Source of the DNA: a bacterium
Lineage (GTDB): Bacteria; Patescibacteriota; Gracilibacteria; Absconditabacterales; Absconditicoccaceae
Length of the DNA: 45,399 nt
NCBI GenBank assembly: GCA_020631605.1
Contig: JAHDGZ010000005.1
Location: 1 to 45,399 of the forward strand
Reading direction: 5' to 3'
In this document: piece after piece, positions 1 through 45,399 of the stretch
How the letters are laid out: every line of letters starts with the position of its first letter
How positions within the stretch are numbered: position 1 is the first letter of the stretch
The notes under the pieces: generated by a model
The model's database searches: none
What the model was told of the DNA's origin: nothing
The model's input: the letters and a program-made list of their open reading frames with translations, nothing else
Program-made: the position numbers and the translations under genes

Positions 1-1
1 G

Positions 2-550
2 ATGAAAAGTATCTGAAAATGACGTATTGTTCAGCTTGTCGAGTATGAGGTAGAGACTCCATCTTGAAAGAAACTCAGTTTTGAGAAAGCACGTCGTGCT
101 CCATGAGTAAGACTGATTATTGAAAATGACAATAAGCAGATCTTGCTAAACAAAGAATTTAGATATGAATTAGGATCTTCGGATTGGCGTCTTCCTTGAT
201 GAAAAGTAGTAGATTCTCTCGATGATTATCTAGCGATAATGGAAAGAGGTGATAGTATAGAAGACCATGTCATCACTGCAGCACAGAGAGAGTGACAAGA
301 GGAAGCAGGAATTGATGTTGTTGATGCTGAGATTATTGATAAATCAGTGTGCGGTGCAACTATGGAACGAGATCTATGGTATGTAAAAATAACAGATTTT
401 ACACTATTATCCAACTTGGAGTTGGAAGAATGAGAAGTGATAGATGACCATGGTTGGTTTAGTTATGCAGAGATACAAGCTATGTTGCTTTCGTGAGATG
501 TCAAAGAGTGACGTAGTGCTGCCGTTTTGATGAAAATAGTTTTTGGTTAA
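2..550 (+). CDS. Nudix hydrolase (ADP-ribose pyrophosphatase-like)
   Basis: Nudix enzymes cleave nucleoside diphosphates linked to another group, with Mg2+ held by the Nudix box. The core of the box, REGQEEAGI, lies near residues 96-104, with the upstream LPGGK glycines near residue 65. Several glycines here, including the one in REGQEE, are TGA codons. About 20 extra residues between the GG and the REx2EE part resemble ADP-ribose/NADH pyrophosphatase-like members. An ATG opens the frame at base 2, but the gene could begin left of the window, so the start is uncertain. It ends at TAA. The exact substrate cannot be read from sequence. Confidence 0.85.
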
Positions 551-693
551 TATCACTCATCGTTTTATAATGAAAAAGCTGGGAATATAGTGTTTTTCAC
601 TTTCTTCTCATACCACCATATCTATTGTAAAATAAACTCTTTTGCTGTAAGAGATCTCAGCATAGTGAACTATTACTTTCTTAGATACGTACT

Positions 694-1275
694 GTGAATC
701 ATACAATTATCTACACTAACAATAAACACTGATACGTGACAGTAAAAGATGGTAAGCTTTTATTGAAAATTCCACGTAAATTGAAATGACATAAGAAATT
801 TGAGGCTGTGTTGTTAGAGAAATGAAAACACTTGATCGAAAGAAAAAGAACTGAATGAAAGAGGAGAGAAGGAGATACTGCATGGATATTTGGGGAACAA
901 GTATCCCTTGTAGATTTGGGTCTGAAGACAGATTCTAGCGATCAAGAATTTCAGACTATTTTGAAGGGGATTCTTTCGGATTATTGTACTCCCATTATAG
1001 ATTACTATGCGAATCTCTTATGATACTCTTGGTCTGCACTGAGCATGAGAAGATTGCGTAGCAAGTGGTGAAGTTGCTCATCAAATCAAAACATTTCACT
1101 GAATCTAGATCTTGTTCATCTTCCTACGAGATTGGTGAGGTATGTTGTGATTCATGAGGTGTGCCACTTGAAACATAAACATCATCAACAGTCTTTTTGG
1201 GCAGAAGTAGAATGATTTTTCCCAGACTATAAACAGGTGAGAAAGGAACTTAAGGCTATTAGATTTTCTTACTAA
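694..1275 (+). CDS. YgjP-family (DUF45) zinc metallopeptidase
   Basis: About 193 residues. The C-terminal half carries the zinc signature HEVCHLKHKHH (His154, Glu155, His158, His164), giving HExxH plus a third His. It is preceded by RRLRSKWGSCSS, the hallmark of the YgjP/DUF45 (SprT/M48-like) family. Members are soluble predicted metalloproteases of poorly known role, sometimes next to restriction genes, although none is seen here. There is no ATG in the available frame after the TAG at 682, so GTG at 694 is taken as start. Several glycines are TGA codons. Confidence 0.85.
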
Positions 1276-1353
1276 TTTTGATGAGCGTAAAACTTGCTTA
1301 ATTTCCTACCATCTTTATAATAGGAAATATCCTTTTATTGTATCGCATACAAT

Positions 1354-1689
1354 ATGTTACGTGAACTTACCGTTGATAATTTTGAAACATCAATCGATTC
1401 AGGTGTTGCTTTAGTGGATTTTTATGCAGACTGGTGTGGTCCATGTAAGGTTTTGGGTAAACTGATGCCACATCTTGCTGAAAAGTTTGATGGTAAGGCA
1501 CTTATTGGAAAGGTTAATGTTGATCAACAACCTACACTTACTCAGAAGTTTTGAGTTTCTTCGATGCCAACGATCATCATGTTCAAAAACTGACAACCTG
1601 TAGAACAAATGAGATGATTGAGACCGCCACATGACTATGTAGATCTAGTAGAAAAATGGCTCTCCGATACTACTGAGACAAATTTATAA
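1354..1689 (+). CDS. trxA: Thioredoxin
   Basis: Cytosolic disulfide reductase of 111 residues, the usual thioredoxin length. The active site WCGPC is at residues 27-31, preceded by the VDFYADW strand. The cis-proline region reads GVSSMPTIIMF, in which the first Gly is TGA. Read with the standard code the protein would stop after 66 residues, just before the cis-Pro loop; with TGA as Gly it is complete, so this gene is a clean internal proof of recoding. It is a single gene with no thioredoxin reductase beside it. Confidence 0.95.
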
Positions 1690-1867
1690 CCCATTGCGTT
1701 AGTAGATACTGCCGCATTCTTTGTGTGAAGTGACTTATTTCTTTGTCGCAGTTTCTTGTTTCTTGAATTTCTTGTATATAAAATTTCTATTGTCAATGAT
1801 AGATTTTTGACATTTGATCTTTTTTTCCTACATTTTTTGTATTTATCCTGTTATATAGATTATACTA

Positions 1868-2278
1868 ATGTGAATGATGAAAGAATTCAAAGAATTTGCT
1901 ATCAAAGGTAACATGGTAGACATGGCAGTAGGTATTATTATTGGTTGAGCATTTGGTACAGTTATCAAATCTCTTGTAGATGATGTTATCATGCCTGTAG
2001 TTTCTGGAATATTCAAATTACCAGATTTTGCTAACTTGTTTGTAATCCTTTCAGGTGAAGGTGATTTCACTAGTGTGGAAGCAGCTCGTGAAGCTTGAGC
2101 TTCAGTGTTGGCATATGGATCATTCATCAACGCTTTGATCGCATTCTTGTTACTTGCATTTGCTGTATTTATGGTAATCAAATGAATCAACAAGATGAAG
2201 AGAGCTGAAGAAGAAGCTCCTGCTGGACCTTCAGAAATCGATCTATTGACTGAAATTAGAGATAATCTAAAAAAATAG
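1868..2278 (+). CDS. mscL: Large-conductance mechanosensitive channel MscL
   Basis: Pentameric inner-membrane safety valve that opens on hypo-osmotic shock. The protein has about 136 residues, with the N-terminal KEFKEFAIKGNMVDMAVG helix and TM1 (VGIIIGGAFGTVIKSLVDD), a short periplasmic loop, TM2 (INALIAFLLLAFAVFMV) and the charged C-terminal bundle ending LTEIRDNLKK. Two ATGs are in frame: 1868 (reads M-G-M-M-K, with the G as TGA) and 1874; either is possible. It ends at TAG and is followed by a clear intrinsic terminator. Confidence 0.95.
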
Positions 2279-2293
2279 GAATAGATTATTATA

Positions 2294-2331
2294 AAAAAAA
2301 CCCTTTATAGTAATATGAAGGGTTTTTTCTT
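2294..2331 (+). terminator. Rho-independent terminator after mscL
   Basis: A-run plus CCCTT (2301-2305) pairs with AAGGG (2318-2322) plus a T-run. It lies 15 bases past the mscL stop and is the likely end of that transcript. Confidence 0.85.
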
Positions 2332-2433
2332 TTTGTCAAATTATACTGTGAGTGATTGAGTAGTAGTGTATTGCAATTGTCAATAACTCTTGTAGACTCC
2401 AGTTAACGCTTTTTATTCGATATGGTTGCTATC

Positions 2434-2712
2434 ATGCCAGCTAAAAAAACAGTTAAGAAAACAGTAGAAAAAAACATTGTAGACGAAGGAGTAGAAAAAG
2501 TAATGGGATTTGCTACTAAAGAGAATGCAGAAGGTATCTGGGAAAGGTTCTTATGAAGTTTTAAGAATCGTGATGCTCAGGATTACGTATTTTTCCTTAT
2601 TGGAATAATCTTACTGATCTGGTCTCTCAGAGAATTATGGGAGTTTGTTTGGGGAGTTATCCTACTATTGGGTGCTATTCTTCTCTTCAATATTTTCTTC
2701 AACAAGAAATAG
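2434..2712 (+). CDS. Small membrane protein with Lys-rich N-terminus (unknown)
   Basis: About 92 residues, no recognised family. A basic N-terminus (PAKKTVKKTVEKN) is followed by a short linker and two hydrophobic segments (DYVFFLIGIILLIWSL and FVWGVILLLGAILLFNIFF), so it is likely anchored in the membrane with both ends in the cytosol. One glycine is TGA. An in-frame ATG 12 bases upstream (2422) is the alternative start; 2434 gives the more typical basic N-terminus. It stands alone between two terminators. Confidence 0.75.
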
Positions 2713-2732
2713 TTAGAGCTTCTATAGTTAGC

Positions 2733-2762
2733 AAAAAATCTTCCCATGTGGGAAGATTTTTT
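2733..2762. terminator. Bidirectional intrinsic terminator
   Basis: A perfect 13-base stem, AAAAAATCTTCCC with GGGAAGATTTTTT, around a 4-base loop. The flanking A-run and T-run let it end both the + strand small membrane gene (stop 2712) and the - strand secretion operon (stop 2783). Confidence 0.92.
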
Positions 2763-2782
2763 GTTTATGATAAACTCTTAAC

Positions 2783-3733
2783 TTATTGTACAAGCAAGAG
2801 ATTTACGATCAGATATCCTCAACCAATAACCACTAATCACAAGAATACATAACCAAGACTTTTTCCAATTCATTTGATGTTGTCTGGTGAATCTGGATTC
2901 ACCAACAGTTTATATCACTGCACAAGTATGATTATTAGAATCACAAAAGCTATCAGTCCTAGTGCCCAGTTAATTATTTCGAATATGATTCCTAAGAAGC
3001 CATCTGCTCACTGTGTTAATGATCCTGTTGCATTGGATCAAGTAGTGAGTGGATCATTGAGAATGTCTTCTCTTGTACCAAAAACAGCTTCTACTATTTG
3101 TTTTGCCGCTAAGATAACTAGTATTCATACCGTGTTTCGTATGATGATAGTAACGCTCTTTTTTTGTGCCTCTTCACTAGAAGAAAAAACGAATGAGATA
3201 ACACGACTCAGCAATATGACAAAGAGAATACCAATAACGAGATAGAGTGCTATTTTTAAGAGAGGATAGACAAGATTATCGTAAATGTTTCTGACAAAAT
3301 CTATTCATGAAAATTCACCATCAGCTAAGAATCATGTTGTTCAATCTGTACCAACCAATGTAATAACAAGATATCTTGCACTAAACATTATGAGGATCCC
3401 TACTACTCACCAAAGAAGTATTCTAGATCCCTTCGATACTGAATCTTCAGCATTGGAAAAAAACATTTGATAGAATCAAAAAATTGCTACTATTATACCT
3501 ACAATAATCATCAATGGAATAATAATATCTTGTGCTACATAGACGAGAATTCCTTGAATTCATTCTCCACTAACAAGACTTGTATCTCATGGCGTGGTTT
3601 GCTGTAAGTTATTGCTTATGTCTCCTAATGAGTTCTGTAGATCATCTTTAAAATTGTCATTGCTTGCTAACAAAATACTAGGCAAGACACAAACTAATGA
3701 TACGATCAGTGTAGTGACTATCTTTTTTATCAT
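2783..3733 (-). CDS. Multi-spanning T4SS-associated membrane protein with signal peptide
   Basis: 316 residues. It begins with a signal-like stretch (IKKIVTTLIVSLVCVLPSILLA) followed by about six to seven hydrophobic segments, e.g. DIIIPLMIIVGIIVAIFGFY and IALYLVIGILFVILLSRV. Last gene of the virB4 operon; its ATG overlaps the end of the upstream gene (ATGATAA). By position and topology it may be the VirB6/TrbL-like or pilin-like membrane part of a type IV secretion system, but no specific family motif was recognised. It contains many TGA glycines. Confidence 0.7.
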
Positions 3734-4671
3734 TTGGATTTTTGTGTGCTAAAAAAAAGTTTCATGATTGGTTGTATAATACTATCTATTAGTGGTAATA
3801 TTGGTCACTTTTTTAGTGACACATGAACTATGTACTTTGTTGCCACTAATCCATATGCGATGATATCAAATATCTTGCTACTCTCTGTGAGGTATGATCT
3901 AATAGATCAAAATAGTAGAAGAGCTATGATGATTCCAAGGATGCTGTATGAAACTAGTTGATGTCATTTCATGTCTTTTTCTTGTTGGTAATAGTTATGT
4001 AGGTCTTTGACACGTTGTGTATATTTTTTTTTGAGAAAGAGATAATCCCATCATGCCTGAACATATGACCATAGTTCTTCGGGATGCTGTATAAAACTTT
4101 TATTTATTTGTTGTTTTGTTGTGTTGGGTATGAGATCAATTCATGCAATGAGTGTGCTAACTCTGATAAGAATGAGAGTAATTGTCGCGATAGAAGTGAT
4201 GTTTGTAGGATCAATTATGGTGAGGATGATATAAAGTCCCCATCGTAAGAGAGATTCCTTTAGCCATCGATATGGTTGGTGAAAACGATGAATTTTGTAC
4301 CATAAATAGATGTTGTATCATGGTATAAAACTTTTTGCCATCATGTCTTTGTGTTGAATTCATTGTGTAGAACTCAGTAACTGTTTGTTGCTTGCTATAG
4401 CTATGGTTCATCATACTAGTATGAGAATGATGATTGCTACTGATACAAAACCTACTCGCTTAATCCATTCAATGTTTTTTGCAACTCTGATGAGCACAGT
4501 TGTAATATATAATAGTAGAAATCATATATTAATATATCCTAATTTGATATAACCAAAGACTTGTTCTTTGTCTTTTTGATCAAGATTGAAATTAGCCTTG
4601 TTTAAAAGATTACCTACAAGAGGAGCAAAGAAGTATAGTGAAGTGAAAGAGAGTAGTAGCTTTGGATTCAT
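3727..4671 (-). CDS. Membrane protein of the virB4 operon (unknown)
   Basis: 314 residues with hydrophobic segments near the N-terminus (LLLSFTSLYFFAPLVG, YINIGFLLLYITTVLI, VGFVSVAIIILILVG), in the middle and near the C-terminus, separated by a basic region with several aromatic residues. No family recognised. It starts 3 bases after the virB4 stop and overlaps the following gene by 7 bases, so it is translated in the same operon and is presumably a membrane subunit of the secretion channel (inference from context). It ends TGA-TAA, in which only TAA is the stop. Confidence 0.7.
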
Positions 4672-4674
4672 TAT

Positions 4675-6885
4675 TTATTTTCCATCAATAAAGTTCTTTT
4701 CTTCCTGAGATGCTAGTATTTTGACAGCGACATGTTGGCCTCATACAAACATTAATCATTCTCCTATTCAAGAAGCAACAAGTCTTTGTTTTTCTGCTTC
4801 TGATAATCATACCACCTCTTCGAGAGTTTTAATAGAAGACGTCGATTGTTTTAGTAGTAATTGCATACTTGCATTGGATACAATAGGTTTTCCGTAAGGA
4901 CTTCTAATCAGGTCTTCAATATCTTGTGTAATAGTAGTAATTCACAGTTGATATTTTCTTGCTCTTTTTGTTAATCCATAGAGGAAGTTTGCTGAGATGT
5001 CATTTTGTAAAAGAATCCATGCCTCATCACAAATAATAAGTCTAGGCTTTTTGTTTGCTCTTACTTCTGTCCAGATGAAATTCAGAATATTGTACATAGC
5101 AGGAGTTTTGAGTGCATCATCTAGATCTCTTATACTAAAAATCGTGAGTCTATCGTTGATATTTATATTGGTAAGGTTGTTGAAAATTTTTCCAAAGGTT
5201 CCTGATACATATTTACTTAATTTTAGTGCTAGTTCTTCTCATCATTCCATTCATTCAAGCACCTGCAGAAGGTCTTCCATGGTTGGTGTGTTATTTGGAT
5301 TATATTCTTTTTGTGTTAGCGTGATTCATTTGAGAGAGTAAGTGTTCTGGAGTGCTTTGTCCATTACAGCTTCATCTCTTGGAGATAGTTTTCCTAATAT
5401 GATGTTCATCAATCATAAAAGCTGAGATATTTGTGATCTCAATAAATCACCTTCCTGATAATCTATATCTTCTATAGCTGGTGGAAGATCAAAAGGGTTG
5501 ATATATTGTTGTGAGCTAGTTGCTACATTTATATATGTTCCTCATACCTTTTCTATGAGTGATTTATACTCATTTTCTGGATCAATGACGATGATGTCTA
5601 TTCCATTCAATAGATATCTTAGTATTTCTAATTTCACTGCAAAAGATTTACCAGCACCAGAAGTAGCAAGCACTACACTATTCATATTAGGTAGCTTGCT
5701 ATTGAATCTATCAAAAACTATCAGCCCTCACGTGTGTAAGTTAACCCCGTAGAGAATTCCTGTTTTGTGTATGATATCTTGTGAGATAAAGGGGAAACTA
5801 CCTGCTAATGACGAAGTTATTGTGCTTCTTGTGATTCCTAAGTTGTCAATGCATAGTGGCAAAGAACTAACTAAACCGTCATCCATTCTAAATGTTGCGG
5901 GTTTGGTTCTTAGACTTAATCACGCTAATTTTTGTTCAATTTTCTTACTCGATTCTCTTATTTTTTCTTCTTCTTGCTCATAGATGGTCATATACATCCC
6001 TGTTTCGAAGTATCTCTCTTCGTGGGTTGCTAGTTTCTGTCTTATCATTTCAACATCCTGATACTGTACCTGGACTTCTGTATCAAGTGTGATTCCTTTA
6101 GCTAGTGCATCATTTATTTCTGCCTTGAGCTGTGTAGACCTTTGTTTGAGTGTGGATTTTATTCTACTATCATCTTCAGGATAGATAAAAATGCTCAAGT
6201 CTCGTTTCCCATGATAGTCTAATATATCTCTTGTCCATAGCGCATCCATATAAGAAGGATAGCTATGAGTATAATATGTTTTCCCAAGTATTCAGGAAAT
6301 TCTAAAGGAGGTAGGTTTTACCTCCCAAAAAGACGGTGCAATATGAGTTTTAAAATCTTTGAGTATCGTGTTATAATGATTTTCTGTATCTTGAATAAAT
6401 GTTCTTAGCTGAGATGTGAGTTTGTCATCAGAGTACTCGTTATCAGGTAGATTTAATAGGTATTGTACTTGTTTACGCAAAGATAAGCTTTTTATCTTTT
6501 TGTTTTCTGTTTTGGGTGCTTTTTTTGTTTCTTGTCCCTCTTCTGTATTTTTTTCTGTCTTGATTGATTGTACCGTGTCCTTCACTTCGTCTTTTGGTGC
6601 TATCATGAATACCTTCGACACTAAGCGATCGATGAATCACATTGAATTTTTTGTAGCTGCTTTCTTTCTCTTATTTTTGTTATTGTTTGTCTTTTTTTCT
6701 TCTGATGGCATTTTTTTACTTTCTACTTTACTTTTTTTCTTTGCTGTATGGTCGTGTTGTACGGGAATGAGTTGTTTTACAAAACGCTCAAATCGATCTG
6801 CTGATTTCTCAGTGACAGACACGTTTTTGGCTTCATTTGTGCTACTTGGTATTTGTGTGTTTTGTTTTTTTGTTTCTTTCGCCAT
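4675..6885 (-). CDS. virB4: VirB4/TraC-family type IV secretion ATPase
   Basis: Cytoplasmic ATPase that powers pilus assembly and substrate transfer in type IV secretion. 736 residues. Residues 1 to about 90 are a low-complexity Lys/Glu/Asn-rich extension. A VirB4 N-terminal region follows (WTRDILDYHGKRDLSIFIYP). The ATPase domain has Walker A ATSGAGKS (Lys413), a DPENEY motif after it, and Walker B RLIICDEAW (Asp620-Glu621), with the later ITTITQDIEDL segment typical of VirB4. The standard code would break it into many pieces. It heads the operon with the two membrane genes. The Lys-rich head is not usual for the family. Confidence 0.92.
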
Positions 6886-7008
6886 AGAAAAGGTGAGAAA
6901 TAATTTCCTTAATTATAGTGAAATACCCCAACTACTGCAAAAATGAGCCCCTTTTTTGGTAGAGAGAATAGTCTTTAGTTATTTTCTAGTACAAGTGTTT
7001 GACATATG

Positions 7009-8076
7009 TTAAATTATCTCTTTTGCTTGTCGATCTATTTTGAATCATCTTTTGTTTATTTCTAGCTTCACAAAGGCATTCTCAACAAATTCTCTAATGT
7101 TTTTCCCTCTGATGATGATGTGATAACGATATTTGTTATATGCTTTGTAGATAAGTGGGGGAGTTGCATAAATAATTACTGTTTCTTGTTCTTGATTTGG
7201 ATGACGTTCTTTGAGATAGGTAAGTTCTTGGTAGAGTTTATTTATAGTGCTGAAAACATTTTGTTCGATTTCATTTTTATACATCAGCACACAGATATCT
7301 CCAAATGGTGGATAATGATGTTGTTGTTTTCGCTCGGTATCGCTTTTGGTGAATTCTTCTATAGCTCCTTTACATGCTAATCTGATCGTGGGATGATCAT
7401 TTTTTTTTGTTTGCACAAGAATCGTCTGATGAGGTGATTGCATGATAGTATCATTGATCAGGTGGAAGCAGTTTGATTGTGCTTGATAGTCAGGTAAGAT
7501 AAGTGGGTTATCTGCATCAAGCAAAATAGTCAATCATGGACTTTCTCATCATAAAAATGGTGCAGTAGTAGCTAGAGAGGTGGAAAGGTATATTTTGTTT
7601 GTGATGGCTTTTTCTTCTATTCTTTTGACTTTTGGTAGAGAATTTGCACTTGCAGAATTGATGATGAGTGGCTGTGTCTTATACGTTTTGAGGATATATT
7701 CTTGGATTTGTTGAATACCTAGTCCGTATGTCTTCATTTTTCCTTTTGCACACTGAGAGCAGTTCGTTGAAAATTTATAGTACGATTTACAAATGTGACA
7801 CATTCCAAAATCATCTCCTTCTCAAGGCTTGTGATAGGATATAGTAATATCGCAGTTTTTGCATTGAGGGATATATCAGCATGAATCACAAATAAGCCCT
7901 TTTGCATATGAGTTTTTGTTACAAATAATCCACACGGATCATCATTGACGTAGCGTTTTATTGATTCCTCTAATCATGAGCTCAGAAAAATATGGATGTT
8001 GCTCAGTTTTCATATCAATAAGAAAAACATCTTTTTGTGAAGCAGTGAGAGATGCTGGAAATTGTTCATATGCCAT
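7009..8076 (-). CDS. PriA-like primosomal protein lacking the helicase motor
   Basis: 355 residues, about half of a usual PriA. It aligns with the C-terminal half: the start of helicase lobe 2 (FLIDMKTEQHPYFSELM, then QGGSVWIICNKNSYAKG), the eight-cysteine zinc region (CDSC, CKNC, CHIC, CSQC), the GLGIQQIQEYI helix and the C-terminal domain with YPPFGDICVLMY. The N-terminal DNA-binding domain and the Walker A/DEAH lobe are absent, and the positions of helicase motifs V and VI no longer match. ATG 8076 (or the GTG just before it) starts 2 bases after the HD gene. It cannot be extended upstream because that frame has TAG and TAA. A role in replication restart or zinc-mediated primosome contacts is inference. 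Confidence 0.8.
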
Positions 8077-8078
8077 CA

Positions 8079-8723
8079 CTAGATGTTTATAGTATGAAGT
8101 GTCGGAATGATTTCTTCGATAGTTGTAGCTTTTATGTCTATTGGTTCAATCGTTAGATGATTGAAGAGTGTAGTTTCTTCTCTAGACATTGTTTCTCTGA
8201 TCTTATGCATTTTTTCTGTACTTAGTTTCCATATGGGTGCGTATCTCTTCTCGACATCGTCTAGTCTCTCTGAGAGACTAACAATTCACTGAGGTGCTAC
8301 TCTCAAATCAGCGTAGTTGATGATTATTCTCCTCATGTTTAGATCTTTTCCGATCAGAGAAAGACCAATATAACTTGTTAGTTCAATAATTTTTTGTTGT
8401 ACACCAATTTCTAGAAGCATGTTTTTTGTGGCCGTATGGTCATCTTCACCGTATTGTGCACGTAGTTCTTGTTGCATCTCTTTTGACTCTTCTAATGTAT
8501 AGGGTAGTAGTGAATCCTCAGAGAAGTGCTCATGATATCTAAATTTTACTACATTCCCTAGGTCATGTACAAGCAGTGCTTTGATTATTTCTTGATGATC
8601 AATCTCATTGATTGTTTCATCTCCATGTGCTAGTATATAGCTACCTATGGCAGCAACCCTATACATGTGCCTCTGGAGTATGTAGGGCAGTTTAAAATGA
8701 TTGTACATTTCTTGAATAATCAT
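8079..8723 (-). CDS. HD-domain metal-dependent phosphohydrolase
   Basis: 214 residues. The HD-fold metal ligands are visible as an early His (LQRHMYRVA), the HD pair in LLVHDLGNVVKF, and a late Asp in NYADLRV. Such proteins hydrolyse phosphoesters, often nucleotides; the substrate cannot be told. ATG 8723 is preferred to an in-frame TTG at 8735. It lies in the operon dus-IMPase-HD-priA-like, and its TAG stop sits 2 bases before the next start. The first Gly after NYADLRVAPQ is TGA. Confidence 0.8.
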
Positions 8724-8747
8724 GTATGTATGCAATGTGTAAATATC

Positions 8748-9548
8748 TTATTTATTTCCTAAGAAATCAACTAGTTTTTTGTGAGATGCTGGTTCTCATA
8801 CAACACATCCATTGGCTCGAATATGGTTATTATCAGCAACTGAGTAATTAAGAGGCTTGCCATTTCCATCGGTGGTGGTAAGTCCTAATTCATTTAATGC
8901 AACTTGTCATGCGCAGAAGTCTCGTTTCCCCCAAGGCCTAAATCATCAGCAGGCTGAGAGATTTCATACTATGATCTGCACAATACTTCGACCCACTGTA
9001 TGATAACTCTTGATGCCAGATATCTTTGTCCCAGCCTTGTTCTCGTATATGTTATTCTCAAAGTTTACACCAATATCTTGAGGTCTTGAAATTTGAAATA
9101 CTGGTTCTGCTTTGATTTTTCTTTCCAGCTTGTTGTTATTTAGATATACTCATTTCCCCTTTTGTGCGAAAAGAAGGATGTTTTTTTCTGGAAAATATGA
9201 TATTCATAATTCAGGTTCACCATTTTTGTATCTACCTAGAAGAATCCCATATTTATCATCGCCATTAGAAAAATTCATGGTACCATCTATTGGATCTACT
9301 ATCCATATTGTTTTGTTTCGATTAAATTCTTGTTCCTTTTCTGCTGTTTCTTCAGTAAGAATTTGATCTTCTGGATAGTGTTCTTTGAGATAGCCAATAA
9401 TATACGCGTCAACTGCTAAGTCAGCTTTAGTAAGATAGTCAGCTCCTGTTCATGAATCTCATTTCATAGATACTTCAATCCCTTCTTTTTTTATTTCCTG
9501 GATTATTTCTCAGGCTTTTTTCATCATATCAATTAGTTCTTTACTCAT
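8748..9548 (-). CDS. Inositol monophosphatase family protein
   Basis: Mg2+-dependent sugar-phosphate phosphatase fold, 266 residues. The metal site reads ILTEE (motif with the metal-binding Glu) and WIVDPIDGTMNFSNG, the family signature. The C-terminal motif is RDFCAGQVALNE in place of the common WDxAAG. Possible substrates are inositol phosphate, 3'-phosphoadenosine 5'-phosphate or fructose bisphosphate; sequence alone does not decide. It starts inside the end of the dihydrouridine synthase gene (ATGAGTAA overlap), so the two are translationally coupled. Confidence 0.9.
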
Positions 9549-10689
9549 GAGTGAGGAGTTGTGTAAAATATGTATCTATTGCTGATTCAAGTGTTTCGAA
9601 ATCATTAATAGAAGCAACTTGTGTTTTAAGATCTTTTGATCACGGTAGTCCCTTGATGTAATTGAAGAGGTACTTACGAAATTCTATTACACTATGTAAC
9701 TTACCTACAGTCAGAGAACTAATTTCTGTTATTTTCTTTTCAATCATATCCTTTGTAGGCATCTGTACCTTGTATGAGTGACGAGAGAGTGGAGGAAATT
9801 CGAATGATTCATCAGAGTTGGGATCGTATTTTTTGAAGGCATGGAGATATGCCTTGTTGGATGATAAGTCATCAGTGTTTTCTGGCACAGACTCTTGTGA
9901 CCACAACTGGTATGCAGTGCTGAGATATAAGTGTCTTTTGATGACATCATAACGTTCTTTGATACTTGGTGTATGTGGTGTGAATATCCATGGATTGGCG
10001 ATAGCAGCTTGTGCAATCATTGCTCCATCGATCTTGTTTTCTTTGACTCTTTTTTCTGCTTCTTCAAATGATTTTATTCCACCATTTCCAATGACAATAC
10101 ATGTATCTCCTACATCTTCTTTGAACTTACGAATGTATTCCCAGTCTACTTCACCAGAGTGTCCTTGTTTGATAGTTCTTCCATGAATAGAGATGCAGTG
10201 TACATAGGGTGCAGCTTGCAGTAGAATATTGTATCGATCTTGTTTATCATCTTCATTGATTCATGTTCTCACTTTGATTGAAAATGGACAAGAAACAGAT
10301 TCACTTATCTCTTTGATAATAGACAAAGTACGCTCTTTTTCTCTCATCATTCCTGAACCTCAACCACATGACATGACCTTGGGTGATGGGCAACCAATAT
10401 TGAGCTCTATCCCCATAAATTCAGGATATTTTTTTTCAATATCAATAGCGGTCTGGACAAGTGTCTCTCTCACTCAACCGTAAATTTGAGCAATAAGTTT
10501 TTTTTCCTGGTCATGAAATATTAAGTGATGTACTAACCTTTGTGGTTGTATCATATATCAGTTTACATTCATGAATTCAGTTCGTGTTCGTAGTTTCCCA
10601 GTAGTTCAAAACTGTTCAAAAACTTCTTCAACTATAGTACGATACGGTAGGTTGGTTATCCCATCCATTGGTGCTAATCAAAAAATCAT
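9541..10689 (-). CDS. dus: tRNA-dihydrouridine synthase
   Basis: FMN enzyme that reduces uridines in the tRNA D-loop. 382 residues, longer than the usual 310-340. The N-terminal LAPMDGITNLPYR matches the family's APM-G-T-PFR motif. ELNIGCPSPKVMSCGGGSG, FSIKVRTGIN, ISIHGRTIKQGHSG, CIVIGNGGIKS and KIDGAMIAQAAIANPWIF follow in the order of a TIM barrel. The GGG-S-G glycine pattern resembles DusC more than DusA. The extra length is in the C-terminal helical region. It is first gene of a four-gene operon. Confidence 0.93.
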
Positions 10690-10714
10690 TGGTAGTATGT
10701 AGTGTAAAACTATG

Positions 10715-10745
10715 AGCCGAAAATATTGTTATCAAGCCGAATATT
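10715..10745. repeat. Imperfect direct repeat between divergent genes
   Basis: AGCCGAAAATATT (10715-10727) recurs as AGCCGAATATT (10735-10745), a 20-base step, in the 96-base gap between the divergent dus operon and the dnaG operon. The spacing of about two helical turns would suit a regulator or a promoter element, but this is inference. Confidence 0.35.
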
Positions 10746-10785
10746 CTTATTGTCTCTTTGTTTATTCTTTTTCTTTTTCAAAACA

Positions 10786-11061
10786 ATGAAAAGCGAAAAA
10801 AAATATCGATTTGTTCCCAAAACATATGGTCGATGATTTACCCCGATTTCATGGCAAGGGTGGTTAATGACGTTAGTCATTGTAGCTCTTTTGATGCTTT
10901 CCTCACGGAGCAATAACCTGCTTAATGATCAAGGTCCTGTTACCGTTGAACTTGTGAGATTTCTTTTTGATGCTCTTTTTTTGGTTTTTGGTTTCAGTCG
11001 ATTGGCTGAAAAGTATACGGATGGAGAATTGAAATGGAGACGATGAAAAAAGGACTCATAG
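10786..11061 (+). CDS. Small two-helix membrane protein (unknown)
   Basis: 91 residues, no family recognised. A basic N-terminal segment (KSEKKYRFVPKTYGRG) precedes two hydrophobic helices (GWLMTLVIVALLMLSS and FLFDALFLVFGFSRLA) with a charged tail. The TGA glycines at RG and near the C-terminus fit the recoding. First gene of a + strand run (this gene, alkyltransferase-like, amidotransferase, dnaG) with 35-60 base gaps. Confidence 0.65.
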
Positions 11062-11096
11062 TCGACACTGAGTATTTTTAGAAAACAAAGAGGACA

Positions 11097-11444
11097 ATGG
11101 CTTGAGAAGTTCAAGAGGCAATGATAGAAGTTGTGAATCGGATACCAGAAAAAAAAGTCACAAATTATGGAGAGATTGCAAAAGTTGTTGCGAGAATGCT
11201 GTGAAGACCTATTACTGCAAGAGTTGTTTGATGGATGCTTTCCTGATTGCCAGAGTGAGAACGAGAAAAACTTCCTTGGCGAAGAGTGGTTAATAAAAAG
11301 TGATTTGTTAGCTCGCTGAAGTTATGAGACAAGTGATATAGGCAAATAGAAGCCTTAGAGAATGAAGGAATCATTGTGACTGAAGGTTTCATCGATATGA
11401 AAGAATATGGTATTGATAGTTCTGAACTCTCTTTTTCTTGGTAA
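11097..11444 (+). CDS. Alkyltransferase-like protein (ATL), MGMT homologue without the acceptor cysteine
   Basis: 115 residues. The region matches the C-terminal DNA-binding domain of O6-alkylguanine-DNA alkyltransferase: KVTNYGEIAKVV, then GRPITARVVGWML and LPWRRVVNKKGFVSS. The acceptor motif PCHRV reads PWRRV with Trp61 at the cysteine position, as in the ATL family, which bind and flag alkylated guanine for nucleotide excision repair without removing the alkyl group (family knowledge). It is intact when TGA is Gly; at least seven in-frame TGAs would otherwise break it. ATG 11097 follows an AG-rich stretch (AAAGAGGAC) that fits a ribosome-binding site. Confidence 0.88.
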
Positions 11445-11480
11445 GCAATTGCCTCCTTTTACTTGATTGTTCGGTGTATC

Positions 11481-12056
11481 GTGTCTCATATACTCGTAGT
11501 AGATAATCATTCGACCCACTTGAAAAAACTTTGATGATTGTTGGATGCTCATAGAGTTTTATTTGTTGATTATCACTCTCTTTCTTCGTTGCATATAGAC
11601 GAATATGACGCAGTCATTCTGACCTGAGGACATGATTTTTCTGTGGAAAATCATCATGATGTGTACCAACAAGAAATTGAACTTGTGAAACATTGTTCTA
11701 TACCATTATTTGGTATCTGTTTGTGATTTCAGATTATTTGTGCTGCGTATGGTAGCCATATGTTATGGATAGGGGAAAAAGTGAAAGGTGTCTTTCCTGT
11801 AGAAATAGTGAAACAAGATATGATTTTTGATTGAATCACGTGATCTATCATACAAGTTGCTGAGGCGCATAGACGATCTGTGCAGCAGATAGAAAACCTT
11901 GAAGTTCTAGCTAGATCAGATTATTGAATAGAGGTTATCAAGGATCCAGATAAACTTTTGTATTGAACGCAATTTCACCCTGAGCTCTTTGTTGATGAAT
12001 CAGAATGATATATCCTGCTTAAAAATTTTCTTGCTCATTGTCTTTCTACTCACTAG
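11481..12056 (+). CDS. Class I glutamine amidotransferase
   Basis: 191 residues. Catalytic triad positions are visible: nucleophile Cys80 in FGICLGFQ, and His/Glu in QFHPEL. The protein releases ammonia from glutamine for a partner synthase, as in GMP, anthranilate or aminodeoxychorismate synthesis; no partner gene lies nearby, so the pathway is unknown. No ATG is found; GTG 11481 gives MSHILVVDN, the usual start of this fold, and TTG 11466 is the alternative. Several TGA glycines, including the second Gly of the nucleophile elbow. Confidence 0.85.
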
Positions 12057-12115
12057 AGCTGGTTTTTTTGAATATGTTATATAATCTGTTATCAATGTTT
12101 ATATAGAGATGCTGT

Positions 12116-13870
12116 ATGACTCTTGCAGAAGATATACTAGATTGATTGGACATTGTGGATGTGATAGGCCGTTATATGGCTCTCCAACGTGCATGAAGCA
12201 ATTATAAGTGACTATGTCCATTTCATGGAGAAAAGACGCCATCTTTTGTTGTGTCTCCACAAAAACAAATTTTCAAGTGTTTCTGATGTGGTGAGTGATG
12301 AGACGCAATAACGTTCGTTAAAAAAATTGATAATGTAGATTTTATTGATGCAGCAAAAATTCTAGCAAAGGACGCTGGGGTAGATATGTCCAAATTTGAA
12401 AATGTTGTGTTTGATAAAAAAGAAGAAGAACGAAAAGACAGACTCAAGCGCTTGAACTCAGTTGTGACTAAATACTTTACCCAACAACTTAAAAATAGCC
12501 CAGAAGCAATTGATTACCTTAAAAACAAAAGAAAACTTTCTCCTGAAATAGTGAAAAAGTTTAGTATTTGATATGCACCTGATTCATATTATGATATATT
12601 ACAGTTTTTGAAAAAACAGTGATATAAAGATGATGAATTGCAGCAATGATCATTGGCAAAACGTAGTCATTCATCTGAACAATATGCCTTTTTCCGTAAT
12701 AGAATTATTTTCCCTATTCGAGATCATATGGGAAATGTTATTTGATTCGGTTGACGTGCGATGAAAGATGATCAACAACCAAAGTATGTTAATACAACGG
12801 ATACAACTGTCTATGATAAATCTCATGTCTTGTATGGCCTCAATTTTGTGAAAAAAGGTATCAAGAAACATGATTTTGTTGCAGTAGTAGAATGATATAT
12901 GGATGTCATTGCTATGTCTCGTTTGGGCTATGATAATGCTGTGGCGACGTGTTGAACATCGCTAACAGATGGTCATTTTAAGCTACTTAAAAGGTATACA
13001 GAACATGTGTATCTACTTTTTGATCAAGATAAAGCATGATTTGAGGCGACTAAGAGAGCCTTGAAGGTTGCTTATAAATACGATGTTTTTCCGGCAGTTT
13101 TAGTATTGCCAGAATGAGATTTTAAGGACTTGGATGATGCAGCAAATGCATTTCAGAACATAAAAGCAGATACTGATGGAGTATCTGTTGTGGATACTAT
13201 GATTGAGAACAAGATTGATGGGCTGAGTTATGTGATGGACAAATTGATGACCACGTATGATCTTACTAGTCCTGTAGATAAGAAGAGATTGTTAGATGAA
13301 ATTATGAGTATTCTTGTGTTTGTTACTAATGTAGCTATTCAAGATCACTATCTTCATGTTGTTTCTGAGAAACTTAGTATGAGCAAGCAAGTACTAGAAG
13401 CTCAGTTGAAACAATATATTAGAAAAGAATGAAGACTGTTGAGAAGGGAAATGAGTAAAATGCAAGCTGATAATGAGGCTGACTATAAGCCAGATGCAGA
13501 AATGCTACTTGTATCTTTACTGAGATCAACTAGTACACTGAGTGGAAAAACTCAAGAATCATTTGAATCTCTCGTGTGATTTATCAAGAAGATCAGTAGT
13601 CACATGACTGAATGACTCTTGTATCAACGATCACATGATCAGTTGGATATGAGCCAAGTAGCTGAATTAGAGCAATTGCGATTGCGATGGGAGAGCGAAC
13701 TGGAGAGTTACGACTCTGATGAAACTAAGTTACTTTTCATTTTCAAAACAATCAGACAAGAACTGCAACGTTACCTCCAATATGTTCTTAAGTATTGAAC
13801 ATTGACACAAGAAGAAAAAATGCAACTACTTCAAGAGAATAAGGATTTGCCACTGTTGCTTTGATCATAG
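12116..13870 (+). CDS. dnaG: DNA primase DnaG
   Basis: Makes RNA primers at the replication fork. 584 residues, near the usual 580-600. Residues 34-58 form the CHC2 zinc finger (Cys34, His37 in CPFH; Cys55 and Cys58 in CFGCGEGGD). The catalytic core follows with FFRNRIIFPI, the PKYVNTTDT motif and the TOPRIM segment VAVVEGYMDVIAM near residue 258, then LLFDQDKAG. The C-terminal region is the helical DnaB-binding domain. At least ten glycines, including those in CFGCG and VEGYMD, are TGA. It ends 7 bases before the convergent kinase-like gene. Confidence 0.97.
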
Positions 13871-13877
13871 TTTTTCT

Positions 13878-14921
13878 CTAAGATATCTGACATTTTTCTA
13901 CCACATGACCATTATGTTTCATGAATGTTCTTTCTCCATGAGACGTGCGATAGACTCTTTCTACGCTATTTGTCTGATGTCTAAAAGGAATACCGGCAGT
14001 TTGTAATAGTGTATGGATGGATGTTAGTATTCCTGGCTGATAGAGGCGTATATCTATACTTTGCTGTTCATCTTTGGTTCCTGCTTTGATCTTACTGATT
14101 TGCACATAACGCAGTAATTTGTTTGCTCAGTAATATACTTCTGAAACAATGATGTCCCCATTTTCTGGATTGTTATCTGAGTAGTGAAAACTGTTGATTT
14201 CTTTTTCCATATCTAATTCTCCTATTCACTCAGGAAGTTGATGCGTAGTTATATGTGAACATCTTGTCCCCTTGTGATCTAGTATCTCATAGTCATTGTA
14301 TATTATTATGTCAGCATCATTTTTTTGATGAAATCCGTAGATGTTCCACATAGGAAAAACTTTTCATAAGTTTTCAATGATCATATGCATTGGTTCTGCA
14401 ACTCTTTCTTGATCTCTAATAAGTCTACGAAAAATGAGTTCTTCCTCAGAAGAATCTACGAATATTTTTGTGTTTGGAATCTGAATTCACTCTAGTTCAC
14501 TTATGGTATAGATCCCTTCTACAATAACGTAGTCAGCCTCCTGGTTTATGATGAGATGATCTATAGTTCTCTTTTCTACAAATGAATAGATAGGTTGGTT
14601 CATCACACCAGTAGAAAAATATTGTTGTAGATCTTTTTGGAGTTGAGCATATTCTATCAAGTGAGGATGATCGAATGTCCCATACAATACATATTTTAGG
14701 GCACTTTCGTTGCTGTAGTAATTGTCACTTCCTATCAAAATGACTTTTTTTCATTTTTGCTCTAGTGCCTTTTGTAGTTTTTTTGCAAAATATGATTTAC
14801 CTGATGCTGATGCTCAAGCCATCAAGATTAGTTTGTGTCACTGAGATTCAATTTTACTAATGGCTAAATCCATGTCTGTGATGTTGATAGAAATGTGGTT
14901 CATGTTGTGTGTTTTGGTCAT
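13878..14921 (-). CDS. Uridine-kinase-like P-loop protein with extra C-terminal domain
   Basis: 347 residues. The P-loop is LMAGASASGKSYF near residue 40, followed by a VILIGSDNYY strand-loop typical of uridine kinase/phosphoribulokinase, then DYVIVEGIYTI and FVDSSEEELIFRRLIRDQ, which match the lid region. Residues from about 210 onward form an additional domain (NGDIIVSEVYYGANKLLRY to VERVYRTSHGERTF) that could be CYTH-like; I am not sure of that. The likely role is phosphorylation of a nucleoside or similar small molecule. ATG 14921 is used, with 14903 in the same frame. Confidence 0.75.
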
Positions 14922-15103
14922 AAATAATTTTTGATACTCTAAGTATACTGTCGGACATCTTTATAATCAATTTTTGATATCACAAGAGTCTTTCTTCTTC
15001 TGCTACAGTATAGTTATCTAAAGAGAGGAGTTTGGATTGCAATGAATGCTGATATAGCTAAGTTTTTGTCTACTTATTTTACCTTTTTGATTAATAGTTT
15101 CTG

Positions 15104-15331
15104 ATGAATGCTGTATTGATTATTCTTTTGTTGTTAAGTTGAGTTGTTTTTGTTATCTCTGTATTGCTTCAAAGCGCTAAAGGTGGTTTGTGAGTAGCAA
15201 TAGGTTGAGTGTCAAGTGGAGGAGATTACGGAAGCAAAAAATCTCTCGAAACTAGTCTCAAGAGAATTTCTTGGATTTCTGGAATTGTATTCGTAGTAAT
15301 TGCACTTTTCCTTCCATTTTTAGGAGGATAA
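15104..15331 (+). CDS. secG: Preprotein translocase subunit SecG
   Basis: 75-residue inner-membrane subunit of the SecYEG channel. Two hydrophobic helices flank the conserved LLQSAKGGLG loop, followed by a Gly/Ser-rich stretch (GGVSSGGDYGSKK) usual in SecG. Three glycines are TGA, one in the first helix and two in the loop region. It lies upstream of the solute-binding protein with a 27-base gap. About 180 bases before it, back to the kinase-like gene, hold no gene that I can see. Confidence 0.93.
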
Positions 15332-15358
15332 ATTATTTTTCACTACTCTCTCAATCAT

Positions 15359-17329
15359 ATGAATTACCGCTGAATAATGCGTTTTTTGAGTTATAGCCTC
15401 TTGATTTTTTGGGTCATATTGACAATTCATGTTGCTTACCGTTATATCAGTTTCGTTTCTTCTGATACGAATACTAAAACCGGTACATTCGTTGAAGGCG
15501 TCAATGATCAAACCTCATTGAGTTATTTGCCATATACTAGTTTTTCTGAGTCTAACAGATTCTATCAAACATTCTTGTTTGATTCTTGTTTGGATTACTA
15601 TTTTGATTCCGAGTGAAAACTTATTTACCAAGAGGACCTTTGTTCTGTGAGTTCAGATGATGAAAAGACTTATACTATTACACTTTCAACAGGTATGGTG
15701 TGGTCAAATGATGAGCCAATCACATTAGATGATGTCTACTTCAGTTATCGTTATCTTTTGGTAGATAATGTCTGGGATAGACAGGATCTTCGCTCGTTCA
15801 GTGATGTTTCTGTGAGTAAAGAAGATTGATATATCTCTGTTGTTTTTCCTGAATCTTCACCAGACAATCGTGTGTTCTTTACACACTTTGTGCTACCACA
15901 GTCTCTTGGAGGAGTAACATACGATGATTATGTAGATACATATTTGCGTCTCCCTGTATGGAGTGATTGTGCAGGTATCTATCCTCAAATGTGAGATGAC
16001 TCTAATCTTGTTTTTGATCTTTCTAATTGTGATGACACCTATCTACTTCGTTACCAGTTGCAATTATTAGATGGATTGAGATGAGAGGACAAGCAGCTGG
16101 TGAATGATATATCTGCAGATTTCTATGATTTAGTATCATGGGGAACTTTTGATCGTGAATGACTTGCGCTAACAGATTTCTCACATATGAGTGTTCCTTT
16201 GAGAGAATACGCTATGGTGTTCTTCAATACACAATCAGATAAACTTTCTGCAAAAATTCAAAGAGCGTTATGATGACTTATTTTTCATGAGTTTTATGCA
16301 GATGAGAGTTATAAAGATTATTTAAAGAGAGATCATCTGGGATTTGATATTTTTTTGTCAGAAGGTGATAGTGTTGATAAATACTTAATTGCAAAAAATC
16401 CCACAATATCATTAGATAAATATGATTTAGAAAAAATTGATGTTACTGCATTGCCTCAGAAGCTTGATCTTGCTAAGAACAATGGTGAAGTGTACTTTTT
16501 AGAAGAAGTACGTTGATATAAGACAGTAGAAATTGCTCTTTGACAATCACTACAGAGCCTCAGAGTCGTACACAATGATGGCGAACCATATACTCCCAAG
16601 ACATTTGAAAAATGACAAGATGACTTCTTTTATAGTCTCTCAGTGTATAATAAGAATCTTAATGAATGACGTAATACTTACTCTGTGCAAACAGAAAAAT
16701 CAGGTAAACGAGAAGAGATAGCATGATTCGAAACATATTACTTGACATCACCATTAGGTTGAGACGATGATAATATTGCGGAAGAAGACAAAATACAGGT
16801 GGTGTATTTTGTTGATGATCTCTCTTCAAGTGTTGTTGCTAAATTGCAATCTATTATTGCTGAAAATGATTTAGATCCTTATTTCACATGGAATTGATAT
16901 CAAGATGATGATCAATTCTTGTGAAAGATATCATCAACTGATTATGATATTGTTATAGGAACCGTAGATGTCGGTCTAAGAGAGGACCTGAGTTGATTAT
17001 TTAGTTCTGAGACACCAACTGTAAACCCATCTCTGTACGTCAAAGAGAGTTTTGTTTCATTGTTATCAGAATATACTCAAAACGAATCAGTTCGTGATAC
17101 ATTGATGTCTATCTATTCTTCTGATGTGCCATTTATTGTTTTGTGACAACGTTTCGATTCATCATTTGTTCGTTCGCCGTTGGTTTCATACTTACCTGTA
17201 GAGGTACAATGAGTCTATCATTTCAAGCGTCAACTCTATGAAAATGTAACTTTTGGGGTTCAAAGAGGATTCACATGGAGTGATGTTTTCAATAAACAAA
17301 ATTTCAGAGATTTTTTCAATCATCTCTAA
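15359..17329 (+). CDS. Extracellular solute-binding protein (oligopeptide-type, SBP_bac_5-like)
   Basis: 656 residues. An N-terminal hydrophobic segment (SYSLLIFWVILTIHVAYRYI) acts as an uncleaved anchor; there is no lipobox cysteine. The body has features of family 5 periplasmic binding proteins: YQTFLFDSCLDYY early, then TYTITLSTGMVWSNDEPITLDDVYFSYRYLL, which parallels the W-DG-P-TA-DV--S motif of DppA/OppA. The similarity is distant and no permease or ATPase genes are adjacent. ATG 15359 is used; 15377 is in the same frame. Many glycines are TGA. Role in peptide uptake is likely but not proven. Confidence 0.75.
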
Positions 17330-17378
17330 CTAATTAGTATTTCAGTAGTTTTTTATCCATTAGTTTTTGTTTACTCGT

Positions 17379-18440
17379 ATGTTAGAAAGTGCACTTTCAT
17401 TGATTCAAAAATATGATGCCTTGCAAAAAAAATTGTATGACGCAGAATGATTATCTCATGAAGATTATGCGAAACTTAGTAAAGAGATCAGTAAACTTAA
17501 AGAGTGATACGAGATAGCAGTTAGTTATCGTGATGCAATGCAAGGTTATGAAGAAGCAAAACATATGATGGCCAATGCGGAGGATGAAGAAATGATTATG
17601 CTAGCGAAAGAGGAGTATAAGGTCTTAGACGAACAGATCCCTCTATTAGAAGAGTCATTGAAAATTGCACTCTTGCCTAAGGACCCCAATGATGATAAAA
17701 ATGTATTTATAGAAATCAGACCAGCAGCTTGAGGGAATGAATCTAGTCTTTTTTCTCAAGAAATATTGAGATCATATATGATGTATTCTCAAGCTAAATG
17801 ATGGAAAACAGAAATTGTTGATCAACAAGATAATGATTCATGATGAATAAAGTTAGCGATCATCCGTGTTTCATGAGACTCTGTTTATTCACTGATGAAA
17901 TATGAAAGTGGTGTACATAGGGTACAGAGAATACCAGAGACAGAAAGCCAGTGAAGAGTTCATACTTCAACAGTTACTGTTGCGATCATGCCAGAGGTAG
18001 ATGATGTAGATTTTCATTTTGATGCCAAAGAAGTAGAAATGGATACGTTTGCTGCATCATCTGCAGGTGGTCAAAATGCAAACAAGAATCAAACGTGAGT
18101 TAGATTGCGTCATATCCCATCAGGAATTATAGTTACTATCGCTGATAGTAAATCGCAAATGCAAAACAAAGAAAAAGCTTTTGTTATCCTCAAATCGAAA
18201 CTCTATCAGGCAGAAATAGATAAACAGCATGCAGAACAAAAAGATCTCAGATGAAGTCAAATCTGAACAGGAGACAGATCAGAGAAGATAAGAACATATA
18301 ATTTTCCTCAAGATAGAGTTACTGATCATCGTATCAAAGAGTCTCGATCTAATATTGCATGAATCCTCAACGGAGACTTAGAAGATATACTCAATAAGTT
18401 GATTATTGCTGATCAAACAGCAAAACTATCCTCATTGTAA
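17379..18440 (+). CDS. prfA: Peptide chain release factor 1
   Basis: Reads UAA and UAG and releases the finished peptide. 353 residues. The stop-codon recognition tripeptide is of the PxT (RF1) type: PET at residues 186-188 in [18 protein letters not shown]2 would have SPF. The catalytic GGQ is at 230-232 in [12 protein letters not shown], here coded GGT-GGT-CAA. RF1 as the release factor fits a genome where UGA is not a stop. Gly codons elsewhere in the gene include many TGA. The gene lies 50 bases after the solute-binding protein. Confidence 0.97.
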
Positions 18441-18519
18441 GCTTGAGCTAGGTTTGCAATCGCATCTTATGCGGTTATATATGATATTCAGATCAAAATG
18501 TTTTAGTTGTGCTAGTAGA

Positions 18520-18924
18520 ATGAATAAAGAAAGATCTCTTTCAGCTATGATCATTAAGTTCATCATCGGGATAGTCTTGTTGTGAATTTCACGAAACTAT
18601 CTTACTAAGCATCCGGCTGAAAAAGAAGCTATCACCTCATGATTTAGTATTATGTTTACTAACCTAGAAGCTCGATTTTATGGTATCTGGAGATGAGAAT
18701 CTTCAACCATAAGTTATAAGCATCAGTTACAAAATCGTTACGATGATTTGATGCAAGCTGTAGTGTATATTCCAAGCTGCGAATGAACAGAAGTGATAAC
18801 TACTATGAGATCTACAAGGGATGAACTGTATAGTCTCTCTCTTGATGAATTTGAAACTGATATGACGAGACATTATGCTCGTTACTTAGAGTTCCAACAA
18901 CAAGTAGATTCCTTGTGCGAGTAA
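18520..18924 (+). CDS. Membrane-anchored protein (unknown)
   Basis: 134 residues. One N-terminal hydrophobic helix (MIIKFIIGIVLLGISRNYL) is followed by a polar, largely helical region of about 110 residues with a charged C-terminus. No family recognised. It sits between prfA and the small HPF-like gene. Three to four TGA glycines; ends TAA. Confidence 0.65.
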
Positions 18925-18994
18925 TATACCTTTGGATTTGCAAATTGCCTTTTTTTTTCTATTTTTCTACTATCGTTTTAATCGCTTACTTACT

Positions 18995-19330
18995 ATGAAG
19001 ATGGATCAACTTAAAGTATTGTATACATTTATTGGTGATTGGGATACAACTGATAAAGAAGACGTCTATGATCTAGTCACGAAGAATATTGATCAAAAAA
19101 TGGATGTCTACTTGCAAAAACTTGTCGCACGTGATGATGATATGGAAATTAAAATAAAGATGACCATAGAAAGAACGCATAAGAATACTTTTAATTGATC
19201 TTTCTTTTTGCGTTATTCAGGTGGAAAAAAACCCGCAGTGTATATTAGAGAATGATTTATGAAGCTTAATGACTTGGTAAATCATGCGTTTGATCACTTC
19301 AAATTGCAATTATCTGATTTGACAGTATAG
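18995..19330 (+). CDS. Small protein, possibly ribosome hibernation factor (HPF)-like
   Basis: 111 residues. The predicted order strand-helix-strand-strand-strand-helix (VLYTFIGDWD; EDVYDLVTKNIDQKMDVYLQK; MEIKIKMTIERT; GSFFLRYSG; AVYIREGF; DLVNHAFDHFKLQLS) matches HPF/YfiA proteins that bind resting ribosomes. No signature motif is decisive, so the assignment is by fold pattern only. Start ATG 18995 is chosen; the upstream stretch is TTG-opened and unlikely to be coding. greA follows 37 bases later. Confidence 0.5.
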
Positions 19331-19367
19331 AGCTTACCCTATTATTTATTCTTACACGATACCTATT

Positions 19368-19847
19368 ATGGCAGCATCAAAAAAACAACATCTTACCCAA
19401 CAGTGATATGATAAGTTATTCAATGAGCTAACAGAGCTCAGAGATGTGAAATTACCTGACGTTATTAAAAAGCTTACAGAAGCTAGTGAACAGTGAGATA
19501 TCTCTGAGAATGCTGAGTACGATGATGCTCTCGCTAGAAAGGATCTTCTTGAAGCAAGAATTTCTGAAATAGATCTTTTGTTACAAGATGTAGAAATTAT
19601 TAAAAAGAAAAAAACAACCGCATCAACAACTGTATGATATGGTTCTGTTGTGGAAGTGGAATTCGATGATGGCAAGGTTGAAAAGATAGAAATTGTTTGA
19701 TCATGAGAAGTATCAGTAGAGGATACGTTGAAGATTTCTTTCGAATCTCCAGTTTGAACAGCTATCAGAAACAAAAAAGTGGGTGAAAAGGTGAGAGTGA
19801 GACTTGCATGATCAAGAAAGGAAGTAACCATCAAATCTATTTCATAG
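19368..19847 (+). CDS. greA: Transcription elongation factor GreA
   Basis: Restarts backtracked RNA polymerase by stimulating transcript cleavage. 159 residues, typical length. The N-terminal coiled coil begins LTQQGYDKLFNELTELRDVKLPDV, with the acidic tip GDISENAEYDDA whose Asp and Glu act in the polymerase active site. The C-terminal domain has the family pattern VGSGEVSVEDTLKISFESPVG. Several glycines, including the ones in EQGDIS and VGSGE, are TGA. It ends before a strong terminator. Confidence 0.95.
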
Positions 19848-19868
19848 TAGTGGATATTTTTTCTAAAG

Positions 19869-19899
19869 AACATAGGCTCTTATGAGCTTATGTTTTTTT
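19869..19899 (+). terminator. Rho-independent terminator after greA
   Basis: Stem ACATAGGCTC (19870-19879) with GAGCTTATGT (19884-19893), 4-base loop TTAT, followed by a T-run. Two pairs in the stem are G-T or mismatched. Confidence 0.85.
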
Positions 19900-19903
19900 G
19901 TTA

Positions 19904-19928
19904 TAAAAAAAATGATCTGTAGATCATT
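19904..19928 (-). terminator. Rho-independent terminator after tRNA-Arg
   Basis: On the - strand, ATGATC pairs with GATCAT around a 4-base loop and is followed by eight Ts. It lies just downstream of the tRNA-Arg 3' end, back to back with the greA terminator. Confidence 0.8.
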
Positions 19929-19936
19929 GTAGGATT

Positions 19937-20008
19937 TGGTCCCTCCAGGAATCGAACCTGGATTTCGCCCTCCGCAAAGGCGCGTCCTATCCGTTGAACG
20001 AAGGGACC
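19937..20008 (-). tRNA. tRNA-Arg (anticodon GCG)
   Basis: 72 bases; full cloverleaf. Acceptor GGTCCCT pairs AGGGACC; D-stem GTTC/GGAC; anticodon stem CGCCT/GGGCG with loop TTGCGGA; T-stem CCAGG/CCTGG with TTCGATT. The discriminator base is A and CCA is not encoded. The arginine identity positions A20 and C35 are present. Anticodon GCG would read CGC and CGU; most bacteria use ACG (edited to ICG) instead. A terminator follows. Confidence 0.93.
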
Positions 20009-20144
20009 ATGTAGCTATTAGGGGTATCTATTTCGCTGGAATATACAAGTTGTTTTTTGAAGACGAAGGGGTATATCTGTAGTAATGTATTCTGGTAGAT
20101 GGTGCCAGTCTCTCTTCTTTATACTACAAGTAGCTACTAGATTC

Positions 20145-21113
20145 ATGTATACTTATGAACTTCGTTATGATCAAAAATCGCGTTATCTTTCCTATCATGA
20201 TGGCTTAAGCCCATGAGGAATAAGTGATTCTTTGCCTCAGCACCTTTGATCAGGAGAGCAATCATATTTTCTTGTTGATGAATCATGGTTTCATGTACTT
20301 TCATTTTCTCATGATGTAGATAATACACTTGATGACAAAGCCTATAGTGCAGGTGATTTTTATGCGCTTTGTGATGAGAAGTATAATTATTATCTTACAC
20401 AATTAGATCAATTTCCTGCTAAGCAATTAGGTTTTTTTGTAGATAATATTACTGTAAATAATAAGCCTTCAGAGTTTCTCTTGTGACAGCGTGGCGAGAT
20501 AGCTTTTCATTTGCAGTTATTTTTTCTCCAACATAGCATCTCAGATCAAGTACAAAGATTAAGAAGTCATGACTCATTACTAGTAGTGCCATCATCCTTG
20601 GCTACTATTCACTATGTGAAATCTACGCTATGACATAACCGTTTTGTGTTGCTTTATCTCTATGATGATTTCGCCAAGTTAGTGTATGTGAAAGATGGTA
20701 CGTATCAACGTGTAGAAACTATTAATCTTGGTAAACGTAAGCTTATTGGGATGATACAAGAAGCATGATTAACTGAGCTTTTTCATACGATTGAATCAGG
20801 TGATGGCCTACAAACACATCTTATACAGTCTTTAGAAGAGGTTTACTTGTTTTATATAAGGCAACTTATTGAGCGAATCAGTGGAATCTCAGAGGAATGT
20901 GATAAACTCCTTCTTGTTGGTGGAGGACTTTCTTATCCATTTTTTACTCAGCTGTTTCACCGTGAATTTTCACAAAAATTGTCAGCTTTCCTCATCCCAC
21001 TACATCTCTGATTTGATGATAATTTTCATGGTAATTCTGCAATGACAGATCTACTATGTTTTAACCACTTCCATGCATACTTTCAAAAAAATTATCATCA
21101 GGTAGCGACATAG
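20145..21113 (+). CDS. ASKHA-fold-like protein (unknown, FtsA/PilM-like pattern)
   Basis: 322 residues. Near residue 265 KLLLVGGGLSYPFF resembles the adenosine-binding glycine turn of actin-like ATPases (FtsA, PilM, DnaK). The middle has FVLLYLYDDFAKLVYVKDG, which could be the second subdomain's strand pair, and an earlier LLVVPSSL segment. The N-terminal phosphate-1 loop is not evident, so nucleotide binding is uncertain. It is not assigned to a family; convergent with an FtsQ-like gene, with stops touching (21113/21114). Several TGA glycines. Confidence 0.55.
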
Positions 21114-21914
21114 TTACTGCTTGATGATTGCATAAGGAGCACTACTGAGATCATATTCACGTATAACAGTTCAAGAAAAATATTTTTTAATAAGAGCGTA
21201 TTTGTTTAGTTGATCTTCAAAAGATTCCGCTAAATTGAGTGCTATTTTTTCTCATTGGACAAAAGCTATGATTTTATCAGTTCATGGATGAAATTCTACC
21301 TTAGTAGGATTAATCTCTTGTAAGAGGGCATATTGTTGGGTGAGTTTTTCTAGATCAGTTTTGTGAAATATTCCCTGTATATCTCATGAGTGGTATGAAG
21401 GTAGTTCAAAGGTGGGTGTCGCTATGTTTAGACCCGTTCAAAGAGGTAGTATTGACTTTTTTTTGCTTCCCCATTGTTTGTTGGCTGTTGAGAAGACAAA
21501 ATCAGGTTTGTTATATGTCACATCTAGGTAGAGAACATTTTCCTCAAAATCAATAATTTCAACTGATTGTATCCAGTCGCCGTGGATTGAGTCTATGACC
21601 TTTTGCTTAGAATTCCACTTGGTTAGCCAATAGTTTTCTCCCCTTCGCTCATCAATGTGATTCACTACCTCTTGTGAGACAAAAGTTTTATCGAATTCTT
21701 GAAATATTATTTCCTGAATTTCATATTTTTTGCTATCTAACAAATAGTTCTTTGTGATAGAAAGTCCTACTAAAGCCATAGCTATTATCGCAATAGTGAT
21801 GAGCTTTTTGTTATGCTTTGCTAGTGATCTTTTAAATTTCTTTTTTTGTAGAGCTTGCTTCTTTTTGCTCCCTTTTTTTGTATATGATTGTTTAAGAGGA
21901 ATTTGATCTAACAT
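21114..21914 (-). CDS. FtsQ/DivIB-like cell-division protein
   Basis: 266 residues with the FtsQ layout: a Lys-rich cytoplasmic N-terminus (residues 1-36, KKGSKKKQALQKKKFKR), one membrane helix (LITIAIIAMALVGLSI), then a POTRA-like region (IQEIIFQEFDKTFVSQEVV, NYWLTKW) and a beta-rich extracellular domain. FtsQ-type proteins link the divisome parts. Sequence identity to a named FtsQ is not recognisable; the call rests on topology and length. Last gene of a run downstream of topA and the DUF212 gene. Confidence 0.6.
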
Positions 21915-21957
21915 ATTTTTTTTGTGACAGTATAGGATGAATGATGGTAATGCTTGA

Positions 21958-22410
21958 TTATAGGAAAATTGGCATTACTGTTTGATAGAGCCAGAAAAGT
22001 AATAATGTGAGCACTATACCGATAATAATTCATCCTAACACTTCACTTGGAGAGTGACCTATTCTTTCTTTAAGTTTTCGGTTTTTTATTTTATCAGTTG
22101 GTCATTTTTTTTCTAATGCATTGTTGAGTACATTGATTTGCATAGCGTGTTTTCCAGCTTCCATTCTTACATTGACTGCATCATACCACAAGAGAAAAGC
22201 AAAGGTGAATGCTACAGCAAAAATAGTTGAGTCTCGACCATGAGTCAACAAGGATAACGTTACAACACTAGTAGACATTGCGCTGTGAACAGATGGGAAT
22301 CAACCAGAAGAAAAAAGGTGCTCAATTCCAATCTTTTGACCACTAGAATAATCGATTGCTAGCTTGATGATTTGTACAATACCCAATACTATAAAAGGGA
22401 TGAGAAACAT
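21958..22410 (-). CDS. Divergent PAP2/DUF212-family membrane phosphatase
   Basis: 150 residues with three to four membrane segments. It carries the DUF212 (divergent PAP2) motifs: GGFPSVHSA (with a TGA Gly), YDAVNVRMEAGKHA and LKERIGHSPSEVLGG. PAP2-type enzymes dephosphorylate lipid or prenyl phosphates at the membrane. The family is broadly conserved in bacteria and plant plastids; its substrate is poorly known. It lies between topA and the ftsQ-like gene on the same strand. ATG 22410 is used. Confidence 0.88.
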
Positions 22411-22499
22411 GTTTTGTTCGTAAAGAGATGTAAAGCTCTATGAATAGACGTTTAATCAGTATTTGTGTGACAGCTATAGCTCATTATGTATGGAGCTTT

Positions 22500-24791
22500 T
22501 TATTCTGCCCATTTGATACATTGCTCTAGAGTTATTTCAGCTGCTTTTTCTTTTCGTTCTTTGGGTAGCTTTATATTTTTTCTTCCTACTTTGAGAAATG
22601 CTCATCGACGTCATTTTTGAATTGAGTACTTTTTTCATTCATGTTCTCGTTGATTAATCATCTTCTCTTTGTCTTTCTTCTGTTTCTCTTTGATTAGTAC
22701 AAGTGCTCTTTCAAATGTAACTTCATAAGGATCATCATCAGGGAATTCTTCAGTCTTTTTCAATGAAGCAAAAGTACTATCTCGTTTAACATATGGACCA
22801 AATCTTCCCAGAGAAGCAGTTACCTTTTTTCCTTCATGATCACCCAGATGTCTAGGTAGCTTGAAGCATTCCAATGCTTCTTCTAATGTGATAGTTTCTA
22901 TTGATTTACCACCTCTAATAGATGCAAACTTTTTGTCTTCATCTTCACTATCTCCTATCTGCACAAGAGGTCAGTATCTACCAATTCTTGCAATGATAGG
23001 TTTTCCTGATACGGGATCTGTTCCTATTGCCCTTTCTCCTGAGGCTCTTTCAGCGGTCTCATCTATTGTTGTTACTTGAGAGTGAAATGGTTTGTAAAAT
23101 TTGTGAAGCATTGCAGTCCATTCAATCTTACCATGCGCTATATTATCAAATTCTTCTTCTACATTTGCTGTAAAGCTATAGTCTACTATTTTTGGGAAAT
23201 TTTGTACTAAGAAATCTGTTACAACAAGACCTATATCTGTAGGGAATAATTTACGTTTTTCAGCTCATACATTTTTTGAAATAGTTTCTTCCTTCAATCC
23301 TTTGCTAGATAGTGATATTACTGTAAGATCTGTAGGAGTCCCTGGTCTGTCTTCAAGCACAACATATCATCTTCTTTGAACAGTATTGATGGTGGGTGCG
23401 TAAGTTGACGGACGACCTATTCATTCTTTTTCAAGCTGCTTCACTAAACTAGCTTCAGTGTATCTTGGGGGATGACGATCAACAGTTTCTGTCGCTGTGA
23501 TGTTTTTATAATGGATCACATCTCATTTGCTCAATGCTGGTAAGAGATTTTTTGTTATTGTTGTATCTTGTTCATCATCTGAACTTTCTTGGTAGAGAGT
23601 AATAAATCATGGGAAAGTAATAGTTTCTCACTCAGCTATCAATTTTGTTTTGTGGTTTGATACCAGGATACTAGCTTTGGTTTTTGTTCCCGTAGCTGGA
23701 GACATTTGACTAGCTAGTGTTCTTTTTCGGATAAGTTCATAGAGTCTTTTTTGTTGTGCATCAGCACCAGCACTCATTTTGAAGAAATCTGTAGGTCTGA
23801 TACATTCGTGTGCTTCTTGTGCGTTAGCACTTTTTCCTTTGTAGAATGTAGGGTTAGAATACTCAGCTCCCCATTTTTCTGTAATAAGTTTGGTTGCTTG
23901 GTTCTGTGCAGTTTTTGAGAGATTAACTGAGTCAGTTCTCATATAGGTGATATGTCCAGCTTCATAGAGTTTTTGTGCCACACGCATCGTTTGAGCCACG
24001 CTTGATCCTATCTTCCTACTTGCTTCTTGTTGAAGAGTAGATGTGGTGAAAGGAGCCGATGGCCTTTTTTTGAGTGGCTTATCTTCCACTTTTTCTACGG
24101 TGAGTTCACTGGTTTCTATGGCTTTGAGAAAATCATGAGCTTTTTCTTGTTCCTTTATTTTTTGTGCTGTAGAAGCTTTGAAGTTTGCCTTGTCTTTAAG
24201 AAGTTCTGCGTCTATTTTGAAAGGTCTTTTGGCGATAAATTTTTGTATTTCTCTTTCCCTATCTACAATCAATCTAACCGCAACGGATTGGACTCTACCG
24301 GCACTTAGTCAACCTTTTATTTTTTTCCATAAGACTGGAGAAAGTTCAAATCATACTAGACGATCGAGTATTCTTCTTGCTTGTTGTGCATTGATGAGGT
24401 TTGTATCCAAGAAGCGAGGATTCTGAATTGCTGCTTCTAATGCGGGTTTAGTAATTTCATGGAAAGTAATTCTTGCTGTTTTATCTATATCTAGTTTGAG
24501 AGCATTGGCAACATGCCAACCTATTGCTTCTCCTTCACGATCTTCATCCGTCGCTATCCATACCTTGTCTGCTGCTTTTGCTGCCTTACGTAGTGCTGAA
24601 ACATTTTTTTTCTTGTCTGCACTAATTTCGTATGTAGGCTTGAAATCGTTTTCTATGTCTATACCCATGTTTTTTTTAACGAGATCCGAGATGTGACCAT
24701 AAGAAGCCATCACTTCATAATCCTTTCCGAGATATTTTTGGATTGTTTTGCATTTAGCTGGAGACTCAACTATGACAAGATTTTTGGACAT
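22500..24791 (-). CDS. topA: DNA topoisomerase I
   Basis: Relaxes negative supercoils by single-strand passage. 763 residues. TOPRIM N-terminus KNLVIVESPAKCKTIQKYLG, with the acidic trio in WIATDEDREGEAIGWHV. The active-site Tyr283 is in HITYMRTDSVNLS. The body ends with three repeats of the type GRYGPLVQIG, GRFGPYVKR and GRRGAFLKVG; the zinc-finger cysteine repeats usual in E. coli TopA are absent, as in many bacteria. Several TGA glycines. It heads a - strand run with DUF212 and the ftsQ-like gene. Confidence 0.97.
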
Positions 24792-24800
24792 AGGGAAAAT

Positions 24801-24860
24801 GATTCTTTGTAAATAGAATCACTATGATGATGTTTTATAAGATTGCAAGAAGAGCAATCT
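24801..24860 (-). promoter_or_regulatory. Two hairpins in the topA 5' leader
   Basis: GATTCT...AGAATC (24801-24820) and AGATTGC...GCAATCT (24840-24860), the second a perfect 7-base stem with a 7-base loop, lie just upstream of the topA start (24791). They could affect topA mRNA structure; this is inference, and no riboswitch family is recognised. Confidence 0.3.
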
Positions 24861-24910
24861 CCGATTGGACAGATAGTGATATAGTACGATCTTTTTTTGA
24901 TTAGAAAAAA

Positions 24911-24934
24911 GAAAAAAGAGTTTCCTCTTTTTTC
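24911..24934. terminator. Bidirectional terminator upstream of topA
   Basis: GAAAAAAGAG pairs with CTCTTTTTTC around TTTC, flanked by A- and T-runs. It follows the cysteine-rich HhH gene (stop 24964) on the - strand. Confidence 0.85.
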
Positions 24935-24963
24935 TTTGGTATGCTGTATTTTACTAGTAACGA

Positions 24964-25608
24964 TTATGCAACTTTCCCTCATTTGAGATCATCTTGCCAT
25001 TGTTTGAGTGCGTCCCACTTACCTTCATGGCAGAGGAGTGCTTGTTGAGGTCGAGTATCTGTTTGATGTACTCTGAATCTTTCACCTTCTAGATCCAATA
25101 CTGATTTTAATTGTTTTGGATCACTATTTGCTACATCAGCATATGTTTTTATTCCATTGCTGTGTAGGTGTTTTTCTAGTACAGGACCGATACCTTCGAT
25201 CTTTTTTAGATCATCAGTACTATTTCCTCCTGCAGTAGGAGTAACCATACTAGCTTTAGTGTTTGATGAAGTAGTGGTAACTTTGCACGCGCAGTTTCAT
25301 TTTGTGCATGTACAATTTGTTGATGAACAATCACCAGAACATCCACATGATCCATCTTTTTTGCAGTTACACAAAAGACAAATTGCAAACCAGATAGCTG
25401 AAATGATAAATCATCGCCATAGTGCTCGTGAAGGTCTTCCAGCTCGTAGTTCAGAGAAGATTCCTTTGAGTCAAAGCCATGCAGCCAAGAAACTAAAGAT
25501 AGCTACTCATACAAAACCTCGAAACTTAGATGAATTGTAGAAAGCTTTTCCGCATCTACATGCTATTGCTAGTGATACGATGGCCAATACTATAAACAGA
25601 ATACTCAT
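24964..25608 (-). CDS. Membrane protein with cysteine-rich linker and HhH domain (unknown)
   Basis: 214 residues. Residues 1-15 and about 32-50 and 67-80 are hydrophobic, giving two to three membrane segments. Residues 77-108 hold ten cysteines, many as CxC or CxxC (77, 80, 82, 88, 90, 94, 99, 101, 106, 108), interleaved with Gly, Ser, Thr, Asn and Lys. A Ser/Thr linker follows, then a helix-hairpin-helix region near 134-160 (LKKIEGIGPVLEKHLHSNGIKT) with a DUF4332/L21-like tail ending in KQWQDDLKGGKVA. The Cys cluster could bind metal or form disulfides. I do not recognise a family. It is separated from topA by a terminator. Confidence 0.7.
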
Positions 25609-25649
25609 AAGATAAGTGAAAAAAGAGATAAATAGAAATAGTTATTTTT

Positions 25650-26345
25650 TTATTCAACAAGAGAACTTCCGTAGAGTCGTTGTCCAAGTTCTTTAGTAGT
25701 TACAGAATCATTTCGGTTAGTTGTATTGATTTCATCACCGATGATTCCTAGTTCGTTTGCTTTATCTACGTATACTTGGTACCAAGGATCTTTTGTTTCT
25801 TCTAGCATTCCTACCTTACTCCTTACGATAACCGTTAGTAGTTCAAACTTTTTCATATAAGATTCTGGCAAGAAACTTCCATTTGTACCTCTCATCAAAC
25901 CATACTGACATACTACATCAATAGAAGTCTTCATGTCAGGTGTTAATGAACTAATATCATCAAAATCACATTTGTTAGCATTGTCTTTGTTCATTTCATT
26001 AACCTTTGCGTACTGCCATAGGTATGGAGTTACAGAAGATCTTGTTAGTAATTCGTTCATATCAAAATCAGAGAAGTCTACATCACTTCCTTTATATCCA
26101 TTGTCTTGCATATATTTGTACCATGCTGGGATTCCGTCATCCTCTTCTACTTCTGCTGTAGGTTCTTCAACTTTCACTTCTTCAGTGTCATCATTTTCTA
26201 CTACTGCTGCTGGTTCATCTTGCATATCATCAACGATTACTTGCTGCTGCATAGCAGTAGATCAAGTAGAAAGTTGTGGTCGAAGATACCAAGCTAAAGC
26301 TAGAACAATGATTCATCAAAGGATTGCTCCCCAATTAGTTTTCAT
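25650..26345 (-). CDS. SLH-like repeat protein with N-terminal anchor
   Basis: 231 residues. An N-terminal hydrophobic segment (WGAILGGIIVLALAWYL) is followed by an acidic Glu/Val-rich spacer (about 30-75). The C-terminal half shows surface-layer-homology-like motifs, e.g. SKVGMLEETKDPWYQVYVDKANELGII. SLH domains usually bind cell-wall polymers at the surface. Only the N-terminal segment contains TGA glycines; the rest of the gene uses GGN. It lies between two other - strand genes. Confidence 0.7.
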
Positions 26346-26479
26346 ATATTGTATCGTTAAAAAAGGTAAAAAATTACATCTCGTTATTACGTATTATTAT
26401 GTGTTTAGCAAGAAGATAATCTAGATAGCTATCTGATAGTGCAATGTTTGAGAGTTTTTCGTTTTAGTTATGAGGTTGC

Positions 26480-27277
26480 TTATTCTACTATTTGTAATGA
26501 ATAAGACATCGTGCTGTCGAAACTACGTTGATCAATCCCAAAGTTCGCATCATGTCCAATAGACCGTTGAACTAGAGTATCATGTGTTTCCCCTTCATAG
26601 TACCTGAAGTGTTGTATATAATTGATTATACAACCATATTCTCCATAGATTTCTACTGATTCATCAGTGATCGAAACCGTTTGATACTCTTTTCACTCAA
26701 TCATATGTAATGATCAGGCGTAGGCGCATCATTCACCAAAATGCTCTTTGATAAATCTATCTATCATTTCATCTTTTTGATTGTGATCAACTTTTTTGAT
26801 CTGAATGTTTCGTGCAGGGAATTCCTCAAGAGTAGTTCACATTGGTTTTATATGAATACTCCCTTCATCTCCGTAGGGAGATGATTCTCTTTCTGTCACA
26901 ATCTGAATATCCAATACTTCACCGTTTCATCGTCGCTTAGTAACATCCGGGACTAGTAATTGTATTCAAAGATTGTCATCATGATACCAATTCATGCCAT
27001 TCATGTCAAAGTACCCTGCATCCATGAGATAACGTTGCAGAGACTGAAGTAGCTCACGTGCTTCAAAAACTAGATCATCTTTGTAATAATATGAATTTAT
27101 GATGTCATGAGTCCTATTGACGAGGTGCTGAGTAGTTGTTGCTCATTTGGTTGTACGAGTAGACTCATACAATGAGATGAGTTTATCACCTACTTTTGTG
27201 ATGGGTTCGCTATAAGCTTGTATACTTACAGTTCCAATCGAGAGGAGTAGACAGAGGAGGGTAATTAGTTTTTTCAT
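26480..27277 (-). CDS. Secreted protein of unknown function
   Basis: 265 residues. A clear signal peptide (MKKLITLLCLLLSIGTVSIQA, cleavage expected after QA) precedes a polar region with no recognised family. A helical segment (ISLYESTRTT..., about 30-90) leads into a beta-rich portion. The gene is intact only with TGA as Gly. It is oriented divergently from the photolyase operon; 162 bases lie between them and carry no gene. Confidence 0.7.
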
Positions 27278-27439
27278 AATTGTAACTCATTTAAAAATCA
27301 TGATTGATATTATGATGAGTACTGTATAGTGAACTAATCTATTTTTTGCAAATTACTGTTCTTTTTGTTGATCTAATCTAGAATTTTTACTATAGATTGC
27401 TATTGTTTGTACCAGCTCACTTTAGTCTTCAATATTGTT

Positions 27440-28939
27440 ATGATTCAATGGATACTTTACAACCAACTTCATCATGATTATGTGTTTGATGAGGTTGAGC
27501 GTATTCTTGTTCTTCATTCTTGTTCTTCTATCTCGACTAAGACTTCTGCATGAAGTATTTCTTTGAATATCTATAGTAAAGTAGTTTCTTATGCTGCTTG
27601 AAAGGCTTTTGTTGATTCTGCTAAAGACGGTGATTTTCTTTTGAGTCAGAGTCGAGAGGAATCTCTCTTTGACTATTGCTCTCTCTATGCTTGTACATAT
27701 CTTGTAGTGATGGATTCATGCGAGGCGTATGTTTCTCATCGTTTGCACAGATTAAAAAAAACTCTTGGTGATAGATGAATCACTCTTGATATCAGACCAA
27801 ATACTCAATTTCTTGTTTCTTATAATGAATGTAGTCAAACATTTGATGAACCTCCTGTGATGGAGTCCTTTTATCGTTGGATGAGAAAAAAAACTGACAT
27901 CCTCATGGATGACGATAAACCACAGGGGTGAAAACGAAATTATGATAAGGAGAACAGAAAGTTTGATAGAACATTTACAGATGTTACACATCTAGGTTTT
28001 TGAGAATCACTATTTTGGCAAGAAGCATGTGAGTATTATCAAGAAGATATTGCTCTATGGGGAAAAGAACTACAACCATACATCCCAGTTACTCGTCAAG
28101 AATCCTTGCTGTTACTTGATTTTTTTGTCCATCAGCATCTTGATAGATTTGGTGAACTTGAAGATGCTATGTATACGACTAGTGATTTTGTTTATCACTC
28201 ATTGCTTAGTATTCCTCTAAACTTTTGACTGCTTACTCCCGAGGAAGTGATTGTAGCTATCGAGAGTGCTGACTCTGCTATCAACAACAAAGAATGATGT
28301 ATTCGTCAAATTTTGGGATGGAGAGAATATATGAATCAGTGGTTTCATTATTATAAAGATGAAATTTATGATCAAAATTTTTTTAATCATACAAGAGATT
28401 TGCCTTATCGATTTTGGAAACCTGATAAAGCGCCAGAGACTGTCAAAAAAATGACATGTATGTCACATGTGTTAGATAAAGTAGACAGATTATGATATTC
28501 TCATCATATCGAGCGTCTTATGATCATAGGTAATTTTTGTTTGTTGGTATGATATAATCCTCATCATATAAATAAGCGATTTTGGGAACAATATGCAGAT
28601 GCTTTTGAACGAGTAGTAACACCTAATGTATTGGGTATGTCACAGTATGCTGATGGTTGAAAACTTGCTACTAAGCCCTACGTGGCAAGTGCTAACTATG
28701 TCAACAAAATGAGTAATTACTGTAAGTGATGTGCTTATAATCCAAAAGAAAAATATGGAGATAACGCATGTCCTTTGAACTATCTGTATCGAAAATTTGT
28801 GGATACGAATAAAGAGACTTTTGTTAAAGGTAGGCAATCATTTATCATCAATCATCTTAAAAAAATTGATAGTGCATTGATTGATAAGCAGACAGATGAT
28901 TTTATTATATCGTTAGATAGAGATGCAAAAGACAGCTAA
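27440..28939 (+). CDS. Iron-sulfur photolyase/cryptochrome (FeS-BCP/CryPro family)
   Basis: 499 residues. Prokaryotic (6-4) photolyases of this class bind FAD and a 4Fe-4S cluster and repair UV lesions with light. Cluster ligands are visible at Cys340, Cys428, Cys431 and Cys444; their spacings (88, 3 and 13) equal those of Agrobacterium PhrB (350, 438, 441, 454). The FAD-binding region has GGKRNYDKENRK and GWREYMNQW. In the segment NYCKGCAYNPKEKYGDNACP a glycine beside Cys431 is TGA. First gene of a tight operon with overlapping ends. I cannot see from sequence which lesion it repairs. Confidence 0.93.
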
Positions 28940-29162
28940 TCAGTACTTTATCATTACTACGATGGATGGCATTCCTGTAATGTCAGACAATAATGTTATT
29001 ATGCAATATACCTCTACTGAGTCTATGAGAAACAACGCGAAGCATCTTACTTTTACTACAGGTCAGCGTCACCATACTCGATGATTGCATAAAGATCAAC
29101 GATATAGGGCAAAAAAGCATTTTGATAGTCATGGTTTTATTCCTTTGTGACTCTTACAATAG
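28923..29162 (+). CDS. Small protein in photolyase operon (unknown)
   Basis: 79 residues, basic and His-rich (GQRHHTRGLHKDQRYRAKKHF). Its ATG 28923 overlaps the end of the photolyase gene by 17 bases; ATG 28962 is an in-frame alternative. Its TAG is immediately followed by the DUF2256 gene ATG. No family is recognised. In other bacteria this slot next to DUF2256 may hold a TIGR03643 protein, but that pattern is not evident here. Confidence 0.6.
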
Positions 29163-29345
29163 ATGAAAAAAAAGTGACGAAAAGGGAATAAGTCATCATT
29201 GCCTTCAAAGATTTGTGTTGTTTGCTGACGTAGTTTTTCGCGACGTAAAAAACGAGAAAAATGTTGGGAAGATATACGCTATTGTAGTGCTGATTGTAGA
29301 TCAAAGAAAACAATTTTAGATTCTAGTATATCTCATGCAGTGTAA
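29163..29345 (+). CDS. DUF2256 zinc-ribbon-like protein
   Basis: 60 residues. The pattern ICVVCGRSFSRRKKREKCWEDIRYCSADC (Cys18, Cys21, Cys34, Cys41, Cys45) is the DUF2256 signature of short basic cysteine proteins. DUF2256 genes often lie beside photolyase/cryptochrome genes, so its position fits. It is probably a metal-binding helper of unknown action. The next gene's ATG (29335) overlaps its end by 11 bases. Confidence 0.9.
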
Positions 29346-30495
29346 GCAGAAGGACGATATTATTGATTTCCTTAGTAAATTTGATGCCCAGGGATACTGA
29401 AAATCACGTAACTATATAGATGGATGAGTGTCACAATTGTCCCCTTATATCACTCATGGCATTATCTCAACCAAGGAATGTATGCAGCAGATATTGTCTA
29501 GGTATACTATCAAAGAAGCAGAGAAATTTTTGATGGAATTGATGCGAAAAGAGTTTTTTCTACAGGTACAAAAGAATTATGGTAATGAGTTTCTTTCACT
29601 TCCTGTTCGAGATGATAAAACCTGAGTGACTAAGAAAAAATTATTAGCCACATCATTAGCTAACCATACAACTCATACTGATCGAGTTAATAGTATTATC
29701 ACACAGATGACGTGAGTTTGATGGTTACACAATCATCAGCGTATGTGGTTGGCAAGCTGGTGTTGTCATTGGGCAAAGTTAGATTGGAAATTGTTGGCAG
29801 ACCGAACATATTATCACTTTCTAGATTGAGAATTGTCTGCAAATCATCTTAGTCGACAATGGGTCAATAGTACTTTTGCCAACAAGGCATATATGATGAA
29901 TGAAGAGAATCTTCAAAAATATCGACCATGAATGGTTGATGAGGATTTGAGGTGAACATATGAAGACGTTTCTTCTTTTCTTTTTGATGAGGATCGTGAG
30001 AGTGCTTACCGAAAAGAGGAGGATGTCTCTTTTTCTTTCACTACACCTTTGGATACATTGGATGTTTTTGATAGCCACTTGTACGAATGAAAGAGTGCTG
30101 TTCGTCTACTTACTCCATGGAGATTAGATGAAGATTTGCTTTGAGATGATGTGTACACTATTGTCCTTTTGGATGAGACATTTACTCAATCTCATCCTTG
30201 GTCTCAGCAACGTATAGATTTTGTTAGATCATATACAGAAAAATATGCTGTTCCTTTTGTTATATGATCATATCAGACTAGTATAGATGATTTGTTGTCT
30301 CAGTGAGTTGATGTATCTATCGATGAAAGACGAGATCCAATCTATCGCGAAGTTCAGAAAAGCTTTTTGTGAGAGCCATGAGTTTCATGTATTCCATATC
30401 CATGGATACATACTTCTCATGGAGATGAGCCAATTATGAAGTTTTTTAAGTACCGAAATAGTAGTAAGCATTTTATCAAAAAGCTGTGACAATAA
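29335..30495 (+). CDS. Photolyase-like FAD-binding protein with C-terminal alpha/beta domain
   Basis: 386 residues. It begins directly with photolyase FAD-domain sequence: GGVSQLSPYITHGIIS (about residue 26), then GWLHNHQRMWLASW and YYHFLDGELSANHLSRQWV with STFANKAY. There is no N-terminal antenna (Rossmann) domain. After a linker (TPWRLDED) residues 245-370 look like an alpha/beta domain (VYTIVLLDETFTQSHPWSQQRIDFVRSY), as if the two photolyase domains are in swapped order. It is in a known photolyase-DUF2256 gene group. Repair versus signalling role is unknown. Its stop overlaps the arfB ATG by one base. Confidence 0.85.
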
Positions 30496-30932
30496 TGTCC
30501 TATCGATATGGGAAGAAGAAGGTGGATGGTTTTATAAAGCAAATTCGACACAAGGAGATCCTATTATCTTTTGCTAAATCCTCATGACCATGATGACAGA
30601 AGATTAATAAGATTGAAACAAAGGTCCAATTATCTTGGGATATTCATCAATCAGCTATCTTGCCACAGCCGTTTTTGCAGAGGTGCATCGAAAGAAATAG
30701 TAAGTATATTACTGATGAGTGAATCTTGAGAATAGATACATCAGTGCATAGAACGCAAAAAGCTAATAAAGAACAGACTTATAAAAAATTTGTTAAAATT
30801 GTTAAATTTGCTTTTGCTGAGAAAGCTGTTAGAAAAAAAACCAAGCCCCCGAAACGAGCTGTATATAAGCGTATTGCAGAAAAGAAAAGAAAGTCAAAGA
30901 GGAGAAATCTGAGAAAGAGAATAGTGGGTTAG
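30495..30932 (+). CDS. arfB: Alternative ribosome-rescue factor B (peptidyl-tRNA hydrolase, YaeJ/ICT1 type)
   Basis: 145 residues. ArfB enters stalled ribosomes that lack a codon in the A site and hydrolyses the peptidyl-tRNA. The GGQ motif is at residues 33-35 in SGPGGQKINKIET, followed by VQLSWDI; the basic C-terminal tail (KKTKPPKRAVYKRIAEKKRK) is the part that fits the mRNA entry channel. All three glycines of GPGGQ are TGA codons (30585-30599). ATG 30495 overlaps the photolyase stop by one base, so it is translationally coupled to the photolyase gene. Distinct from the window's RF1. Confidence 0.93.
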
Positions 30933-30941
30933 TCTGTCACT

Positions 30942-31580
30942 TTATGAAATGACGATTTTGGATTTCATCTTCTCTCTTTTTCACATCATTTCTATGAAGG
31001 CTTGTGCGATAGCTTTTCTTGAGATGGTTCTGAAAACTGATGGGCTATAGTTTTCGAAGAGAGTAGTTTTGTACGCAATTTTTTCATTGTTATTTAATAC
31101 TATGGCTTTTATGACTGTTCGTGGAAGCGAGGACTTTTCTAATAAAGATTCTTCTTTTTCTTTATCATCTGCCACGTCTCCTAGAAAATACTCGTATGCA
31201 TACTGAAAAGGAAATGGTAGTGAACGACCATGGTGCGTGCCTGATGAACTCATCACCATATAGTGTTTGCAATGGTGATCACTGACTCATCGAGCTGAAA
31301 TGACTGCTTCTGTGACACGAGAGTAGATATCTGTTGGTTTGGCATGAAAAAATCATACTGAAACTGTATGAATGAGAATCTCTATTCATGTATTTAGTAG
31401 TTTTTTGATGTCTTTTTTGTTTGTCCCATCTCATTGTAAGACGTTTATTTTATGTGCCATATCTGATTCTATTTTTGGTGGATTTCTCACGAGCGTGCTT
31501 ATCGTGTGTCACTCATTGAGACCTTGTATAATAATCTCTTTTCCTATACGTCATGATCATCAGATGATTCATATATGCAT
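30942..31580 (-). CDS. NAD(P)-binding protein (NmrA/atypical SDR-like)
   Basis: 212 residues. The N-terminus MHIGIIGGSGRIGKEIIIQGLNEGHTISTLVRNP is a classical Rossmann turn; the GxxGxxG glycines are residues 7, 10 and 13, the first two coded TGA. Then VLQGDGTN, and HYMVMSSSGTHHG, as in NmrA-type sugar/flavin-handling reductases. Substrate unknown. The gene is short for the family. Its stop lies 9 bases from arfB, convergent. ATG 31580 is used; about 200 bases to the next gene show nothing definite. Confidence 0.8.
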
Positions 31581-31778
31581 GATATATGTTATAATAAAGT
31601 TGTTCTCTTTTGCCTTCTTCTTGGTGTTATACTCATAGTTTGTCAGGTTATTATATAATAATCGTGTTATAATTTGCAAAAAAAATACTATTCGACTATA
31701 TTGTTGGGCGGAATGATCATGAACCCAGTATAAACTAATTAGTCTGAAATCCCTTTTATTGTCTTAGTATGTAGATCT

Positions 31779-32552
31779 ATGAAGAAGGTACTCTGATTGC
31801 TTTTTTTTCTTACTTTTTTTTCATCAATGTGACTAGCTTATACATTAACAGAACAAGATGAAATGCTGATTGATCACATACAAACAAAAACCTCCGTTCT
31901 AGCGGACTCGATTATTAGAAATTGAGAAAAAGCTACTGTATGAGCTTCGATTACTCAAAAACTATCCGATTTGATCGATGAACAAGAGAAAGATACAAGA
32001 ATGCGTTATCTTCTCGTAAGAATATCTGATAACTACTATGCCTCATTGCATAAGCGCTCTATTACTTTGAATCCAACAGTAGAGTATGGTTTTGATTGAT
32101 GTGGATTGTTTAGTGATTATTCGGATACAGACTGGTTTGATAACGAAATTACTAAGCGTATGTGAGATGATCTATCAATTTGAATGTGATGTAGATCACT
32201 AGATGAAAAACACTTTATTTATAGCCCAAATATCGATGCCCCTGCAGATTGTTGATTTGCATCAAGGAAAGAAAGTGGAACATATTGGACTAATAAAGTT
32301 TGTATAAATGATATTCAAGAGAGAAATGGGAACTCCATTAGATTGCTATGAACTACCGTTGCATATGCATGATATACTGACGTGACTTATGATTATTTTT
32401 ATGCAGGAAATTATATTAAGGTGCATGAACAATGTGAAGTTGATGAAGCAATTCGAAAAGAAACTGATGAGGTTGTTGTTAACTGTTTCTGATGAGATAA
32501 TTATCCACTCATTCCTGTAAATGAACTATGGCTTTCAGATGAATATGACTAA
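31779..32552 (+). CDS. Secreted cysteine-containing protein (unknown)
   Basis: 257 residues. A signal peptide (VLGLLFFLTFFSSMGLA, cleavage likely after LA) leads to a helical N-terminal region (about 22-95) and a Cys-containing C-terminal region (CGLF, GCRSL, DCGF, VCIND, QCEV, NCFGG). Even numbers of cysteines outside the cell suggest disulfides. No family recognised. More than ten glycines are TGA. ATG 31779 is preferred. Confidence 0.7.
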
Positions 32553-32592
32553 GAGATTTCGAGCAATGAGTATATTAGTTACTACCTTCAGA

Positions 32593-33219
32593 TTATACAT
32601 ACCAATAGATGCCCAAGAAGTGACAGACGCTTCCAGCTAAGACAAAGAGGTGCCATAAGGCGTGAGCATAGGTGATTTTTCTGTTAATGTAGAAGTATGT
32701 TCCTAGTGTATAGATACCTCATCAGATGAAGAGCCACATCATACCATAGGTTGGAATTTTTGCGAAGAAAATAGGTAGTGCTATGACAAACAACCATCAC
32801 ATGATGATGTAGAGTATTGCTGAGAGTTTACGATTTCATTCTTTGAAAAAAAACAGTTTAGTTACTATTCAGATAATAGCTAATCACCATACCACACCAA
32901 ACAGTGACCAACCTCGTCATCATCTAATGACTCCAAGTGTGAACGGTGTATATGTTCCAGCAATGAGTAAGTAGATAGCTGCATGATCTAATCTATGGAA
33001 TAGATCTTTCATTTTTTTTGATGCTTGAGGATTGATAGATATGCTATGATATATCGTCGACATTGAAAAAAGAATGATGAGAGAAGATCCATAGATCGCA
33101 TAGCTCACTCTTTGCCAGACATCATCTGCTCCTAGTGTGAGAAGTATAACTAGTGCTGCTATACTAAGACCGATGGCTATCCCATGGATCTGTGCGTTGA
33201 TTATTTCTTGGCTATACAT
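32593..33219 (-). CDS. Hemolysin III / YqfA-family (PAQR-like) membrane protein
   Basis: 208 residues with seven likely membrane segments. Motifs of the family are seen: STIYHSIS (with the His), [20 protein letters not shown] and the C-terminal [19 protein letters not shown]. The three conserved histidine regions match the PAQR/hemolysin III zinc site. Its cytolytic role is established only in some species; here the function is unknown. The frame runs through several TGA glycines after ~residue 99. ATG 33219. Confidence 0.92.
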
Positions 33220-33311
33220 GATGTTTTGTGAACTGAATTTTTTCTTGTCACTATAAGTATTTTATACAGTACGTAACTCAAGTTGATGTTGTTTTTTTAA
33301 ATAAAAAAAAT

Positions 33312-33383
33312 CAGGGTATGAGGGATTTGAACCCACGACACGCGGCTTTGGAGACCGCTGCTCTACCCCTGAGCTAATACCCT
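33312..33383 (-). tRNA. tRNA-Trp (anticodon CCA)
   Basis: 72 bases; acceptor AGGGTAT/ATACCCT, D-stem GCTC/GAGC, anticodon stem GCGGT/GCCGC with loop CTCCAAA, T-stem GTGGG/CCCTC region. Discriminator G; CCA not encoded. The 5' end lies 18 bases past the RNase P RNA 3' end, on the same strand, and a T8 run follows the 3' end. CCA reads only UGG, consistent with UGA belonging to another tRNA. Confidence 0.93.
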
Positions 33384-33399
33384 AACCTGATTTCTTTAA

Positions 33400-33816
33400 G
33401 TACTTATCCCATAAGCCTGATTCTGTTGAAGATAGTATTTGTCTATGATCGCTTGTAGCGATATCGTGCACAACCCAGACACCTCGTATAAAGAGTATCA
33501 TATGAGAACAGATCTTTGAGTAATATTTCAAAGTAACTCTGCTTTCTAGACAATCAATATAAGAGGTGTCTGATATGCTTGCATCCGGTACGGTTTGCCC
33601 CTCGTTTACGACCTCGCAAACTGAGTAGAAGTAGCATTATCAGATAATGCACCTTCATGTTTCACCTTTCTCATGTACACGTACATGATAGTTTTATCTC
33701 TGTGGCACTTTCGTTTGCCCGATTGCTCGGAGATCCAATATCTGTTAGATATTACCGTTTGTATGATGTCAGGACTTTCCTCTCTACCGAAATAGAGTAC
33801 TATCTAGGACAAGTAG
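33400..33816 (-). ncRNA. rnpB: RNase P RNA (bacterial type)
   Basis: Catalytic RNA of RNase P, which trims tRNA 5' ends. Seen on the - strand: the AGAGGAAAGTCC core near the 5' end, a CGAAAGTGCCACAGAGA segment, the GTAAACGAGGGG... region, and CAGAATCAGGCTTATGG near the 3' end. The ends pair as helix P1: ACTTGTCC (5' side, about 33807-33814) with GGATAAGT (3' side, about 33402-33409). Ends are approximate to a few bases. The protein partner, RnpA, is at 35646 on the opposite strand. Confidence 0.92.
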
Positions 33817-33867
33817 CACTGAAACTAGTGAAAGTTGTAAGTAATTCAAGAAAAAAGAACTAGTAAG

Positions 33868-34128
33868 TTATTTCGTCATCCTTTTCACAATCTTCAGAGT
33901 CCCTTTGTAGAGATAATATAGTATGATCGAAATAACGAGTGTAGCCACAGTAAGAAAGATGATTCGGCTGATTGCATTGATAAACTCTGGAAGAAATTTT
34001 GGTTTAGAGATTCCCCAGATATTCGCTAGAAACACTACAAACTTTGATCAAAAAAATCGAGAAAAATTTAATGCAATGAATAATCCTAGTAGTTTCCATG
34101 CTGCCTTAACGTTATAGTGTAATTTCAT
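33868..34128 (-). CDS. Small membrane protein (unknown)
   Basis: 86 residues. A short basic start (KLHYNVKAAWKLLG) precedes two hydrophobic segments (LFIALNFSRFFG, and IIFLTVATLVISIILYYLY) and a basic tail. No family recognised. It lies upstream of the RNase P RNA on the same strand. The single glycine in FFGSKF is TGA. Confidence 0.6.
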
Positions 34129-34152
34129 GTATCTAGTTTAGTAAAAACTATT

Positions 34153-34746
34153 TTATTGCTTGATCACAGCTTCAATGGCAGCATATGCTCATTCACCATT
34201 TGCATTGGTAACAATATACAGCTCATCTCCTGGCGTTCCTTTGTAATATGAAACTGCAGCTTGGTTGAGAAAGTATGTCTGTTGATCATCTGTGAGTGCT
34301 ATTGGTTTTTGGTCATCAGCAAGTGAAAGAATAGCTTTTTGGTGTTTTCTTTCTGCTGGTTCTACTAGTTTGTATATCAGTTTACCATCTTTTTTGATGC
34401 TAAGTTTGAGTTTGTCTCCAGGGATGAGTTTTGTCTTACTAGCATAGTTCAATGGTACTGGATATTTCTTTTGGTCTTCACCAATCATGAGTTGACCGTT
34501 GAAGTCACCATGTAGTACATTTGCATCGTCATCTGCTGGTTCAAAGTTCGTACTAGTGATAGTACTTTGATGTAATTCCTGCATTTTTTCGATAGCTTTT
34601 TCATCATAGGGATCAAAGTTTTCTAGTTTTTTGATCGTACTATGCACTCTCTTTATATCATTTTCGATATTAGCAAGTGTGTTGGAAAGAAACTGGATCA
34701 TTTGCTGTAGTTTTTGTACATTTTCTGTTTGTTTTTTTGTTGCCAT
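34153..34746 (-). CDS. Conserved-looking cytosolic protein (unknown)
   Basis: 197 residues. N-terminal coiled coil (about 5-50, KLQQMIQFLSNTLANIENDI), a negatively charged linker, then a compact beta-rich domain (about 80-130) with QLMIGEDQKKYPVPLNYASKT and LIPGDKLKLSIKKDG, and a C-terminal part with YYKGTPGDELYIVTNANGEG. The YPVPxNYASKxKL...GDxLKL arrangement looks like a conserved domain I have seen in CPR proteins but cannot name. No function inferred. The only TGA glycine is near the end. Confidence 0.6.
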
Positions 34747-34891
34747 CTTTTTGTTTTTGAATTAAGTAAACTTTTTTTGTTGTACTAAGTATATTGTTTC
34801 CGTATCTTTAATGCAATAAATCAGCTATTATCTCATGGTGAGGTGAAACCTATATAATCCTCAGTTAAAAATTTATTGTCAGTTATCTTTC

Positions 34892-35656
34892 ATGCGCATA
34901 CTTAAGTATATTCAACACACTATCTGAATGAGTAGAAGAAAAACTTTTTCTGCCATTCAAGAAGGACAAGTATTGTGTAATGGAAATCGTATCGAAAATT
35001 CTAAACATGAAGTCCATGATGGCGATGTCTTGAAAGTTCTAGGTGCAGAGTATGTTGTTTCATGAGTGCATGCTCCATCGACAACTACAGAGCAAACAGT
35101 TTTGTTGTTTCACAAACCAGTGGGTTATGTTGTTTCAAAAGATGATCCACACAATGATACTATCTATCAGATCTTGCCTAAAGAGCTATCTTGATACTAC
35201 TATGTAGGTAGACTAGATAAGATGAGTGACTGATTGTTGCTACTCACTGATTCAAGTGAGTTGGTTAATAAACTCCAACATCCATCATTTGGACGAGAAA
35301 AACACTATGTTGTGACTATAGATCGTCCATGGAAACAATCACATACGCCACGCGCACTAGCGTGATTGGTAGTAGATGGGAACGGAAATGTATCTCCAGA
35401 AAAAAACCTTCCGGGTGTAGATACGTTGAAGTGTATGAAAATCTCAACTCCTGATCGTGATGCACATACTCTGCACATAGTCCTGAAAGAGTGAAGGAAA
35501 AGACACATCAGAAGACTACTCAAAGCCCTGTGATACGGAGTATTGAAACTAACGAGAGTATCTTTTGGTCAGTTTTCGCTCTGACAGATCAAGAAGTGAG
35601 AATATGATATTATTACTCATAACTTTTTAGCAGAGAATACTAACGATGCTACCTAA
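34892..35656 (+). CDS. Pseudouridine synthase, RsuA/RluB family
   Basis: 254 residues. An N-terminal S4-like RNA-binding segment (MRILKYIQHT...SAIQEGQVLCNG) is followed by the catalytic domain with LLFHKPVGYVVS and YYVGRLDKMSDGLLLLT, where the Asp of GRLD is the catalytic residue, and KEGRKRHIRRLLKALGY. It makes pseudouridine in rRNA; whether 16S or 23S cannot be told. A TATAAT-like sequence lies at 34853-34858, but no clear -35 element is seen. Its end overlaps the rnpA start by 11 bases. Confidence 0.93.
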
Positions 35657-36050
35657 GACTCATAAACTTACCTGAAAGACTGTGAATTTCCTTTTGCGTA
35701 GAAGATTAGTTGTTCATGGACGCTATTTTAGCATTTTTTTTGTACACCAGTATCCTAATATACCACATAGCCAGCGAGGTTTTTTTGTACCCAAAGCCAT
35801 TGTTAAATCAGCTGCCAAAAGAAATTCGTTGAGAAGAAGATTCTACCAGGATGTAGATACCCACAATCTACAAACACTACTTTCTAAAAAATATAGATTT
35901 TTTATTAGGCCAAATAAGAGGTCAGAGGATAAGTGGCTACAACTCGTTGCAAAATGGGATAAGAAACTTATATTCCCCACCATAAGCAGATGGTTACTAG
36001 AAGATATAAAACTCTTCATTCGTAAACAAAAAAGTTTTAATAAATCATAA
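35646..36050 (+). CDS. rnpA: RNase P protein component
   Basis: 134 residues, basic. The RNA-binding motif VPKAIVKSAAKRNSLRRRFYQ contains the RNxxxR core of RnpA, preceded by the beta region (FSIFFVHQY) and followed by a C-terminal basic helix. RnpA lets the RNase P RNA act on pre-tRNA at physiological Mg2+. ATG 35646 overlaps the pseudouridine synthase stop; GTG 35682 is a possible shorter start. No rpmH gene precedes it, contrary to the usual pair. Confidence 0.88.
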
Positions 36051-36056
36051 CCTACT

Positions 36057-37331
36057 ATGAAATTTTCTTTTCGTTGATTTCGTCAAAAAATAGATTCTTG
36101 GAGTGAGTCTGCAAGAAATGCTACTAACCGTCTCATTTCCCACAAAGAGTCAGAAGAAACATTAGTAGATAATCAATCTCTTGCTGCTGAAGCCCAAACT
36201 GATCCTGTCATAAGCGAAAAAGAAGAATCAGGTTATTCTTTTCCTGTTGTAAGATTTCGAGTGGTGTGAGCTGTGACGGTTATTGTCCTGTATTTCTTAC
36301 GTGAAACATTTTCTGTCCTTACGTTGATTTTTGCATCATATATCATATCGGTTGCGATAGAGTGACCTATACGTTTTTTTCTTAGAATTTGATTAAAGAG
36401 AGGATTGAGTTTAGCGCTTTGTTATACTTGATTGACTGTCCTTGTACTGGCGATTATGATGGTCATACCTTTTGTGGTTATACAAATGTGAGAACTGGTA
36501 TGATTGTTGGTATGAGTTTTCCAAAATATGCAAGCTAATATTATAGAATTGTGATGGGAGGGCTTTATTGAGACTAGAAATTTCTTGCCTTGAGCTATCA
36601 AAACAAGCTTGTTAGAAAGTTTCCGTGATCCATCGTTTGTGACTAGTATTCAAAATCAATTAAATTCATTGATTTGAACGTGGGAAAGCTGGTTGAGTAA
36701 TCTTTCTGTGTTTGCTCGAAAAGCAACGACATGATTTGCTCAAACACTTTGGCAAGTATCACTAGTGGTAGTGTTGGCTATTTTTTTCTCGATTGAGAAA
36801 GAGTGAGTGCTTCGCTTTATCGTAAAATCATTCAGCAGACGTAAGAGTGATGTTGCTCATGTACATGAGAGAGTAGTTACTATCTATAGCAAACTTCAAC
36901 TATGGCTAAAAGGACAATTATTCTTGATGATTTATGTTGGGTTGTTAGCTTATGTAGGATTTTGGATATTGTATGCGTTTGGTATCGATATAGACAAAAA
37001 GGAGTTACTAGCAGTAATGGCAGGAGTGACTGAGATTATTCCTTATCTGTGACCGCTACTATGAGCTATCCCTGCATTGTTGGTTGCAACTATCTCTCAT
37101 GGTGTGCGATGATTTATTTCTGTGAGTATTGTTTTCTTTGTGATCCAACGAACAGAAAACACTATAGTGGTTCCGGTTGTGATGAACAAGGTTTTGGGTG
37201 TAAGTGCACTGCTTATCTTCATTTGTATTATCTTGGGATGACGAATTTTTGGAGTCGTCTGAGTCTTACTTTCTGTCCCTGCCGCTGTGATTGTTGCGGT
37301 ACTCAATGATAAGAATTTTTGAAAAGAGTAG
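36057..37331 (+). CDS. AI-2E family transporter-like permease
   Basis: 424 residues. A charged N-terminal cytoplasmic part (about 1-75) precedes about eight membrane segments, with the family's periplasmic helical region in the middle and conserved GVTEIIPYLGPLLGAIPALLVA near residue 330. The C-terminal motif reads VVPVVMNKVLGVSALLIFICIILGGRIFGVVGVLL, as in PerM/TqsA-type proteins. Members export autoinducer-2 or ions; here the role is unknown. It starts 6 bases after rnpA. Confidence 0.93.
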
Positions 37332-37397
37332 GAACTATGTAGTTTACTACTTAGTATCACAGTATTTATGATTCTATTTTGCATTATGGCGAGTAGC

Positions 37398-39284
37398 TTA
37401 TTCTCTTGTTCCTAGCTCACCTCATACTTGAAATGAGTTTGTTACTTGAGTACGCAATCATGTACGGAAAGAATAGTCTTCGGGTACGTAATATCCGTGT
37501 ATCATGCTCAAACATTTCAATACGTTGTTCTGTCGATTGAATTGAGAGCTAGCATAAATTGGTAGTCCATTGTTTCTATTTCCATACCCACTAAGCTCAT
37601 CTATCCTATTGTAGTCTCCGAGGAGATAGTTGTCTAATGTATCATATATCACCTGTACTCATGCAAGTGGGTGAGACAATTTCGTTCTTATACTAGGATC
37701 ATCAAAATTTCCTACATTACCAATATTGTTATCCGTGCTAAGGTGATTCCCTAGTGTACTTTCAGCGAAACCTATACATATTGAGAAAGTGGTATCAATC
37801 TCATGGTTGACTCATGCAACCTCCCAGAGGTCACGATTTCTGTATACGCCTCTTGCATAGATGTCTAAGAAACTTTGCTGTCTTTCTTCAAGGGTTTCTC
37901 CTTCCATAAAGGTTATACTTGTCAAATCGATTGGTCTCTTTTGAAAATCTATTTGTTGTTTCCATGCTAACACTGCAGGGATAGAAGTAATGTTGCTTAT
38001 GACACTCAGATCTAATAGTGTGAGTGGATCAACATATCAACTTACTTCTCTTACCAAAAAAGTGAATTGTGCAGATTCTTTGACGAATGCTGTGCTTGTA
38101 CTGCTTGTATTTCCTCATGCAAATCAGATGACCTGACCTCTTCTTACTACATCTCCAACATTTACAACAGATTCATAAATGTCTATGTAGGCAGTAAGTC
38201 TTGTATCTTCATGCTCTATGAGCATCCAATTTATTCACCAACCAGGATTACTTGTTGCCTTGATCACTACTCAGTCGTTGCTTGCATACAGAGCATTACC
38301 TATACTTGAGCTAAGTGTGATTCACTGGTGGATTGCATTGTGTTGTTGGTAGTATCTATCATCATCGAAATACATATCGATGCTTTCAATGGGAAGCAAT
38401 GGCCAAGAAAGTGGATAGGATTGATCGCTTCCTCTTTCGATGAGCATGAATAATCTTTCTTTAGCAGATTCATAGTCCCATTCAGGATAAAAATCACCTT
38501 GGTGAATAAGTTGATGTATATCTCCTATTTCTTCCTCTATTTCTTCTCTTCCAATGAAGAGTTCCTGCATCTCTCTATCAAATTGAATTTTATTATCCTC
38601 ATAAAGATTGATAAATTTTTCTACCTCTTCTATTTTCCCTGCAATAGAGTCTAGTTGTTTGTGATGACCTATAATTGTCTGCTTCAACTTTTCTTTTTGA
38701 GCGAAGGTCTGTTTGAGGATGCTGACTTCCTCCTGTTCTTGTTTTATGAGAGTAGTTGTTAATTCATCAAGTGTATCAATCAAAAGTTCAACATATCATT
38801 GTTGTGATGTAGCTAGCATACTATTCTCTGCTTTTACCCATAGTTTAATGTCTTCAAAAATACTATCATCGTTGAATTCATTGTCCATTTGATAGAGGAG
38901 TCTTGTCAAGTGTATGATTTCGTCATGTGTTTGTTGTGTCTCTTTTCTAAGTGTCACGACTCTTTGATTGCTTTCTTTGAGCATGTCTTGCGTAAGAGAG
39001 AGCTGCCTGATATCTTGTATGATATCATTAATCTGTTTGGACGAATCATGCAAAACTGTTAATAGTTCATGATTCGTTATTTCAAAATAAGTGTTTTCTA
39101 CTCACTCAAACATAACAACAACATCATCCCGTGAGTTCTTGATAAGTTGGAGTTCAGTATAAAGTCCTTTTGCTTCTTTGAGAACGCTCTGCACACTTGT
39201 CTCTTCTGTTGCTGCCTCTGCAGCAAAAACAAAAGAGTGGATGCTTAGGAAGATGAGACTAATGATAATACATGCTTTTTTCAT
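37398..39284 (-). CDS. Coiled-coil protein with degenerate LytM (M23) and lysozyme-like domains
   Basis: 628 residues. A signal peptide (KKACIIISLIFLSIHSFVFA) leads to a long coiled coil (about 30-280). Then an M23-like region: HQGITLSSSIGNALYASNDGVVIKATS, and VNVGDVVRRGQVIGFAGGNTSS. The zinc ligands look lost: the second ligand position in HQGITL is Thr, and the HxH motif is replaced by a FTF sequence. The C-terminal part, with FSICIGFAESTLGNHLS and NIGNVGN, resembles a lysozyme/transglycosylase fold with a candidate catalytic Glu. So it may activate or cut peptidoglycan. ATG 39284 is preferred to 39323, which overlaps the sortase gene. Confidence 0.8.
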
Positions 39285-39306
39285 GAGTAGGGTAGTGTGA
39301 AGTGAA

Positions 39307-40197
39307 TTAATCATTGAGTGCAAGAGAGTTGTCTGTCTTTTTTTCTATAAGCTCCGCTGTTACAGTCATTCTTTTTTGTGTTGTACCTATTGGTCGACAG
39401 GTGATAAGCGTTAGGTAGTTCTTTTGATTTGTATCCCATTTGCTGAATGTTTTTTGCATATCCTTGGGAACAATGATATCTTTTTCTACAATCCTGTATT
39501 CATAAAGCTGACCATTCCATACGATTGAGAATTCATTTCCTGCTTCTAGGTTTGGAAGTTGAGCAAAAACTGCATTATACTTACTTGGGTTCCAAGCTTC
39601 ACTACTAGAGTGTCAGAAGAGGAGCGTATGTCCTTTTTGTCATGGATTTGGTGTCGTTGGGTATAGAGCAACTCCATTTTTAAGCTGATCATCAAAGTCT
39701 CCTGTTTCGACTTGTTCAGGAGTTTTACTAAAGTTAGCTACGATAGGTGCATCTACATTGATCCCTGGTATGAGTACTTTGTTTACTGGTGGTAGGGTAT
39801 TGAATGGCATACTGTAGTTGTTTATCTTTTGTTTCAATACTGATTTCATCGGTTTTACTGGATGAATGGCTAGTTGTTGTACTTCATGTTTCTCTACAAT
39901 AGATTGAATATCTAGATCAGAAAGTACATTTTTTGCTCTACTTATCACCGTAGTGTTCTCTTTGTCTGTCTCTAGCTGCATAATATCTTGTGTGATTCCT
40001 AGTCGATCAGAAGCATATACTTTGATAGCATCAAGGTTAATACCAGCAAGAGACACAAGTGTTACTGTAATCATAATGAGAGAAATGTTTCTTAACTCTA
40101 TCATTCGATTCCATTTCTTTTTTGGAGAGAGATGCTGTGTTTGATTGTCTGAGTTATTATAATTGAGTGTTTGGTATAGCTCGTTAGCTAGATTCAT
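39307..40197 (-). CDS. Sortase family transpeptidase
   Basis: Cell-wall-sorting type cysteine transpeptidase, 296 residues. After a membrane helix (LIMITVTLVSLAGINL) the catalytic domain has KVLIPGINVDAPIV, the His in LLFGHSSSEAW (His196), the Cys in YLTLITCRPIG (Cys267) and a downstream Arg (TTQKRMTV, Arg276). The first Gly of the FGH is TGA. No LPxTG-type substrate gene was seen nearby. Start ATG 40197 is preferred to an in-frame TTG at 40209. It lies just upstream of the LytM-like gene, in the same transcript. Confidence 0.9.
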
Positions 40198-40366
40198 TGT
40201 CTGATACAAAAAAAGATCATAAATACATATGATCCTAGTATAGTATGAGATGTGTTTTTTGTCTACGAAGTGCTATGAGAAATACCTGTATCATTTGACT
40301 TGATACAGTAGTGTGATGGCGTTGCTATCTATTGGTTATCTTCAGCTAGAGTCACCTCTTATTCCT

Positions 40367-40567
40367 CTACTGTGTCGTCTTCTCCCCCTGATTCACAGTT
40401 TCAATAAATCATTCTTCGCATTTAAATAGAAGAGGATTTACTTCATCTATCATCAGAGATATAATTTTCCCAATTCAGTGAAGGTCAATGATTTTATCTT
40501 TTTCGTTTCTATCGGATACTCATATCTTCATAAAAATGAAGGTTAATAAAGTGATTTTTCATACCAT
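40367..40567 (-). CDS. Small protein of unknown function
   Basis: 66 residues with an N-terminal hydrophobic segment (VGKITLLTFIFMKIG) and a polar, charged remainder. Without recoding the frame breaks at four TGA codons. No family is recognised. It is moderately supported: it fills the gap between the sortase gene and 40659 on the same strand, and could be non-coding. Confidence 0.4.
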
Positions 40568-40601
40568 TTTCACTATTTATTGTCCATAATCTTTTTGTAA
40601 G

Positions 40602-40630
40602 AAAAAACCTCTCAAAGTGAGAGGTTTTTT
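40602..40630 (-). terminator. Rho-independent terminator
   Basis: AAAAAACCTCTC pairs with GAGAGGTTTTTT around AAAGT, a strong 12-base stem. It serves the - strand gene ending at 40659 and can work in both directions. Confidence 0.9.
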
Positions 40631-40658
40631 CTATCGTTTGTAGCGTTTATTTATATGC

Positions 40659-41222
40659 TTAGAGTTGACCCATAAGATCATCGAGCTTACTTGCTTTTTC
40701 TTCTTCTGCAGCTGCAATTAATTCTTCTTTATCTAGGTTGTCGATCATCAACTTCCATTTTTGAATTCTTGCTTGTCTTTGTGCTACGATAGCTGCTTTT
40801 TCTTTCTCATCATCATGTACAAGTACTTGTAGATTCATCTGTTCTTCGATGTATATTTCATACAATCTTAGTACTTGAAATGACCATAGTTCTCCAAGTC
40901 TTTTTACCACTGTTTGATCTCCACTTTTTACTGAAATTACCAGATCCAACATCTCTTTTTCTGCATTTTTTTCTAGAAGACATTCACTACTGAATGATGC
41001 AGCGATCATTTTAGTCAAAATACCTCGATCAAAATCATCTTTTAGTTCTTCTGGTACAATAAGTGGAAGCTCTTTGAAATTGATAACATACTCCTTGTAT
41101 CGCATTTGATCTTTCATAGTTCCTGTGATAGGTCCATATGCTTTTTCGTATTTTTCTACTACTTGTTTCTTCTCTGCTTTTTCTCTTAGGTCAGCAATAT
41201 ACGCCTGAAAATCAAATAACAT
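40659..41222 (-). CDS. Soluble helical protein (unknown)
   Basis: 187 residues, largely helical and charged, with two coiled-coil-like regions (ADLREKAEKKQVVEKYEKAYG and EEQMNLQVLVHDDEKEKAAIVAQRQARIQKWK). No family recognised. It has no in-frame TGA; all six glycines are GGN, unlike nearly all other genes here. A terminator follows. It could be highly expressed or selected against UGA; not known. Confidence 0.7.
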   Translation of the reverse strand: MLFDFQAYIADLREKAEKKQVVEKYEKAYGPITGTMKDQMRYKEYVINFKELPLIVPEELKDDFDRGILTKMIAASFSSECLLEKNAEKEMLDLVISVKSGDQTVVKRLGELWSFQVLRLYEIYIEEQMNLQVLVHDDEKEKAAIVAQRQARIQKWKLMIDNLDKEELIAAAEEEKASKLDDLMGQL

Positions 41223-41456
41223 GCTTGTGTGTAATGACTAAAAAACAACCAAAAATTGGTCTCTCTTCAAGCAAGATAGTGAACTGTGCTAATTTTGCAA
41301 GAACAATGACTATTTAGTTCGATTTTTGCATGCTATATATATGTCTGAGATAAGTCAATGTTCTACTGTTGTTTGTTGCTCTTTTTTTGTATGATCAGAG
41401 CTGAATATGTATACTTGAATCAAGTAATTTATTGCACCCTAAAGATACTCACATTG

Positions 41457-44400
41457 ATGAATAGAGAACAATGTATCCAACAACTAGCATTTACTTTTGA
41501 GACAAACCCTGGGTTACAGGATAATATTTCGCAATTGATGAATCGTGCTCGAGAGTCTAGTAAGGAGACATGTTTAGAGTTTTTTGACTTTTCGATCAGT
41601 AGGGTGAAGATTGTAGTAGAGTCATTTGATTGAACTATCCCTCCAGAGCCAGGTCCACTTCCAGAGGTAGTAGCTGATACAGGAGCTACACACGCTGCAC
41701 CTGATGTGATAGAGTGAGCAACATCGTGGATGGCATCAATGAATGCCTGAAGCATGGAATGACTATTGAAGCGAGTGTGATTGTTTGTCGGTTGAATTGT
41801 GCTGATTCTTATTATTCGATACTTGATCAAATATCTCTCAAGGTTTTTCTACGATGTGTTGAATGCACATAGGATCATGTACATGAAAGTTATTCTCCCT
41901 AGAGGAGATAGTAAGTCTGATCGTGATCAGCAAAAAGAAATTGCCAAGGATATGAATGAAAAAATTGGAAGAATGACACAAGTCTTTACTAATCTACATA
42001 AACTTGGTGAGTTGTCTGTATCTGAGAAAATCCTGTATACATTTTTTGATAAACCTAAAGTTACTCTCATACTTCATTTCGAGAAATGACAGTTGTATTT
42101 TGTTGTAGGAACTTATCCAGAATATAAAGATATTTTAGAAGGTGCTATCTCTGCTCAATATGCAGATGCATCTATAGAGACGATTCCAAAGCCTCGTATG
42201 TTTTCAAAAAAACATTATGAAATTATACCAATGCAGCCAGAGAAGGATTCAGTATATCCTATTAGAGTATTCAAACAATCTCCCGATGATCCATTGAATA
42301 ATGTGATTGATAGTATTGGAAAAGTACCTCGTAAGGATACTTTTAGTATTGTGATTCCTATCAAACCTGTAGGTGATGGTTTTAATAAAAAAGCAAAAGC
42401 ATTTGCAGACGCATTGTATAAGCAAGATGACTCTGCTGTTGAGAGTGTTGCACGGTGGAAATATCTGCTTATGCCATGGAAATTTATTGGCTTTCTTGTG
42501 AAGTGACCATCTGAGTCATTATTGTCAAAGTGAGGAGATAAATGATGAGGATATGTTCGTATGGTAAAAGCAGAGGAGGATGCATTGAATGTTATAGGTG
42601 AGGAAGCTACTTATCAAGCGTTCAAATCAGGAATTTTGATTATAAGTTCATCAGATTCCAAACAAGAATGTACTGATAACGTGTATAATATGATTGGGAC
42701 ATTCAATGTCTATACGCATGAATACAATAACTGATTAGATCATCCTGAACGGTTGTCTGATGTTTTTGGTAGTATCATGAAACCATTGTGGAAATTTGCT
42801 GCCATGTTTCACCTGCCAAGTTTTTTCTTCAAACACAATATCTTTAGTGTGAATGAGTTAACCTCATTATTTCACTTTCCTGATGGAATTTATAACCGTG
42901 CTCCTATTATTGAGTGGGCTGAATATAAGACTTTGGCACCACCAGATAACCTTCCAGAATTCAAAGAAGATAATGGGTATGTCATGAGTGGAATTGTAGC
43001 TGAATCGTTTAAGAAATGAAAGATATCAGAGATACTCAAAGATTATGAAGGAGATCGATCAGTGGGAGAAAAAATAGTAGAAGAAAAAGAATTGTTTCCT
43101 ATTGAGAAATTTACTCAGAAGCAATTAGAGTGAAAAGAAATCATCGAGCAAGATGGGAAGAAGATGGTAGAATGAATCAAGAAAAAGAAAGTACGTGGAT
43201 ATAAACTCTACAAAGACTGAGTCTTGCTGTGAGTGAATATTTATAGAAACTCTTTCAAACCGGTCTATATGAAAAGAGATGATAGGACGAGACATCACTA
43301 TGTTATTGGAAAATCTGGTACAGGTAAATCTGTGTATCTACAATTTCTTGCTAGACAAGATGTCTGGAATGGAGATGGAATCTGCTTGATTGATCCTCAT
43401 GGAGACCTGGCAGAAGAGATGCTTGAATACATACCTAAAGAGAGAGCTAAGGATGTCATCTATTTTGATGCTGGAAATGAGGATAGACCGATGGGTCTTA
43501 ATCTCTATGAAATTAATTCAGTAGATGAAGCCGATAGAACGGTAAATGACGCAACGGAGATGTTCATCAAGATGTTTGGTCCAGAAATTTTTGGTCCACG
43601 TATACAAGAGTACTTTAAGTTTGGAAGTTTGACTCTCTTGGAAGACTTTGAGGATAGACCAACTATTCTGGATGTTCCTCGTTTGTTTACTGATGATGCA
43701 TTCAGAGAGTATAAAACCAAGAAGGTTAAAAATCCTGTAGTGAAAAACTTCTGGGAAAAAACATATAATTCTATGGGAGATAGAGAAAAACAAGAAATCA
43801 TTCCGTACTTTACCTCTAAGTTTGTCTCGTTTAATACCAATAGACTGATTAGAAATATCATCTGACAAACCAAATCTGCCTTCACTTTTGAGGATGTGAT
43901 GAACAATCAGAAGATACTATTGATTAACCTCAGTAAAGGAAAGATTGGTGAGATGAATGCACAGTTGCTTGGTATGATTATTGTATCAAAAATTTACAAT
44001 GCAGCAATGGCTAGACAAAATATTGCCAAGAAGGACCGTAAGGATTTTTATCTTTACGTGGATGAGTTCCAAAACTTTGTCACTGATACATTTGCAGATA
44101 TCTTATCTGAGGCAAGAAAATATAGACTTAACTTAGTGATGGCTCACCAGTATATTGCTCAGCTAGATTCTAATGCAGGAAGTAATATAGGAGAAGGAAA
44201 GAGTAAGGTAAGAGATGCTGTTTTTGGTAATGTGTGAACAATGCAATCTTTTAAGATTGGTGCTAATGATGCAGAGTTTATGGAGAAGGAATATGCGCCG
44301 GTGTTGGGTGCTCAAGATATAGTCTGAATAGCGAACTATAAGACGTATACTAAATTGAATATAGACAATAGTACTACTCGTGTCTTTAGTATGAACAGTA

Positions 44401-44726
44401 TCTTCTCAAAAGATTATAGGAACAAAAAAATAGCCTGAATTCTCCAGGAATACAGTGCTAAAAAATATGGAAGAAAGAGAGAGTTTGTAGATGCAGAGAT
44501 AGAGGCTAGACTAGGAATTAGTGTTGATGAGTCTGCACTAGATTGATTGGATGCAGCTAGTTGAGATTGATCAGAGAATCTGACAGTTGATACTGATGAG
44601 AACAATGTAGAAGTTCCTGGTACTCAGGATATTGCTAACAAACAAACAGTACAAAAGATAACTCCAGCTGACAAATCTAGTGATGATTTAGTGGAAGAAA
44701 AACCTTCACAGGAAGATTGAGCGTAG
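41457..44726 (+). CDS. Type IV secretion coupling ATPase (VirD4/TraD-type) with large N-terminal region
   Basis: 1089 residues. A membrane helix near 108-125 (LFVGGIVLILIIRYLIKYL) separates a short N-terminal part from a region of about 450 residues of unknown type. The motor domain follows: Walker A IGKSGTGKS (Lys624), CLIDPHGDLAEEML, Walker B LYVDEFQNF (Asp869, Glu870), and ANDAEFMEKEYAPVLG, as in VirD4/TraG/HerA-like coupling proteins that bring DNA or protein to a type IV channel. ATG 41457 is chosen; a longer frame opens at 41358 but its first 33 residues are Cys-rich and look non-coding. Thirty or so glycines are TGA. Confidence 0.88.
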
Positions 44727-44754
44727 CCTGTTTATTGTATTGAGATGACTTGTT

Positions 44755-45399
44755 ATGAAACTGCGTTATAAGCAGCATGAAACAACACCACCCACTATTG
44801 AAAATTTTGCTGAATCATTGTGATGATTGCATACATCAGTGGAAAAATGATTACTCTTGTCTACGGGTTTTCCGAATAGAGAAGTTTTTGAGAATATTAA
44901 AAAATACCTCAATCCTGAGCTTCAATCATGGGAGCAGTGGTCTCTGTTTGTTAACAAAAGTATCGTTTTAGCGAACAAGATCGGTGTTGAACCGAATGAC
45001 TTATTGTGGCTGATTTCGTTTGAATCATATACAGTCAAAAATCCTAGGAGGTATTTTGATACTGGTTATCATAATGCTGTATGAGACATAGCTTGATTGC
45101 TTTCGTTTAGAGAAAGTTGAGTTAAAATAGAAGCATTTGCTATTTTATTATGAAAGGAGTCAAAGTCAGATGTAGAATTGGAGGACATAGTATGATTGGA
45201 TGCATTAAAGCAGTTGGATTTTATTGAGGCCTATCTTCAACATTGGATAGATATCAAAAACCTCACAACGCCTATTTCTTTTTCTGATTTGTATTTACTC
45301 ATTTGGTCTCCTAAATATCTTGGTGTACCAGATGAAGAAGTAGTGGCTGCATGAGAATGATCCGACTATATTGCTGATATTGATAAACAAATTGTTGCT
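44755..45399 (+). CDS. Lysozyme/lytic-transglycosylase-like protein (partial)
   Basis: First 215 residues; runs off the right edge. VLANKIGVEPNDLLWLISFESYT resembles the start of a phage-type lytic transglycosylase/lysozyme fold with Glu in ISFES as a candidate acid. Later QLDFIEAYLQHWIDI and LYLLIWSPKYLG match the spacing of such proteins. It follows the coupling ATPase by 28 bases, so it may open peptidoglycan for the secretion machine (inference). Several TGA glycines. Confidence 0.7.

Follow-up and report, generated by a model that had tools for sequence, protein, structure and literature searches.

Both UGA as glycine and CGA/CGG as tryptophan have already been published for relatives of the bacterium studied here, and standard translation table 25 covers only the first. 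For a BD1-5/SN-2 bacterium, proteomics identified 97 peptides unique to a database with UGA read as Gly, versus three unique to one with UGA read as Trp (PMC4032931). In table 25 (SR1/Gracilibacteria), TAA and TAG are the stops, UGA is decoded by tRNA-Gly(UCA), RF2 is absent, and CGA and CGG are kept as Arg codons. For the Absconditabacteria, Shulgin and Eddy (2021, PMC8629427) described UGA as Gly together with CGA and CGG as Trp, with a GCG anticodon for CGU/CGC, UCG and CCG anticodons for CGA/CGG, and G73 without A20 as identity rules. In Absconditabacterales, according to a survey of 4-bp anticodon stems, CGG and CGA both specify Trp, and every tRNA(CCG) surveyed has a 5-bp anticodon stem (PMC13092985).

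The window, that is, the whole stretch of 45,399 nucleotides that was analysed, together with the genome it belongs to, resembles table 25 in its UGA meaning, its tRNA-Gly(UCA), its stops and the lack of RF2 above the cut-off, but the window's CGA codons match Trp and its CGG codons probably do. The assignment to table 25 made in the earlier note held for UGA and is incomplete for CGA and probably CGG: CGA lies on Trp columns, and the tRNAs for both codons are Trp-type. The Absconditabacteria code is alike in the meaning of UGA and CGA and probably of CGG, in the division of the CGN anticodons and in the identity rules, and this code signature suggests that the source belongs to the Absconditabacteria. 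Judging from sequence, we put the probability that the source bacterium has two codon reassignments, UGA to Gly and CGA (and by extension CGG) to Trp, at about 0.95.

1..45399, no strand: whole window; stops TAA/TAG, TGA as Gly, CGA (and probably CGG) as Trp

Open frames and glycine at TGA

The gene set consisted of non-overlapping table-25 ORFs of at least 50 aa. The 54 ORFs in the window comprised 14,434 codons, including 385 in-frame TGA, 100 CGA, eight CGG, and 140 TGG, and TGA was the most frequent Gly codon. TAA ended 35 ORFs and TAG 18, with one ORF running past the window end. The earlier note had counted 48 CDS (33 TAA, 15 TAG, no TGA); the absence of TGA ends is partly circular, because table-25 ORFs cannot terminate at TGA. 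With TAA and TAG as stops, 53 frames of at least 150 codons were open (longest 1,148), versus 17 (longest 226) when TGA was also a stop. Freeing TAG in place of TGA gave 22 such frames, and freeing TAA gave 24. First-order Markov sequences (n = 50), read with TAA and TAG as stops, averaged 7.0 such frames (maximum 13), and their longest frame was 272 codons.

TGA was confirmed as a sense codon for glycine. The proposal that this applies across the window was supported by homolog columns, Pfam scores, tRNA(UCA), and the absence of RF2. Homolog columns and Pfam scores were drawn from genes including the following:

22500..24791, minus strand: topA, with 12 TGA mostly at Gly columns and five CGA
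27407..28939, plus strand: FeS-type photolyase related to PhrB (PDB 4dja) and 8ijy, with six CGA
12116..13870, plus strand: dnaG primase, with 20 TGA, including zinc-finger glycines, and five CGA
8748..9548, minus strand: inositol-monophosphatase family protein, with 10 TGA and four CGA; its score rises with CGA read as Trp

With X in place of each TGA, TopA was aligned to 39 standard-code homologs, and 321 of the 369 residues aligned to its 12 TGA columns were Gly. Among the best 80 of 586 records in a scan of named genomes, largely Bacteroidetes and with no Absconditabacteria or Gracilibacteria among those listed, the same columns held Gly 745 times, with Ser next (28). In the FeS-type photolyase, seven of the nine TGA within the PDB alignments stood opposite Gly in 8ijy, in PhrB, or in both. 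The four TGA of trpS fell at varying sites, with Gly in some chains only. Better family scores with TGA as Trp had been named as the outcome that would speak against glycine; the best Pfam family of each protein scored higher with Gly in all 10 proteins tried. The individual examples given earlier were located as well: thioredoxin FgVSSMPT, DnaG KCFgCGEgg, and sortase LLFgH (g = TGA). SecG contains three in-frame TGA, the GreA frame eight, and VirB4 fifteen. Of the 23 other genomes of the window's family that were searched, 21 also have TGA within their TopA match and the remaining two have no TopA match; the TopA matches of the relatives G175 and G177 contain TGA as well.

CGA and, in relatives, CGG at tryptophan columns

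The five CGA codons of topA were divided between one conserved-Trp column (residue 355), one aromatic column (residue 729, Phe/Tyr/Trp), and three variable columns (residues 670, 715, and 746). Residue 355 was Trp in 34 and Arg in five of the 39 homologs, and Trp in 68 and Arg in 10 of the best 80 of the 586 named records. Across 17 family TopAs, the conserved-Trp columns comprised 85 cells, 23 of them CGA or CGG, whereas neither codon occurred in the 391 cells of conserved-Arg columns; the TopAs of relatives had four CGG within conserved-Trp columns. One relative (L076) carried a CGA where 51 of the best 80 of 586 records have Gln.

The six CGA of the FeS-type photolyase aligned in the PDB comparisons to Trp (four), Phe (two), and Arg (none). 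Among five family members, CGA, CGG, and TGG interchanged: the partners of CGA/CGG were CGA (51), TGG (44), and CGG (3), followed by Phe (14), Tyr (7), Leu (5), Ile (4), Lys (1), Asp (1), and gaps (18), with no Arg codon opposite CGA/CGG in these five FeS-type photolyases. A second photolyase-like protein was also aligned to PDB chains.

29335..30495, plus strand: short photolyase-like protein, with nine CGA, nine TGG, and 15 TGA

Two of its five aligned CGA (residues 71 and 174) were opposite Trp in all four PDB chains shown. Residue 92 was opposite Arg in two near-identical chains and Trp and Leu in the others, residue 117 was opposite Ile/Leu, and residue 157 was opposite Phe/Phe/Tyr/Trp. 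A single-sequence structure prediction for this protein had a mean pLDDT of 39.8 and was left unused. In trpS (G000:C26:10394-11362), one CGA was opposite Trp in the three PDB chains shown and the other was opposite His or Glu. Reading CGA/CGG as Trp raised the best-family Pfam score in nine of the 10 proteins tried; the DNAG_N score of DnaG was 2.0 bits lower with CGA as Trp, and weak side matches of 30942-31679 to NmrA and TrkA_N were slightly lower.

On this sequence evidence, the 100 CGA codons of the window are best read as Trp. The eight CGG codons probably have the same meaning, a reading drawn from tRNA(CCG) and the relatives.

tRNAs, release factors and competing codes

The earlier note had proposed locating a tRNA-Gly(UCA) elsewhere in the genome, and one was located at G000:C2:33942-34015 (also given as L033:143-216). 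It has an ordinary body of 74 nt with a 7-bp acceptor, and its G1:C72, C2:G71, G3:C70, and U73 correspond to Gly identity by the criteria set out in PMC8629427. Trp-type identity was seen in tRNA(UCG) (G1:U72, G73, U20) and in tRNA(CCG) (A1:U72, G73, U20). The anticodon stem of tRNA(CCG) was drawn with five pairs, like those in PMC13092985, whose statement is made at clade level. Trp-type tRNA(UCG), with G73 and without A20, was found in all nine parsed genomes of the window's family (f1), including that of the window itself, and in none of 17 other parsed genomes. A search for the origin of tRNA(UCG) gave tRNA-Gln(UUG) as the nearest tRNA, with a score of 27.0, too weak for any claim. Two further tRNA genes, prfA, and the gene of a small RF-1-domain protein lie within the window:

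33311..33384, minus strand: tRNA-Trp(CCA), for TGG; from ARAGORN, anticodon stem of five pairs, the last U-G
19936..20009, minus strand: tRNA-Arg(GCG), for CGC/CGT; from ARAGORN, A73, and A20 as read from the printed sequence
17367..18440, plus strand: prfA, release factor 1; Pfam PCRF 213.9 bits and RF-1 118.4, with 12 TGA and one CGA
30486..30932, plus strand: small RF-1-domain protein, both GGQ glycines encoded by TGA

We take the small RF-1-domain protein to be ArfB-like. The prfB model for RF2 had no match above the cut-off in the genome, its sole match being the window's prfA, below the cut-off. Since the genome is 86.8% complete, the absence of RF2 could be a gap; the other 23 genomes of the family that were searched likewise lack prfB above the cut-off (0 of 24 in total, versus 14 of 16 other genomes), and two of the 23 had no prfB-model match whatever.

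In the proposed code, RF1 would terminate at UAA and UAG with RF2 absent, and tRNA(UCA), presumably charged with Gly, would insert it at UGA, a U34 restriction probably excluding this tRNA from UGG. CGA, and probably CGG, would be read as Trp by tRNA(UCG) and tRNA(CCG), provided that synthetases charge them as their identity bases suggest. Arg would be served by tRNA(GCG) at CGC/CGU and by tRNA(UCU) and tRNA(CCU) at AGA/AGG. We infer these decoding ranges; because tRNA(UCG) and tRNA(CCG) are Trp-type and tRNA(GCG) is an Arg tRNA, the CGN box would be split into CGY for Arg and CGR for Trp.

Plain table 25, with TGA as Gly and CGA/CGG still Arg, is the code used in published Gracilibacteria work (PMC11452946), and it fits the relative G177 (family f92, outside the window's family), in which TGA falls on Gly columns and CGA aligns with Arg (135) and Lys (50), as well as G205 of the same family, which has an Arg-type tRNA(UCG). 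For the window we consider it very unlikely: in the window's family, CGA/CGG occupy columns of Trp, replace and are replaced by TGG, and avoid the conserved-Arg columns of TopA, and the parsed tRNA(UCG) genes have G73 and lack A20. TGA as Trp, the Mycoplasma-type code, is the commonest bacterial UGA reassignment (199 species of Entomoplasmatales and Mycoplasmatales versus 21 with UGA as Gly; PMC8629427, Table 1), but it lowered the Pfam score in all 10 proteins tried and conflicts with the Gly identity bases of tRNA(UCA), and one of the 369 residues at the TopA TGA columns is Trp, so that its chances are slimmer still.

Selenocysteine insertion or programmed readthrough at TGA is suggested by the ARAGORN label of tRNA(UCA) (SeC) only. 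The number of TGA across the 54 ORFs, their mostly Gly columns where tested, and the ordinary proportions and Gly identity bases of that tRNA make this reading extremely improbable. Sequencing error or gene decay as the source of internal TGAs is just as improbable, since freeing TGA alone strongly extended the frames and TGA recurs in the TopA matches of the family and of G175 and G177. All four of these readings were rejected.

Consequences for annotation and code evolution

With CGA (100 codons) and probably CGG (eight) standing for Trp, about 108 residues of the window would be wrong under table 25. An annotation based on it would give Arg for probable Trp at about 0.63-0.75% of codons (263/41,970; 108/14,434), which weighs most in Trp-rich proteins such as photolyases. 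The frequency of CGA was 57-69 per 10,000 codons (69.3 in Pfam-aligned window codons), versus below 37 in all species of PMC8629427. CGA and CGG together made up 42-44% of Trp codons, a share exceeded in one species of that survey (CGA 30, CGG 24, UGG 35).

At slightly less than even odds, we suggest that none of the species surveyed in 2021 uses CGA as Trp as often as this genome does, that the reassignment is embedded in its own charging enzyme, as a conserved Trp of trpS is encoded by CGA, and that the class, with at least two code states, UGA as Gly alone (G177, f92) and UGA as Gly plus CGR as Trp (f1), forms a natural series for the takeover of a sense codon. The class supplies neighbouring code states in which a change in the meaning of sense codons may be studied.

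TGA as a glycine codon

With TAA and TAG as the sole stops, the window yielded 54 non-overlapping ORFs of at least 50 aa, ending in TAA (35) or TAG (18), with one leaving the window end. TGA accounted for 385 of their 14,434 codons and was the commonest glycine codon, ahead of GGA (228), GGT (199), GGG (59), and GGC (26). As the absence of TGA-terminated ORFs is a product of the stop-codon rule applied, other controls were used. Freeing TGA raised the number of open frames of at least 150 codons from 17 to 53, whereas freeing TAG or TAA in its place gave only 22 or 24, and 50 Markov sequences read with TAA/TAG stops gave a mean of 7.0. The in-frame TGA that the earlier note described throughout the window is real, with the open-frame controls in agreement, and all of its named examples were found in the sequence.

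Window genes used for codon assignment:
12116-13870 (+), dnaG
17367-18440 (+), prfA (RF1)
22500-24791 (-), topA
27407-28939 (+), FeS-type photolyase
29335-30495 (+), short photolyase

TGA, CGA, and CGG were masked as X in TopA, which was then aligned with 39 homologs that use the standard code and come from its own phylum. Glycine made up 321 of 369 residues in its 12 TGA columns, of which only column 719 was not rich in glycine. Against the best 80 of 586 named public records, many of them from Bacteroidetes, glycine was counted 745 times and the runner-up, serine, 28 times. These counts bear out the glycine assignment of the earlier note, which had named better family scores with TGA as tryptophan as a refuting outcome. 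Under the tryptophan reading, best-family Pfam scores were lower, not better, in all ten of the proteins picked for scoring (DnaG, RF1, Dus, thioredoxin, GreA, TopA, inositol monophosphatase, MscL, HlyIII, and AI-2E transporter), and it was rejected. The drop ranged from clear (TopA, 384.2 to 353.2; AI-2E, 124.5 to 92.7) to small (MscL, 143.9 to 140.4); the TopA Toprim domain scored 79.7 either way. Pfam scoring of TGA was limited to glycine versus tryptophan, the remaining residues being weighed by column counts.

The genome to which the window belongs (G000; 1.096 Mb, 51 contigs, 86.8% complete) had 36 tRNA matches, including the tRNA with anticodon UCA sought outside the window, which carries the glycine identity bases reported in PMC8629427.

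tRNA genes of G000:
contig C2, 33942-34015, tRNA(UCA), identified by its anticodon and labeled SeC by ARAGORN; G1:C72, C2:G71, G3:C70, U73
contig C26, 33584-33655, tRNA(UCG); G1:U72, G73, U20
contig C10, 5221-5293, tRNA(CCG); A1:U72, G73, U20

The only match of the prfB model in this 86.8% complete genome was the window's own prfA, below the cut-off. Among 40 genomes, prfB exceeded the cut-off in none of 24 from the window's family and in 14 of 16 others; the remaining two (G175 and G177) both had TGA inside their TopA matches. In a small RF-1-domain protein (30486-30932), both GGQ glycines are written TGA, so this termination-like factor itself needs TGA as sense.

CGA and CGG as probable tryptophan codons

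Both reassignments are already in print. UGA as glycine has proteomic support in BD1-5/SN-2 (PMC4032931) and is repeated for Vampirococcus and groundwater Gracilibacteria (PMC8080830, PMC11452946). CGA and CGG were tested here because Shulgin and Eddy (PMC8629427) report both as tryptophan in Absconditabacteria; PMC13092985 reports the same for Absconditabacterales. Judged by its combination of codon meanings, G000 would probably belong to Absconditabacteria.

At TopA residue 355 (CGA), 34 of the 39 homologs had Trp and five Arg; among the best 80 of the 586 named records, Trp was counted 68 times and Arg 10 times. Three of the five TopA CGA sites fell at variable columns; pooled over the five, Trp was counted 36 times, Tyr and Phe 11 times each, Ile eight times, and Arg five times, the rest of the 93 residues being others. 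Across 17 family TopAs, the window's included, CGA/CGG stood in 23 of the 85 alignment cells where Trp is conserved and in none of the 391 where Arg is conserved.

The FeS-type photolyase, masked before alignment to 8ijy and PhrB, had six CGA codons (one aligned to 8ijy only), opposite Trp in four cases, Phe in two, and Arg in none. In five family members of this photolyase, counted as ordered pairs like all photolyase codon partners, CGA/CGG faced CGA 51 times, TGG 44 times, and CGG three times; the other partners were Phe (14), Tyr (7), Leu (5), Ile (4), Lys (1), Asp (1), and gaps (18), with no Arg codon. The short photolyase had five CGA codons inside PDB alignments: residues 71 and 174 were opposite Trp in all four chains listed, 157 opposite Phe/Phe/Tyr/Trp, 92 opposite Arg/Arg/Trp/Leu, and 117 opposite Ile or Leu in the chains listed. 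Partners in its three members were TGG 20, CGA 12, TGA 3, E 2, A 2, P 2, and F 1. At columns 117 and 197, where the window has CGA, one member (L260, from genome G151) has TGA, possibly a Trp-to-Gly change, and the third has TGG and CGA, respectively.

Reading CGA/CGG as Trp raised the best Pfam score in nine of ten proteins chosen from 28 ORFs listed (photolyase, 39.0 to 48.8; DPRP, 86.3 to 95.7; sortase only slightly, 80.6 to 81.2); the exception was DnaG (138.6 to 136.6). By published rules, tRNA(UCG) and tRNA(CCG) of G000 are classed as Trp-type on their bases. The window's tRNA-Arg(GCG) has A73, and A20 on our reading of its sequence.

Other window genes

Photolyases usually carry the antenna domain and then the FAD domain. 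The short photolyase differs, with a Pfam FAD-binding match near its N-terminus (65-186) followed by about 200 residues; its single-sequence structure prediction (pLDDT 39.8) was too poor for judging domain layout. The top named matches of the family TopA, among the best 80 of 586 records, were from Bacteroidetes at no more than 56% identity, and horizontal transfer of topA is possible. Type IV secretion-like genes were also observed:
2783-6885 and 41286-44726, TrbC/VirB2-type pilin match; TraG P-loop/VirB4-like ATPase; TrwB/TraG-D coupling-protein match (weak)

Extent of CGA use and code states in the class

CGA use per 10,000 codons was 69.3 in window ORFs (100/14,434); the ORFs of eight further G000 stretches gave 57.4 (241/41,970). 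The account of Absconditabacteria in PMC8629427 puts all its species below 37, a ceiling measured in Pfam alignments and therefore in similar terms only with the Pfam-aligned window figure, which was higher at 69.3 (35/5,054; 95% interval 48-96). The CGA+CGG share of Trp codons (44% in the window, 42% in the eight stretches) was exceeded by one species of that survey (CGA 30, CGG 24, UGG 35 per 10,000). The single trpS match in G000 had one CGA opposite Trp in the three PDB synthetases listed, a second opposite His or Glu, and four TGA at varying sites.

A tRNA(UCG) pattern search matched 97 of 117 class genomes, and 30 fetched loci yielded 26 such tRNAs, parsed with ARAGORN and our own parser. 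G73 without A20 was found in all nine parsed from the window's family, G000 included, and in none of 17 from other families, several of which are near-identical members of one family and thus not independent. A20 was present in 16 of these 17 (two with G73), the last having C20 and A73. Of 15 genomes of the window's family sampled, six had no call: five without a match and G152, whose match was unparsed.

In family f92 of the same class, TopA of G177 (stretch L247) has TGA on Gly columns and CGA mainly on Arg/Lys columns, and tRNA(UCG) of G205 (stretch L230) is Arg-type. On these sequences, f92 probably has a plain UGA=Gly state, and the class therefore probably holds two code states. That all three propositions hold together, namely CGA=Trp use above that of any species in the 2021 survey, a conserved trpS tryptophan written CGA, and two code states within one class, we put at slightly under even odds (roughly 0.45).

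Follow-up and report, generated by a model that had tools for sequence, protein, structure and literature searches.

The window analysed here, a 45,399-nucleotide stretch of an Absconditicoccaceae contig (GCA_020631605.1, JAHDGZ010000005.1), carries at 27440-30932 five plus-strand open reading frames (ORFs) under code 25 (TGA=Gly) that follow one another with successive overlaps of 17, 0, 11 and 1 bases (Table 1), exactly as the first-pass annotation had listed them. Its assignments to FeS photolyase, DUF2256, photolyase and ArfB are likewise borne out by Pfam and NCBIfam models, while the 79-aa product of gene 2 matches no family in either. Since the window is compact, with overlapping gene neighbours also outside the five-gene set, the tight packing proves little by itself, and a consensus scan of the locus (a weak test) found neither a promoter excess nor an operon terminator. 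Just downstream and convergent with the five genes lies an NmrA-like NAD(P)-binding gene.

Table 1. Positions of the five genes, of features beside or within them and of related features on other contigs.
Feature	Position	Strand	Family or evidence
Gene 1, FeS-type prokaryotic (6-4) photolyase, P0009, 499 aa	window:27440-28939	+	PF04244
Gene 2, 79-aa protein, P0010	window:28923-29162	+	no Pfam/NCBIfam family; homologue P0013
Gene 3, DUF2256, small Cys-rich protein, P0011	window:29163-29345	+	PF10013
Gene 4, photolyase with predicted inverted domain order, P0008, 386 aa	window:29335-30495	+	PF03441, first half only
Gene 4 segment, residues 236-386, predicted C-terminal alpha/beta domain	window:30040-30492	+	hhalign and structural matches
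Gene 5, ArfB ribosome-rescue hydrolase, P0012	window:30495-30932	+	NF006718, GGQ motif, basic tail
ArfB active-loop codons	window:30585-30599	+	TGA CCA TGA TGA CAG
NmrA-like NAD(P)-binding gene	window:30942-31679	-
Second, partial ArfB-like match, same genome	G000:C2:6983-7231		E 9e-13
UCG-anticodon tRNA, same genome	L148:1500-1573 (G000:C26:33584-33655)		G73, G1:U72
DUF2256 stress island, G011	L037:1049-5945
P0013 with second AlkB-like gene, G011	L187:808-1731		frame looks disrupted
GSRxVPHHL family member	L205:5186-5548
GSRxVPHHL family member	L206:2623-3084
GSRxVPHHL family member	L207:6508-6906
GSRxVPHHL family member	L208:3522-3869
GSRxVPHHL family member	L209:3643-4047
GSRxVPHHL family member	L210:651-995
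GSRxVPHHL family member	L211:4601-4930
GSRxVPHHL family member	L032:4661-5152

Genetic code and the FeS photolyase

Besides TGA as Gly, this genome reads CGA as Trp, and reassignment of CGA/CGG to Trp is a known Absconditabacteria code (Shulgina and Eddy 2021, PMC8629427). CGA codons 71, 157, 174 and 374 of gene 4 fall in columns that hold Trp in 79 of 81, 76, 81 and 62 homologues, respectively, and for four of the six CGA codons of gene 1, 32-34 of 36 sequences have Trp in the corresponding column. Translating CGA as Trp raises the scores of DUF2256 (58.0 to 71.6 bits, against a gathering score of 25), of FAD_binding_7 in gene 4 (39.0 to 48.8 bits) and of PF04244 in gene 1 (86.3 to 95.8 bits), and it restores the DUF2256 motif FSWRKKWEKCW in gene 3. 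A UCG-anticodon tRNA, whose discriminator reads G73 and whose first pair is G1:U72, shows Trp-type identity bases; the genome also has a tRNA-Arg with GCG anticodon and a UCA tRNA. Under code 25 alone, W174, the Trp next to the flavin in gene 4, and the gene 1 equivalent of Trp390 in Agrobacterium PhrB are misprinted as Arg, so that both photolyase active sites are intact only if CGA is Trp. The ORFs of the earlier translations stand; the Arg residues printed at CGA codons do not.

Most of the gene 1 product can be aligned with (6-4) photolyases, PhrB among them. Its C340, C428, C431 and C444 correspond to the Fe-S cysteines C350, C438, C441 and C454 of PhrB, and its H356, Y414, W326 and W380 (the latter encoded by CGA) to His366, Tyr424, Trp342 and Trp390, positions at which PhrB mutants are affected in repair or electron transfer (PMC4619345). 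Equivalents of PhrB His365 and Tyr430 are kept, too. By its sequence, gene 1 thus appears to be a FeS-BCP prokaryotic (6-4) photolyase, in which every key residue tested is present. It shares domain layout, Fe-S cysteines, catalytic His and Tyr and electron-chain Trp with PhrB, CryB (Rhodobacter) and SePhrB (Synechococcus elongatus, 8ijy) and differs from this set by sequence divergence and recoded codons only, nothing unusual.

Domain order and likely function of the second photolyase

In ordinary photolyases, the alpha/beta domain, which holds the antenna pigment, precedes the catalytic domain. The product of gene 4 is built differently: PF03441 matches residues 65-186 only, a Pfam scan found no PF00875 at the N terminus, and the C-terminal domain has no model in NCBIfam or Pfam. 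An FAD/catalytic domain (about residues 1-230) is followed by one of the alpha/beta antenna type (about 250-360), and the AF2 model built from 58 homologues (pLDDT 87.5, pTM 0.90) folds the last third into an alternating beta/alpha domain. VIA-align pairs model residues 1-228 with residues 228-515 of 7ykn, a (6-4) photolyase from V. cholerae (Z 16.0), so that residue 1 of gene 4 meets residue 228 of 7ykn, suggesting a class-I-like FAD domain without the N-terminal alpha/beta domain. When the C-terminal domain was modelled by itself (pLDDT 88.8) and compared with 1000 candidates, the five highest-ranking matches (Z 7.5-8.8) were all N-terminal domains from prokaryotic (6-4) photolyases, the best being residues 21-150 of 8a1h and 2-135 of 7ykn with Z 8.7-8.8 and 2.7 A over 106 residues.

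Rather than a transposed antenna domain, this could be a Rossmann-like domain (nucleotide-binding or other) that was fused independently. Rossmann-like folds of other kinds, including pantothenate synthetases and a USP domain, score only slightly lower (Z 6-7), which leaves the structural margin for photolyase N-domain identity modest, and Foldseek alone returned nothing significant for the C-terminal domain and missed the photolyase N-domain that VIA-align found. However, the five leading candidates are all photolyase domains, the partner domain is itself a photolyase, and hhalign relates the C-terminal domain to the class I photolyase N-domain at E=3.4e-5 with the same strand order, while the controls stayed clean (0.36 for the reversed profile, 0.099-0.84 for 20 column shuffles). 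So to our minds an independent fusion is quite improbable. With catalytic and C-terminal parts both matched by structure models and profiles, gene 4 is predicted to have its domain order reversed with respect to ordinary photolyases, and the earlier 'permuted' reading of this gene was right.

As for the active site, gene 4 keeps the equivalents of A. nidulans E283, W286, N349, M353, W392, N386, W390 and W367, each conserved in 52-59 of 59 sequences. The first five we take to be contacts to the cyclobutane pyrimidine dimer (CPD), N386 a flavin contact and W390 and W367 parts of the electron chain. Gene 4 therefore shares lesion-contact, FAD and Trp residues with class I CPD photolyases (E. coli PhrB, A. 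nidulans PhrA), from which it differs by the inverted domain order and the lack of an N-terminal PF00875 ahead of PF03441, and going by sequence it classifies as a class-I-like CPD-type photolyase of the 'short photolyase-like' (SPL) branch. Because these residues are kept, CPD photolyase is the best functional guess, and gene 4 most likely reverses CPDs. An alternative sees in gene 4 a cryptochrome-like light sensor that controls nearby photolyase and stress genes and repairs nothing itself. Photolyase relatives often become sensors, and Bacteroidota clusters with this gene hold other light-linked genes such as flavin reductase, yet none of the CPD-contact residues is lost (they are kept in up to 59 of 59 sequences), the operon has no partner regulator and gene 4 has no added signalling tail, all of which makes a sensor unlikely and argues for a repair enzyme.

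SPL proteins have been proposed as ancestors since the antenna domain is absent from them, and clustered cysteines are reported for some. Where PMC9649867 defines SPLs, they are short photolyase-like proteins without the alpha/beta domain. Gene 4 resembles them in opening directly with the class-I-like FAD domain, and two short forms, L112 (Lyngbya) and L113 (Anaerolineales), branch with it and apart from class I photolyases. In both, the chain stops shortly beyond the FAD domain and has clustered CxxC..C cysteines, which gene 4 lacks; unlike SPLs so defined, gene 4 has an alpha/beta domain at its predicted C-terminal position, and together with about 70 of its 80 best homologues it is a full-length chain whose C-terminal extension includes that domain.

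Distribution, recurrent clustering and the ArfB neighbour

The permuted photolyase family is large, with 519 confirmed stretches in genome contigs. Among the best 80 of these 519, which we analysed, most measure 360-440 aa, leaving room for the C-terminal domain, a region that can be aligned throughout the family; a few, such as L112 and L113, are short. In the window's class, the permuted form is found over most of its length in at least 9 of the 353 genomes; many Bacteroidota, Balneolota and Proteobacteria encode it, too. The three members from the window's family fall together in a deep clade of their own (SH-aLRT 99-100), while the permuted photolyases of families f7 and f21 group with Bacteroidota. 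A single origin for the permuted photolyases of the whole class was tried and is rejected (AU test, p=0.009), with long branches involved. A light-driven repair system, which had seemed surprising in this lineage, is not very much so, given a photolyase FAD domain match in 15 and an FeS photolyase in 7 of 59 relatives. Nor are the genes recent arrivals of deviating base composition: the GC of all five equals that of the window, TGA-Gly and CGA-Trp codons sit at conserved sites in operon genes, and the three family members form a clade in the tree, which together rule out a recent transfer from a standard-code donor.

Genes 1, 3 and 4 cluster repeatedly, both in further families of the class and beyond its phylum. 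Across 79 public loci (fetched flank up to 6 kb), 33 have FeS photolyase, 33 DUF2256, 24 both and 42 either one. Within the class, 16 of 17 DUF2256 loci have a photolyase gene in the flank of about 1.5 kb that was fetched, in almost every case as the immediate neighbour (the distance is about 1.2 kb in L022 and 0.4 kb in L199), and Bacteroidota clusters often add flavin reductase and a class I or DASH-type photolyase as well. This recurrence across phyla indicates that the core is a real functional unit, as the idea of a photolyase cluster had it. The exact five-gene order occurs at none of the other loci examined, and two further genera of the window's family show either no linkage or only partial linkage of the genes, so that of the gene order proposed earlier only the core (FeS photolyase, DUF2256, permuted photolyase) is conserved. 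In one of these genera (G011), the permuted and FeS photolyases share a contig, 0.9 kb from each other, and DUF2256 is on another, in a stress island of NmrA-like, AlkB-like, bacilliredoxin, DUF2256, MsrAB and photolyase genes; the NmrA-like gene downstream of our locus belongs to the same family as the one in this island.

A keyword search of titles and abstracts, outside of which lies the SPL founding paper by Xu et al., retrieved no description of a permuted photolyase, and such a search for DUF2256 with photolyase gave nothing relevant. On balance we lean towards the view that the inverted-order branch is large and widespread, was earlier described only as 'short', and forms with DUF2256 and the FeS (6-4) photolyase a conserved photorepair module kept even by reduced-genome Absconditabacteria. 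DUF2256 itself is perhaps a photolyase-associated accessory protein.

Gene 2 is a real gene, judging from one clear homologue in another genus of the same family (P0013 in G011, 45% identity, E 6e-14), which adjoins a second AlkB-like gene whose frame looks disrupted; it may be a lineage-specific helper. Members of a separate family, about 110 aa long and with the motif GSRxVPHHL, occur beside or close to photolyase genes in eight of the class's genomes; this family matches no Pfam (three members scanned) or NCBIfam family (one member). Homology between it and gene 2 was considered and dropped, the best hhalign match (P=0.13, a short common motif) not being significant.

The product of gene 5 scores 118 bits against NF006718 (cut-off 100) and has GPGGQ at residues 31-35 and a basic C-terminal tail (KKRKSKRRNLRKR). 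Both glycines of its GGQ and the Gly two residues before are encoded by TGA, so that a termination-type enzyme depends on UGA being read as Gly. The genome also holds a second, partial ArfB-like match elsewhere. The first-pass annotation had left open whether its pairing with photolyases is chance or links rescue to stalling on UV-damaged mRNA. As a functional partner, ArfB would be co-induced and rescue the ribosomes stalled there. Its ATG does overlap the gene 4 stop by one base, but no other photolyase locus examined has ArfB nearby. Where relatives have good ArfB matches, the gene is located elsewhere; of those with an FeS photolyase, four (G005, G007, G010, G011) have no match to the ArfB model, G057 has only a weak partial release-factor-type match, located on another contig, and G052 has its ArfB at a distance of about 300 kb from the photolyase. 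We regard a functional partnership as highly improbable; chance fits, and ArfB is best read as a fortuitous neighbour in a compact genome.

A probable photoreactivation operon and its implications

Taken together, we think it quite probable that the locus is a photoreactivation operon, i.e. one for direct reversal, that covers both (6-4) and CPD lesions and that ArfB happens to follow. Light-driven reversal of (6-4) photoproducts would fall to the FeS photolyase of gene 1, CPD reversal to the class-I-like active site of gene 4, whose alpha/beta domain, possibly serving as an antenna, would sit after the catalytic domain. DUF2256 would be accessory, perhaps in folding, in cofactor or cluster loading or in DNA handling, and gene 2 may assist as a lineage-specific helper. 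If genes 1-4 are expressed together, as their arrangement suggests, both main UV lesions would be covered, with ArfB a housekeeping ribosome-rescue gene placed behind the operon by chance. A comparable arrangement is the UV-B induced photolyase operon of Synechococcus sp. PCC 7335, which, according to the portion of PMC9649867 that deals with it, comprises a PHR and a putative bifunctional PHR. There, too, two photolyase genes share a compact operon (with an 11-base overlap between them), but as that portion presents it, the operon has two genes, of other photolyase classes, and lacks DUF2256.

Unless CGA is translated as Trp, Absconditabacteria active sites will be misread. For DUF2256, the genomic tie to several photolyase classes offers a handle on an uncharacterised family. 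Photolyase/cryptochrome evolution is usually told from the N-terminal antenna domain, present or absent. If that domain in fact sits at the opposite end in many SPL-type proteins, the case for a 'short ancestor' would have to be re-examined, and the inverted order, if true, would provide a natural test of how the antenna domain communicates with the catalytic one.
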